Below are positions 1-64,000 of a DNA stretch of 64,000 nucleotides, piece by piece. Under the pieces are notes generated by a model that saw only the letters and a program-made list of their open reading frames with translations, was not told the origin of the DNA and did not search any database. The first letter of the stretch is position 1; each line of letters opens with the position of its first letter. The stretch spans positions 1,085,501 to 1,149,500 of the forward strand of contig JAHQRK010000013.1 of NCBI GenBank assembly GCA_019828595.1, written 5' to 3'. Source of the stretch: Aphanomyces cochlioides. Its lineage: Eukaryota > Oomycota > Saprolegniomycetes > Saprolegniales > Verrucalvaceae. Made by a program: the position numbers and the translations under genes.

Positions 1-1
1 G

Positions 2-1402
2 AATCAGACCCCAGAGATTCGACTAACAACACAACCTACCCAGGCCTCGCCTCAACCCGCTTTCAACGAGGTTCCAACTTTAATTCGTGGCCTCAACGAA
101 CGCATCGCTTCCCTCGCTGCCGGACTCGCCACAAACATGAACGATATCAAAGAATCCATCAACATCATGGACCAAGACAAGAAACTCGGTCACGCTACTA
201 AGTTCACCATTGTCCCCAGCTCGGACCACCAAGACGATTGTGCGTTCTTTATACGCCAACTCTTGGAAACAGCAGACCGATGCCAACTAAGTGATAATGA
301 TCGTCGCTCTCTCCTGGGCCTGAAGCTATGCTCGGACAAGACACCACCTTCCTTGCGCAAGTGGTGGATTTCTTTTGCCAAAACCAAACAAGGCGAGACG
401 TGGTCTGACGTTCTAGCCGAGTTCCAGGACCAGTTTTGTCTACGAACTTCACGTCAAAAGGTCACGGACCTCCTCAACGACTCTGTCCGCTAGGACGAAA
501 CGGTCAGGTCTTATGCTACACGACTTCAGTCAATCATCGACGAAGTTGGCTTTCCTGCGGACCAAGGTGTAAATCTCTTTAAACTTGGAGTCCGTCACCT
601 TAAAACCGAATCGTGCCTCGAGAACACTGATCGTGAACTCAAGACGATAGCCGAGTGCGTCAAGCTACTCCGGGCACGCGAAGTCCCTTTGGATGATGCA
701 CCAATGCCCGCGGCTCGACCTAAATCCCGAACCGGTTCTGTGTCCGACGCTGCCTCAACCTACACGTCGCAGTCGGATGCATTCTCAGAACGAACTCCCC
801 CGCGTTCCCCAAGACACAATCGTCGTGGGTCACGCGTTTCCTTCGACGAACCCTCGACTATAGAGCGGCTCCTCAATACGCTGCTCGATCAACAAAAAGA
901 GTTCGTCGCCCATATCGAGCGGGCCGACCGCCAACACCAGTCCCTGATGGATGCACTTCTTCGCCCTACGGGAACCCACTTTGTCGCTCCAATCCAACCC
1001 TCTCCTGCTCCCCAATACGGTCAACCTTATGGATATCCTTATTCAGCTTTTGCCCCCCCCCCGTCTACAATTCCACCGGCACCACTTATTGGTTCCCACA
1101 TTCCTGGATCGACGGACCCGCCTCAGTCTAATGCTCCCCAAAATCCAGGGACTCCTCAAACCGTGCGAATCACGCCCGTAATCATATCTGACAAACCTGA
1201 CATGGAAACGACTACCGGAGTAAAGGTCTGTGGTCGCTGCAAACAAGCCGGACACGGTCGTGACAACTGCTATCGAAAAAATCTCCGTTGCTCTGTATGC
1301 CGCGAAGTCGGTCATTATGCTGGCGAACATGCCCGCATTTGCAACATCTGCAAGAAAATTGGACATGCGAGCTCTCGCCGCCCTGAGAAGACTGCCCCTT
1401 GA
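2..1402 (+). pseudogene. Gypsy-1 gag (capsid/nucleocapsid), 5' partial, one internal TAG
   Basis: The reading frame is open from base 2 and continues in the same frame on both sides of a TAG at 491-493, so the stop interrupts what was one gag. The first part is a helical capsid-like region rich in Trp, Arg and Gln (residues around 60-220). A Pro/Ser-rich linker follows. Near the end is a CX2CX4HX4C zinc knuckle (C-GRC-KQAGH-GRDNC), with a second, degenerate Cys/His cluster after it. The frame ends with TGA at 1400-1402, and plausible coding sequence continues in the same frame beyond it. Role by family: packages element RNA into virus-like particles. A Gln codon (CAG to TAG) is the simplest source of the internal stop. 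Confidence 0.8.
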
Positions 1403-1671
1403 GAAGACGGCGCCGGGTCGGACCCTTCGGGGACGGAATCCGTCTCGGCCAGCCAGTCTCAGCACATTTCCGATGTGCCGGAGATCAATGCAAGTATTCT
1501 TGATTCATCTGTGCACTCGTCTCAACCTCCTCAGTCTCGACCCCAGCAGACGCCTCGACGTCAGCCCAAGTCGAGACTACCAACCTCTCGATCATATTCG
1601 TCTGGACCTCGACAGACTCGACACCTTCGACCCATACACGGTCACGACCCCAGCAGACGAGCCCTGCTCGT

Positions 1672-3400
1672 TTGCCCAAGTCGGACCTTGACCACACCAC
1701 ACTCTCTGGATCCACTTCAACACCGGCCACCTCATCGGCTGTCTCGGACTCGCTCGAGACTAACGCCACTCATATCCATTTCCCTGCCCTCCGACCTGAC
1801 GCTCTACTGTCAGAATCGCCTTCCGAATCTTCATCTACACCGGTCCCCACTCCCGTATTCACCGACGAGCAAGTGTCTACACTAATGACTGATGGACGCA
1901 CATTTCCTGAGAAGGATTACGACAAGGAGATAGAGGACCGCCTTCATCCTATCGCCAAAACCGACATTCGTCGCCAGCTCGACCGCATTAAGGACCGCCG
2001 AAAAAACCCAACACACGAGGAAATCCTCAAGTCGTTGGATTTGGGACCCGAGCATTCTCACCTCCTCATGGCTCCTGCTACCATTGAGGACGAGGACCTA
2101 TGGCTCAAATGGTTCTCGGATACGCTCAGCAAGTGCGAAGAAGCAAGAAAAGCAAACCGCGACTTCAGGACTGCTCAATCCATTGCTCGAATTGGATGGG
2201 CCGACGCCAACCCTTACTCGGTCCTTGATGATGACTGCTCGGGCTCTCTCGAACTCGTTTCGTCCGACGAATCTGGCGAGGAACTGGACGACATCCCACT
2301 ACACCTCATGGCCACCGTACAAGTTCCGACTCCCGTCACACATACGCAAAATTGCCCTACGTCCCAAAGACGCAAGAATACTTCGCCGTTCTCATGGGAC
2401 GACCTTCCCTTCGAATATCCGGCTCACGAAATGAGTCCTGTCCAAGCAGCCAGGCAAAAGGTCCGTGGCACTCGCAACTACCATCGAAGATGTGCGAAAC
2501 AGGACCCACGCTACAATGATGATCTTTTCACGGATTGTCCGGGGAACCGCAGATTCCTTGCACGAATACAACCCGTGTGTTCTACCAGACCCCTCAATGG
2601 ACCTGATCCATTTATCAAGGCCTATATCAACGGTACCAAGGCCACTACACTCATAGACACCGGTGCCACCAGCAGCTTTCTCAGTGCTACATTCTGGCAT
2701 CTACTTGGACAACCAGCACTTACAAGACCCAAAACTAACTTTGTGTCCGCAGACAGTTCCAACCTCGAAATGCTGGGACGGGCGACCTTTAAGGTCTGTA
2801 TCGCCGGACGCACTGTCGATTTTCCCTTTTGGGTCATGTCAACGGCCCTGACTGACTGCATTGTCGGTATCGACTTACTACGCTACCTTGGAGCCGTGAT
2901 CAATCTACGCGACAACACTCTTACACTGGAAGACGGGAACCACCTCTTGTCGTTGGACCCGCTCCCAAAATCTCAAACCACTCAACACCCTACTGGCTAC
3001 GCGCTAGTCGCCTCAACTACGACGGACCCACCACGCTCCGTTTATTGGGTATCATGTCTGGCTGGGACCGATCTCCCTCGCCACACGACAATCCTACTTG
3101 AACCTTCTAAGCAGACACTCCTTCACGTGGCTGCTGCCCTCTACAAAACTCAACCCACCATTTATGTGGAAGTCATCAATCCCTCCGAGTCCCCTATCGT
3201 ACTGGACTCGGCGGCACTAATCGGCACTTGGACTGCACTCCCTCAAGATTTCGAAGAACGAAATACAATCGAACCCGCCGTCTCAGACACCGCGGTTGCA
3301 GAAGCCAACCCAACTTCATCAAGCACGTACTCACCAATCTCCACGGATGCGCAACCTGCGAGGGTCCTGACCCAATTAGGGGCCCCGTTGTCTGCCCTGT
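1672..3400 (+). pseudogene. Gypsy-1 protease region of pol
   Basis: This frame carries a long acidic, Ser/Pro-rich leader and then an aspartic protease core. The motif IDTGATSSF has its catalytic Asp codon at 2656-2658, followed by the second-half signature IVGIDLLRYLGA about 70 residues later. The protease would process Gag and Pol. The frame runs on to a stop at 3714, but after about 3300-3400 the recognisable Pol sequence moves to another frame, so a single-base indel or a recoding site lies there. The join to gag is also out of frame (somewhere in 1400-1700). I do not see a clear slippery heptamer at either place, so decay is my preferred reading. Confidence 0.8.
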
Positions 3401-5213
3401 CCAAACAACCAATCATCCAATCAAAGAGCTACCCGTTGACTGGACAGACTCGAGCCTTAGCATCGAACAGCGCGAGTTACTCCGCAAAACACTACTCAAC
3501 TTCTCCGACATATTTGTATATACATCTAAGGCCCCTGGCAGGACCCATCTTGTCGAATTTAGCATCAACACGGGTGATAGTGCTCCTATTCGATCGGCCC
3601 CATTTAGGACCTCGAAGGCTGAAGACGATATCATGGAAGCAGAAATCAACCAGTATCAAGACCTTGGCCTTATTAGACCCTCGAAGAGTCCATGGGCAAG
3701 CCCAGTCCTTATGATCCGCAAACCTGATGGGTCCATACGCTTCTGCATAGACTACCGACGACTCAACAAAGTCACGGTCAAGGACTCTTACCCCATGCCA
3801 CGCATCGACAACTTACTCGACGTACTCGGCCGGGCTAAGCTATTTTCTACAATGGACATTGCGTCGGGATACTGGAACGTCCCGATGGCCAAGGACAGCA
3901 TCGAAAAGACAGCATTCACGTGCAAATATGGACTATACGAGTTGCTTGTCATGCCATTTGGCCTTTGTAACGCAGTCCCATGCTTTGAACGGCTCATGGA
4001 ACAGATCCTCATGGATTACAAGTGGCGGACTTGTCTCGTATATCTCGACGACTTTATTGTTTTCAGCGAAGACTTCGGAACCCACCTCATCCGTCTGTCT
4101 CAGGTCCTGTCTAAATTCCGCGAAGCAGGATTCAAGCTCAAAATGTCAAAGTGCAAGTGGGGCCGATCCTCGGTACCATTCCTTGGGCACATAGTTACCC
4201 CAGCTGGACTGCTGCCCAATCCAGAGAAAATCAAATCGGTCCTACGCGTCCAACCCCTTAAAGATGTGACAGAGGTCCGGGCATTCCTCGGACTTGCCGG
4301 ATACTTTCGTCGTTTTGTCAAAGACTTTGCCGAAATTGCTGCTCCCTTGACCGCACTCCTGTCTGCTGACACGTTCGTCTGGACACCTGAATGTGACCAG
4401 GCCCTCGACACACTCAAACGACGACTGGTTTCACCACCGGCCCTGGCACACCCTGACTTTGATCTCCCCTTCTCCATATGGGTCGACGCCAGCCACATAG
4501 CGGTGGGTGCTGTACTCATGCAGAAACAACAAGGCAAGAACCGTGTTATCGCATATGCCTCTCAGTCCCTCTCCAAAGCCCAAGCGAAATGGATCAACAA
4601 GGACTCTGGCATTTCAGAAATCGAATGCTATGGTATCGTATGGGCCACTCGTAAGTTTAGATCCTACATTGATCGACGACACTTTACCATCTACACGGAC
4701 CACGAGGCCTTAACATGGCTTTTCAACACGGGAACCCGCTCTGGCAATCATAAACTTGCCCGATGGGCGACGGAACTCCAAGGCCTCGACTACATAGTCG
4801 TCCACAAGCCTGGTGAACTCAATGGTGCCGCGGATGGGCTTTCCCGCTTGGCCTGCCCCATCCTGACGCGATCCCGCGCTCGTCATGCACTAAACTCACT
4901 CAATCACGGTGGGACCCAATCCATCGCCAATGAGTATCAGGCTACAGCGGACATCAGGGACCCACCTTCATCCATTCATTTGCACCAACACCAGTCCGAT
5001 CTCGCGTGGAGCGCGCTCTTTACCACCCGGGACCCTCCTTCAACGGCACGGAACCTACACCGCAAGAGCCCACTACCAACACGTCGGTCAAGCTCTTCAA
5101 CGCCCGTGGCCGTCCTACAGCACGACTTTACAACGAACAAGGATCAGACCCTGAAATTGCAGCTATCCGTGCTTATCTGGAAGATGGCGCAGTGCCCGTG
5201 GATCCTCGTCTGA
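3228..5213 (+). pseudogene. Gypsy-1 reverse transcriptase and RNase H
   Basis: The RT core is well kept: the IRFCIDYRRLNKVT block, FSTMDIASGYW with the first catalytic Asp, and LVYLDDFIVF with the YLDD pair at 4041-4052. The RNase H follows (FSIWVDASHIAVGAVL, then the TDHEAL and GAADGLSRL blocks). Real Pol homology starts near 3300 and ends near 5000, and the remaining codons to 5213 are out-of-frame readthrough. Integrase continues in a different frame from about 5010. The protein would copy element RNA into DNA and remove the RNA strand. Confidence 0.9.
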
Positions 5214-6802
5214 ACAAGAGAGTCACGAGGAACGGACATCAATTCACAATCCGCCAAGGCATAGTATGCCGCTATGTCACCATTGATACACCCCTTCGGA
5301 CCTCGGAATTGGTCGTGGTCCCTATGATTCCTGGATCCATGATCGAGGAGGTACTCCGAACCAGCCACTGCTCACCCTTCGCGGGACACCTGGGATTCAA
5401 CAAGACCCGCGAGTGCATCCGCCGTACTGCATACTGGACCGACTGGGTCCAAGACTGCAAAGACTTTGTCACCATGTGCCCTGACTGCAACAAAGCCAAA
5501 GGAGGTCGACCACTGAGGCAGGGACCCCTGCAAAGGATGCCTGTATATGACCTCAAGGGACCCTTCGATCTCATGGTTGTCGATGCTTTGGGACCCTTGC
5601 CCACAACGGAGAACGGGAACAAATATATTCTCGTATTCGGAGACTATTTCACCCGGTGGATCGAAGCATTCCCCGTCCCAGACTTAAAAACATCCACCTT
5701 CGCCCGAACTCTCATCGACGAGGTCCTTTGTCGCTTTGGTGTGCCCAACCGCCTCTTGTCGGACCGTGGCTCCAACTTCATCTCCGAGCTGGCGGAGACC
5801 ATGTACGCGACACTGGGTATTCACAAACTCACAAGTGCACCATACCACCCGCAGAGCCAGGGACTCGTCGAACGTTTCAACCACACAATCATCCAGATGC
5901 TAAAAATCTTTGTGAATGACCACCACACAGACTGGGACACTTACCTGCCTCGTCTCCTTTTCGCATACCGAACATCATATCAAGAGACACTTGGGGACTC
6001 GCCCTACTTTTGCCTATTTGGGCGGGACCCGACTCTTCCTCTCGATCTGGCCTTTCTCAACTCGGGATCCACCTGGAAGTCAGATGATCTACCTCAATAT
6101 AAACGCAGACTGGCATCGTCTTGGCGACAAACCCGGTCTCTCGTCGAGAAACAACTGATCGCAGGCCAAAACAAGAGTGCACGAGCAAAGACTGACCGCA
6201 AGCCCATTGAATTTGAAGAGCAATCGTCAGTATGGCTATACAAATACTTTTCCAAGTCGAACGATCCAATAGACCCCCGAACCCGCAAATTAGCGACCCA
6301 TTGGCACGGCCCCTATCGGGTCCACCGACGTCTGGGTTCCAACACTTACCAGATTGACATGCCTACCCATCCTGATAAACTCATCACGGTGAACGTGGAC
6401 CGACTTAAACCCTTCCGAGGATACTACTCCCGTCCTTACAACGACGACGTGCCCCTTGGCGAGGACAAACAGGACGACCTCACACTGGACTGCTTGCCCA
6501 ACTCAAGCTTCGTTGACTTAGTGTCCTTTCCTGACAACGACGTCGCATACACCAACTCGGAGCCTCCTATCTATCGCATCGTAAACAAGCGGCGCACACC
6601 TGGGACCCGCGAGACTGATTACCTAGTCGAGCATGTGGACGGGTTAAAATACTGGACCCCTTTGTCCAATCTCAGTGAATATCGGACCTTTGTGGACGAC
6701 TTCGAAAGCCAACTACGCATGGACCGTGGCCTACCCCCTCTCCGCCGCTCTCCTCGCTTCAGAGACCTCGACGTGGAGCCGAATAACAATACATTCTTTT
6801 AG
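5006..6802 (+). CDS. Gypsy-1 integrase with chromodomain-like C-terminus
   Basis: The N-terminal HHCC zinc domain is visible (GHLGFNKTRE then CPDCNKAKGG). The catalytic core has D (VVDALG, codon at 5582), D (LSDRGSN, codon at 5762) and E (GLVERFNHT, codon at 5870), the DDE triad of retroviral-type integrases. The GPY-type linker region (WHGPYRVHRRLG) follows. The last 100 residues, with YRIVNKRR..., TDYLVEHVDG and YWTPLSNL, have the spacing of a chromodomain, which in chromoviruses directs integration to modified chromatin. The frame stays open to TAG at 6800-6802. The ATG at 5006 is only the first in this frame, and in the native element the domain would be part of a longer Pol. The minus-strand gene ends 151 nt beyond this stop, tail to tail. 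Confidence 0.88.
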   Translation: MERALYHPGPSFNGTEPTPQEPTTNTSVKLFNARGRPTARLYNEQGSDPEIAAIRAYLEDGAVPVDPRLNKRVTRNGHQFTIRQGIVCRYVTIDTPLRTSELVVVPMIPGSMIEEVLRTSHCSPFAGHLGFNKTRECIRRTAYWTDWVQDCKDFVTMCPDCNKAKGGRPLRQGPLQRMPVYDLKGPFDLMVVDALGPLPTTENGNKYILVFGDYFTRWIEAFPVPDLKTSTFARTLIDEVLCRFGVPNRLLSDRGSNFISELAETMYATLGIHKLTSAPYHPQSQGLVERFNHTIIQMLKIFVNDHHTDWDTYLPRLLFAYRTSYQETLGDSPYFCLFGRDPTLPLDLAFLNSGSTWKSDDLPQYKRRLASSWRQTRSLVEKQLIAGQNKSARAKTDRKPIEFEEQSSVWLYKYFSKSNDPIDPRTRKLATHWHGPYRVHRRLGSNTYQIDMPTHPDKLITVNVDRLKPFRGYYSRPYNDDVPLGEDKQDDLTLDCLPNSSFVDLVSFPDNDVAYTNSEPPIYRIVNKRRTPGTRETDYLVEHVDGLKYWTPLSNLSEYRTFVDDFESQLRMDRGLPPLRRSPRFRDLDVEPNNNTFF

Positions 6803-6953
6803 AAGAAGCGACCCTCAAACAAGGCCCAGGGCCTGCTATTCATGGAATCACACCTTTTCTGGTCATTACTGTACTTTGACATTATCTACAAACCATTCAA
6901 GGTACCGACACCAATACAAGGAAAACAATTCATTATCAAGCTTATGCAAAGAA

Positions 6954-8060
6954 TTACAACGTGATTGTACCACTGGGTACCCCCGAAACATCGGACCCTT
7001 CCACCTCCTCACCAGTCGAGCGCAAAATCGCGCGGACCGAGCCGGACCCAGCAATGTAGAGTCTCTGTAAAGCTGGCAACTGCTCATCTTGACGAGCCAA
7101 CCATTCGGGCTTGCGGCACCAAGGCTCGTCGGCATACTGAACGTATGGGAATGGTGTCGTTCGCTGAGTCGCCAGACCCGAGTTCAATCGATGAGCCAGT
7201 TCGTCAACAAAATTTACCTTTTTACTGGCGTAACGTGCAAACCAATGCAAAATTTGCCACGCCCAAGACATACGCTTCTTAGGAGGCACCGCTTCATCAA
7301 ATGTATACGCGGCCATAGCCGACGCGTTCATCAATCCAGGATATTTTGAAAAATCCGGGAACCGACTATGCCCGTACTCGCTCATATAGGCGATGACTCG
7401 AGCAGCCCCATCTGGTTGTTCTTCAGCTAGAGTCCGCAAGGTGCAAGGGCCTTGAGCCAACTCAGGCCAGAAAGGATGCACATTGAAAAATAGGAACTCG
7501 AAGACTTCGAGGCCTTCCATCTCTTTCAGGTCGCCGATCAGCTGGCCCATGACCCCTTTTGCCTTTTCAAGCAACTTTCGTGAAGTCTGTGCCGATTGAT
7601 GTACCTACAGCACGAATAGTACTTGCTCCCTTATGAATTACCTTACCGCATGTGGATTCGTCCGGTATAAACCAACTCCCACGTAAAAATATCGCTGCCA
7701 AACCACATATCCATATTGACGCCAGAAGCTATACCAACGCTGATTCCATTGACGTTGGGGCGCAGTAAGTCCCGGCAGAAAAGAGCGGAAGTGTCCTATC
7801 CAGAGGACCCACGGGTCTTGACTCTCAAGGTTCATATACGCGGCCTTCACTAAGTCGGGCATCTCAATATGTCTGAGATGATGGACACCACTTGCATCAA
7901 TCCTCTCCGCCATTGCTAGTTTTGGGACCGCCGCCTCATTGAGCTCTTCTTGGTCTGAGTCGTCAGAGTCCAACGAAACATGCGATTCACTATTGCTTGA
8001 TACAAGTATTACGTCACGTCTTGGACTCTCCTATCCTAGCGGGAACTCGGGTGTAGCCAT
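6954..8060 (-). pseudogene. Gypsy-1 reverse-strand accessory gene, two exons, one TAG
   Basis: Read on the minus strand, an ATG at 8060 opens a frame running through 7647. A GTAAGG...CAG intron of 60 nt (7587-7646) joins it in phase to a second open segment ending with TAA at 6954. The frame has one TAG ten codons after the ATG, again where CAG would restore Gln. The protein (about 350 aa) has an acidic Ser/Asp-rich start and then an unusually Trp/Tyr-rich stretch (RQWNQRWYSFWRQYGYVVWQ). I recognise no domain family. It lies between pol and the 3' LTR, antisense to the element. A minus-strand ORF at 8166-8528 could be an upstream exon: a GTGATT donor near 8172 can be joined in phase to an AG just before this ATG. 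That join is inference. Confidence 0.6.
7587..7646 (-). other. Predicted 60-nt intron in the Gypsy-1 reverse-strand gene
   Basis: Minus-strand GTAAGG donor follows codon GCG, and a TCGGCACAG acceptor precedes ACT TCA CGA. Both sides are phase 0, and the intron holds the only stop between two long open segments. Seen in sequence; splicing itself is untested. Confidence 0.65.
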
Positions 8061-8165
8061 TTCTCGAATCGATAATGCGCCTCACCAGCTCGATTTATGA
8101 CGTTTCGTATCCCGTTCAGTATCTCTCTCTATGCCGCCGTCAAGAGGATATCTCAATTAGAACGG

Positions 8166-8528
8166 TTAATCACCTGTCCCGCGCTTGATGGTGGATGGCT
8201 TCTCGCTCTGTAGCGTGCGTTGAAGAAGCCGCTCGTTTGCCTTCAAAGTCCGAAAGGCGGATATGTCGTCCAACACGACTTTTGATACGACGATCTTCTG
8301 CGCTTTTGTGGCGGTGATCCACGCCTCAAACTCGTCCAGCGCCAACATATTCTCTTCTCCCGCTTCGCCGGCCAGCTCTTGGGACTGCTGGACCGACAAC
8401 CCCAACATTTCCATGACTCTCTCCAGACCGACATTGGCCGTGCCGACAGCTTCCGTGGCCTCTTGAACCATTCGGGCCAAAACCAGGGCGCGTGTCTTCA
8501 CGCTTGTGGCCTCTTCGTTGTCACTCAT
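8166..8528 (-). CDS. Gypsy-1 reverse-strand small helical protein or first exon
   Basis: ATG at 8528 opens 120 codons to TAA at 8166. The protein is acidic, Ala/Glu/Leu-rich and predicted helical (EATEAVGTANVGLERVMEML and onward), with no recognised domain. The start codon lies 168 nt inside the 3' LTR and the gene is read away from it, as in the two other Gypsy elements here. It may stand alone or be exon 1 of the gene starting at 8060: its last codons contain an ACAG/GTGATT donor that would skip the TAA. Confidence 0.5.
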   Translation of the reverse strand: MSDNEEATSVKTRALVLARMVQEATEAVGTANVGLERVMEMLGLSVQQSQELAGEAGEENMLALDEFEAWITATKAQKIVVSKVVLDDISAFRTLKANERLLQRTLQSEKPSTIKRGTGD

Positions 8529-8683
8529 CTTGCCCTCTGAACACAAAACTTGTGGTGTACGCTCATTGGCAGTTTAATTCTCTCGACCAGATTGGTTGAA
8601 ACCTCTCGCAATTCCTTCTTCCAACACTTTTCCTGTCAGTACCCCACGCTCATCACCTCGGTCGATCGACGTGGTCGATCTTT

Positions 8684-8695
8684 AGTGGGGGGGTA
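8684..8695 (+). other. Gypsy-1 polypurine tract
   Basis: AGTGGGGGGGTA lies immediately before the TG of the 3' LTR, the position where second-strand DNA synthesis is primed in LTR retrotransposons. Confidence 0.8.
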
Positions 8696-8996
8696 TGTGA
8701 CGGTGATGAGCGTGTCACCACCTGATTGACACGCATCCCTTTGAGTAACCTTCCCGGGACCTTCCTCAGCGAAAGGTCCCTCATCCTCCATGAAAGGACT
8801 CCTCGTCCTCGACAGCTCGTCCTCGAGCTTGCATATGCATGTGTAGATTAGAATTCATTTCCACCTTTAGTACTAACAAGGTCTTCATCCTACCTTGTGC
8901 GTCATTCGGTGTCCTGTGAGATTACGATTGCCTGGAGATCAATTGCGGTTGATCATCTTTGTTATTTGTGACTATCTCCCTCACCCCCTCGTCACA
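8696..8996 (+). repeat. Gypsy-1 3' LTR (301 bp)
   Basis: Starts TGTGACG and ends CGTCACA, a perfect 7-bp inverted terminal repeat with the canonical TG...CA ends, directly after the polypurine tract. Its partner LTR is not in the window, so the boundaries rest on these terminal features. Confidence 0.8.
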
Positions 8997-9071
8997 GGAA
9001 ACTGCTAGGGAAAACTACCCTACGAGAACACACTATATTGTAAAGCGCATCTGTTGAGTCACACCGCTGCG

Positions 9072-9456
9072 ATGCCCGAAGAAAGCGCGCCAAAGCGCCG
9101 ACGCGGAAAGAACTTCCGTCAAGTTGACGACGAAAAACTTTGTTCCAGTTGGTTGACGATATCTCAAGACTCTATCATGGGGAATGGCCAGAGGCTGGAC
9201 GCGTTTTGGCTGCGTGTTGCCGATGATTTCAACGCTGGAACTCACGAGAATGATGAATGGTACCGTTCAGCGGCGTCGCTGTAGTCGCATTGGAGTGGGC
9301 TACAAGCTGTTGAATGTAAAGATCCACGAGGTCATCATCAGTCTCGACAGTATGAGAGCAGCTGGGATTGACAGAGAACATATGGCAATTGGCTTTGCAA
9401 TAGCGTTTACAATGGCTCGCGGTGTGGAGATTCGAGTTCTCCATGCTAAACTTTGA
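9072..9456 (+). pseudogene. Trihelix/Myb-like DNA-binding protein fragment (Harbinger-type partner)
   Basis: The frame from ATG 9072 encodes RRRGKNFRQVDDEKLCSSWL and then FWLRVADDFN, the pattern of trihelix/Myb-like proteins that accompany PIF/Harbinger transposons and are abundant in plants and oomycetes. TAG at 9282-9284 falls where the family usually has Gln before a ..RWSGLQ block; here SHWSGLQAV follows the stop. About 20 codons later the homology moves to another frame, which stays open to TGA at 9454-9456. One nonsense and one frameshift make this a relic. Only about 75 nt separate it from the Gypsy-1 LTR. Confidence 0.6.
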
Positions 9457-9803
9457 TTTACGCATTTCAATTTTAGCCTAACGATACCCTACGCGGTGCG
9501 GATGCTCTTACTTACTTTTATTTGGTTGTAGTGTCTATTCGATTCAAAATTTGATCACCGGTTGATTTACAAATCGATTTGTGTGTGTTTTGACGTGTAT
9601 TTTAGCATTACTAAATACAATTTAGTAGCTATTACTCAGCATTCCGATGTGAACTACACCTATTATCCGGATTTTAGCACAATTTCGTCCGGATAAGCTC
9701 TGACTTTCGGTTAATTTGACAAATAACCGGATTTTATCCATTCGGATAAAATTCGAGTTTTGTTTGAACAACAATATATAAAAAATTTCACGTCGATCAA
9801 CAA
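9457..9803. other. AT-rich non-coding stretch with TATCCGG motifs
   Basis: No gene seen. Between 9660 and 9765 there are several short TATCCGG/CCGGATA words in both orientations, like those at the ends of the Merlin-type elements further right. This may be an old transposon end. Confidence 0.5.
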
Positions 9804-9875
9804 GGTCCTATAGTGTAATGGTTAGCACCTAAGACTCTGAATCTTGTATTCCGGGTTCGAGTCCCGGTAGGACCT
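9804..9875 (+). tRNA. tRNA-Gln (anticodon CTG)
   Basis: All four arms fold: acceptor GGTCCTA/TAGGACC (7 bp), D-stem GTGT/GCAC, anticodon stem TAAGA/TCTTG closing the loop CTCTGAA, and T-stem CCGGG/CCCGG around TTCGAGT. The anticodon CTG reads CAG (Gln). Discriminator is T, CCA is not encoded and there is no intron, as expected for a 72-nt eukaryotic tRNA gene. The T-arm TTCGAGT matches the pol III B box. A short T run follows (CTTTTTCC), usable as a pol III terminator. Confidence 0.95.
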
Positions 9876-12599
9876 AACTTTTTCCTTTCATTGCCTCTTG
9901 CTATCAACCATAGGCATTTTGTTTGCCACTAGAACTCTCAGTTATGGAGTATGTATCACATGGCTATTGCAAAGACGTGCGTTAAATCTGCGCTGGACAA
10001 AAGTGACCAGCCAGTCCAAACGACGAAAGGGATGCTGTTCCGCGTTAACAATTCGGAAGGGGAATCACCACTAGATCTCCGCATCCAGGTGCAATGCCCT
10101 GGTTCAATAGATTCAATTCTAAGTTGGCGTCATGCTGGGTATGCAGAATTGATTGTTGCAACAACTGTGGCGTCGGAACTGCCATTGGAGCTGGTATTAC
10201 ATTGCTTCAGCGTTGTTGTTTCATAATTAACACGCTACTATTGCCTGGCGAATTTACTCAGCCGCGTACTTACACTACCAATTGCAGCCCTAGCTGATGT
10301 AACTACACTTCAGATCCTCACTTGGTCGGCGGTTATTGGCCAGCGTGTAGTTCTGAGGGGACAGCGCTGACGCCTGAAGGGCCCCCTTATTTGTCCCAGT
10401 TTCGGGTATATGCGGGAGAGCGTGTCAGTGCGTGTGGTATGCCACTACTGAATGGCCAGGCCAATGGCTGCCGTCGCTTTGCGCGTGTGAGGCTGTGGGA
10501 GTCCCGTCATGTTGGCGTCATGTGCGTTTGATGGCCAAGTTGGTCAAAATTCTAGGAGTCGTTGAATATATTTCCCCAGCGGGCTGGTGGAAGCACCCGC
10601 AAAGACTGTGCTAGTGCCAAAATCACAATTGGATGGAAGCTTGGTACTTGCGACGTGGGAGTCCTAGTGATACACGGCTCGAGAGTGGCGAAGAGAAAGC
10701 GTTGATCCAGCGGCAGTCGTGATGTTGGCAATGAGAGTGTGGCTCGGAGCTTTGCGGTTGAACCCTTGGCCGTTCTTAGTGCAAGGCATGAAGACGGGGC
10801 TACGAGTGGCGACCGCGGTGGTACAAACACCATGGTGGTTGATGCAAAGAGCTTTGTCACTACCTACAAATAGCTCAAGGATTTAATCATTCATGATGAC
10901 ACACACTGCGCTTTCCCAAGAAGTTATTGGTGTTCGTCAAACGAAGAACTTGTGTATTCAACATGATTTGCTGCTCAGGCTATCGGGACATGCCAACAAC
11001 ATCAAGTACTTAACGTTTGGCAGCCGTTTAGTGGCCGTTACTGTGATCCTCTTCTTGTCGACAAACTTCGTTTAGAGCGCAAGCTCTCAGCCGTTGAGAG
11101 CGACACGTTTGCTCTTCCGCAAGCGCGATCGAGGATTCATCGTTGTGCGTTGGGTCCCAGGTCTTGCTGCACAGCTAGCGGAAAAAGTTTAGTTCGCGTG
11201 AGGGGAGCACACATACTGTACCATCAACTCATTGAAATTGCGTCTGCAGGACGAACTACCGACACCTCTACCGAATACCAACACGAGGGCGTGAGAAGGC
11301 AAGAGTGTTTCGCCATAGTCCATTCTAACCGGGCAGCAAGTTGATGTGAAGCTTTGTTTGGACGAGCAGAATGCCCGTGTCAGTGCGATGCCAAGCGCGA
11401 CGTTCACGCAAGACCAGACTTTACTCGGGCCGGGCCGTTTTGTGGTTTTTCAGTCGCCATGGCCACATCAGCTTGTTCTTGGCGTCGTCTTGGGGATATT
11501 GCTTCACGTGGGCAGACTAGGCACTCACCCTTTTTCGCTAGGTCCTATACAGGGGCCAGTCAATTCACGGTTGAGGCCGAGCCATACATTCCTTTAAGGG
11601 AAGGCGTGAAGACACTATTCGTCAGCTCAGCCCTGAAAAGACTCGGGGGAAGTGAATTAGTCAATGTGGTGGTTCCGACATGACAGCTGGTGTTTTAGAA
11701 ATCCGCGAAGCAATTGTTGGCGTTTGACTCTGGAAGGCGTTGGAAATTGCAACACCCCTGGCCTCGGAACAAGTTCAATCTTCTGTGTGAAGTTGTCACG
11801 GGATCTCGAAATGTTCTGGGTTTAGTGTGTCACGCAAATCATGTCCTCTCCATGGAAGGAAAGGTCGACAGATTAGACTGAACGTCATCATAGATCCATT
11901 GATTGTGCCATGGACCGTCAATGATCTCGCTCTTTCTGTTTCTCCCGCAAGAGTAAGCCCCAATCTCCGGGTGGTATCTCGAGAGGGTCTTGGGTCGGCA
12001 GACCTAGCTCGACGATCAATCTGGCTCCGCTGTGATGCACCCCAAACTTACGACCCAAACGATATGGTTTCGAACGTTATCTGTTGCACCATGACGCAAA
12101 GGTGACAGGAGCAACTTTGGTTTTAGCCGGGTATACTAAATTTACATGATGGAATCCAATGGGAAAAGGACGGCAAACTGCAGGGATGTTATAGACATTT
12201 GCGCTGATTGTCCCATCTGCTATTGTTGGCCATATGGATGCAATGTCCTGTTACGACCGAAGATTGCTTGTCGCCTGTGTGTACTTGTTCCAACTATGCA
12301 CCCAAGCAGCTCTGTGCAGTGGATGGAAGCCCCAGACGAGACGCAACTCGTTGCTTCTCCAAAGCATGTCCGATTCCAGCAGATGATTTCGACTTTGTCC
12401 TACGCAGTAATGTTGATTCTTTCGCGTTTGGTATTGAGTACTTGAGGTATACAAGACTAAATATTGTCCACATACATATATGGATTCCTGTAAGGAGATG
12501 CCAAGTTGTCAATTCCCAACTGTTGGTGTAGTGACACAATCAACAAGCAAACCCAGTGAGGCGTCATGACCCAGCAGGCTTCATTCCCGTGACTCTTCG
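9876..12599. other. 2.7-kb region with no recognisable gene
   Basis: Only short overlapping ORFs under about 110 codons on both strands, none with a recognisable domain or a good start context. No long inverted or tandem repeats seen by eye. It could hold untranslated RNA or decayed repeats. Confidence 0.6.
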
Positions 12600-12617
12600 A
12601 TTCATTTTCAGTTTTTA
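12600..12617 (+). promoter_or_regulatory. Oomycete-type initiator before the zinc-finger gene
   Basis: ATTCATTTTCAGTTTTTA sits 5 nt before the ATG at 12623. It resembles the oomycete core promoter (Inr TCATTYY plus flanking pyrimidine/AT tract). The same form precedes the S28 gene and the glycine-rich genes. Confidence 0.5.
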
Positions 12618-12622
12618 CCACT

Positions 12623-13159
12623 ATGATGCAATGCATGTTTAATGGCTGCACCCTCCAAGTCCAAGAAGGCTCAACCAAATGCGCAGCCCACCGCAATCGC
12701 ACCAAGAGCGATATCCTCAATTGCCCCAACCAAGCCTACGCCCGCGGAGTTTGTGTACGTCATGGCGCTAAGCGAAACTGTGCGGTCCCGCAATGCCAAC
12801 TCAATCGTCGATTTGGATCGTATTGCTCCAAGCATGCCGATGCAACTCAAAAGAAGCAATGCGAAATGGAAGGTTGCAAGAACCAAGCCCATGCCCGCGG
12901 CAAATGTGTGCGACACGGAGGCGGCCACTTGTGCAAGGCACACGGATGTCATCGCCACGCGCGTCTGGGTGGATTTTGTTCACGGCATTCTGTTTATATT
13001 ACCATATCAAAAATGCAACTGGGAGCCCCAAAAGCAAAACCCGACCACCTCGACTTGGCCATCCTACAAGATTTGGTGAGCGATGTAAGTGCAGCAAGCA
13101 CTACGTGGCTCAGTGAGTCCGAATCGCAACAGCCAGTGAAGTTGATGTGGACATTGTAG
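12623..13159 (+). CDS. WRKY19-like Cys/His-repeat zinc-finger protein
   Basis: 178 codons from ATG 12623 to TAG 13159. The protein has five or six short repeats of the type C-x4-C-x3-A(H/Y)ARG-x-CVRHG and CxxxxCxRxxRxGxxCxxH, for example NQAHARGKCVRHGGG and LGGFCSRHS. This pattern is typical of oomycete proteins labelled WRKY transcription factor 19-like, though there is no WRKYGQK motif here. The spaced Cys and His are expected to bind zinc, and the function (nuclear regulator or other) is unknown. The C-terminal 50 residues are low in Cys and non-repetitive. An initiator-like sequence lies just upstream. A second ATG two codons in is equally possible. Confidence 0.75.
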   Translation: MMQCMFNGCTLQVQEGSTKCAAHRNRTKSDILNCPNQAYARGVCVRHGAKRNCAVPQCQLNRRFGSYCSKHADATQKKQCEMEGCKNQAHARGKCVRHGGGHLCKAHGCHRHARLGGFCSRHSVYITISKMQLGAPKAKPDHLDLAILQDLVSDVSAASTTWLSESESQQPVKLMWTL

Positions 13160-14389
13160 TTAGGAAACTCGCATGTATTTATCTCCAACTTGTCGAAACA
13201 GAGAATTGACAATGTGAGTTCTCATGCTTTGTTTACTACTTGGCAATACCAATATGGTTGTCATGAAGCAGCAGAATGGGATGCAAATTGCGAACGAACC
13301 AGCAGATCGCGTTCAATACGGTTAAGTGTGGCGATCTAGGCTGGACAAGTTGATTCGGTGGGCAAGTTTCGCCAGGTATCTTACAAATGGCAGTTGCAGC
13401 GATGTTGAGTGAACTCTGGCACATTCTGCTCGTATCCTACGGCTTCCAGGAACTCTGGAACAATACACAGTTTCACCACTACTGTGCGATAAGTTTGGCG
13501 TCTGTCATATGGCACAAAGCAGTGTTGATTGTTACAGGTGGCTTTGACTAACAACTATAAGATAGTTGTCGTGACATCTGGATCTGACAGCCAGCTTATT
13601 GCACGAAAACACGATGGAAATCCTTGTGCATTTGTTCTTGTCGAAGTCGTTGGCAAGGATCGAAAAGCTTCTTATATGAGGACCGACAACTAGTTTAACA
13701 TGGGCAATTAATGTTGCGTGTAATTTACTGTTAGTCCGTTTTAGGACGCTCTGATGACTGAGAGCTTCTCAACTAATTTGGAATCGCTATTACTAAATGT
13801 GAAAACCAAATTGGCTCGGTAAATGTGGCTGAAGAGAATTTTCAAAGTCAGTTTGATGTATTCATATACAAAACGGTTTGAAATTTGTTGGGGTATACCT
13901 TGATCATCGACCGTTCTACCATGCACCCCTTATGCCTCAAGGAGCACTTCTCCACTTCCGTCGACCACAACTGGGTATCTTATAGTCCGTCTCAGCGCTC
14001 AATCAGTTCTAATGAGCAGCTACTTAAGGCAAGCTCATTATCCCCTATTGAGTGACGTGACCCTGCTACTCAGTAAGGGTGGACAATTCAACCCATGCTC
14101 GACACAGGTCATCGGAGCATTCAGACTGGTTAGCATGCTAGAGTAACTCCGGATTATCACTCTAACCTCCGAAAACTGAGTCTTCAAGTCGATTTTCGTG
14201 CACCAACAAAAATCTTATCTTGGTACCTATAAATTTGAAAAGGTATTTTTTGCAGATTATTACCGGTACTACGTAGTACAGTAACATTATCTCCTCGATT
14301 TTCGCGCAAGGGATCAATCAATATAGAACCGAATGCCCAATTCCTCAAAAAGCAAAAGTGGAAATAAAATATTGTGGATTCGTTTTTTG
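13160..14389. other. 1.2-kb region with no recognisable gene
   Basis: Short ORFs only. Increasingly AT-rich towards 14390, where the mariner-like element begins. Nothing else supported. Confidence 0.6.
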
Positions 14390-14391
14390 TA

Positions 14392-15515
14392 CTCCCTCCG
14401 TCCAACAAAAATCGCTCGAATCAGAATTTTGGCGTATGGAGCCTCCAATTAAAATGCACAACACTTCAATAATTAATATTGAACGAATAAATTTTGAAAG
14501 GTGTAACATGACACTCAGCCAATCGAATCAAGCAAAATACGTGTCGCAAAACCAATCCAAAGCTGAGTAGGCGGAAATCTGACTTCACCAACGGATTCAG
14601 GAGGGGGGTTTACCTCGAGAACCCTCCTCCAGCGCGCACCAACTTCACAGCATACCCACATGGATGATCTCAAAACTGTATTTACTCCATTATACTTATT
14701 GGTTCTATACCTAATTCTGACAATGCAGAGAGGAGATCTTCTGCTTCATCTTCGTCCCGCAGGACAACATTCGCAAGAGCGAATGCTAAATCCTCGTCTT
14801 GACGCGCTTCCTCAACCTCAGCTTGGAGGATCTTGGTCGTGGGCTTCAAGACAAGTTAGGGGAACGCGAAAGAGTTCTTGGTCACAAGGAACTTTCTCGG
14901 GTAGCATGCCAAGACGTGACAACTTCTCTTTTGACATGTGAGGTATCTTGTAACTTGAGCTTAATCAATTTTTCTTTCACTTGGAGTGCAGTAAATTTGA
15001 ATTTCCTGCCCACTCGTCCTTTCTTTTTTCCTCGAACTGAAGCTGTCATGTTTCCATTCGCCATACCTTCTTCCTTTGCACGTGCCAGAACTTTGCGGAT
15101 CGTAGTGACGTGGCAACCATACTTATCAGCGAGCATCTCTCCAAAGCATTTGGGCATTCGCGTCATGGGTGTTCCCGAGCTTCTCAAGAGAATCTCTCTC
15201 ATGATTGATTCACGCTCGACGTCGGTCAGATCGCGCCTTCCAACACCCATGCCAAATGATTGTCACAGAATGAATGTTTTGTATGGTTTATTGTATGAAA
15301 ATTTTAATTGGCATTCACACAACTTCTTCATTTGAATTTCCCTCGCAAGTTACATGAATGTGTAGACTTTGGCGCCATCTTTCTCTTCGTCCAATCATAT
15401 CAACTCAATTCACATTGAGGAGGGAAATATTTTGATTTGAAATTTTCTCGAAAATATAATACGTTGTCATGTCAACCCTCCTCAAAATCGAGCGATTTTT
15501 GTTGGACGGAGGGAG
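14392..15515. mobile_element. Internally deleted mariner-like element with Stowaway-type ends
   Basis: The ends are a perfect 28-bp inverted repeat beginning CTCCCTCCGTCCAACAAAAA, at 14392-14419 and 15488-15515. Each end is flanked by TA (14390-14391 and 15516-15517), the target duplication of Tc1/mariner elements. The CTCCCTCCGTCC start is the signature of plant mariner-like and Stowaway elements. At 1124 bp it carries only the N-terminal transposase part and, on the same strand at roughly 14700-14850, an acidic stretch that looks like a C-terminal tail (RDEDEAEDLLSAL). The catalytic DDE core is absent. Confidence 0.85.
14882..15250 (-). CDS. Mariner-like transposase, N-terminal DNA-binding part
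   Basis: 122 codons from ATG 15250 to the stop at 14882. Residues 8-65 look like the helix-turn-helix of plant-type mariner transposases (LTDVERESIMREILLRSSG, then YGCHVTTIRKVLARAKE). A basic GRKFKF segment follows. There is no catalytic domain, so the product could at most bind the terminal repeats, possibly as a competitor of full-length transposase. It lies centrally in the element with perfect terminal repeats. Confidence 0.65.
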   Translation of the reverse strand: MGVGRRDLTDVERESIMREILLRSSGTPMTRMPKCFGEMLADKYGCHVTTIRKVLARAKEEGMANGNMTASVRGKKKGRVGRKFKFTALQVKEKLIKLKLQDTSHVKREVVTSWHATRESSL

Positions 15516-15852
15516 TATTAATCTCCAATCGCGCCAATACATTGGATGAATGAAAATTAGAACAGTATTTTCTCTCATGGGAACTGTACTTTCTTTAAAA
15601 TTTTATTCAGCCAATCACAATCGCCCAAAATATTTATTAGCCAATGGCGTCGATTGGTGAATCGATCCGCCAGCGTGATTCGATTGAGCGGGGTCTGGAA
15701 ATTCGTATCAAATCAACAATAAGAAGATGTCACTTCGAAAGCAGAGCAAAACTTGTCCGTCAAACCATGATTTCACTTTTACTTTTCCTGTGGTAGTATC
15801 CGTATACGGATAGTCTCGAATTCATTCTCTCATTCTCCATTTGCTCGGCATC
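15516..15852. other. AT-rich spacer, no gene seen
   Basis: No supported coding sequence or repeat apart from the TA flank of the mariner-like element. Confidence 0.5.
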
Positions 15853-16150
15853 ATGACACGCAATTCCGCCCGCCGAGCAATGCTCTGTCAGCTGGACCAA
15901 TTGGTCCAAACGATCATCCTGTATCACACTGGTCCACGTGAATCTCGCGACAAGGAGCTGCAAGTGGTAGTGGAACTATGTTATACTCTTATGCGGTCGA
16001 GGTATTTCAACACCGACGTATCCTCATCAAGTCCATGGCTCAGTTGTCCATCTTGCCCCATTTGGACATTGACGACTTTGTTCAAGAGGTTCGTGTATGT
16101 CAACAAACCTTTGTTTACATGTTCAGCCATCAACTGAAAACCTGCATGCA
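15853..16150 (+). pseudogene. Harbinger-like transposase N-terminal fragment
   Basis: ATG at 15853 opens a segment SARRAMLCQLDQLVQTIILY, and after a frame change near 16040 comes LDIDDFVQEVRVCQQTFVYM. This resembles the N-terminal helical region before the DDE core of Harbinger/ALP1-like transposases. The call is from pattern only. It has a frameshift and a stop near 16140 and no catalytic part, so it is a relic. Confidence 0.35.
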
Positions 16151-16653
16151 TTGAGGGACGAATTGGCGAGAAATTTACCATGAGCTTTTGTCAGACGCTG
16201 ACCTGACCTCATGGGCTTTCCCTTCGCAGCAGACCCTGTGATGATGGCAAAGTTTTGGCTATCAGACAGGAAGTCGATAATGAGCATCCTCTCTAAGGAT
16301 GTGGTGTTGGTTTTCTTCATCTTGAGGGTCGATGTGGCGTCGGTCATGCCTGAGTCTTCTGGCCATAGAAAAAGCAAAAGTGAAACGTGCAAGTACCTTC
16401 AGAGGTACTTTAAATAAAGTGAAAGTGAAAGCAAATTTTAGTTTTAATTTTATTGTTTTGAAAGCAAACGCAATTGCAGAGCCGTCTATATTGATACACC
16501 CTAATATTATATTGTCTTTTCGGGAGAAAATTCGAATTCTGACTCTATTTGATACACACACTAAAATGGATTCAAAAATACTTTATCCGAAATTCCAGAT
16601 AATAAGCACAACCAACAAGCACCTTTCCGTTGTGAAGATGATCATCGACGTCA
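16151..16653. other. Spacer, no gene seen
   Basis: AT-rich, with short ORFs only. No feature supported. Confidence 0.5.
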
Positions 16654-17127
16654 TTGACATGTGAACATCAGCATGCTGGACGGAACACCATGCTTCATGC
16701 ACTATACATCTACTATTACAAGCACGTTTCTAAGAGCCGGCTTGCCGATCTGTTTCGAAAGGACCCATCAACAATTTCGAATTGGATCAAGCGATATGAG
16801 GAGCATGGTATTTATGAGAGAAAAGAGAGAAAACCAAACAGAAAGAAGCATGGACATGGCTTCCCTGAAGAGCAAAAAGCCTGGTTAATTCAGCATTTCC
16901 AAGAGAAACCCTTGCCATTTTTGGATGAGGTCAAGCATGCTTTCGAATGTGAGTTCCGCCGGTCCATCGCTATCTCTACAGTTTGGCAGACAATGCACGA
17001 TTTTGACTTGACGTGGAAGGTCCTTCAAAGACGGGCAATCCACGTCAAGGAGAGCGAAATCTTGCGCTTTCATATGGAATTGTCATCTATTGATTGGTGC
17101 CGATCAAATCTTCTTTTCCTGGATGCT
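16654..17127 (+). pseudogene. IS630/Tc1-like transposase, 3' truncated
   Basis: The open segment encodes a helix-turn-helix (VSKSRLADLFRKDPSTISNW), a second DNA-binding part (HGHGFPEEQKAWLIQHFQEK) and the start of the DDE core (SNLLFLDA, where the first Asp of this superfamily lies). Just after that Asp the sequence changes at about 17127 to antisense hAT sequence, so the other two acidic residues are missing. There is no good ATG at the start: a TGA lies in frame a few codons upstream of the first open codon, and ATG appears at codon 13. Confidence 0.65.
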
Positions 17128-18126
17128 CATATATCACAGAGCCAAAACTTGAATCACTTTCAAGAATAGACCGAGCCTTCTCGATAGGGGCGGTAAAATG
17201 CAAAACATGCTTTGCTTGTTGCCAAAAAGATGTATCAGCAATGATCTGCTTCACTTCTTCAAACTTCCTCTTGAGCTCCCAGTTTGGAAGCGGGCGTTAA
17301 CTTCCGGATCGCCGAATGCTTCAAATAAAACAGTCTGATTCTGCACAACGCTCGAAATACAGCGTTCACTTGAATACCATCGCGTAGGAACAGGCAAACT
17401 TAGAGCACGACTTGGTTCATCCTTCGTAATCCAGAGGTTTTGCTTTGAACGAAAGAATGAGGTCGATGTCGTGCGGTCCTTCACAAACTTGGACACAGTC
17501 CTGGCCTTGCTCAATACAGTGTGAACCCAAACTGGACATCAAATACCTTCCCAATGATTAGATTGGCAGCATGGGCTGCACAACCATTATACAAAAGCCA
17601 GCTTGTTGATTTGGATCTCTCGCCAAGCTTTGGTCATTACAGATGCGTTGTCTGTGACAACAACACATTCTTTTCCCTCGCCGCATACCTCTTCAACTTC
17701 GTTGATGGCCTCAAGAAGCTTCGCACTGATTGTGTCAGCGCTGTGAGCCGCATCTCCAGTTCAGATGGACGACCAAAACATTGGGCGTGTACTTCGCGTC
17801 ACCACCATGAAATTTACAACGTAGTTGTTGTTCGGGTCAGACCATTCATCCGTCACGACAGTGAAGAAGCGCTGCTTCGTCAATTTTTCGATGACTGCCT
17901 TCCTTTCAAGGAGAGGTATATTTTGCCCAGGCGATCCTCGCCAACTCGCTCGCCTGTCGGCATTTCGTATTGCGGCAAGTATCGTTTCATGAAAGCTTGA
18001 AAGTACTCATTTTCCCCTGCAGTGAATGGAAGTCTCATGCTATGCACGACGTTGGCCAAGTCGAGTGCAAATTGGGCTTGGTCAGGCACATATTGAGCCA
18101 CTCCACGGGGTGTTGCGAGACTTGTG
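17128..18126 (-). pseudogene. hAT transposase, C-terminal two thirds (split by Gypsy-3)
   Basis: Read on the minus strand from 18126, the coding sequence covers a segment of the hAT fold (FALDLANVVHSMRLPFTAGE, YFQAFMKRYLPQYEMP), the CVVVTDNAS block, then TRWYSSERCISSVVQNQ and a C-terminal FWQQAKHVLHF segment. Several frameshifts and stops occur between 17880 and 17260. The N-terminal BED-finger part lies 16.5 kb away at 34664-34984, on the far side of Gypsy-3. The left end meets the truncated IS630-like fragment at about 17127. By family this enzyme would cut and paste the hAT element. It is dead here. Confidence 0.75.
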
Positions 18127-18875
18127 TGTGGGATGGTCGGATCAGTGAAGTCCGAGCTTCTCGCCGCAAGAAAAAGGGGGGTGGAAGGTCGCCTGGGGCT
18201 TTTAGGTGAGCCAGACGCGATCGAAGGAAATGGAGAGGCACGACTGTGGGTTGAAAGTCCGCAGTAGTTGACCGCTGCTGGGGGAGGTGACGGTGGGGAG
18301 GACCGGGAAGGGGGTTGGTTGCTCGGTTGCCCACGAGCTACGCCTAGCGTTGACTGGCGTTGGTGAGGGCGATTGACGGTGCGGGTTTTCGACAGACCCA
18401 CGGAACTCCTGCAAACTTCTTGGCGCTTAAACTCTCTCGACGGGACGCCACAAACTTAAAGGTTCATTCAACGCCAGCCAAAAAGAGTTCTGTCTAACTA
18501 CTGCCTCTGTTTCCTAAGCTACTCCTAACTTCGCACGCACGCTCTGTAATTGTCTCCGTCTCGCTCCACGATTGGTCTCTGACCTTTACTCACTCACTCA
18601 ATTGGCCATAAGTCTTGGCAGCACGCTCGCAGCAGGCCACCACACTGACTGCAAGCCTGGTTGGCCGCCCTCCATTGGTGGCCACTGCTCTGGCATGTTG
18701 GGCTCTGCTTTTCCACTCGTACTGCTTGCTCCTTGGTCATAATTCCTGGACAATCCGGCACTGCAATCCACTCGTAGTCCGTCGCGATTGGCGACCTTCC
18801 AGCCAATAGACCATCGCTCTTTGTGTCAACTTACGTGTTGGATCGGTTTCGCGAGAGGCGGCTCGCTTTGCCACA
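18127..18875 (-). repeat. Gypsy-3 3' LTR (749 bp)
   Basis: Begins TGTGGGATGG and ends TTTGCCACA on the + strand. By eye it differs from the right LTR by five substitutions and a 7-nt indel near 18189. The next bases inside the element (18876-18886) read as a purine-rich tract AACCACCCCTG on the complement, fitting a polypurine primer. Confidence 0.9.
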
Positions 18876-18976
18876 AACCACCCCTGGCAGCTCGTGACGC
18901 CACGGGCACAAACGGCTGCCAACCGACGAGCGACACTCGCTGGGCTTCGCTCCCTTGGTCCACAAGTGCTTTTGAT

Positions 18977-19833
18977 ATGGAGGTCAGCTTCAACAGTCAT
19001 CGCCCACACTCGTATCTGTCAAACGACTCTTCGGATCTCGAGCCAAAGCGATCGTTCACCGCCAATCGTAAGCCACAAGTCGTGCGCCGCAAGGACAAGA
19101 TCATTCGAGACAAAATGAGTCAGTCGCTACCATCGCCACCACCGGCCGAGTCATCGCTACAAGGGCCAGGCTCACCACAAGATGTTTCGTCGGTGGCGCC
19201 GCTTCCCGGGATTTTCTTGGTGTCGGGCAAACTGGGAGATAATGCCGTCAACTCGCCGGAGCATTCTCCACTGCCACAGGACAACGAGTCCGATGATGAG
19301 ACTCCATTTGATGCAAGCACTCCTGGGCCGTTCAGCAGCGACCCCATCGAGGAGCTCAAAAACCAGGTCAACCACATCAATCACATTCTGGCACGGATTG
19401 ACAAACAGGACGCGGCCATAATTGAGATGAATGAGCGAGTGGCTACACAAACCACCGCCGCGGAGCAGCTCAACAGCCGACTCACTCGACAAAAGGCATC
19501 CGTTGACAATGTAGCAAACAGTGTGGTTCAATATGGGCGAGCTGTGGTCAAGCTCGCAGCCGACTTGGACAACCTTCGACCGAGCTCGCCCAGGGTGTCA
19601 TGCGATTGAATGAGTTGCTGGCGCAGCACTTGAAACGATATCCCCTGGACCATCGCGATGCCAATCGTGACATGAGGGGGCACATGGGCGCACCATGCTT
19701 GGGGATTACACCAGGAGATTTGCCTAACACGCCATCGTGCTCCCATTACAAGGACGAGTGCCCCTTCGGATACAGCTACCACATCGACGGCCATGGTCCT
19801 CGCATTGACTTCCCCGCGCTGCCCCTCGACTGA
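18977..19833 (+). pseudogene. Gypsy-3 reverse-strand ORF A, coiled-coil protein, one frameshift
   Basis: On the + strand, antisense to gag-pol, ATG 18977 lies 101 nt inside the 3' LTR. The first 210 codons give a basic then Ser/Pro-rich acidic N-terminus and a heptad-rich segment (EELKNQVNHINHILARIDKQ onward). Near 19575-19590 the natural continuation (ELAQGVMRLNELLAQHLKRY) is in another frame, which ends at TGA 19833 after a Cys/His-containing tail (SCSHYKDECPFGYSYH). A one-base indel is likely. No family is recognised. It could form an oligomeric capsid-like or RNA-binding partner, but that is speculation. Confidence 0.5.
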
Positions 19834-19967
19834 TCGGCTCACTTGACACGCTTAGAATCATCGTAGTATAATCCCATTGGCCGATAATACAGGAGCATTT
19901 GTTGATCGATTTCATGAGTCAGTTTGTTCACGGACTCTGTGCACCGTCCTCGCTAACCAACTGACCG

Positions 19968-21021
19968 ATGCCATCAAAGGGCTCTGACGGAGCCAAGCCA
20001 TCAGGCTCACAATCCAACCAGCTCGCGCCCCAGCCAGCCGTCATGTCGTCCTTCCAAGCCGCTTTGAGTATAGCCGCGTCGGAGCTCACTACCGAGCTTG
20101 GAAACCACACTCTGCGCCTCCAAGGGGTCTTCCCTGGTGCCGCCTCTCCGTTAGCCGACCTCCCTTCGCTTGCGCACGCAACTGTTGATACGCTCGCCAA
20201 CTCCCGGCAGCTGATCAGACGTGACGCTCGAGGATGGATTCACGATTCGAAGGCACGCCAAGAGTTCATCTCCATCGCCCATTCCTTGCTGCTCAGGAAC
20301 AGTCACCAACTCGCGGCCAGCGTTCTGGCTACAGCGCAAGCGACGCAGCAAATCAGCGTTCTTGAGGAGCAAGTGGGGACCCAAGCATATCTCATTCAAC
20401 TACAGGAGAGCCGCATTGAGGCGCAGGGGCGGCAAATCGACGCGTTGGAGGCTCAGGTACTAACATCCACTCGCCCTTGTTGAAGCAATTCGTGTAGCTG
20501 AAGGCCCTGTCGGAGGCGAAGGGGTCTGAGGCCTTATCAAGCATCGTTGTCACGCCTGCCAGTGGCCAGGATTTCTCCAGTGCGGGTGTTGACCTCGGTC
20601 CACCCATAGACACGCCACCAAGTTCACCTGTCGCGCGCATGCGCGAAGCCATTCGGGAGTCTGTAACGATCGATTCTGACGGAGCAGCCACACCGCCGGC
20701 TGACCAGGACGGTGATCTCTTTGCGGCCCCGCATCTCCTGTGGTAGACAACTCTGACGACTCCGACTATGAGATAATGGAGAACCCGGGAGCCGCGACAA
20801 AGTCGTATTGGGTGTACGAGGACAAAACATCAGCAGAAGCTCAGCGCTACCGCCAAGCCATGGACGAGAAGCTGTGTGACCACCGCTACCCTGGGAAGGA
20901 AGACCAGCACTGCGCTCTACCTCTGGCGGATTGCATGGAACGTAGACTTGGCCACCACGGGGAGCAATGTCGCTGGATCACGACGAAGCATATGGCTCGC
21001 TGCAAGGCCCCAATCAAGTAA
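19968..21021 (+). pseudogene. Gypsy-3 reverse-strand ORF B, spliced coiled-coil protein
   Basis: ATG 19968 opens 163 codons ending in a long helix (QISVLEEQVGTQAYLIQLQE). A GTAC...GTAG intron of 41 nt (20457-20497) joins it in phase 0 to a second open segment (20498-20746) with TPPSSPVARMREAIRES. That frame stops at TAG 20744, but acidic sequence (DNSDDSDYEIMENP) and a Cys/His-rich tail (CDHRYPGKEDQHC, CMERRLGHHGEQC) continue in another frame to 21021, so an indel near 20730 is likely. The protein is unrecognised. It lies antisense between pol and the 3' LTR, downstream of ORF A on the same strand. Confidence 0.5.
20457..20497 (+). other. Predicted 41-nt intron in Gypsy-3 ORF B
   Basis: GGCTCAG/GTACTAAC donor and TTCGTGTAG/CTG acceptor, phase 0 on both sides. 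It removes a TGA that would otherwise end the first segment. The length is very short, close to the 45-nt introns predicted elsewhere in the window. Confidence 0.5.
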
Positions 21022-21229
21022 TTGTCCCAACATCGTCAGTGGGCGCCGCAACCACCTCCAGGCAAATTGTATCGCCGCGAGTTTTCCACTCGCCCAAAAG
21101 GAGTCGAAGCCCGACGCTTTTTTCTATGCGAATACCGATCTTACAAGCAGGAGTTCACGGGTTCCGACAAGAAGAAACCACGCATCATCTAGCTTGAACC
21201 AACGACCAAGTTCGGGGCTATCGAACTAA

Positions 21230-21862
21230 GAGCATCTCCAGCAAGGGTTTCTATTTGTATTTGCATTTTTAAGTTTTTCCCCCTCTCATTGGTCAGTTGC
21301 CAAGTTGGAAATAGAAACACAGAACACTCTGCAGCAGTTGAGTTGCTATTGCTAAAGGTGATGGAAACGCGAGTGCGCTTTGATGATGTCGACGGGCTAT
21401 CTCTGTTGGTCGACGAAGATGACGATGACTTTGTTCTTGCGACGTTGCTTTTCAAAAATGCCCAGCAAGCAAAGGCAAATCCAACCCCTAGTATCTCGGT
21501 CGATAGAAACACAGCTGTGGGTCACGATGCAATCATGAGAGATTACCTTGGCGACAATCCCGTGTATGACGAGAAGATGTTTCAAAGACGATACCGCATG
21601 TCATCTCGATTGTTTAAGCGCATTCTGCGTGACTTGCCTGTTGCAAACAATTACTTTCAGCAAAGGAGCAATTGTGCTGGAAAGCGAGGTGCCTCAGTGG
21701 AACAGAAGGCAACAGCTGCGATTAGAATGCTTGGAATGGCAGCAAGTGCTGACTCACAGGATGAATATTGTAGACTGGGTGAATCAACATCAATGGAAGC
21801 GAGGTATCAATTCTGCAAAACCATCATTGATATGTACGGCGTGGAGTACATGACAATGAGCC
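21230..21862 (+). pseudogene. Harbinger-type transposase, 5' part only, inserted in Gypsy-3
   Basis: The left end starts GAGCATCTCCAGCA after TAA, the form of a PIF/Harbinger terminus with a 3-bp target. ATG 21361 then encodes 167 residues of a Harbinger/ALP1-like transposase: DYLGDNPVYDEKMFQRRYRM, KRGASVEQKATAAIRMLGMA, DSQDEYCRLGES. The frame breaks off at about 21862, exactly where antisense Gypsy-3 integrase sequence resumes. The catalytic DDE half and the right end are therefore missing, and most of the Gypsy-3 integrase is missing too. One deletion spanning the insertion would explain both. Confidence 0.75.
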
Positions 21863-22242
21863 AGCACCACCTTGACCAGGACTCGCGGGATCACCAGCTT
21901 CCATTGCATGCGCTCTTCGGGCGATCTCTTCGACGACCACTCGACGCGGTATAGAGCCCCTCGCTCGCCGACTTCAAACTGACCGGCTAACTTGGGCAAT
22001 AGGCGACACTCCGACTCAGTCAGGTGGCTGACCTCGCCTCGCAAATAGCACTTAATATTCGCCAACTCTTTTTCTCGGTCTTGTGCCTTGCTCACTCGGT
22101 CCAGTCTCAGTGCGGCCATTTTCTCCGTCGACCTTGCTTGGAACGCCATAATCATCGGGGTTGCAGTGACAGCGGTGGGATGCAGAAGCTCTGGCAGCAG
22201 GTTGCGTCGCTGTAGCTCTTCCAGGACCGACTCATCCAGCAC
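21863..22242 (-). pseudogene. Gypsy-3 integrase N-terminal remnant
   Basis: In a frame shifted from pol, the minus strand encodes a linker (LANIKCYLRGEVSHLTESEC) and the beginning of an integrase zinc domain (VVLAHCHVLHAVH). It breaks at about 21862 before the CxxC half and the DDE core. The frame change from pol lies near 22235, next to a GAG/GTAAGTG sequence that also resembles a splice donor. The element copy cannot make integrase. Confidence 0.6.
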
Positions 22243-25200
22243 TTACCTCCAGCACGGTCTTGCAGCGCGAGTCCAGCCAGCAGATCAGCAGCGCCGTTCC
22301 ATTCCCGCTTCACGTGGTGAAATTCCACCCCAGTCGCTTGGTTCCTCAGCGCACGGACCCGATCGAGGCAACTCTGCAGGTGGGACTGCTTGCTCTGCAT
22401 CCACCCCAGTACTTGGTGGATGACTAAGCGGGAATCGCCAAATATCACTGGGTTCGCCAGGCTCAGCCTCAAGGTACGCTCCAGAGCCGCAATCAGTCCA
22501 CTGTACTCCGCAAGGTTAACCGTCGCATCGGCGAGGACCCCATTTTCTGCCCACAGTACGCTCCAGCCGGGAAGTTGCCAAATCACAAAGCCATAGCTTC
22601 CGAACTTCTCCTTTGCTTTAATAGCGCCATCAAAGGCGATCACCACAGCCCGTTCGTCGGGGTCGAATCGTGGCAAAGCGGCTGGCCGTTGGGAAACTTG
22701 CACATCCTTAGCTTTATTGGGCTTGTACACGTCCATATCAGCCAGTGTCAACGCGTCTGGGGGGTGCAGGATGTCCATCAAGCGAATCGACAGGGCCCAT
22801 CGTTCGTCCAACTCGACCACTTGTTCCACGCGAATCGTCCACGGTGACAGGATTGCAGCCCACGGCAGATGATCGGCCTTGCCATGCTTGTCAGCGAGGA
22901 TCCACTTCAGGAGACCATGCCTACTGTAGACCACCAGCTGCATGTTGCGCAACTCGTAGTAGCAGACCTTGACGGCGCGCAGCAGAGCGAGAGCCTCTTT
23001 TGCCCATTCCTCGTAACGCGGCTCGCCGCCCTTCAGGGTCCGACCACAGAACCTCACGGGATGCAGCACTCCATCATAGTCCTGACAGACTGTCGCCGAA
23101 ATCGCCCAAGTTGTCGTGTACAACAGGATGTGGAACTCTCGGCCAGGATCGGCATGACGCAGGAGCGGTGTCGACGAGTAGGCTGCCTTCAGGTCAGCGA
23201 ACGCACGGACAGCAGCGGGCGACACCAAGCCAAGGCGTAGTTCTTCGTCCAAGATCTCGTACAGACAGCTCGCCAAAATCGAGTAATTCTCGATAAATCG
23301 GCTATAAAAATTCTGCGAGCCCAGGAACGATTGCATATCACGGAGGCACTTCGGGAATGGCATGGCTAGGACCGTATCGAGACTCCACGGCCTTGCTACC
23401 AATCCTCTGCGAGATACAACGTGGCCAAGGAAATCGGTTGCGAATTTGCCAAACTTGCTCTTCAGGGCCGAGATGCTCACGCCGAAATAGGTCAAGCGCG
23501 CCAAGATACGATCGGTCAGCTCCACAATGCCATCCCACGAATCAGCGCCGTCGCTTATGTCGTCGGCGAACGATGTGCGGTTAGCCGGCGGTGGAAGCTG
23601 CGATAAGTAGCATTTAAATCCCAAGGTAAACATATCCACCGGCTCACCATCAGCATCATCGTCGGCCACCCCTGGTGGCATGTCCACAAAGCCAAACAAC
23701 GCGTTCGTAATCATCCGCTGGTATATCATCGGCGCATTCTTGAGTCCTTGTGCCATTCGCGTCCATTCGAAGTGGCCCAACGCGCAGATGAAGGCACTGA
23801 CCTTGCGCGCCCGCTTGGTTGCACGCACGACCCAAAACCCAGATGCGTTGTCGAGTGATAAGAACCACTGCATCGCGTGGAAATTGGCTAGCATTCCGTC
23901 CAGCGTTGGCATCGGTGACCGCATGAGTTCTTGGAGCTCGTTGATACCCCGGTAGTCGATGCAAAGACGGATATCTTTGCCGCCTTTCTTGAGAACCAGC
24001 ACGATCGGGGAGGCCCAAGGCGAATTCGAAAAGGTGATCAGCCCAAAGTCCAACAATCCTCGCAGGAGGTCAAACAGTTTCTTCAGCAGCTCCGGGCGGA
24101 TGCGCCTTGCTCGTTCAGCCAGCGGCTTTGCCTCACCGACGTCGATGTCGCAGACGGCTCCCTTGGCAGGCGGCGGCAGTCCGTTGCCCGACTTGATAAA
24201 GAACTTTCGGTACTTGCGGAGGACGACTCTCATTTTCTCTTTTTCTTCATCACTCAATTCATCCTCGCCGACATCCAGTTGATCGGGATCGAACGGCTCT
24301 ACCTCGCGCGGCACTTCAGGGATTATGGCTAGCTGCTGCTCCAATTCTTCAGTTGACAAATCGATTCCTTCGCGCAGCATTACTTCTTTAGCCATCCGTC
24401 GCTGATCCAAGTTGTCGGGCATCGCGTCCATCAGGAAGATTGATGGCGGAGGTAGCGTGTCCCGAAAGTGGCAAGCATGGTAGCAGAAGACAGCATGCAT
24501 CCTTAGCTCGGCGGCTTCCACCGGATCCAGCGGCACTTCATGGTCGTCCGCCGATTGCGCAATAGGGGGCCGTTCGTCATCCAGGCCGTAGTCACCGTCG
24601 CTTTCGCAGGTAGTACGCAGTTTCCCGTCGGCAGTGAGCAAGTGTCTAGGTGACGGGGGTCGTGGCTCCTTCCAGCTGTTGTCGTCAGCTGACTCGGCCG
24701 CAGCTTCTTCCAATCTCGCTCGGTGGTCATCGGGGTAACTCCCTTCCCACGCTTCCGCTTTCCATGCTTGATATCTCAAACTGCTCGTGCGCACCATCGG
24801 CCGGCTGAGCGGTCGCTCGCCTTGAGCTGAGATTGCTCCGACAACAGTGTTGGCAGACAGAAACACGTTGCGTTCGCTGACGTTTGTGACCTTGTAGGCT
24901 GCTGGTTTGTCGTCGGCGTCTAACGCAGTGGTAATCCAGCGCACATCGCGATGAACCCAGTATTCCAGTGTCTCTGGCATTCCTTCTCGCAGCTTGGGTA
25001 AAGGCACAACGATTGATCCACCGGGCGGGATGCTCACATCGTGGTTCAGGCGCACGTAATTCATGTAGCCACGACTGTAGCGGACCGGCTGGTCGTGTAG
25101 TTCGACGTACTCGCCTTCAGGTAGGTTCAGTTCGCGACGACTCGCATCCACCATGACACCAGCGCGGAACAGGAAATCCATCCCAAGGATGGCGTCGAAG

Positions 25201-26129
25201 CCAGTGTCCCCAAAGTCGCAGACAGCGATCGGGAAAACGTAAACCAGCCCGCGACCAATGGTCAACTTGATGTCTACGATGCCTTGAGTGTTCACAACGG
25301 CGGCTCCTCCAAGGCCAGCTATATCAGTCGTCTTCGTTGTATCCACTTTCAGGCCGAGCTTCTTGACGACCATGGGATGGATGATGCTCATGTTGGCGCC
25401 AGTATCTGCCAGGACTACCACCGCTTGATCCATGATTTGCGCATTTAAGAATGCTTGGCGGGTCATGTCGTTCTCGATGAACGTTGTATCTTGCCAATGA
25501 CCGAAATGTTCGCCTTCCTTGAGCCCGTACTCGTCTGACAGCGCCACGCAGTCGGCAACCGAGTAGAAAACAAAAGGTCTGTCGGGAAGGTTGGATGTAT
25601 TCTTGGTTACTGGGGGAACTTTCAGGAAGCCAACATGGTTGGCGGCGTTGGCGTCGCGTCGACTATTGATTCTGTCTTCATTCTTGGTTGCTTCTTCAAC
25701 GCTTGCCGTAACCGCTCGCTCTTGTTGCTTCCTCTTCCATCCACGAACCACCTCAAAAAGCTCTTCGAACTCCGTCAGTAAGGTTCTGGTGGGGGCTATT
25801 TTTATGGATTTTTCTTGGTTTTTTGATGATTTTGGGTTTTCGTCATTTTTCAGTTTTTCTTGTTTTTTTGAGTCAGTGTGCGATGTCCGACGTCCGTCGC
25901 GGCTGGGGTATCGCGGTCCCCACGGACTTACAAGTTTAAACAATCCAGGCTGGGCATGTCGGGGATGTCCAGCCCTTGCAGGAACTCCTTCAGCTCGGCG
26001 GCTTGTTGACGAGTCGGGCACGGATCGGCTTTGTGGTGCGGTGTCGCGCAAAGTTGACAAGCCTTGAAGCAATTGATCTCCGGGTGCCCCATGCGCTGAC
26101 ACAGGGTGCAGAAGACCGTTGACCAGCAC
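22152..26129 (-). CDS. Gypsy-3 pol: protease, RT and two RNase H domains
   Basis: Open for 1325 codons in the -1 frame relative to gag, with 202 nt of overlap. Translation should enter by frameshifting at 25934-25940, so codons before that are not Pol. Domains in order: aspartic protease (VVLADTGANMSIIHP); RT (IRLCIDYRGINELQE, WFLSLDNASGFW) whose YxDD box reads SFADDISDG after an insertion of about 40 residues; a first RNase H in which the usual Asp block is replaced (FHILLYTTTWAISATV); and a second RNase H of the archaeal/cellular type with all acidic residues in place (VVIAFDGAIKAK, VNLAEYSGLIAAL, IFGDSRLVIHQV, NGAADLLAGLAL). Dual RNase H Gypsy elements are known in oomycetes and plants. 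The frame ends at 22152, short of integrase. Confidence 0.88.
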   Translation of the reverse strand: MLVNGLLHPVSAHGAPGDQLLQGLSTLRDTAPQSRSVPDSSTSRRAEGVPARAGHPRHAQPGLFKLVSPWGPRYPSRDGRRTSHTDSKKQEKLKNDENPKSSKNQEKSIKIAPTRTLLTEFEELFEVVRGWKRKQQERAVTASVEEATKNEDRINSRRDANAANHVGFLKVPPVTKNTSNLPDRPFVFYSVADCVALSDEYGLKEGEHFGHWQDTTFIENDMTRQAFLNAQIMDQAVVVLADTGANMSIIHPMVVKKLGLKVDTTKTTDIAGLGGAAVVNTQGIVDIKLTIGRGLVYVFPIAVCDFGDTGFDAILGMDFLFRAGVMVDASRRELNLPEGEYVELHDQPVRYSRGYMNYVRLNHDVSIPPGGSIVVPLPKLREGMPETLEYWVHRDVRWITTALDADDKPAAYKVTNVSERNVFLSANTVVGAISAQGERPLSRPMVRTSSLRYQAWKAEAWEGSYPDDHRARLEEAAAESADDNSWKEPRPPSPRHLLTADGKLRTTCESDGDYGLDDERPPIAQSADDHEVPLDPVEAAELRMHAVFCYHACHFRDTLPPPSIFLMDAMPDNLDQRRMAKEVMLREGIDLSTEELEQQLAIIPEVPREVEPFDPDQLDVGEDELSDEEKEKMRVVLRKYRKFFIKSGNGLPPPAKGAVCDIDVGEAKPLAERARRIRPELLKKLFDLLRGLLDFGLITFSNSPWASPIVLVLKKGGKDIRLCIDYRGINELQELMRSPMPTLDGMLANFHAMQWFLSLDNASGFWVVRATKRARKVSAFICALGHFEWTRMAQGLKNAPMIYQRMITNALFGFVDMPPGVADDDADGEPVDMFTLGFKCYLSQLPPPANRTSFADDISDGADSWDGIVELTDRILARLTYFGVSISALKSKFGKFATDFLGHVVSRRGLVARPWSLDTVLAMPFPKCLRDMQSFLGSQNFYSRFIENYSILASCLYEILDEELRLGLVSPAAVRAFADLKAAYSSTPLLRHADPGREFHILLYTTTWAISATVCQDYDGVLHPVRFCGRTLKGGEPRYEEWAKEALALLRAVKVCYYELRNMQLVVYSRHGLLKWILADKHGKADHLPWAAILSPWTIRVEQVVELDERWALSIRLMDILHPPDALTLADMDVYKPNKAKDVQVSQRPAALPRFDPDERAVVIAFDGAIKAKEKFGSYGFVIWQLPGWSVLWAENGVLADATVNLAEYSGLIAALERTLRLSLANPVIFGDSRLVIHQVLGWMQSKQSHLQSCLDRVRALRNQATGVEFHHVKREWNGAADLLAGLALQDRAGGKCWMSRSWKSYSDATCCQSFCIPPLSLQPR
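25892..25940 (-). promoter_or_regulatory. -1 ribosomal frameshift signal between Gypsy-3 gag and pol
   Basis: On the minus strand the canonical slippery heptamer TTTAAAC (25934-25940) lies in the correct phase (T TTA AAC in the gag frame). Six nucleotides follow, which include the gag TAA stop at 25928-25930. A stem can then form between GTCCGT (25922-25927) and ACGGAC (25892-25897), with a second block GGGG/CCCC inside it. Pol is open in the -1 frame across the site. The match to viral -1 frameshift signals is very good in heptamer, spacing and structure. Confidence 0.85.
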
Positions 26130-27365
26130 AAACCGTCCAACTTGAAGTGCGTCTTGCCACAGTCACGACAAACTTCGCGGCGCGCCTCATGATTGTTGAG
26201 TCCAAGAGCGAAGATTTCAGCGCGCACAGAGTCAGTCGCCGCAGTCGCCAACTTGGCCATGTCCGTTGAGGTCACAGCGTCCAAGTGGTTGACACGCGGA
26301 ACCTTTGCACGTTCTTGTCGCTGGTCGCCGCTCAGTTGGGCCGTTCCTCGTTGGCTGCGATGCTCTCGCAATGCTTCAGTGTGGCGCTGGTCATTTAAGT
26401 ACTCCTTCAAGTCGTCCATCGAGGTGAAACGCATCGAGGAGATCCACTTGGCTTGGCTCGGATCCGCCAGCGAGTTGCAAAAGCACCGTAAGTGGTCGAC
26501 AAAGTGCTTCCGATTGGTGTCGTACTTGAGACCGATCTTCGTGGCAGCCGCGTTGAAGCGGAAGAGGTACTCGCGGATGGTCTCCTTCTCCTTTTGACGC
26601 ATCGTGTAGTAGACCTCCTGCTTGGGCACTGGACTGAGGATGTACTCGCGGACGAAGCTCGCACGCACGGCCTTCCAAGTGGATCGTTCGTCAGCTCGCA
26701 GCTGGTTGTACCAGTCTTGGACGACTCGGCCGACAGTCAGGCGGAACTTGCGCTTTGCCTCGTCGTCAGTCCATCCGCTGGCGGCCGAATTCTCCTCGAA
26801 TCGTCGGAGGAAACTTGACGCCGCATCGGTGCCGTCGGCGGATCCGTTAAATCGCTGCAGCGGCTCGAGCGCGAGGATATGCAGACGGGGAGCATTGTCG
26901 GAAGGGAGCCCGACAGGCGCAGTGTCCATGTTCCATTCGTCAAGATCGTCCTCGTCTTCCTGCACTCGCACGGAGGTTTGGTTGCTTTGCAGCTGCCGCA
27001 TCAGATCTTGGTTTTGCCTGACCAACACCGCGATCAATCTTGACTGGTCGTCGGCGGGAGCCGAAGGCGATTCATCGGCGTCCATGTCTTCGTCGTAGCC
27101 ACCAACATCGCTGCCGTGGCTTTGGGATTCCGCGGGATTGTTTTTGCTAGAGCGCGATCGCGCGTCTAGGTTGGTCGTAGTGGCGTGGGTCGGTGCCGCT
27201 ACTGATTGATATTGCCCGAAGGCAGTTGGAGTCTGCCCGTAACGACTCCTGGATGCCGCCATCGCTTGCTTCGCTTGCTCTGACGGGTCCAATTGCATGT
27301 CCACCGAAGTGGACGTCTGGTTGTCTGCTGACGCGTCCGACAGCAGGGTGGCAGGGTTAACAGGT
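25928..27365 (-). pseudogene. Gypsy-3 gag, cut eight bases after its ATG by Gypsy-2
   Basis: The frame is open from 27365 to TAA at 25928. Its first eight bases, ATG GTTAG, lie at 33858-33865 on the other side of Gypsy-2. Removing Gypsy-2 and one copy of its target duplication restores frame, giving a Gag of about 481 residues. The body has a capsid-type helical domain (FLRRFEENSAASGWTDDEAK, WYNQLRADERSTWKAV) and a nucleocapsid with a CX2CX4HX4C knuckle (CTLCQRMGHPEINC) flanked by further Cys/His pairs. It ends in the frameshift signal. An internal ATG at 27298 is the first remaining start in this copy. No other lesion is seen. Confidence 0.85.
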
Positions 27366-27370
27366 CTAAC
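27366..27370. repeat. Target site duplication of Gypsy-2, left copy (CTAAC)
   Basis: CTAAC directly precedes the left LTR here and directly follows the right LTR at 33858-33862. Five base pairs is the usual duplication length for Ty3/Gypsy integrases. Confidence 0.9.
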
Positions 27371-27633
27371 TGTAACCGGGCGCAGAGGATGTCAGGCGCG
27401 TGTGAACTGCGACTGAAGTGTAAGAGTGAATTAAAGTTAAAACAACCTAAGTCTCATTCCTGTCTTGTTTCTCGTTGGCTATCGCACAGCCTCACTAGGA
27501 GCTTCAACTTCTGTGGCCTCCCAAGGCCAGTCGTTCACATAGCAGAGCGCGGGGAACCGCTACTGCAGGGCGCCAGGTCAATGCACAGACCGCGCCCTCA
27601 TCTTATGTACCTGCCAGACATGGCACGGTTACA
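27371..27633 (-). repeat. Gypsy-2 3' LTR (263 bp)
   Basis: Starts TGTAACCGGG and ends CACGGTTACA on the + strand. Equal in length to the right LTR, with four single-base differences. Confidence 0.95.
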
Positions 27634-27646
27634 TCCTCCCACACTT
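27634..27646 (-). other. Gypsy-2 polypurine tract
   Basis: Minus-strand AGTGTGGGAGGA immediately before the 3' LTR, the expected plus-strand primer position. Confidence 0.75.
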
Positions 27647-27783
27647 AGGGCGAAAGCCCGTAAGCTTTGCAGAGATGCCTCCCTCGCTGGGGGTAATCCC
27701 TTCACAGTCCCGTCTGAACTGGGACTGGTGTGTTCCAACTATCACATTGGCCCTCGCTGAGCCAATCAGGAACATTTTCGAAA

Positions 27784-29058
27784 ATGTACGCCGACGAAGA
27801 GGTCGATTACGAGCACACGCCGCCCTCGCCCGATCTGGGCAGTCGCGAGCAAAGCGCAGCGCCGGCGCAGGGGCGCACCAAATACCTTGAGAACCTTTGG
27901 ATCCGTGAGGGCCAAACTCGACTTGGCGGTGGTGTCCACGCGCGGTGTCAGGCATCCGACACAGGATGCGATCTGACCTTTGATCAAATGCCAGGCTTCA
28001 CACCCTCTCGCAGTGGCACGCCCGATCCGGGCAAGTTTCGAGATTTGTTGGCGCAATTGCCTTCTCGCCTGCGCGGCGATTCTAAAAGTGATTTTGCGGC
28101 GGGGGTTGCCTTTGCAGTGACTTTGTGGGAAACCTGCAACCCCGTCATCGTCGATATGGCCGAATGGCCTTCGATCCGACAAGACCAGCGCCGCTTTGGT
28201 GGTATGCGCGCGTTTGTTCCTCTTTCTCCCTTGCGGGACGAAACTAAATTTGAGTACGTGGCCATCTGGGCCAACCGAATGCTGGCGCGTATTACGCTCG
28301 ACACCACGACGTGGCCCCACAACTACGCTAAGTTCCAAGAGCGTGTTGTTAATTTTGCGCGTGAGCGCCATGGCTTGAAGGTACGCCTCGCTGCCGAGAC
28401 CGTCGGAGCGATCGCTGTCGCGTACCAAAAGCTGAGAGTAGTCTATGTGAGTCTGGACCAAGGTCCGCTTCTCTCACCCATGTGTTCGTAGGAGCCGCCT
28501 CCGAATTTTGCGCCAGGAGGCGATACTCGCGGCCGTGCTGGCCCCAGCGCTGCGGGACAATCCGCGCGTCGTCATCGCGCCCCTCGTTCTCGCTCTCGCT
28601 CGACCGAGCCTGAGGCGAAACGTTCGCGCCGAGAGGCGGGGCGTAGTCCGAGTCGGGACCGCCCGCGATATGCGCTGGACGAAGATCTGTACCAGCTGCG
28701 TGATGAAGTTGCGGAGCTGACCCGCCAACTTGGTCACTCCGAACAGGAGTTTGAAGGTCGGCTTCAGGACCTTCAAGACGAGCTCCAGACTGAGCGCGAG
28801 AAGCGTCGCGACTTGCAATCGCGCTTCGAGAAGATGTCGAAGCTCTGCGAGCAACACGCGGCGACCGCCGAGGGCTTGAAGAACTGGGCCCGCGCGATGG
28901 ATGTTCACCGCGAATGTTTTTACAAGAAGAGCTCGGAGCTCGAGCTACTTGTTGAGCGTCTCGCGAAGGAGAGAGATCGTGTGGACGCGCATCTTCAAGC
29001 GCTCTACTCGAAGATCCAACAGGACTACGTTCCGTTTGAGGAACTGAAGAAGGGGTAA
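27784..29058 (+). CDS. Gypsy-2 reverse-strand gene: intact 409-aa protein, two exons
   Basis: Exon 1 is 27784-28446 and exon 2 is 28492-29058, with a 45-nt intron (GTGAGT...TTCGTAG) in phase 0. The start ATG lies 151 nt inside the 3' LTR and is preceded by a CCAAT box near 27763. Residues 1-220 are acidic then globular (FVPLSPLRDETKFEYVAIWA, LARITLDTTTWPHNYAKFQE). A basic Arg/Ser tract follows (APRSRSRSTEPEAKRSRREA), like a nuclear localisation or RNA-binding signal. The last 130 residues form a strong coiled coil (LYQLRDEVAELTRQLGHSEQ onward). No family is recognised. The 3' end overlaps the end of the integrase frame by 114 nt, tail to tail. It has no stop or frameshift although gag-pol of the same copy is broken. 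Confidence 0.72.
28447..28491 (+). other. Predicted 45-nt intron in the Gypsy-2 reverse-strand gene
   Basis: GTGAGT donor after codon TAT and TTCGTAG acceptor before GAG, both phase 0. Without splicing the frame ends at the TAG formed by the acceptor itself (28489-28491). With splicing it continues 188 codons in an otherwise open frame. Confidence 0.7.
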
Positions 29059-30213
29059 CTGCGTCCTGAGGTATGTGTCTCTTGAGCTTGCCCGTGTATA
29101 TGACGGGATGTCCCAGTCATCGGGCAGTTCGAGCTCGTAGTCCACTGGACTAATAACTTTTCGAATAGGGAATGGCCCCAACCAAGGGCAGCGAAGCTTC
29201 GAAGGGCCGCTAGGTCCTTTCACGACCGACCGATGCACGTAGACTAGGTCGCTAACCGAATACACATTTGTATTTCCTCGGTTGTGTTTGTTAGCCTGAC
29301 GGGCCTGTTTCGCTTGAGCACTGGCGATATTCTCGCGTAGGCGCAGTAACAATGATTCGCGTGACGACGCGAAATGTTCGACAGAAGCGGCTGTCCGCCG
29401 CGGAACGTCATCGGAGATTCCTCCCACACTTAAAACAGGACGGTCCACGTCCGTGGAAAGCCGCGGGTGCTTCAAATGCACCGCGTAGAAGGGCGTAAAG
29501 CCTGTTGACGCATGAACAGACGTGTTGTAAGCAAAACACGCTGTTGGCAACATGGAACTCCATGTTTTCGGCCTAGACAAGGCATAGCTTCGAAGGATGT
29601 CTTCGAGAACGCGATTCGCGCGTTCGGTCTGACCATCAGACTCAGGATGGTCCGAGCTGGACATGTTTAACGTCGTCCCGCAGAGCGCGAACAGCGCTCG
29701 CCAAAAATGGGACGTAAACCGAGGGTCTCGATCCGAGACGATACTGGACGGGAGTCCAAAATGACAATAGACGTTGTCAAAGAAAAGGCGAGCTGACTGC
29801 TCCGCCGTAACGGATGCCTTAACAGGCAGCGCGATCAGGTACTTGGATGCGCGATCGACAAGGGTGAAGATACCCGTATTGCCCGACTTGTCGCTGGGCA
29901 AGCCAAAAATGAAGTCCATGCTGACGGACTCCCACAGTTCCAGTGGGACGTCGAGGCTCTGTAGCGGAGCCTGTGAGTGTGGGGCGGCCTTGACGGCCTG
30001 ACATACGCCACACGATGCGACAAAACGTGCCACCGCCTTATACAGGCGAGGCCACCAAAATGAACGGGCGACGGACAGATATGTCTTCTCGCGGCCAAAA
30101 TGACCGCCGCTCGGGGTGTCGTGAAATTCACGGATGATCTCCGCACGGAGAGTCGGGTCGCACGACACAGCCACTCGTGGGGCGTCCCCCGGAGTGACTG
30201 AATACCACAACAA
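28945..30213 (-). pseudogene. Gypsy-2 integrase
   Basis: A zinc domain (GGHFGREKTY, then CGVCQAVKAA) and a core with D (SVSMDFIFGLP), D (IVSDRDPRFTS) and E (DGQTERANRVLED) are visible, so the DDE triad is intact, followed by a GPF-type linker (WLGPFPIRKVISPVDYEL). The frame is offset from the RNase H frame just upstream (stop at 30246), so Pol is broken between them. The last 38 codons overlap the + strand gene. Confidence 0.85.
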
Positions 30214-30245
30214 ATCGTCGTGGAAAGTGAAACGTCCGATCTGGA

Positions 30246-31319
30246 CTACCTTGGTGGAGGGTGATTGCCAGCGGTAATGGCATCAATCGTCCGGCGAAGT
30301 GCGGGATCGAGGCTATACGATCCTCGAATGCGATCAAACAAGTCCGAACGGACTTCGGATAGGGCAGACAGGCAGGGAGGTTCCTCCTCCGCTGGATGGC
30401 GCGACAGCGCGTCTGCAATGACGTTGGTACGACCTGGTTTGTACTCAACAGATATGTTGTATTCCGCGAAAAACGCGAGCCACCTGGCCATCCGGTCAGA
30501 GATATGCGGCGAGTTCACAGCAGTCCGCAAGGACGCGTGATCCGTGTATACCGTAAACGGCTTCGAGCCGAGAAGGTAGATACGGAATTTGACCAAGGCG
30601 TATTTCATCGCCAGTAATTCTAGGTCATGGACCGGATAGTTGCGCTCAGCAGCGCGCAGCTGCCGTGACTGATAGGAGACGGGTCGGTCACGACCCTCGT
30701 CATCCTTTTGCATGAGGCAGCAACCTATTGCTCGCACAGATGCATCACAGACGACCGAGAATCGTCGATTGAAGTCAGGCAACGCCAGGATCGGCGCTTG
30801 CGTGAGGCTGGCTTTGATGCCGTCAAAAGCCTCTTGACAATCTTGTGTCCAGTCCCACTGGACATCCTTCATTAGTAGCCGCGTCAGCGGCGTTGCGATG
30901 TCGGCAAAGTTCTTTGAAAACTTGTGTAGGTAGGTCGCAAGACCAAGCCAGCTGCAGAGCTCTGTCACAGTGGCCGGGACAGGCCAAGTTGTGATCGTGG
31001 TGACTTTGGCCGGGTCTGGCCGACATCCATTGATACCAACGTACTCCCCGAGTACGGGTATTTCTTCAACGCCGAACATACACTTCTGTAAATTGGCGCA
31101 CAATCCTGCATCTCGCAGCGTCTGAAAGACCTGCCGCAGGTGTCCAAAATTGACTTGCACGTCGGTGCGATTCTCGTCTGCACGGCTGTGCACGTATATG
31201 TCATCGAAGTACGACGGCGCAAAGTCGCGCAGCGGGCGCAACTTCTGCGTGACCATTCGGTTGAAGGTCGCTGGGGCATTAGCGAGCCCTTGTGGCATCA
31301 CCAGCCACTCCCACAGCAT
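30246..31319 (-). pseudogene. Gypsy-2 RT palm/thumb and RNase H
   Basis: Begins in the RT (LVMPQGLANAPATFNRMV), contains the catalytic SYFDDIYVHS box and thumb, then RNase H (FSVVCDASVRAIGCCLM, VYTDHASLRT, VIADALSRH). The preceding RT fingers and first catalytic Asp (FSTIDLRDGFYQILM) lie just upstream (about 31330-31450) in another frame with a stop between them. A frameshift near 31330 therefore breaks the enzyme. Confidence 0.85.
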
Positions 31320-31485
31320 GCCCGACGGCGTCGAGACAGCTGTCTTGGGAATGTCACAGCGCGCATGAGGATTTGATAGAATCCATCGCGCAGATCGATC
31401 GTTGAAAAGATCGTCGAGCCACCCATGCTGTCAATGATGACATCTTTCCTGGGAATCGGCGTTTGCGCCGGGATGGTGGCTGCGT

Positions 31486-32061
31486 TCAGCTTGTTATAAG
31501 TATGAACGATTCGCCAAGAGCCGCTAGGCTTCTTGACGCAGAAGGTCGGACTCGAGTGTGGCGACGTACTCTCCCGTACGTGCCACGCCTTCTTGCGTCG
31601 ATGAACTCGACTTGCTCACGTGGTAGTGGCCACTGTCGAGTGACACACCACTTTGTCTCTGGCGTCAAGTCAATCTCATGACGCACGCCCTTGTCCTTGG
31701 GCAGTCTCGCGGGAACATCCTCCGGGAAGATATCCTCGTATTCCTTCACGAGGGGGTAAAACGGGCTCGTTCGGAGCCTATCCCATACGCGAGAGTGTGC
31801 TGGCGGTGTCTCGCCAGCTACGTCCGGATCCTCCGCGGACGTCGTATAGAGGTCAATCTCATCGACACTCTGTATCACTGCGATACTGGTGATGCGCTGG
31901 GAGCGCAGAGCACTTCTAAACTCGGCAAAGCTCATCTCTTCGAGCTTGCATATTTCTTCAGCTGTCTTCAGCAGCTCAGTCAAGTCGCAATGCGACAAAA
32001 TGACATCTTCAACAAAGACGCGCCCAGACACGGGCAGCGTCGGCATAGGACTGCGCTCCAA
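31486..32061 (-). pseudogene. Gypsy-2 N-terminal RT region of pol
   Basis: Contains the conserved lead-in to RT (YEDIFPEDVPARLPKDKGVR, HEIDLTPETKW, WPLPREQVEFIDA). After about 31590 the homology moves to a second frame (TFCVKKPSGSWRIVHTYNKL). No aspartic protease motif (DTG/DSG) was found between this region and gag, so the protease may have been lost by deletion. Confidence 0.7.
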
Positions 32062-32389
32062 CGCATCCTATTCAACAATCACGTCTCCGTGCGCTCGCGA
32101 AGGAGACTTTAAGCCCGGTCCGTTGGGCATTACTCTTGTACACAGGCAACCCAGTCCGTCGGGTGTTTGCCCAAGTGTTGTTGAAGGCCTGACGGCCGAT
32201 ATCTTCCTTGGAAGACATAGGACCGCCCTGGCGTGTCGACTTTCCCGTAGCCGGGAGCTGACGCAGCGTAGCTAACTGCTCATCGCCAGCTGGCGAGGGG
32301 ATGGGCTCATATTATGCTGTCCCAATTGACACAGTAATGTGTCAGAGGCTAGGTTCTGACGAACAGGCGGTATGCCGGAACGCTCTTCA

Positions 32390-33565
32390 TCAGAGCCTAG
32401 AGTTGTCCCAGTAGGCGCGGGGCGACCTACTGGGAGTTCTCTTTCCCCTGACGATGGCCGTAGCCACGCCCACGCCCACGATAGGCGCCACCGCGCGAGC
32501 GGTGTGGGGAGTAATTCGGGTTCTTCCTCGCCTGTGAAGGCTGAGGGCATTTTCTTGCGAAGTGACCAGTCTGGCCACAATTGAAACAGCGGCGCTCTTC
32601 ACCAGAGGCCGCTTCCATTGCGAGATCTCCATGTCTGCTGAGACATCGGGGGATCCGCCGGAAGAGCGCGCCAAACCGCGCGAATGTTCCGTGTTCAGCG
32701 CGATGCTGATTGCCTCATTGAACCTTTGAGGCTGCAAACGGAAAAGCTCGTCACGAGCTGGGCCTTGATTCAGGCCGTACATAAAGACCGAGACTCGACC
32801 AATCTCGTCGATCTTGTAGGAGTTCTCGAAGGACCCGAGGATGGAACGAAGTTCGTTCACAAACTCCTGAATAGTTCCCTTGGCTTGCTTGGCTTGGTTG
32901 AACTTTGCGCGATAGCGCATTTCGACGTTCGAGTGAACGTACTGCTCCTTGAGTTGTTCAATCAAGGATTCGAACGTAGGGAAGGCCTCGTCGTCCAACA
33001 TGTGAAGGTTGTAGGCCCAGTCTCGGGCTCGACCTTGCAAGTTGGATAGCGCGAAAGCAACGCGCAGTGTCTCGTTCGTTACGAGCTGGGCGCGAAGGGC
33101 GAGTTTCACTTCGGAAACCCAGCGGAACAGGTGCTCGTCCGCGGCACCGCCATATTTTGACACTTCGAGCTTCAGAGGTCGATCGCGCGACACTCTGGAG
33201 TCGATGAAGATGTCGTCAATTCCCGGTGAGGGGTTTTCGGGTCGTCTGGCTTGGTCAGCCATGTCCCTGTTGGACTCTTCAAGGCAGGCGATCTTTGCCG
33301 TGGCCTTCAACAGGTCTGCTTCATAGAGCAACGCCGCCTCTTCTTGAGTGCGTTGCGCAGCGGCATGGGCCGCTGACTGCGCGGTTGCTTCGCCATGCAG
33401 GCGGAAGCTCTCAATGACTATGATCTGGTCTTGAGGGTTCACCCCACTGAACAATCCCCGAACGATGTTCTCGGGGGTCAAGCGAAGCAGCTCGGTCAGA
33501 GTAGCTTGCTGTTCGGGTGAGAAGTGGGAAACGTCGATCGTCGACGTTGCGGGCGCAGCGTCCAT
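32390..33565 (-). pseudogene. Gypsy-2 gag with frameshift before the zinc knuckle
   Basis: ATG 33565 opens a frame with an N-terminal helical region and a capsid-type domain (WVSEVKLALRAQLVTNETLR, FALSNLQGRARDWAYNLHML, FVNELRSILGSF). Near 32620-32640 the nucleocapsid knuckle (CFNCGQTGHFARKC, CX2CX4HX4C) and a Gly/Arg-rich tail appear in a different frame, so a one-base indel separates capsid from nucleocapsid. Gag would package element RNA. Confidence 0.85.
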
Positions 33566-33574
33566 GGTCCTGGA

Positions 33575-33592
33575 CGAACTAGAGTGCTACCA
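33575..33592 (-). other. Gypsy-2 primer binding site (tRNA-iMet-like)
   Basis: TGGTAGCACTCTAG starts two bases inside the 5' LTR. The TGGTAGCA start matches primer sites complementary to initiator Met tRNA in many eukaryotic elements. The match to this organism's tRNA is not checked. Confidence 0.5.
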
Positions 33593-33594
33593 GG

Positions 33595-33857
33595 TGTAAC
33601 CGGGCGCAGAGGATGTCAGGCGCGTGTGAACTGCGACTGAAGTGTAAGAGTGAATTAAAGTTAAAGCAACCTAAGTCTCATTCCTGTCTTGTTTCTCGTT
33701 GGCTATCGCACAGCCTCACTAGGAGCTTCAACTTCTGTGGCCTCCCAAGGCCAGTCGTCCACACAGCAGAGCGCGGGGAACCACTACTGCAGGGCGCCAG
33801 GTCAATGCACAGACCGCGCCCTCATCTTATGTACCTGCCAGACATGGCACGGTTACA
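33595..33857 (-). repeat. Gypsy-2 5' LTR (263 bp)
   Basis: Same boundaries and length as the left LTR (TGTAACCG...CGGTTACA), followed by the second CTAAC. Confidence 0.95.
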
Positions 33858-33865
33858 CTAACCAT
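33858..33865 (-). pseudogene. Start codon of Gypsy-3 gag, separated from its gene
   Basis: Minus-strand ATG at 33865 followed by GTTAG, which is also the Gypsy-2 target duplication. It reads in phase into the gag body at 27365 if Gypsy-2 is removed. Confidence 0.75.
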
Positions 33866-33887
33866 TTCTTCGTTCGTGTGCTCAACC

Positions 33888-33905
33888 TCCCGGTTCGTGG
33901 CACCA
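33888..33905 (-). other. Gypsy-3 primer binding site candidate
   Basis: TGGTGCCACGAACCGGGA starts two bases inside the 5' LTR. It has the TGG start and length of a primer site. The tRNA was not identified. Confidence 0.5.
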
Positions 33906-33907
33906 CT

Positions 33908-34663
33908 TGTGGGATGGTCGGATCAGTGAAGTCCGAGCTTCTCGCCGCAAGAAAAAGGGGGGTGGAAGGTTAGAGGTCGCCTGGGGCTTTTAGGTGAGCC
34001 AGACGCGATCGAAGGAAATGGAGAGGCACGACTGTGGGTTGAAAGTCCGCAGTAGTTGACCGCTGCTGGGGGAGGTGACGGTGGGGAGGACCGGGAAGGG
34101 GGTTGGTTGCTCGGTTGCCCACGAGCTACGCCTAGCGTTGACTGGCGTTGGTGAGGGCGATTGACGGTGCGGGTTTTCGACAGACCCACGGAACTCCTGC
34201 AAACTTCTTGGCGCTTAAACTCTCTCGACGGGATGCCACAAACTTAAAGGTTCATTCAACGCCAGCCAAAAAGAGTTCTGTCTAACTACTGCCTCTGTTT
34301 CCTAAGCTACTCCTAACTTCGCACGCACGCTCTGTAATTGTCTCCGTCTCGCTCCACGATTGGTCTCTGACCTTTACTCACTCACTCAATTGGCCATAAG
34401 TCTTGGCAGCACGCTCGCAGCAGGCCACCACACTGACTGCAAGCCTGGTTGGCCGCCCTCCATTGGTGGCCACTGCTCTGGCTTGTTGGGCTCTGCTTTT
34501 CCACTCGTACTGCTTGCTCCTTGGTCATAATTCCTGGACAATCCGGCACTGCAATCCACTCGTAGTCCGTCGCGATTGGCGACCTTCCAGCCAATAGACC
34601 ATCGCTCTTTGTGTCAACTTACGCATTGGATCGGTTTCGCGAGTGGCGGCTCGCTTTGCCACA
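33908..34663 (-). repeat. Gypsy-3 5' LTR (756 bp)
   Basis: Matches 18127-18875 along its length, with a 7-nt insertion near 33970 and five substitutions. Ends TTTGCCACA and is followed by hAT sequence. Confidence 0.9.
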
Positions 34664-34718
34664 TGTGTGTCGTGATTTCCGTGGCGGCTCGCTTTGCCAC
34701 ATGTGTGTCGTGATTTCC
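34643..34718. repeat. 38-bp tandem duplication across the LTR/hAT junction
   Basis: Two direct copies of 38 bp (34643-34680 and 34681-34718), each made of the last 21 bp of the LTR plus 17 bp of hAT flank. The true insertion junction could be the end of either copy's LTR part. Confidence 0.85.
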
Positions 34719-34984
34719 GTAACAATGCCACCCAACGTTTCTGGACCAGTTCGACTTTTCCGCTTTTTCATTTCATCTGTGGTCCGCAGAACCTTAATAG
34801 GTGCAGCAGTGTTTTCACATTGAAGTGCGCGCTTCACAAAGCGCTCTACTTGGGCGTTGCGTTTGAAAGCATTGCACGCTTTGCAGCGCACATCGGGGTG
34901 GTTCTTCTCTTTCGATCGTTGCGTCACCACTTTAAAGAGAGTCCAAACATCACTGAGAGAACAACCGATGCGTGCATGCTGCAT
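34664..34984 (-). pseudogene. hAT transposase, N-terminal BED zinc finger
   Basis: Minus-strand ATG at 34984 opens a frame with DVWTLFKVV, then RCKACNAF with spaced downstream residues as in a BED-type DNA-binding finger (VRCKACNAFKRNAQVERFVK). The frame reaches the Gypsy-3 junction, and coding resumes beyond Gypsy-3 at 18126 with the catalytic fold. The 38-bp duplication adds LTR sequence to this end. Confidence 0.7.
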
Positions 34985-35437
34985 TGAGATGCTTGGCTCA
35001 GTTAATGCTGACGTGCTTGGGGAAGTATGAAATTTCTCCTCTTTTAAGCACCGAAGGAGGTATCAAACTGTTCTAGCAAATAATGGTTTGCTGTGTTGAA
35101 TAGAGTTATTTGGTGTCTTTCACTGCAGAGACAGTAAATGTACTTTCTGTTCATCGATATGCTTTGGTGGGGTTTATCTATTGAGCTCGAAACTGAACGT
35201 ATGAAGACCAAGCGACCAACTTACAGAGTTGTTTTTTGATTATGTGAATCGAACAGCATGCCAAAGGTCTTGCGAAATTCGACGAAATCAAACATGACGC
35301 TGTTGTGATGGCTGAATACAAGCAGTCGTGCCTTGTCTGTTTATTCGGCACTGACTTTTTAACACTTGTTTAAACATTTTTAACAACTTTTAACGTGTGA
35401 AAAGGTAAAACGTTTTACCAAATTCAGCAACTCTAGA
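34985..35437. other. Spacer, no gene seen
   Basis: Probably the 5' non-coding part and end of the hAT element. Terminal repeats were not identified. Confidence 0.4.
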
Positions 35438-36860
35438 TACTACACCATTTGCCGGTTTAGATCGTTTAACTTGCGATATATTTCGTATCACTTGCAATAT
35501 ATTTCGTATTATGTTCAATATATTTCGTATGACTTGCATTTAATTTCGTGGCCCGCGACGAAAATTGATTTATATTTCGCATGACTTTATTTATATTTCA
35601 TACCTCATGCATTTAATTACTCTTAGAAGGAATTTGCAGGACTTTTCCAGGACATATAAAACCGAAAAGCCAATAAAACCTATGTCTTTTCCCGTTCATA
35701 TGTAACCAAAGGGAGCTGTGATTGGGCCCTTCCTTACGCAGAGGGGACCTGAGTTGAGTAATGTAGAGTGTTGAGCACGCACAATGTGACACATACCATA
35801 GATTCGCCCTTTTCGAGCCACATCTGATCTTCCTGATTTTTTAACGAACATAATCTAACGTTACGACTTCATTCATGTCTTTCCATTTCTAAGACGTTGG
35901 CGTCCTCTCGAGCTCAGATTGTTAGAGTTTCTAACGTATTTATACTACCATACTGTGTGTGCTCGAATTCAGATAGACATCATAATCGATGACAATGAGT
36001 GACTTTCATTGCTTGTCTACAGATTGATTTCTAGTTCTAGCTGCTGTTAAACTACAACAGAATTGCATGCACTGTCTACAGAGCATTCTTTTGACTATAT
36101 TCTGTTTGAGAACACAATAAATTAAAGTGCCTTTGCCATCGATTGCCAACGCCAATTCCTGCTTACGCTCCACAAGATAAGTTTAAACTGTAATTCATTG
36201 AGCTCAATGATAAAGCGTTTGTCTAAGCTCTCACATTCTATTTCACAGGACACTGTCCTGTAATTCTTGTAAAATTGGCTGTTGCAAAGAAAATCACTAT
36301 GATTTGTATAAAATAAGAAAAGTTGAATGTGCAGATAATCCAGGACAAGCGTCCTGTAAAACCTTTAAAAATCAATAAATTGTCCTGTATTTTTCGTAGA
36401 ATTTCGTATTTTTAGCTTATATTTCGTATCACGTGCATTTAAAATCGTATTAATGCAAAATATATTCAATGTCCTATTGAGATATGAAGTTTCACATGTG
36501 TTGCAGTGTTGGCTTGAGCTATGAATACGCAACTGGCAAGCACATATGAGCTCTGCTGAGCTTGCTTGATGCTCGCATTGACTTATATAGCGATTGAAGT
36601 GTCCCATCAATTTCTTATGATGTCGATAACAATTTTTGTTGATTTTTCTATCTACTTTTCTCTTTTCTGCGAATTTAAATGCACGTGATACGAAATATAA
36701 GCAAAAAATACGAAATTAAATGCAAGAGGTATGAAATATAATGAAAGTCATGCGAATATAAATCGATTTTCGTCGCTGGCCACGAGATTAAATGCAAGTC
36801 ATACGAAATATATTGCACGTAATACGAAATAGTCGAGACATGCGAAATATTTCAGCCGAA
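35438..36860. repeat. Cluster of inverted ATTTCGTAT-motif repeats
   Basis: The left block (about 35475-35625) has iterations of TATTTCGTAT-N-ACTTGCA spaced roughly 28 bp apart. An inverted, diverged copy of the same 110-130 bp occurs at about 36700-36840, and a shorter inverted pair at 36388-36447 and 36670-36722. In between (35630-36380) the sequence is AT-rich with no gene. The pattern suggests binding sites for a recombinase or the arms of a MITE. Confidence 0.65.
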
Positions 36861-37363
36861 TATTGAATAGCTCACGAAATGCGAAATTTCGTGGATTCCT
36901 CTCGCTATCCATACTATCATTTAAAATATTTATACCAAAAAAAATATCTCACGATAGTTGGGATTTACGAAATTCTTGTTATCCGGACAGATTGTGCGGC
37001 TTGGCGTCAGTCAAAAAGGGGCAATGGAGCCAGGGCCAGGAGATGATGTGATGGATATGTGTCTTTCAAAGAACACGCGGCACCAATACGGCGTCATCCA
37101 AAAGCGGCTTGTGTCTTGGATGAAGCTGCAGTATCCTTCTAGGCACTAGTAAAATGATGCCCCAAAGTAAATAAATGAATTATTAAATAACACAAACTGT
37201 AATTTGGTCTGTCTTATACTCAGCCACAACTCTTACATTGACAAGGACAAACCGTGTTCACAGTATTGTAGGGACAGAACCACACTAAATAAAATTTATC
37301 TTTCCGACGTGGCAAGGGCCTGGTCGCCGAACATTCCATCCATGCTTCAGGGACGGATTCAGG

Positions 37364-37438
37364 AATTATTGGAATTGACCAATCAGAAGCCTGCTTCAGG
37401 GACGGATTCAGGCTTCTGATTGGTCAATTCCAATAATT
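37364..37438. repeat. 30-bp hairpin inside the Merlin element
   Basis: Perfect inverted arms at 37364-37393 and 37409-37438 around a 15-nt loop. The loop repeats a CTTCAGGGACGGATT word that also occurs just upstream of the left arm. No gene overlaps it. Confidence 0.85.
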
Positions 37439-37704
37439 TCCGGATAATGGGGTCGTTCATGCTTTTCGGATAAACTCAGGCAGGAACGCCTTTTTCCAGG
37501 CAGAGATGATCCATCTCTGCCTCAACAAGTCTGTTCCTGCTTGAGACACATTTTCAAGAAAATCGAAAAAATACTTTTTGATATTTTTCCAAAAAAATTC
37601 CAAAAAAATCCGGATAACGTTCCTGCCTAGCAGTGATGGATTTCTTCCACGACCAGGCCCCAAGCGAGAAAATTAGGAACAAAACAACAAGAAATATATA
37701 TTAT

Positions 37705-38790
37705 TTAGACTTCTTCTGTATCTACTTTCATGAAATGCTTTTGGATCCCGATGACCAAGCCTTTCAAAATCATTTCGCCGTTTGGTCGGGGAGGGAAAAA
37801 CCACGACCGCCATAGAAGTTCATCGATGTACGCAGGCAAATGTTCCTTTCGGATGCCGCGCATCGTCTTCATGTGGTGCTTGATTCGCACCTCCCAGACA
37901 CCCTCGATCGTCTGGGTGTGCGCTCCTGTCGTCGGGTCGACGAAAATCTCCGAGTGGTTGACCCATTGGTGGGTGTAACCCTTGTTGCGGAGGAAACGGT
38001 TGTTTTCCAGCGTATGCCTCTCGTCAGCAGTCATATACGAAGCAAACTTGTCGGACATTATCGTCGTCCCAGGCTCGATGTGATCGGCGATAATGCGCGA
38101 CAAGTTTGGCTTCGTACGATCATCATAGACGAGGCGACCGAACCATTTGCCCGTGGTTCGATCAACCCCACCGAAAAGCCAATAGTCCTCGTGTTGGCTT
38201 CCACGGTTGTACTTGGACTTCTTTTTCTGGGACGTCTCGTCTATTTCGACGACAGCCCCAACCCCTCCTACCTAAGCAACATGAGAACATGACAAGCACG
38301 CGTCATACCGTTAATTTTTCGACACACACTTCTTTCGAGCAAACGTCGCGACACCAGCCATAAAGTCAATAGCGTAAACTTTTGATACCTTATTCTGATG
38401 AGCTGCTACGCCGACGGGCTTCCTGTCCGCCCAGTCGTTCAGCAGCCGCACCGCTTGGCACATGTTCGCCTTGGAATTGGCGAAGAAGGACTTGAAACGG
38501 ACGCCAACTTCCTTGCCCTTGCATGCTGCTGTGGCGCATCGCCACCGGCTGGCTCGCTTCAACTTGCCCGTGTAGTAACGCAAAGGGCGCTCGCAATCCG
38601 GACAAGCGGCAGTGTCATGGAGGAGCCCCACACGCATGCACCAAGCGATGCAAGTTTCTTCATCGCACGTCATAGCCACTACAACCTCATACTCGAAATC
38701 TTCGAGATACGAGAGGTCGTAGCGGCTGATACCGTGTGGGGCAGGAGGGCCTTGATCCATTGTGAATTGACTTGTGACGATGACTTTCAT
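37705..38790 (-). CDS. Merlin/ISXO2-like transposase, two exons
   Basis: Exon 1 is 38326-38790 and exon 2 is 37705-38271, with a predicted 54-nt intron (38272-38325, GTGTCG...CTTAG), phase 0, giving 343 residues. The N-terminus has a zinc ribbon (CPDC ... WRCATAACKG) and a KSFFANSK block as in IS1595-family enzymes. Exon 2 opens with the IGG-type block (VGGVGAVVEIDETSQKKKSK) containing the first catalytic Asp, then YWLFGGVDRTTGKW, MSDKFASY (second Asp) and HTQTIEGVWEVRIKHHMK (Glu). The C-terminal ELLWRSWFFP is shared with the second Merlin-like gene at 63.5 kb. Start: ATG 38790 chosen. Donor alternatives two to four bases away exist. All catalytic residues are present. Confidence 0.8.
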
Positions 38791-41137
38791 TTTCCCCAAT
38801 TTCCGGATAAAGTATTGTTATCCGGAGATATATTGTTATCCGTATATTTAATAATTCATTTATTCATTTATGGGGCATCATTTACTAGTGCCTCCTTCTA
38901 GTCTAATAGAAGACAAAGTCAAGCTTCCACTCGACATCAATGTATGCAAACAGTTCCTGGCGCATGAGTGGATAAAGCGAAACGCTTCAAATTCTGACAC
39001 CACTACCTACAAATCCGCCGCATCATTGAACGGCTGCAGAAGCGCAATCGTCAATCTGCATAAAGAAGCAAAGGTGGATATGCCCAAAGAGCTCAATTCC
39101 CTCCTTTCTGGTACAACATCTTTCGTCCACCTGAAAGCTCTATTTCCGTAGATTTTACTTCTGGCTACAAGCGGAAGATTGCACAACTCAAAGAAGAGGG
39201 GTCGATGCAAATTTTAGAGGGCAAAACCCCAATTACATTTGAAGGTAGTCTAGATATATTGATTCATGACACAGAATAGGATTTCTAGCAAAGACAGCAC
39301 TGCAGACATTGGCCAGTAAAGACTGCAAGTTGGCACAATACTTTCTTGTCTTCTGTTGGAATCTTGTTGCTCGCTCGGCAACGGTGGGCTCCATTAACCT
39401 TCATCACATTTCTTGGAAGGTATGCTCGTACATTTATGGATTTCAGGCGATGCTCTGGTAGTCCAGTATGGTCGCACGAAGAGCGATCAGGCTGGAGATA
39501 ATTGTACTCCGCATCAAATCTATGCAAATCCCTCGAATCCGTCTATTTGCCCAATTTTAAGGTTTGCTTGGCTTGCTTACTCTGTTTATTGAGTCATGTA
39601 GTCTTGCATTGTACGTGTTGACAAAAGGGTCACAGTTGGAAAAGTGCACTTTATTGTTTGGGGTTAATGCAAAAGAGAAATTCTCTGCGTGGCTGACAAA
39701 GACTTTACAAAAGAACAGAGATGAAATGCTCAACCTGGGAATTTTGGCCAAAGAAGTTGGCACACACTCGTTCAGAAAAGGTGTCGCTAACGAGTTGTCC
39801 AACTCACCGGGTGGTCCAACTCAGGTGTCAGTCTGGTTAGGCGCACACTGGTCTCTAGGTGTGCAAGGTCGCTACATTTTCTCTGGCTCTGGTGGCGACC
39901 AATTTGTTGGTCGGGCGGCAGCAGGTCTAAATGATTGATATTTACATGGATAGGGCTAAATGTCAATGATTTGAATTTGCTAATTTGCCCCCTCATTTCA
40001 ATGGGCTAACACTCTCACAAGACGATCTGGACACAATTCTGCCAGGCTACAGCTCCTACTACCCAGAGTCTTTTCGTTGTGTGGTACCATTTCTCTTAGC
40101 TTCTATTGTGTATCATTCCGAGTGGCTGATGGGCAATTTATCATCAGACCACCCCCTCTTTTCTTCTTTGGACAACAAAACTTGTTTCTCGACTTGGTGG
40201 TCAAATTGAGACTGGGCGAATATATAATCCTGTGTCATCCATGCGTGCGACTGGTGTGCCACCTCACGTTGTTTTGGCTGAACGGATGAAAGCTATAGAA
40301 GACAAATTGTGCTTTATTGAACAAATATTCAGTTCGTACCAAGTCAAATCCGCGATGCAATTGCTGAACAAGTTACACTGCCTCCTCAATCTACAATGTC
40401 ACAACAGTTTTTGGATGATCTGTGCTCGAACATTGGTTCCAGACTACAACAAAGCTCTTTAACTTTGCACGAAACTGACGTGTCGGAACCAAATGCTCCA
40501 ACTCTGATTGCTCCCAGTGATTTGAAATGTCCTACGTGTAAGTGTTTGATGCATGGCATATGTGGTGGAATGAAGTACACCCCTGCGGCATTTTCTACCA
40601 CGTGATTTCCCCAAATCTACTGATCGAGTGAATTTCAGCAAGCTCAAGCGAGTTATGACAGAACTTTTGAAGCATGCAAGCGTCGACGAGCGAGAGATGG
40701 TGCGTTTGGACGTGTTGCGCAGAACCCAGGAATTTGAGCGTTGCATGGTTGCATTGTGCAACTCAATTGGCGTGGTCTTGGAGGAGCGTTCAATTGGCCG
40801 ACGAAAAATGTCCGACTTGACGTATCCAACCCTCTATGATCTCATTGCTAAAGGTGCAAAGAAGTTGTAAGTGTATATAGTGTATAGTATGTGTAGTATA
40901 CCTGCTTCATTGATTTGCGATGCTTTGGTGATGGAACGCTTCTTGTCAGCTCCTCGGCTTCGAGATGATGGAGCCTTCGATCATTCGTGCCAATTTGTCG
41001 GCATGAATTGAAATGTGAAACTCGTCGAAAGCTGATAAAGAAATACGAAACCTCTATTGCAACATATTACTCATATATTGCAAATGATACGAAATATATC
41101 GCAAGTTAAACGAACTAAACCGGCAAATGGTGTAGTA

Positions 41138-42208
41138 AAACGAAATCTTCCTATTAATATGTTCGTTTATTCGTTGTGGAAGGTTCGCAAGTATCCAGTA
41201 GTGTTGTTGACTGGGAAGCGGCTCTGACGCAAATTTCTTCAAGAGATTTCACAATACAGCTTGCATTAACGAGTTTATCAACGCTGCCTCAGTTTTAGTT
41301 TGGGGTAACGTTACAGTAGTCCCCCCCGATAAACTAAAAGGCAATATCACCCCTAATTTCGTTCTCATACACCTCTGATGTAGATTTTCTCCCCGTTGTG
41401 GGAATGGGCTCATGGCAATCCGATGACATCCATACACCTTAATTGTATCAACATGGTGGACGCGTCTAGACATATTAAAACGATCAGAAGTTCAGTGTGA
41501 AGAGGGTTTTGATGTCAGCCTAAAATGGGGGAAAGATTGAGCTCCAAAATAAATAGAGTATTCTACCTCTTTCAATTTCTCTAGCCCAACACAATCAATC
41601 TTTCATCAAATATTTTTACCCGGGCTCGTGACTAGATATCTGGCCCCGGCTGTGAAGACGGCGGTGTGCGAACTGGGAACAAAGTCGATTGTGGTCCCCA
41701 ATCTCTAGAAAGTAAGAATTTTGCGTATTCATGGGGGCAACTCAAGTTACGTATAGAACGACATTCTTTGACCCAACTAGACTCTTATTCCTCAAGAGAT
41801 GGGGAAAAGGGGCAAACAACACTGTGCCTGTAGAAAGATCCCTGCGTATTGAGATTGGCAATTGTGCTCATAGCAACTGCTCATGTCCCAATCTTGAGTT
41901 TGCATGATGCTATTTGGCGATTTCTTTTGTGGCTGCAGGTCTCTCGAATTCCAATCGTTTGCAATGAGTTGGGGCACGAATGTCCGGTCTCAAACTTTCA
42001 TTGAACACAGAATCCAGTGTCAACAGTTGAACTTTCGTCCGCGACAAGTTTTCATCAAAAGTCTCCCATGTTTTCTATTTTTTCAATCATGTTAACGCGA
42101 GCAGAGAAAATACAATGAGCATCGTCTTTCATCAGAAAGCGACTCTTCATTGATTGGTTTCTTTGTCGACATGATACGGTAGCATTTCCAAGGAAACGAC
42201 TTGGCTTA
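41138..42208. other. 1.1-kb region with no recognisable gene
   Basis: Short ORFs only. A C-rich run CCCCCC near 41325. Nothing else supported. Confidence 0.55.
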
Positions 42209-42346
42209 GAGCATACCCAACGCGGCTACGCTAACCCGCTAACCAAAATTTGGTTTGCATTGTGCAAATCAATTCTATTTAATAGAATTGAGCGTTCTAG
42301 CGTGGGCCCAATGGTTAAAATAGTGTGTAACGAAATTCTAGAATTT

Positions 42347-42449
42347 CCACTGGATTTGACGTGGTGTTGGCGTGGTCGATGCCATATTGTCCCGAATATA
42401 GCCACTGGATTTGACGTGGTGTTGGCGTGGTCGATGCCATATTGTCCCG
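42347..42449. repeat. 48-bp tandem direct repeat in the MITE
   Basis: Copies at 42347-42394 and 42402-42449 (CCACTGGATTTGACGTGGTG onward), identical by eye, 7 nt apart. Confidence 0.85.
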
Positions 42450-42601
42450 GAGATTGCCTGAGCAAGCCCAACGGTAATCTCCTCTACCATTCGGGACAAT
42501 ATGGTAGAGGAGATTACCTTTTATTATTATTTGGTAATCTCCTCTACCATTCGGGACAATATGGTAGAGGAGATTACCGTTGGGCTTGCTCAGGCAATCT
42601 C
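42450..42601. repeat. Two palindromes nested in a long inverted repeat
   Basis: Outer arms of about 41 bp (from GAGATTGCCTGAGCAAGCCC at 42450) are inverted perfectly at the right end. Each side forms its own hairpin: GGTAATCTCCTCTACCAT, a 10-nt loop, and its complement. The two palindromes are direct repeats of each other separated by a T-rich 14-nt spacer. The transcript could fold as a cruciform or double hairpin. Confidence 0.85.
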
Positions 42602-42677
42602 GCCAAATTTCGAGTGAGTAACGCACGCTAGGTTGGATTTAGCGTGTTGAACTAGCGTGGTCGCGTTGGCCATGCTC

Positions 42678-43070
42678 AAAGTCCGACTTGTAATGGATTG
42701 TTGTCCTTTCTCATTCCTGAAGCAAATTAGGTAATTGAATTATCCAGTCTTCTTTTGGGCCTGAAATTAAATCCACAAGATGTGGCGTCGTTCAAATTCG
42801 ATGGAATATCTCTGAAATGAAGCGTCCTCAGCTACAGGGAGTAGATAAGTTTGTGAGATTTTTTAAGCTCTTTGCTGCACAATTTCGGCGACTCGAACGT
42901 AGTTCGAAATGCTTAAACTTTACCAACAACAAAAATCGTCAATCGAACTCTTGCTTGTTGTACGAATTGTACAACAAGCACCTGTGCCCAATTTGGGCAC
43001 AGGTGTGACAAACTGGTTGGGATTACACGCATTAAGCCAACTCCTGACCAGTTCCCGGACATTTGTGTTC
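42678..43070. other. Upstream region of the S28 gene
   Basis: No coding signal. A short palindrome at about 42955-42978 (CTTGTTGTACGAATTGTACA with its mate) and an adjacent CTGTGCCCAA/TTGGGCACAG inverted repeat are seen. Confidence 0.45.
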
Positions 43071-43088
43071 CTCATTTTTCATTTCACC
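43071..43088 (+). promoter_or_regulatory. Oomycete-type initiator of the S28 gene
   Basis: CTCATTTTTCATTTCACC, 5 nt before the ATG at 43093, fits the oomycete Inr (TCATTYY) followed by the flanking CATTT element. Confidence 0.6.
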
Positions 43089-43092
43089 AGAA

Positions 43093-44586
43093 ATGGTCCG
43101 CATCATTCCTTCGTTGATTGCCTTCCTTGCTTCGGCTGATGCAGCTCGCAGACTTCACGTGAACCCTCTGGTTCTCATTGCTGACTCGATCAAGGCGGAA
43201 AGCCCACAAATTGAGGATGCCGAAGCGCGTGAACTCTTCTTCGACAAGCAATTGCTCGACCACAATGTCCAAGCTTGCGGTGGCGAGCCAAAGTACTGGA
43301 GCCACCGCTACTTTGTCAACGACGCCTACTACAAAGGCCCTGGATCTCCTGTTTTCTTGGAAATCGAAGGCGAATCACCGGCTGATCCAATCTGGATCAC
43401 TAATGAACGTGTTGTGATGGTCGACATTGCCAAGAAGGTTGGAGCACTATTGGTCTCGATTGAGCATCGCTTCTACGGCAAGTCGCAACCTCTGCCTGAC
43501 TGGTCGTTGGACTCGTTCAAGTACTTGACGATGCGCCAAGTGATTGACGACATTGCGCACTTCCAAGATTTTTTCACCGAATCTTACAATTTGACCTAGG
43601 GCACCAAGTGGGTCAACTTTGGCGGTAGTTACCCTGGCCAACTCACGGCGTACACCAAGCTCTTGTACCCTGAACGTTTTGCTGGCGCTGTGGCGAGTTC
43701 CGCAACGATCAATCTCATTACGGATTACCCAGGCTATGCTGAAACCGTGGCATACGATTTGAAGCAAAAGGGTGGCCAAAAATGTCTTGACACCCTTCGT
43801 GAAGGCTTGAAAGCACTGCACAAGCTTGTTGAGAGCAACAAGACCGAAGACAAGGCTACGCTTAACAAACTTTTCAACCCCTGCGAAGAAATTGTGACCG
43901 TCCGCGACAAGGCTACGTTTGAAGCCAGCGTGTTTGGTACTTTCCAAGGCTTCGCTCAAGGCAACGATTACTTGGCTTACAACGTTACTTCGGCATGCAT
44001 TGATATCAATGCCAACGATGGTTTGACGCCATTGGAAAAACTTGCCAAAGTCCAAGCCACGACGTTCACGGATGATTACAACTGCACGGCCGCAAACTAC
44101 GAAAGCGACTGGCTTGGTCCTTACACCACCACTACCAGCGACGACAGCTCTGCCAGTCGCCAATATCAATACACCATGTGCCTGGAAGGCGGTGGTGCGC
44201 AAACTGCTGCCGATTCTGACTCACCATTCAACGAACTCAAACACGTGACGTTGGAAAACATTTGGTACCCCATTTGCAAGGACGCTTACGGTCTCTCTCG
44301 TGAAACTGTGGATGCTTCCATGGACAAGGCTCAAGCTTACTACCAAGGACTTCATCCCAACGTTGAAAATGTGGTTTTCCCAAGTGGTACGTTTGACCCT
44401 TGGCGTGGTCTTTGCCTTGATAACAGTTCGGTCCTTCTCCACAACTCCTCCAAGGTTGTCTACATTGAAGGCACATCGCATTGCGACGACATGGTTTACC
44501 GCAAAGTGGACTACAACACTGCTCCTCTCATTTGGGCCCGCCAAGCCATTGAAGCCAAAGTGCGTGAATTCGTTGGCATCCCGTAA
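43093..44586 (+). pseudogene. Secreted S28-family serine peptidase with one internal TAG
   Basis: The frame from ATG 43093 to TAA 44586 (497 codons) is interrupted only by TAG at 43597-43599. A signal peptide is visible (MVRIIPSLIAFLASADA). Family S28 (prolyl carboxypeptidase / DPP7-like) motifs are complete: the nucleophile Ser in FGGSYPGQL (just after the TAG), Asp in GTFDPWRG and His in TSHCDD, plus VSIEHRFYGKS. The length is normal. By family it removes residues next to proline outside the cell or in acidic compartments. The TAG lies in LT-stop-GTKWVNFGG, where CAG or another sense codon is expected, so this is a nonsense allele, a sequencing error or a readthrough case. The gene faces the glycine-rich array tail to tail. 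Confidence 0.85.
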
Positions 44587-44953
44587 ATGTCAATATGATA
44601 TTTCTTTTGTCCTCATGTTAAAAAGTTGTAAAAGACCTGTCTATTAAAGAGAGTTCGAATGATCACAGTTTGTCATCAGTCAACAGTCAACAATCCTATC
44701 ATGATGCACAGCTTTCAGCCAGAGTTGCGAGTACCTCATGGAGAATGCTCGGCGTGGAATTGAATCCATCGTCTGAAAGTTCAGCTGTCAGGTTATCTGG
44801 AGGCCATGTTGGATCTTTGTCCCGTTTAGCTATGTGTGTGTGTGTGTGAGGTCCGAGGTTGAACTCGTCATGTGTCGAAGGAGACACGATCCAAGATGAT
44901 GTCCGTGTTGTACACTCGAATGACATATATATAAGTTTAAACTAAGATATTGC

Positions 44954-46027
44954 CTATTGTCGCAATCGACGGTACGATCCTCCGTTGTTGTTGCCACCTT
45001 GGTTGTAGCCGTTGTTGTTGCCACCTTGGTTGTAGCCGTTGTTGCCGCCTCGGTGGAAGAGCCAATCGAAGAAACCGGAGCCAGAAGCGCCACCTCCAAT
45101 GCCGATGTTCGCTCCAGCTCCAAGGTTGGCTCCAGCGCCGATTCCAGCACCGACATTTGCACCGACGTTGGCACCAGCGCCAATTCCGCCTTTGCCGCCA
45201 ATACCGACACCAGCGCCGATTCCTGCGCCGACATTCGCACCAATTCCAGCACCAGCATTCGCACCAATGCCAGCACCGGCGTTCGCACCAGCGCCGATTC
45301 CGGCACCAATGTTCGCTCCAGCACCGATGCCAACACCAAGACCGGCGTTGCCACCAACGCCAAGACCAGCTCCAATGCCAGCGCCAATCTGGGCGCCCCC
45401 ACCAGTGCCGGCTCCGGTGCCATAGTTGTTGCCACTGCTGTAGCCCTTGGTCTTGTCCACGCTGTAGCCATTGTTGGTGTTGTAGTCGCCACCGTTGTTG
45501 CCACCGCCTTGGTTGTTGTTGCCACCATAGTTGTTGCCACCGCCTTGGTTGTTGTTGCCACCATAGTTGTTGCCACCGCCTTGGTTGTTGCTGCCACCAT
45601 TGTTGTAACCACCTTGGTTGTTATGACTGTTGCCAAAATGAAAGAGCCAATCGAGTACACCATTGGCAGTGTTGACAATTCCGGCACCGATACCGCCACC
45701 AATTTGACCACCAACGCCGGCTCCAACATTGACCCCAGCACCAATACCAGCATTGACACCAGCACCGGCACCGACACCAGCTCCAACGTGAGCGCCAACA
45801 CCGGCACCAACATTGGCACCAGCGCCTACGCCAGCACCGATACCAGCACCGACACCGACACCAGCACCGACACCGACACCAGCACCGACACCGACACCGA
45901 CACCAGCACCGGTGCCTGCACCAACATTCACGTAGCCCTTCTCTTGGACGGTCGCGTTGTTTTCACCATATACGCTTGGCGTGGCCATGGCCAAGACCAA
46001 CAACATCAAGCAACTTGTCTTCACCAT
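44954..46027 (-). CDS. Glycine-rich secreted protein, copy 1 (357 aa)
   Basis: ATG 46027 was chosen because it starts a clear signal peptide ([21 protein letters not shown]) and lies 16 nt downstream of an initiator; the frame is open further upstream. The mature protein starts [10 protein letters not shown] (one N-glycosylation site). It is then built of GAG-V/I/A/N repeats (GAGVGVGAG type), a VLDWLFHFG segment, Asn/Gln-Gly blocks ([11 protein letters not shown]), a Tyr/Lys segment ([16 protein letters not shown]), more GAG repeats, a second [10 protein letters not shown] segment and 9-residue NGYNQGGNN repeats (two here), ending RRLRQ. It has no Cys after the signal peptide. The composition suggests a silk- or adhesive-like or cell-wall structural protein; no family is recognised. 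Confidence 0.85.
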
Positions 46028-46042
46028 GATGGACCGTAGAGA

Positions 46043-46060
46043 GATTTGGAAAATGAATCC
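46043..46060 (-). promoter_or_regulatory. Oomycete-type initiator of the array genes (copy 1 shown)
   Basis: Minus-strand GGATTCATTTTCCAAATC, about 16 nt before the signal-peptide ATG. The same sequence precedes all nine genes at the same distance (for example 47554-47571, 54112-54129, 60800-60817). Confidence 0.6.
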
Positions 46061-46464
46061 AACCATGCAAGGATGCGCAGACAAACCAAGCAAGAGAGAG
46101 CTTTGATCCAGACGTTCAACTGTCTTTCTTGGGCCCGATCTCCAACTGTCGAATGTCCCGTTCTTCCCGTGTGTGTCACAATGCACTGTATCGAGCCAAT
46201 GAGTACGTCGAGTCAAAGTGTGGACCGAGCCAGAGTTGCGAGTACCTCATGGAGAATGCTCGGCGTGGAATTGAATCCATCGTCTGAAAGTTCAGCTGTC
46301 AGGTTATCTGGAGGCCATGTTGGATCTTTGTCCCGTTTAGCTATGTGTGTGTGTGTGTGAGGTCCGAGGTTGAACTCGTCATGTGTCGAAGGAGACACGA
46401 TCCAAGATGATGTCCGTGTTGTACACTCGAATGACATATATATAAGTTTAAACTAAGATATTGC

Positions 46465-47538
46465 CTATTGTCGCAATCGACGGTACGATCCTCCGTTGTT
46501 GTTGCCACCTTGGTTGTAGCCGTTGTTGTTGCCACCTTGGTTGTAGCCGTTGTTGCCGCCTCGGTGGAAGAGCCAATCGAAGAAACCGGAGCCAGAAGCG
46601 CCACCTCCAATGCCGATGTTCGCTCCAGCTCCAAGGTTGGCTCCAGCGCCGATTCCAGCACCGACATTTGCACCGACGTTGGCACCAGCGCCAATTCCGC
46701 CTTTGCCGCCAATACCGACACCAGCGCCGATTCCTGCGCCGACATTCGCACCAATTCCAGCACCAGCATTCGCACCAATGCCAGCACCGGCGTTCGCACC
46801 AGCGCCGATTCCGGCACCAATGTTCGCTCCAGCACCGATGCCAACACCAAGACCGGCGTTGCCACCAACGCCAAGACCAGCTCCAATGCCAGCGCCAATC
46901 TGGGCGCCCCCACCAGTGCCGGCTCCGGTGCCATAGTTGTTGCCACTGCTGTAGCCCTTGGTCTTGTCCACGCTGTAGCCATTGTTGGTGTTGTAGTCGC
47001 CACCGTTGTTGCCACCGCCTTGGTTGTTGTTGCCACCATAGTTGTTGCCACCGCCTTGGTTGTTGTTGCCACCATAGTTGTTGCCACCGCCTTGGTTGTT
47101 GCTGCCACCATTGTTGTAACCACCTTGGTTGTTATGACTGTTGCCAAAATGAAAGAGCCAATCGAGTACACCATTGGCAGTGTTGACAATTCCGGCACCG
47201 ATACCGCCACCAATTTGACCACCAACGCCGGCTCCAACATTGACCCCAGCACCAATACCAGCATTGACACCAGCACCGGCACCGACACCAGCTCCAACGT
47301 GAGCGCCAACACCGGCACCAACATTGGCACCAGCGCCTACGCCAGCACCGATACCAGCACCGACACCGACACCAGCACCGACACCGACACCAGCACCGAC
47401 ACCGACACCGACACCAGCACCGGTGCCTGCACCAACATTCACGTAGCCCTTCTCTTGGACGGTCGCGTTGTTTTCACCATATACGCTTGGCGTGGCCATG
47501 GCCAAGACCAACAACATCAAGCAACTTGTCTTCACCAT
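46465..47538 (-). CDS. Glycine-rich secreted protein, copy 2 (357 aa)
   Basis: Same architecture and length as copy 1, and I saw no difference in the predicted protein. Two C-terminal NGYNQGGNN repeats. It is offset from copy 1 by exactly 1511 bp, so the two are probably products of the latest duplication or conversion. Confidence 0.85.
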
Positions 47539-47975
47539 GATGGACCGTAGAGAGATTTGGAAAATGAATCCAACCATGCAAGGATGCGCAGACAAACCAA
47601 GCAAGAGAGAGCTTTGATCCAGACGTTCAACTGTCTTTCTTGGGCCCGATCTCCAACTGTCGAATGTCCCGTTCTTCCCGTGTGTGTCACAATGCACTGT
47701 ATCGAGCCAATGAGTACGTCGAGTCAAAGTGTGGACCGAGCCAGAGTTGCGAGTACCTCATGGAGAATGCTCGGCGTGGAATTGAATCCATCGTCTGAAA
47801 GTTCAGCTGTCAGGTTATCTGGAGGCCATGTTGGATCTTTGTCCCGTTTAGCTATGTGTGTGTGTGTGTGAGGTCCGAGGTTGAACTCGTCATGTGTCGA
47901 AGGAGACACGATCCAAGATGATGTCCGTGTTGTACACTCGAATGACATATATATAAGTTTAAACTAAGATATTGC

Positions 47976-49685
47976 CTATTGTCGCAATCGACGGTACGAT
48001 CCTCCGTTGTTGTTGCCACCTTGGTTGTAGCCGTTGTTGTTGCCACCTTGGTTGTAGCCGTTGTTGTTGCCACCTTGGTTGTAGCCGTTGTTGCCGCCTC
48101 GGTGGAAGAGCCAATCGAAGAAACCGGAGCCAGAAGCGCCACCTCCAATGCCGATGTTCGCTCCAGCTCCAAGGTTGGCTCCAGCGCCGATTCCAGCACC
48201 GACATTTGCACCGACGTTGGCACCAGCGCCAATTCCGCCTTTGCCGCCAATACCGACACCAGCGCCGATTCCTGCGCCGACATTCGCACCAATTCCAGCA
48301 CCAGCATTCGCACCAATGCCAGCACCGGCGTTCGCACCAGCGCCGATTCCGGCACCAATGTTCGCTCCAGCACCGATGCCAACACCAAGACCGGCGTTGC
48401 CACCAACGCCAAGACCAGCTCCAATGCCAGCGCCAATCTGGGCGCCCCCACCAGTGCCGGCTCCGGTGCCATAGTTGTTGCCACTGCTGTAGCCCTTGGT
48501 CTTGTCCACGCTGTAGCCATTGTTGGTGTTGTAGTCGCCACCGTTGTTGCCACCGCCTTGGTTGTTGTTGCCACCATAGTTGTTGCCACCGCCTTGGTTG
48601 TTGTTGCCACCATAGTTGTTGCCACCGCCTTGGTTGTTGCTGCCACCATTGTTGTAACCACCTTGGTTGTTATGACTGTTGCCAAAATGAAAGAGCCAAT
48701 CGAGTACACCATTGGCAGTGTTGACAATTCCGGCACCGATACCGCCACCAATTTGACCACCAACGCCGGCTCCAACATTGACCCCAGCACCAATACCAGC
48801 ATTGACACCAGCACCGGCACCGACACCAGCTCCAACGTGAGCGCCAACACCGGCACCAACATTGGCACCAGCGCCGATTCCTGCGCCGACATTCGCACCA
48901 ATTCCAGCACCAGCATTCGCACCAATGCCAGCACCGGCGTTCGCACCAGCGCCGATTCCGGCACCAATGTTCGCTCCAGCACCGATGCCAACACCAAGAC
49001 CGGCGTTGCCACCAACGCCAAGACCAGCTCCAATGCCAGCGCCAATCTGGGCGCCCCCACCAGTGCCGGCTCCGGTGCCATAGTTGTTGCCACTGCTGTA
49101 GCCCTTGGTCTTGTCCACGCTGTAGCCATTGTTGGTGTTGTAGTCGCCACCGTTGTTGCCACCGCCTTGGTTGTTGTTGCCACCATAGTTGTTGCCACCG
49201 CCTTGGTTGTTGTTGCCACCATAGTTGTTGCCACCGCCTTGGTTGTTGCTGCCACCATTGTTGTAACCACCTTGGTTGTTATGACTGTTGCCAAAATGAA
49301 AGAGCCAATCGAGTACACCATTGGCAGTGTTGACAATTCCGGCACCGATACCGCCACCAATTTGACCACCAACGCCGGCTCCAACATTGACCCCAGCACC
49401 AATACCAGCATTGACACCAGCACCGGCACCGACACCAGCTCCAACGTGAGCGCCAACACCGGCACCAACATTGGCACCAGCGCCTACGCCAGCACCGATA
49501 CCAGCACCGACACCGACACCAGCACCGACACCGACACCAGCACCGACACCGACACCGACACCAGCACCGGTGCCTGCACCAACATTCACGTAGCCCTTCT
49601 CTTGGACGGTCGCGTTGTTTTCACCATATACGCTTGGCGTGGCCATGGCCAAGACCAACAACATCAAGCAACTTGTCTTCACCAT
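47976..49685 (-). CDS. Glycine-rich secreted protein, copy 3 (569 aa)
   Basis: As copy 1, but a 609-bp (203-residue) internal module is present twice, so three DWLFH segments occur (two VLDWLFHFG and one [10 protein letters not shown]). There are three NGYNQGGNN repeats. The module starts within the GAG repeats, runs through the Asn-rich block and ends in GAG repeats, so the extra copy joins in phase, as expected of exchange between GAG codons. Confidence 0.85.
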
Positions 49686-50122
49686 GATGGACCGTAGAGA
49701 GATTTGGAAAATGAATCCAACCATGCAAGGATGCGCAGACAAACCAAGCAAGAGAGAGCTTTGATCCAGACGTTCAACTGTCTTTCTTGGGCCCGATCTC
49801 CAACTGTCGAATGTCCCGTTCTTCCCGTGTGTGTCACAATGCACTGTATCGAGCCAATGAGTACGTCGAGTCAAAGTGTGGACCGAGCCAGAGTTGCGAG
49901 TACCTCATGGAGAATGCTCGGCGTGGAATTGAATCCATCGTCTGAAAGTTCAGCTGTCAGGTTATCTGGAGGCCATGTTGGATCTTTGTCCCGTTTAGCT
50001 ATGTGTGTGTGTGTGTGAGGTCCGAGGTTGAACTCGTCATGTGTCGAAGGAGACACGATCCAAGATGATGTCCGTGTTGTACACTCGAATGACATATATA
50101 TAAGTTTAAACTAAGATATTGC

Positions 50123-51268
50123 CTATTGTCGCAATCGACGGTACGATCCTCCGTTGTTGTTGCCACCTTGGTTGTAGCCGTTGTTGTTGCCACCTTGGTT
50201 GTAGCCGTTGTTGTTGCCACCTTGGTTGTAGCCGTTGTTGTTGCCACCTTGGTTGTAGCCGTTGTTGCCGCCTCGGTGGAAGAGCCAATCGAAGAAACCG
50301 GAGCCAGAAGCGCCACCTCCAATGCCGATGTTCGCTCCAGCTCCAAGGTTGGCTCCAGCGCCGATTCCAGCACCGACATTTGCACCGACGTTGGCACCAG
50401 CGCCAATTCCGCCTTTGCCGCCAATACCGACACCAGCGCCGATTCCTGCGCCGACATTCGCACCAATTCCAGCACCAGCATTCGCACCAATGCCAGCACC
50501 GGCGTTCGCACCAGCGCCGATTCCGGCACCAATGTTCGCTCCAGCACCGATGCCAACACCAAGACCGGCGTTGCCACCAACGCCAAGACCAGCTCCAATG
50601 CCAGCGCCAATCTGGGCGCCCCCACCAGTGCCGGCTCCGGTGCCATAGTTGTTGCCACTGCTGTAGCCCTTGGTCTTGTCCACGCTGTAGCCATTGTTGG
50701 TGTTGTAGTCGCCACCGTTGTTGCCACCGCCTTGGTTGTTGTTGCCACCATAGTTGTTGCCACCGCCTTGGTTGTTGTTGCCACCATAGTTGTTGCCACC
50801 GCCTTGGTTGTTGCTGCCACCATTGTTGTAACCACCTTGGTTGTTATGACTGTTGCCAAAATGAAAGAGCCAATCGAGTACACCATTGGCAGTGTTGACA
50901 ATTCCGGCACCGATACCGCCACCAATTTGACCACCAACGCCGGCTCCAACATTGACCCCAGCACCAATACCAGCATTGACACCAGCACCGGCACCGACAC
51001 CAGCTCCAACGTGAGCGCCAACACCGGCACCAACATTAGCACCAGCGCCTACGCCAGCACCGATACCAGCACCGACACCGACACCAGCACCGACACCGAC
51101 ACCAGCACCGACACCGACACCAGCACCGACACCGACACCGACACCAGCACCGGTGCCTGCACCAACATTCACGTAGCCCTTCTCTTGGACGGTCGCGTTG
51201 TTTTCACCGTATACGCTTGGCGTGGCCATGGCCAAGACCAACAACATCAAGCAACTTGTCTTCACCAT
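50123..51268 (-). CDS. Glycine-rich secreted protein, copy 4 (381 aa)
   Basis: Single module, four C-terminal NGYNQGGNN repeats and one extra GVGVGA repeat near the N-terminus. Private substitutions include GTA for ATA near 51210 and TTA for TTG near 51027 (+ strand), both silent or nearly so. Confidence 0.85.
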
Positions 51269-51705
51269 GATGGACCGTAGAGAGATTTGGAAAATGAATC
51301 CAACCATGCAAGGATGCGCAGACAAACCAAGCAAGAGAGAGCTTTGATCCAGACGTTCAACTGTCTTTCTTGGGCCCGATCTCCAACTGTCGAATGTCCC
51401 GTTCTTCCCGTGTGTGTCACAATGCACTGTATCGAGCCAATGAGTACGTCGAGTCAAAGTGTGGACCGAGCCAGAGTTGCGAGTACCTCATGGAGAATGC
51501 TCGGCGTGGAATTGAATCCATCGTCTGAAAGTTCAGCTGTCAGGTTATCTGGAGGCCATGTTGGATCTTTGTCCCGTTTAGCTATGTGTGTGTGTGTGTG
51601 AGGTCCGAGGTTGAACTCGTCATGTGTCGAAGGAGACACGATCCAAGATGATGTCCGTGTTGTACACTCGAATGACATATATATAAGTTTAAACTAAGAT
51701 ATTGC

Positions 51706-54096
51706 CTATTGTCGCAATCGACGGTACGATCCTCCGTTGTTGTTGCCACCTTGGTTGTAGCCGTTGTTGTTGCCACCTTGGTTGTAGCCGTTGTTGTTGC
51801 CACCTTGGTTGTAGCCGTTGTTGCCGCCTCGGTGGAAGAGCCAATCGAAGAAACCGGAGCCAGAAGCGCCACCTCCAATGCCGATGTTCGCTCCAGCTCC
51901 AAGGTTGGCTCCAGCGCCGATTCCAGCACCGACATTTGCACCGACGTTGGCACCAGCGCCAATTCCGCCTTTGCCGCCAATACCGACACCAGCGCCGATT
52001 CCTGCGCCGACATTCGCACCAATTCCAGCACCAGCATTCGCACCAATGCCAGCACCGGCGTTCGCACCAGCGCCGATTCCGGCACCAATGTTCGCTCCAG
52101 CACCGATGCCAACACCAAGACCGGCGTTGCCACCAACGCCAAGACCAGCTCCAATGCCAGCGCCAATCTGGGCGCCCCCACCAGTGCCGGCTCCGGTGCC
52201 ATAGTTGTTGCCACTGCTGTAGCCCTTGGTCTTGTCCACGCTGTAGCCATTGTTGGTGTTGTAGTCGCCACCGTTGTTGCCACCGCCTTGGTTGTTGTTG
52301 CCACCATAGTTGTTGCCACCGCCTTGGTTGTTGTTGCCACCATAGTTGTTGCCACCGCCTTGGTTGTTGCTGCCACCATTGTTGTAACCACCTTGGTTGT
52401 TATGACTGTTGCCAAAATGAAAGAGCCAATCGAGTACACCATTGGCAGTGTTGACAATTCCGGCACCGATACCGCCACCAATTTGACCACCAACGCCGGC
52501 TCCAACATTGACCCCAGCACCAATACCAGCATTGACACCAGCACCGGCACCGACACCAGCTCCAACGTGAGCGCCAACACCGGCACCAACATTGGCACCA
52601 GCGCCGATTCCTGCGCCGACATTCGCACCAATTCCAGCACCAGCATTCGCACCAATGCCAGCACCGGCGTTCGCACCAGCGCCGATTCCGGCACCAATGT
52701 TCGCTCCAGCACCGATGCCAACACCAAGACCGGCGTTGCCACCAACGCCAAGACCAGCTCCAATGCCAGCGCCAATCTGGGCGCCCCCACCAGTGCCGGC
52801 TCCGGTGCCATAGTTGTTGCCACTGCTGTAGCCCTTGGTCTTGTCCACGCTGTAGCCATTGTTGGTGTTGTAGTCGCCACCGTTGTTGCCGCCGCCTTGG
52901 TTGTTGTTGCCACCATAGTTGTTGCCACCGCCTTGGTTGTTGTTGCCACCATAGTTGTTGCCACCGCCTTGGTTGTTGCTGCCACCATAGTTGTTGCCAC
53001 CGCCTTGGTTGTTGCTGCCACCATTGTTGTAACCACCTTGGTTGTTATGACTGTTGCCAAAATGAAAGAGCCAATCGAGTACACCATTGGCAGTGTTGAC
53101 AATTCCGGCACCGTTACCGCCACCAATTTGACCACCAACGCCGGCTCCAACATTGACCCCAGCACCAATACCAGCATTGACACCAGCACCGGCACCGACA
53201 CCAGCTCCAACGTGAGCGCCAACACCGGCACCAACATTGGCACCAGCGCCGATTCCTGCGCCGACATTCGCACCAATTCCAGCACCAGCATTCGCACCAA
53301 TGCCAGCACCGGCGTTCGCACCAGCGCCGATTCCGGCACCAATGTTCGCTCCAGCACCGATGCCAACACCAAGACCGGCGTTGCCACCAACGCCAAGACC
53401 AGCTCCAATGCCAGCGCCAATCTGGGCGCCCCCACCAGTGCCGGCTCCGGTGCCATAGTTGTTGCCACTGCTGTAGCCCTTGGTCTTGTCCACGCTGTAG
53501 CCATTGTTGGTGTTGTAGTCGCCACCGTTGTTGCCGCCGCCTTGGTTGTTGTTGCCACCATAGTTGTTGCCACCGCCTTGGTTGTTGTTGCCACCATAGT
53601 TGTTGCCACCGCCTTGGTTGTTGCTGCCACCATAGTTGTTGCCACCGCCTTGGTTGTTGCTGCCACCATTGTTGTAACCACCTTGGTTGTTATGACTGTT
53701 GCCAAAATGAAAGAGCCAATCGAGTACACCATTGGCAGTGTTGACAATTCCGGCACCGATACCGCCACCAATTTGACCACCAACGCCGGCTCCAACATTG
53801 ACCCCAGCACCAATACCAGCATTGACACCAGCACCGGCACCGACACCAGCTCCAACGTGAGCGCCAACACCGGCACCAACATTGGCACCAGCGCCTACGC
53901 CAGCACCGATACCAGCACCGACACCGACACCAGCACCGACACCGACACCAGCACCGACACCGACACCGACACCAGCACCGGTGCCTGCACCAACATTCAC
54001 GTAGCCCTTCTCTTGGACGGTCGCGTTGTTTTCACCATATACGCTTGGCGTGGCCATGGCCAAGACCAACAACATCAAGCAACTTGTCTTCACCAT
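51706..54096 (-). CDS. Glycine-rich secreted protein, copy 5 (796 aa, three modules)
   Basis: The longest copy. The internal module is present three times. The two N-terminal ones are 645 bp because they carry an extra 36-bp [12 protein letters not shown] repeat; the third is 609 bp. Four DWLFH segments. One module has an Ile to Asn change (GGGNGAG, near 53113). There are three NGYNQGGNN repeats. Confidence 0.85.
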
Positions 54097-54533
54097 GATG
54101 GACCGTAGAGAGATTTGGAAAATGAATCCAACCATGCAAGGATGCGCAGACAAACCAAGCAAGAGAGAGCTTTGATCCAGACGTTCAACTGTCTTTCTTG
54201 GGCCCGATCTCCAACTGTCGAATGTCCCGTTCTTCCCGTGTGTGTCACAATGCACTGTATCGAGCCAATGAGTACGTCGAGTCAAAGTGTGGACCGAGCC
54301 AGAGTTGCGAGTACCTCATGGAGAATGCTCGGCGTGGAATTGAATCCATCGTCTGAAAGTTCAGCTGTCAGGTTATCTGGAGGCCATGTTGGATCTTTGT
54401 CCCGTTTAGCTATGTGTGTGTGTGTGTGAGGTCCGAGGTTGAACTCGTCATGTGTCGAAGGAGACACGATCCAAGATGATGTCCGTGTTGTACACTCGAA
54501 TGACATATATATAAGTTTAAACTAAGATATTGC

Positions 54534-56264
54534 CTATTGTCGCAATCGACGGTACGATCCTCCGTTGTTGTTGCCACCTTGGTTGTAGCCGTTGTTGTTG
54601 CCACCTTGGTTGTAGCCGTTGTTGTTGCCACCTTGGTTGTAGCCGTTGTTGTTGCCACCTTGGTTGTAGCCGTTGTTGCCGCCTCGGTGGAAGAGCCAAT
54701 CGAAGAAACCGGAGCCAGAAGCGCCACCTCCAATGCCGATGTTCGCTCCAGCTCCAAGGTTGGCTCCAGCGCCGATTCCAGCACCGACATTTGCACCGAC
54801 GTTGGCACCAGCGCCAATTCCGCCTTTGCCGCCAATACCGACACCAGCGCCGATTCCTGCGCCGACATTCGCACCAATTCCAGCACCAGCATTCGCACCA
54901 ATGCCAGCACCGGCGTTCGCACCAGCGCCGATTCCGGCACCAATGTTCGCTCCAGCACCGATGCCAACACCAAGACCGGCGTTGCCACCAACGCCAAGAC
55001 CAGCTCCAATGCCAGCGCCAATCTGGGCGCCCCCACCAGTGCCGGCTCCGGTGCCATAGTTGTTGCCACTGCTGTAGCCCTTGGTCTTGTCCACGCTGTA
55101 GCCATTGTTGGTGTTGTAGTCGCCACCGTTGTTGCCACCGCCTTGGTTGTTGTTGCCACCATAGTTGTTGCCACCGCCTTGGTTGTTGTTGCCACCATAG
55201 TTGTTGCCACCGCCTTGGTTGTTGCTGCCACCATTGTTGTAACCACCTTGGTTGTTATGACTGTTGCCAAAATGAAAGAGCCAATCGAGTACACCATTGG
55301 CAGTGTTGACAATTCCGGCACCGATACCGCCACCAATTTGACCACCAACGCCGGCTCCAACATTGACCCCAGCACCAATACCAGCATTGACACCAGCACC
55401 GGCACCGACACCAGCTCCAACGTGAGCGCCAACACCGGCACCAACATTGGCACCAGCGCCGATTCCTGCGCCGACATTCGCACCAATTCCAGCACCAGCA
55501 TTCGCACCAATGCCAGCACCGGCGTTCGCACCAGCGCCGATTCCGGCACCAATGTTCGCTCCAGCACCGATGCCAACACCAAGACCGGCGTTGCCACCAA
55601 CGCCAAGACCAGCTCCAATGCCAGCGCCAATCTGGGCGCCCCCACCAGTGCCGGCTCCGGTGCCATAGTTGTTGCCACTGCTGTAGCCCTTGGTCTTGTC
55701 CACGCTGTAGCCATTGTTGGTGTTGTAGTCGCCACCGTTGTTGCCACCGCCTTGGTTGTTGTTGCCACCATAGTTGTTGCCACCGCCTTGGTTGTTGTTG
55801 CCACCATAGTTGTTGCCACCGCCTTGGTTGTTGCTGCCACCATTGTTGTAACCACCTTGGTTGTTATGACTGTTGCCAAAATGAAAGAGCCAATCGAGTA
55901 CACCATTGGCAGTGTTGACAATTCCGGCACCGATACCGCCACCAATTTGACCACCAACGCCGGCTCCAACATTGACCCCAGCACCAATACCAGCATTGAC
56001 ACCAGCACCGGCACCGACACCAGCTCCAACGTGAGCGCCAACACCGGCACCAACATTGGCACCAGCGCCTACGCCAGCACCGATGCCAGCACCGACACCG
56101 ACACCAGCACCGACACCAGCACCGACACCGACACCGACACCAGCACCGGTGCCTGCACCAACATTCACGTAGCCCTTCTCTTGGACGGTCGCGTTGTTTT
56201 CACCATATACGCTTGGCGTGGCCATGGCCAAGACCAACAACATCAAGCAACTTGTCTTCACCAT
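54534..56264 (-). CDS. Glycine-rich secreted protein, copy 6 (576 aa)
   Basis: Two 609-bp modules, four NGYNQGGNN repeats, and an N-terminal GAG tract two residues shorter than in copy 3. Confidence 0.85.
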
Positions 56265-56700
56265 GATGGACCGTAGAGAGATTTGGAAAATGAATCCAAC
56301 CATGCAAGGATGCGCAGACAAACCAAGCAAGAGAGAGCTTTGATCCAGACGTTCAACTGTCTTTCTTGGGCCCGATCTCCAACTGTCGAATGTCCCGTTC
56401 TTCCCGTGTGTGTCACAATGCACTGTATCGAGCCAATGAGTACGTCGAGTCAAAGTGTGGACCGAGCCAGAGTTGCGAGTACCTCATGGAGAATGCTCGG
56501 CGTGGAATTGAATCCATCGTCTGAAAGTTCAGCTGTCAGGTTATCTGGAGGCCATGTTGGATCTTTGTCCCGTTTAGCTATGTGTGTGTGTGTGTGAGGT
56601 CCGAGGTTGAACTCGTCATGTGTCGAAGGAGACACGATCCAAGATGATGTCCGTGTTGTACACTCGAAGACATATATATAAGTTTAAACTAAGATATTGC

Positions 56701-57756
56701 CTATTGTCGCAATCGACGGTACGATCCTCCGTTGTTGTTGCCACCTTGGTTGTAGCCGTTGTTGTTGCCACCTTGGTTGTAGCCGTTGTTGCCGCCTCGG
56801 TGGAAGAGCCAATCGAAGAAACCGGAGCCAGAAGCGCCACCTCCAATGCCGATGTTCGCTCCAGCTCCAAGGTTGGCTCCAGCGCCGATTCCAGCACCGA
56901 CATTTGCACCGACGTTGGCACCAGCGCCAATTCCGCCTTTGCCGCCAATACCGACACCAGCGCCGATTCCTGCGCCGACATTCGCACCAATTCCAGCACC
57001 AGCATTCGCACCAATGCCAGCACCGGCGTTCGCACCAGCGCCGATTCCGGCACCAATGTTCGCTCCAGCACCGATGCCAACACCAAGACCGGCGTTGCCA
57101 CCAACGCCAAGACCAGCTCCAATGCCAGCGCCAATCTGGGCGCCCCCACCAGTGCCGGCTCCGGTGCCATAGTTGTTGCCACTGCTGTAGCCCTTGGTCT
57201 TGTCCACGCTGTAGCCATTGTTGGTGTTGTAGTCGCCACCGTTGTTGCCACCGCCTTGGTTGTTGTTGCCACCATAGTTGTTGCCACCGCCTTGGTTGTT
57301 GTTGCCACCATAGTTGTTGCCACCGCCTTGGTTGTTGCTGCCACCATTGTTGTAACCACCTTGGTTGTTATGACTGTTGCCAAAATGAAAGAGCCAATCG
57401 AGTACACCATTGGCAGTGTTGACAATTCCGGCACCGATACCGCCACCAATTTGACCACCAACGCCGGCTCCAACATTGACCCCAGCACCAATACCAGCAT
57501 TGACACCAGCACCGGCACCGACACCAGCTCCAACGTGAGCGCCAACACCGGCACCGACACCAGCACCGACACCGACACCGGCACCGACACCAGCACCGAC
57601 ACCGACACCAGCACCGACACCGACACCGACACCAGCACCGGTGCCTGCACCAACATTCACGTAGCCCTTCTCTTGGACGGTCGCGTTGTTTTCACCATAT
57701 ACGCTTGGCGTGGCCATGGCCAAGACCAACAACATCAAGCAACTTGTCTTCACCAT
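56701..57756 (-). CDS. Glycine-rich secreted protein, copy 7 (351 aa)
   Basis: The shortest copy. Single module and two NGYNQGGNN repeats. The N-terminal tract has [20 protein letters not shown] in place of the [11 protein letters not shown] segment of copies 1-6, a form shared with copies 8 and 9. The spacer downstream of its stop has a 1-nt deletion near 56667. Confidence 0.85.
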
Positions 57757-58193
57757 GATGGACCGTAGAGAGATTTGGAAAATGAATCCAACCATGCAAG
57801 GATGCGCAGACAAACCAAGCAAGAGAGAGCTTTGATCCAGACGTTCAACTGTCTTTCTTGGGCCCGATCTCCAACTGTCGAATGTCCCGTTCTTCCCGTG
57901 TGTGTCACAATGCACTGTATCGAGCCAATGAGTACGTCGAGTCAAAGTGTGGACCGAGCCAGAGTTGCGAGTACCTCATGGAGAATGCTCGGCGTGGAAT
58001 TGAATCCATCGTCTGAAAGTTCAGCTGTCAGGTTATCTGGAGGCCATGTTGGATCTTTGTCCCGTTTAGCTATGTGTGTGTGTGTGTGAGGTCCGAGGTT
58101 GAACTCGTCATGTGTCGAAGGAGACACGATCCAAGATGATGTCCGTGTTGTACACTCGAATGACATATATATAAGTTTAAACTAAGATATTGC

Positions 58194-59276
58194 CTATTGT
58201 CGCAATCGACGGTACGATCCTCCGTTGTTGTTGCCACCTTGGTTGTAGCCGTTGTTGTTGCCACCTTGGTTGTAGCCGTTGTTGTTGCCACCTTGGTTGT
58301 AGCCGTTGTTGCCGCCTCGGTGGAAGAGCCAATCGAAGAAACCGGAGCCAGAAGCGCCACCTCCAATGCCGATGTTCGCTCCAGCTCCAAGGTTGGCTCC
58401 AGCGCCGATTCCAGCACCGACATTTGCACCGACGTTGGCACCAGCGCCAATTCCGCCTTTGCCGCCAATACCGACACCAGCGCCGATTCCTGCGCCGACA
58501 TTCGCACCAATTCCAGCACCAGCATTCGCACCAATGCCAGCACCGGCGTTCGCACCAGCGCCGATTCCGGCACCAATGTTCGCTCCAGCACCGATGCCAA
58601 CACCAAGACCGGCGTTGCCACCAACGCCAAGACCAGCTCCAATGCCAGCGCCAATCTGGGCGCCCCCACCAGTGCCGGCTCCGGTGCCATAGTTGTTGCC
58701 ACTGCTGTAGCCCTTGGTCTTGTCCACGCTGTAGCCATTGTTGGTGTTGTAGTCGCCACCGTTGTTGCCACCGCCTTGGTTGTTGTTGCCACCATAGTTG
58801 TTGCCACCGCCTTGGTTGTTGTTGCCACCATAGTTGTTGCCACCGCCTTGGTTGTTGCTGCCACCATTGTTGTAACCACCTTGGTTGTTATGACTGTTGC
58901 CAAAATGAAAGAGCCAATCGAGTACACCATTGGCAGTGTTGACAATTCCGGCACCGATACCGCCACCAATTTGACCACCAACGCCGGCTCCAACATTGAC
59001 CCCAGCACCAATACCAGCATTGACACCAGCACCGGCACCGACACCAGCTCCAACGTGAGCGCCAACACCGGCACCGACACCAGCACCGACACCGACACCG
59101 GCACCGACACCAGCACCGACACCGACACCAGCACCGACACCGACACCGACACCAGCACCGGTGCCTGCACCAACATTCACGTAGCCCTTCTCTTGGACGG
59201 TCGCGTTGTTTTCACCATATACGCTTGGCGTGGCCATGGCCAAGACCAACAACATCAAGCAACTTGTCTTCACCAT
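58194..59276 (-). CDS. Glycine-rich secreted protein, copy 8 (360 aa)
   Basis: Copy 7-type N-terminal tract, single module and three NGYNQGGNN repeats. Confidence 0.85.
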
Positions 59277-59713
59277 GATGGACCGTAGAGAGATTTGGAA
59301 AATGAATCCAACCATGCAAGGATGCGCAGACAAACCAAGCAAGAGAGAGCTTTGATCCAGACGTTCAACTGTCTTTCTTGGGCCCGATCTCCAACTGTCG
59401 AATGTCCCGTTCTTCCCGTGTGTGTCACAATGCACTGTATCGAGCCAATGAGTACGTCGAGTCAAAGTGTGGACCGAGCCAGAGTTGCGAGTACCTCATG
59501 GAGAATGCTCGGCGTGGAATTGAATCCATCGTCTGAAAGTTCAGCTGTCAGGTTATCTGGAGGCCATGTTGGATCTTTGTCCCGTTTAGCTATGTGTGTG
59601 TGTGTGTGAGGTCCGAGGTTGAACTCGTCATGTGTCGAAGGAGACACGATCCAAGATGATGTCCGTGTTGTACACTCGAATGACATATATATAAGTTTAA
59701 ACTAAGATATTGC

Positions 59714-60784
59714 CTATTGTCGCAATCGACGGTACGATCCTCCGTTGTTGTTGCCACCTTGGTTGTAGCCGTTGTTGTTGCCACCTTGGTTGTAGCCGTT
59801 GTTGTTGCCACCTTGGTTGTAGCCGTTGTTGCCGCCTCGGTGGAAGAGCCAATCGAAGAAACCGGAGCCAGAAGCGCCACCTCCAATGCCGATGTTCGCT
59901 CCAGCTCCAAGGTTGGCTCCAGCGCCGATTCCAGCACCGACATTTGCACCGACGTTGGCACCAGCGCCAATTCCGCCTTTGCCGCCAATACCGACACCAG
60001 CGCCGATTCCTGCGCCGACATTCGCACCAATTCCAGCACCAGCATTCGCACCAATGCCAGCACCGGCGTTCGCACCAGCGCCGATTCCGGCACCAATGTT
60101 CGCTCCAGCACCGATGCCAACACCAAGACCGGCGTTGCCACCAACGCCAAGACCAGCTCCAATGCCAGCGCCAATCTGGGCGCCCCCACCAGTGCCGGCT
60201 CCGGTGCCATAGTTGTTGCCACTGCTGTAGCCCTTGGTCTTGTCCACGCTGTAGCCATTGTTGGTGTTGTAGTCGCCACCGTTGTTGCCACCGCCTTGGT
60301 TGTTGTTGCCACCATAGTTGTTGCCACCGCCTTGGTTGTTGTTGCCACCATAGTTGTTGCCACCGCCTTGGTTGTTGCTGCCACCATTGTTGTAACCACC
60401 TTGGTTGTTATGACTGTTGCCAAAATGAAAGAGCCAATCGAGTACACCATTGGCAGTGTTGACAATTCCGGCACCGATACCGCCACCAATTTGACCACCA
60501 ACGCCGGCTCCAACATTGACCCCAGCACCAATACCAGCATTGACACCAGCACCGGCACCGACACCAGCTCCAACGTGAGCGCCAACACCGGCACCGACAC
60601 CAGCACCGACACCGACACCGGCACCGACACCAGCACCGACACCGACACCGACACCGACACCAGCACCGGTGCCTGCACCAGCATTCACGTAGCCCTTCTC
60701 TTGGACGGTCGCGTTGTTTTCACCATATACGCTTGGCGTGGCCATGGCCAAGACCAACAACATCAAGCAACTTGTCTTCACCAT
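59714..60784 (-). CDS. Glycine-rich secreted protein, copy 9 (356 aa)
   Basis: Copy 7-type N-terminal tract, slightly shorter, with a Val to Ala change after the signal peptide ([10 protein letters not shown]), single module and three NGYNQGGNN repeats. Last complete unit; its upstream spacer is cut at 61071. Confidence 0.85.
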
Positions 60785-61071
60785 GATGGACCGTAGAGAG
60801 ATTTGGAAAATGAATCCAACCATGCAAGGATGCGCAGACAAACCAAGCAAGAGAGAGCTTTGATCCAGACGTTCAACTGTCTTTCTTGGGCCCGATCTCC
60901 AACTGTCGAATGTCCCGTTCTTCCCGTGTGTGTCACAATGCACTGTATCGAGCCAATGAGTACGTCGAGTCAAAGTGTGGACCGAGCCAGAGTTGCGAGT
61001 ACCTCATGGAGAATGCTCGGCGTGGAATTGAATCCATCGTCTGAAAGTTCAGCTGTCAGGTTATCTGGAGG

Positions 61072-62308
61072 TATAGATGCGCTCAATTGAAATTTTTATA
61101 AAAAGCAAATATAAAGCGCAACACGAGCGCTTATCAAGCAGTCGGATTTTCTCTTCCCATTGGATGAAACAGGAAATTCTCAACTTGCAGAATTATCTAT
61201 AAGATTATACCTTTGTATTATCAATATTGTGCAAAATATAAACTTACGAAGTTTTTCTGTATTCTTATCTTGAAAACATGATATTTCGTGCCTCCATTCA
61301 AGTTGCAACCAGCGAATTTTAATCACGAATTCTGCTTGCTCTATCACCTTCCAGTCGCAAAAATCCTCAAGCGATAGGCTTCTATAATGAGGTTCTGGTG
61401 CACGAGGTCCCGCATGGATCGAAGCCAATGATGTTCTGGTTGCCAGTAGGTGACCAAATTTGACCACAACATTCCATCAGTTGGACCATGCTATCCCTTA
61501 GACATACTGCTAAATAGACCTCGCATGATCCCCATCCTTCAAATAATAGCATTATGACATAGAAGTCAGAGTGGTCTCAAGTTGTGTTGGTTGAAGAAAG
61601 GACGGGAAGTGTATTATTATATGCATTGAGCTTAGAAATACATACTAGTAGATTGTATTTCTATGTATTGAGCTTAGAAATACATATTGTCCTTTTCAGT
61701 GAAATGTGGACTTAGCAGGTCATTGACCAAATCGCATATTAATCGACTATACTTAATTTAATATGAAATATCGTATAGTATACAAAGTTAAGTACAATTT
61801 CTTCCTGTACTGAGCTAAGTTCACTAACACCTGCATTCCAGAATACCGTCATGCATGATTTCTACGCCCACTACAACCTCGTTATGAAGTGTCAAGACGC
61901 CGCGCGTATCTTTCGCGAGTCAGCGCCTTTCTTCCCCAAGTCATAAAATTAAGGTGATTTGATTGGTCAAAATATTGAAAATACTGATATATGATTGGCT
62001 AGACGATTGTTAGTAGATTCTGGTAAGTCGCTTCGATTCGACAGCCCAGTCCAATTTGGAATCGAATGAATAATACACTGTGGATTGTATTTCTTAGGTC
62101 AATGCATATAAATCCTCAAGCGATAGGCTTCAACAATGAGGTTCACAAATGCAGTCGTTTCCAGGATTTGTTTCATACAAATTCCAATATGCCAAGTGCA
62201 CAAAATTGAAAAAAATATCAAACATGTCGAAAATATCAAGCGCGCTTTCAAGAGCTTGAAAGCGCGCTCGCTTTAATCGCATAAAAAGCACACGCATCAA
62301 TATCTGTA
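61072..62308. mobile_element. 1.24-kb insertion splitting the array spacer
   Basis: The spacer sequence ...TATCTGGAGG stops at 61071 and its continuation GGCCATGTTGGATCTTTG resumes at 62309, so about 1237 bp were inserted. The insert is AT-rich with no recognisable protein. It contains a direct repeat (CCTCAAGCGATAGGCTTC near 61368 and 62114), a repeated TGTATTGAGCTTAGAAATAC near 61622-61680, and a 14-bp palindrome near its right end. The family is unknown. Confidence 0.6.
62239..62268. repeat. 14-bp perfect hairpin near the end of the insertion
   Basis: AGCGCGCTTTCAAG, AG, CTTGAAAGCGCGCT. It lies about 40 bp from the right boundary of the insert, and GC-rich related words also occur at its left end. 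Confidence 0.8.
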
Positions 62309-62400
62309 GGCCATGTTGGATCTTTGTCCCGTTTAGCTATGTGTGTGTGAGGTCCGAGGTTGGACTCGTCGTGTGTCGAGGATAAAAACAGTCTATCATG
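62309..62400. repeat. Remnant of the array spacer beyond the insertion
   Basis: Matches the array spacer (GGCCATGTTGGATCTTTGTC, the GT run and GAGGTCCGAGGTTG), with more substitutions and a shorter GT run than the nine intact spacers. It marks an older, truncated tenth unit. Confidence 0.85.
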
Positions 62401-63242
62401 AAAACACCGACTTCTTCGGGGTATCTCGGCCATGTCTTCTCCAAATGCGACGTGTGTGGTCTAGGATGAAAGCTGACATTCAGACGCAGAATTAATTTAT
62501 TAAAATGAAACGTTCAATTTAAGTATGACGCTTTCTATGGGCGATCGAAGATTTTCAAAAATATTGGTGCCCGTTCTTATGTGGCCAGAATAATAGTGAA
62601 TTTTAATATACAGCTTCTATTAATATAGTCTTCTAGTCACAGCATCACTCAGACATATCACTGTGTTATCTACAAAATCACACCGAAGTTGTATTTCTGG
62701 CGATGGAGCCAATCATGTCTTAGATAAATCAAATGAATGGATTTTGATTGGGTAAAATTACTACTCAGTAGAATATTTTGGGATTTTATCGTGATGCAAA
62801 TCACACTGAAAGTGTGCTCCAGGGTGTGGTAAAACTGGCCAATCAGGTGCCAAATCACACCAAAAATCACACCCGGCTGATGATATTGATGCCCGTCCAG
62901 CGTAATCATAACATTTATGGACTGCATTAGATGCTGCACGACTCGATTTTGCTGTTTTCTACCGAGACATCTAATATATGACTGAGGTTGTCTCCTGTGT
63001 TTTGTGATCATTTAGCTTTTTGTCGGTGGCTGAGAGATGATGCAGTCGCACAACATCTCTATCAGCGTACTATATGAATTCTTTCATTTGTTCTGGTGAA
63101 AACAGGCCAGGTTTGGCTTTGTCTGTACTGACAAGTCTCCTAGCGACTGACATAGAAGTGATTTGTAGATTTTTATACAGTCTGGACATAGGAATAATGG
63201 CGCTTCTCAAAACCAACCCCACTGGAGTGTACAAACAATTGT
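62401..63242. other. AT-rich region, no gene seen
   Basis: Only short ORFs. Repeated AAATCACACC words between 62677 and 62875 in both orientations hint at an old repeat. Nothing else supported. Confidence 0.45.
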
Positions 63243-63360
63243 AGTTATCCGGTTAATTATCCAGATAACAATAGAGAAGTTCCCGCGGATATCCGGATAG
63301 AAATAAGGAAGTTTCCATGGATTTCCGGATATTCAAAGGGATGTTTCCATGGATATCCAC
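63243..63360. repeat. TATCCGG-type iterated motif
   Basis: Several TTATCC, TATCCGGATA and CATGGATATCC words within 120 bp, some in near-tandem (AAGTTTCCATGGATTTCCGG). They lie beside the second Merlin-like gene and resemble the ends of the intact Merlin element. Confidence 0.55.
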
Positions 63361-63458
63361 AGAACAAACTGAAATTGAATGCAACGAAAACTGTCATGTA
63401 TTAGATGTAGGTTTTACGAATAGCTAACACTAAACCTTTAAAATACATACTACCTGTT

Positions 63459-64000
63459 GCGTTTTCAGGGAAGTACCAGCTGCGCCACATGAACTGATCC
63501 AGGTAGGATTGCAAGTCGTCAGTTCACCTCGTCAGTACACCGAATCACTTCTTCGTTCTGCAGTCGACACCGCCAAACAGCCAGCGGTCTTCGTGCTGGG
63601 TACCGCGGCCATACTTCGACTTTTTCTTGAGCGAGGTTTCGTCGATCTCAACGATTGAGCCAACCCCTCCAATCTAATAAATCGTGAGAATTTATAGCAT
63701 ATCATATGTCAGAGGTACCTTGACAGTGCATGCACGCATCTCGTCGGAGCAGATTTGACGGCATTTCTTGCTCCATGTACTCAAGGTCGTTTGGGATATG
63801 TTAAAGTCATCACACATTGCTTGTGATGACTTCATTGTTGCCCAGTAATACAGGATCCTGACAAGTCGAGCAATAGGCATGCTCGACTTGGCAAAGAATG
63901 AGCTGCTTCTGAGGCCACGCTCGGTTGCGCAACCCGCTCGATGGCAGCGCCATCGCATCCGGGCCATGCTGAGGTGCATTTCGTCGGAGCGACTTTTGCT
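63459..64000 (-). pseudogene. Second Merlin/ISXO2-like transposase, partial and deleted
   Basis: The minus-strand frame is open from the window edge to 63719 (zinc-ribbon part MRWRCHRAGC, SSSFFAKSS and the helix-turn-helix SQTTLSTWSKKCRQIC). A 45-nt intron (63674-63718, GTACCT...TTATTAG) leads in phase 0 to IGGVGSIVEIDETSLKKKSK with the first catalytic Asp and RWLFGGVDC, then TGA at 63545. The next recognisable segment, LDQFMWRSWYFP, follows within 30 nt, so about 100 residues with the other catalytic positions are deleted. It is related to the intact enzyme at 37705-38790 but clearly diverged. Confidence 0.7.

Follow-up and report, generated by a model that had tools for sequence, protein, structure and literature searches.

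Spliced antisense genes between pol and the 3' LTR as probable accessory genes of Ty3/Gypsy elements in the oomycete Aphanomyces cochlioides

Antisense open reading frames between pol and the 3' LTR are already known from plant retrotransposons and from the fungal element Boty. In the excerpts of PMC7264820 and PMC11963269 that deal with plants, such frames are under constraint similar to that on other element proteins and are suggested to have a nuclear, DNA-associated role; the excerpts of PMC7264820 also describe an antisense ORF at this position in Boty of Botrytis and Sclerotinia. A looser analogy is provided by HBZ of HTLV and other retroviral antisense proteins of this kind, nuclear regulators whose genes lie near the 3' LTR (PMC11963269, in part); the HTLV 3' LTR contains an antisense promoter (PMC7264820, in part). 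A literature search conducted mostly below full-text level found no report of such antisense genes in oomycetes, and the sections seen of an A. euteiches paper (PMC8780586) contain nothing on them.

The window considered here, a 64,000-nucleotide stretch of DNA from the root-rot water mould A. cochlioides, holds three Gypsy elements, with Gypsy-2 nested in its host element Gypsy-3 (Table 1). An earlier note on this DNA had claimed that all three carry coding sequence antisense to gag-pol between pol and the 3' LTR, with the first ATG 168, 151 and 101 nt inside the LTR. This is confirmed with corrections, and the measured distances are about 164, 150 and 101 nt. The three loci have what defines the plant aORF-3R elements, namely an open frame that runs antisense to gag-pol in the interval from pol to the 3' LTR, although in the window the frame is unbroken only for gene 2, the copies of genes 1 and 3 being broken. 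In Gypsy-2, rve (32.3 of 32.6 bits) and SH3_Tf2-1 (29.7 of 30 bits) fall just below their Pfam cut-offs, and a chromodomain after the integrase, the Chronos trait, has no match in the scanned pol frames of any of the three elements. (Chance ORFs are plentiful in the window. The interval 21193-21954, considered as Harbinger-like, was rejected, as it has no Pfam match.)

Table 1. Features of the three elements and their antisense genes (window positions unless a contig is given)
Feature	Position	Strand	Remarks
Gypsy-1 5' LTR	C5:1083351-1083655		about 2 kb ahead of window
Gypsy-1 pol	3111..6802	+	RVT_1, RT_RNaseH, Integrase_H2C2, rve, SH3_Tf2-1; convergent with gene 1
Gene 1	6954..8528	-	exon 1 8528-8174, exon 2 8128-7647, exon 3 7604-6954
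Gene 1 intron 1	8129..8173	-	45 nt, phase 1; sequence reading, consistent with deposited protein P0023
Gene 1 intron 2	7605..7646	-	42 nt, phase 0, GTAAGG..TAG
Gypsy-1 3' LTR	~8692-8996	+	98% identity to 5' LTR over query 3-307
Gypsy-2 3' LTR	27371-27633	-	5' LTR 33595-33857; 98.5%; TG..CA ends
Gene 2	27784..29058	+	exon 1 27784-28446, exon 2 28492-29058; 409 aa, intact; SR run, coiled-coil-like tail
Gene 2 intron	28447..28491	+	45 nt, phase 0, GTGAGT..TAG
Gypsy-2 gag-pol, several frames	28948..33586	-	Integrase_H2C2 above cut-off
Gypsy-3 3' LTR	18127-18875	-	5' LTR 33908-34663; 98.4%
Gypsy-3 ORFs A + B	18977..19833	+	fused in window copy by ~600 nt deletion
Gypsy-3 ORF C	19968..21192	+	exon C1 19968-20456, exon C2 from 20498
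ORF C intron	20457..20497	+	41 nt, phase 0
Gypsy-3 pol part	22152..26162	-	protease, RT, RNase H, second RNase H (RVT_3)

The predicted splice junction of gene 2, between VVY and EPPPNF, is present in the deposited proteins P0001 and P0007, while P0008 and P0011 share the intron acceptor and differ in the donor; a deposited spliced homologue has the predicted length. Among the best 30 of 87 matches, the gene lies opposite pol at every locus and has an LTR upstream at 29. The constraint on gene 2 is about equal to that on integrase, with pN/pS values of 0.34 (exon 1) and 0.45 (exon 2) against 0.33 for the integrase portion of pol. When frames are compared, the proposed frame gives 0.33 and 0.42, the other forward frames 1.07-1.62, and the reverse frames 0.51-1.40. 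(The reverse-strand values below 1 are 0.508 and 0.861 in exon 1 and 0.531 in exon 2; we take the two near 0.5 to mirror the third positions of the true frame.) Polymorphisms common to at least two copies are distributed over the codon positions as 23:8:49 and 15:16:37. Six other Gypsy elements were fetched, and three of them (L081, L082 and L084) also have a gene-2-like antisense gene, the call for L082, based mainly on layout plus weak similarity (about 4 bits), being less certain than the other two; no antisense gene was seen in L083, L085 or L086, the last of which has a chromodomain. (A survey of L075-L080, drawn from RVT_1 matches, was dropped from this count because these look mostly LINE-like or gave no integrase region.)

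In the window, exon 2 of gene 1 is interrupted by two in-frame stops, both absent from its relatives. Splicing and position were counted at 18 of the 30 fetched loci (L009-L038); the remaining 12 are fragments or repeat the same places in overlapping cuts. At 17 of these 18, gene 1 and pol are arranged tail to tail; intron 2 is 41-43 nt long with a GT[AG]AG donor, likewise at 17 of 18, L026 being without the intron, and its junction recurs in the deposited protein P0016. Pairwise dN/dS for the gene is 0.10-0.56, below 1 in every comparison that was computable and printed, and exon 3 gives about 0.10-0.18 in pairs with a dS of 0.85-1.6. Among the pairs printed, exon 3 can be as little as 27-32% identical to the window where pol is still at 70-74%. 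Two Gypsy-1 relatives, L087 and L088, have no gene 1, their pol stop being separated from the LTR by about 340-365 nt; consequently, gene 1 may be dispensable in cis. Relatives without the gene occupy several genomic places. Since L087 is missing part of pol and the pol of L088 has two in-frame stops, these elements may instead have moved with help, or lost gene 1 before they decayed. A cluster on contig C34 (3277804-3283739) and two places on C56 (1282586 and 1418290) contain open frames of 437-552 aa that resemble part of the gene 1 protein (29-34% identical) and read across the intron-2 junction, and a chromosomal family related to gene 1 may thus exist.

The earlier note had taken 18977-21021 in Gypsy-3 as a single spliced gene, a reading that is rejected because six relatives (L069-L074) have three separate antisense ORFs, A, B and C, with an intron in C only. 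By reading, three or four of the six have any given ORF open, and none has all three open together. The deletion in the window copy joins the coil of ORF A to the tail of ORF B, and the window ORF C has a frameshift and stops short, where the relatives continue to ~21192. The ORF C intron is 41 nt in all seven copies (the window and L069-L074), with its interior diverged in L071 and L072 and its splice ends kept. Selection figures from four copies are 0.17, 0.16, 0.22 and 0.41 for A, B, C1 and C2, respectively. Each ORF contains C/C/C/H in the same order (four invariant columns in six hand-chosen stretches, two per ORF), a motif that looks zinc-binding-like; these stretches match no Pfam domain. 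Comparison supports the short introns that had been proposed for each gene, except that gene 1 has two and that the third gene has its intron in only one of three ORFs.

By domain layout, Gypsy-3 resembles Archon, the Ty3/Gypsy group of Saprolegniales described in the parts seen of PMC5348765. Its pol frame has RT_RNaseH at 1005-1106 followed by RVT_3 at 1177-1297 (Pfam), that is, the second RNase H beside the Ty3/Gypsy RNase H by which Archon is recognised, and neither integrase nor a chromodomain has a Pfam match in this frame. Relative to the structure described there, the three antisense ORFs seem to be an extra; the word 'antisense' occurs 0 times in the text of PMC5348765.

No homology among the three antisense families was found by hhalign (probabilities below 1%); the earlier note had judged the proteins unrelated by eye. 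None of the families has a Pfam match above cut-off, and no model came up for TRP28, the domain of the plant Retand antisense protein; an Env-like identity was set aside, there being no such family among the Pfam matches. PDB sequence searches gave no match with the gene 1 profile and two weak matches (E 0.63 and 0.82) with that of ORF C. By eye, the antisense proteins have basic stretches compatible with nuclear entry. Neither the Pfam nor the PDB sequence searches returned a known domain that backs a regulator function.

The frames are constrained in other copies, with low dN/dS and pN/pS, and homologues are present in a second species, A. euteiches. Given the three unrelated families and the gene-2-like genes of further elements, the case for a recurrent accessory niche is supported by these comparisons, yet the niche is not universal. 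Position, orientation, constraint and a suggested nuclear role are shared with the plant aORF-3R elements as described in the excerpts cited above, and position is shared with Boty, by description rather than sequence. The oomycete genes differ in belonging to another kingdom and matching no Pfam family, in being spliced, with introns of 41-45 nt (the word 'intron' occurs 0 times in PMC7264820 and PMC11963269), in the presence of three antisense ORFs within one element, and in showing both divergence islands and relatives from which the gene is absent. Of these features, the Gypsy-1 relatives without gene 1 and the divergence islands of families 1 and 3 are new, as is the gene-2-like gene in three of the six further elements, in one of them mainly by layout.

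Divergence islands are seen in some pairs of copies of families 1 and 3, in which the antisense coding sequence differs within near-identical surroundings and identity falls near the ATG. In 32 pairs chosen for a gene pS of 0.2-0.65 (mean 0.50), the adjacent pol has a mean pS of 0.18. This is the pattern expected if cassettes are swapped between elements, which could occur by, for example, template switching during reverse transcription. Several observations speak against exchange: taken overall, pol identity is correlated with that of the gene (Spearman 0.87, 91 pairs), the pair L022/L023 has a gene pS of 0.10, lower than its pol pS of 0.16, and gene 2 has no excess divergence.

These data are probably best explained by accessory protein genes of Ty3/Gypsy elements that are antisense and spliced, that are bounded by pol (or what is left of it) and the 3' LTR, and whose reading frames selection has maintained. 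Leaving function aside, this explanation is held with high confidence, and cassette exchange with less. A putative antisense promoter, located within the 3' LTR or next to it, would yield the spliced mRNA, and an intron on the antisense strand would survive because the genomic RNA would not be spliced on that strand; in gene 1 intron 2 and in the ORF C intron, ends and length are kept while interiors diverge. That selection preserves the genes suggests that they serve the element. Tentatively, and with somewhat less than even confidence, the products may be regulators that are nuclear, multimerise and associate with nucleic acids, and that affect in trans how strongly related elements are expressed or silenced, or how many copies they have. 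A more doubtful extension is that the genes are exchangeable specificity cassettes, old discrete variants moved by recombination among elements with near-identical LTRs and pol, which would decide mutual repression or tolerance of copies, or resistance to host silencing, in analogy to the immunity or incompatibility types of phages and plasmids; the source of gene 1 may in that case be the chromosomal family.

Other explanations were weighed against this one. It is unlikely that the proteins are suppressors that counter host silencing in an arms race rather than regulators of the elements, with the divergence islands representing escape. The low identity of gene 1 exon 3 relative to pol, the cassette-like islands and the basic stretches would all fit such a role, but the gene 1 dN/dS values give no sign of rapid amino-acid change, and relatives without gene 1 are spread over several genomic places. 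It is improbable that the genes are passengers of no benefit to the element, whether captured from the host or inserted as nested sequences: the related open frames on C34 and C56 and the two Gypsy-1 relatives without gene 1 are compatible with this idea, whereas passengers should decay, and the frames are instead strongly constrained in many copies, persist in a second species and belong to unrelated families that fill the same slot.

It is very unlikely that the antisense RNA is what matters, pairing with genomic RNA to feed or block silencing while the ORFs are incidental. For other elements, antisense transcription has been discussed as having a possible double-stranded RNA role (PMC7264820, in part), and an RNA could act alongside a protein; codon-level constraint about as strong as that on integrase, the gene 1 exon 3 frame kept despite high synonymous divergence, and the kept introns argue against RNA alone. 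That a long 3' region happens to have open frames on its other strand by chance is of negligible probability, for despite the many chance ORFs in the window, this explanation is already refuted by the frame-specific constraint, the conserved introns and the deposited homologue of predicted length.

To our knowledge, no function is known for the antisense accessory genes of plant and fungal LTR retrotransposons. In these oomycete elements, unrelated proteins occupy the same slot, gene 2 is under selection similar to that on integrase, and one family is sometimes without its gene. Close relatives that have or do not have the gene, or that have variants of it, provide a natural comparison by which function becomes testable. 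In addition, Gypsy-3, Archon-like by its domain layout, adds antisense genes to the known convergence with plant Tat elements, in which two RNase H domains are shared.

The window lies on contig C5 (1085501-1149500) of a 76 Mb, 94-contig assembly of Aphanomyces cochlioides, an oomycete of the order Saprolegniales. Each of its three Ty3/Gypsy elements carries antisense coding sequence between pol and the 3' LTR (genes 1 and 2 in Gypsy-1 and Gypsy-2, the "gene 3" region in Gypsy-3), and Pfam detects retroelement domains in all three pol frames. Gypsy-3 pol has a second RNase H, and in this it resembles Archon elements as described in PMC5348765. No integrase domain was detected by Pfam in the Gypsy-3 pol frame scanned, which suggests that the window copy may also be damaged in that region. 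Where Gypsy-2 has inserted into Gypsy-3, the flanks, read by eye, make a 5 bp target duplication likely. In what follows, genome-search match counts are lower bounds, and several tallies come from best-scoring subsets.

Elements and other features of the window and of related loci
Feature	Position	Strand	Remarks
Gypsy-1		plus	5' LTR located ahead of window start
Gypsy-2	27371-33857	minus	inside Gypsy-3; paired LTRs, TG..CA ends
Gypsy-3		minus	host of nested Gypsy-2; paired LTRs, TG..CA ends
tRNA gene	9804-9875		Rfam RF00005, 64.6 bits
Repeated Cys/His frame	12593-13159		Pfam Zf_WRKY19 above cut-off, 29.0 bits
Tandem array	44900-60800		period ~1.5 kb; long open frames on both strands; shorter internal repeats
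Gene-1-related open frames (other contigs)	C34:3277804-3283739 (cluster); C56:1282586-1282996; C56:1418290-1418757
Protein kinase frame, 516 aa	L079 413-1960	minus	Pfam PF07714, 161 bits; near reverse transcriptase match

Exon 1 of gene 2 has at least 87 matches in the genome (98 candidates). In the best 30 of these 87, pol lies on the opposite strand at every locus, and an LTR is found about 150 nt upstream of the gene at 29, L066 being the locus where none was found. Polymorphisms common to two or more copies favour third codon positions (23:8:49 and 15:16:37), and singletons are flatter (69:59:81 and 80:69:85). For the same loci, pooled pN/pS comes to 0.34 in exon 1, 0.45 in exon 2 and 0.33 in the part coding for integrase, at nearly equal pS (0.110, 0.120 and 0.108); the reverse frames of the exons give 0.51-1.40. 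By its position opposite pol, the upstream LTR and a pN/pS near that of integrase, gene 2 has moved together with pol, under comparable constraint. Among deposited proteins, P0001 of A. cochlioides agrees with a prediction made before the database search, both in its length of 409 aa and in its junction. This junction is shared by P0007 of A. euteiches, and P0008 and P0011 are modelled with other donors. All four are taken to be gene models.

Exon 3 of gene 1 has at least 41 matches (42 candidates scored). Thirty loci were fetched, and the 18 with a fairly complete exon 3 start were used. Gypsy-1-like pol lies directly downstream on the opposite strand at all of these except L017; intron 2 (41-43 nt, GT[AG]AG donor) is present at all except L026; and exon 3 is open over 211-226 aa at 15, the frame being shortened at L021, L025 and L033. 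Diverged groups retain 70-74% pol identity to the window copy and only 27-32% in exon 3, among the pairs listed. Among 60 listed pairs, dN/dS of exon 3 is 0.10-0.18 where dS is 0.85-1.6 and 0.14-0.56 for closer pairs, the remainder being saturated and without a ratio. The window copy itself has two in-frame stops in exon 2, which some relatives lack. Six open frames of 437-552 aa share 29-34% identity with part of the gene 1 protein and have no stop across the intron-2 junction; the frames on C34 and C56, with no integrase nearby among the 150 PF17921 places listed, are possibly a host family or old remains.

The earlier note had read gene 3 as one spliced antisense gene. The antisense coding and the intron stand, the latter being 41 nt in 7/7 copies, but Gypsy-3 relatives have three consecutive antisense ORFs, A, B and C, and the intron is in C only; in L071 and L072 its ends are kept and its interior has diverged. 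Each ORF contains a C/C/C/H motif and, judged by eye and by weak coiled-coil-type Pfam scores, a stretch resembling a coiled coil. None of the six relatives read has all three open together: four (L071-L074) have A open, three (L070, L073 and L074) have B open, and three (L069, L070 and L071) have C open. Across four copies pN/pS is 0.17 for A, 0.16 for B, and 0.22 and 0.41 for exons C1 and C2; the 0.6-0.7 of L069 versus L071 is little informative, synonymous difference being high (pS 0.71-0.83). Genome-wide, the ORF A portion of the window copy has at least 79 matches (101 candidates) and exon C1 at least 43 (49 candidates). Between ORF C and pol, a frame at 21193-21954 looks Harbinger-transposase-like by eye and has no Pfam match at E 0.01.

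That the three window proteins are unrelated, as first judged by eye, is borne out by profile comparison, which detects no relation among the families. Protein searches yielded A. euteiches homologues of genes 1 and 2 and of ORF C: that of gene 1 has 481 aa, 83% identity over the query and an identical exon 2/3 junction, and those of ORF C reach 369 aa. These searches, with the three families, found Aphanomyces only, among the matches listed (14, 14 and 11); they relied on shared short words and a limited candidate set (8000 scored in two of the three), so homologues may occur beyond the genus. Generality within the genome was gauged from the 3' part of six elements, picked for long frames and score spread from a PF17921 list (150 of 492 candidates scored). 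Three have an antisense gene-2-like gene: L081 and L084 carry related frames (hhalign probability 91%) that lead into an SR run and then a tail resembling a coiled coil, and L082 is assigned by the same layout and weak similarity. L082 shares a 360-nt stretch with L085 (95.8% identity), which in L082 begins beside the antisense gene. In L085 the stretch lies at most 52 nt from the fetched end, and hence no antisense gene of this kind is present in the part read, which excludes about 1 kb by the integrase motif. Nor was one seen in the fetched 3' part of L083, which has a DDE_1 transposase insertion, or in L086, which ends in a chromodomain.

The antisense gene is absent from two relatives of Gypsy-1, L087 and L088, in which just ~340-365 nt separate the pol stop from an LTR 90-91% identical to that of Gypsy-1. 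Their pol is 88-91% identical on the main stretches (79% in another piece of L087). Damage is seen in each: part of pol is missing from L087, and the pol of L088 has two in-frame stops. At further Gypsy-1-type LTR places, judged by the exon 3 genome search, no gene 1 match lies nearby. Between gene 1 loci L018 and L022, the LTR and leader are mostly 90-100% identical; identity drops near the antisense ATG to 44-90%, mostly below 80%, over most of the coding sequence, recovers partially near the gene's 3' end, and is mostly at least 90% in pol. In 32 pairs selected for gene pS of 0.2-0.65, mean pS is 0.50 for the gene versus 0.18 for pol; L022/L023 show the opposite order (0.10 and 0.16). Over 91 pairs, gene and pol identity correlate (Spearman 0.87), which, with the pairs showing gene excess, suggests that the two histories are mostly common, with some breaks. 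ORF A gives a similar island between L073 and L074 (96-99% to position 500, 69-81% at 501-800, then 85-99%); there is none between L069 and L070, and gene 2 shows no excess divergence over pol. Exchange of antisense genes between elements would be the simplest reading.

No Pfam family scores above cut-off for any of the antisense protein families. Their coiled-coil-like stretches, the basic and SR-rich runs seen by eye and the C/C/C/H motif of ORFs A-C point to proteins that would be nuclear, self-associating and associated with nucleic acid. The main rival account makes the antisense protein a silencing suppressor; the best estimate is that it would be a trans-acting regulator of the element.
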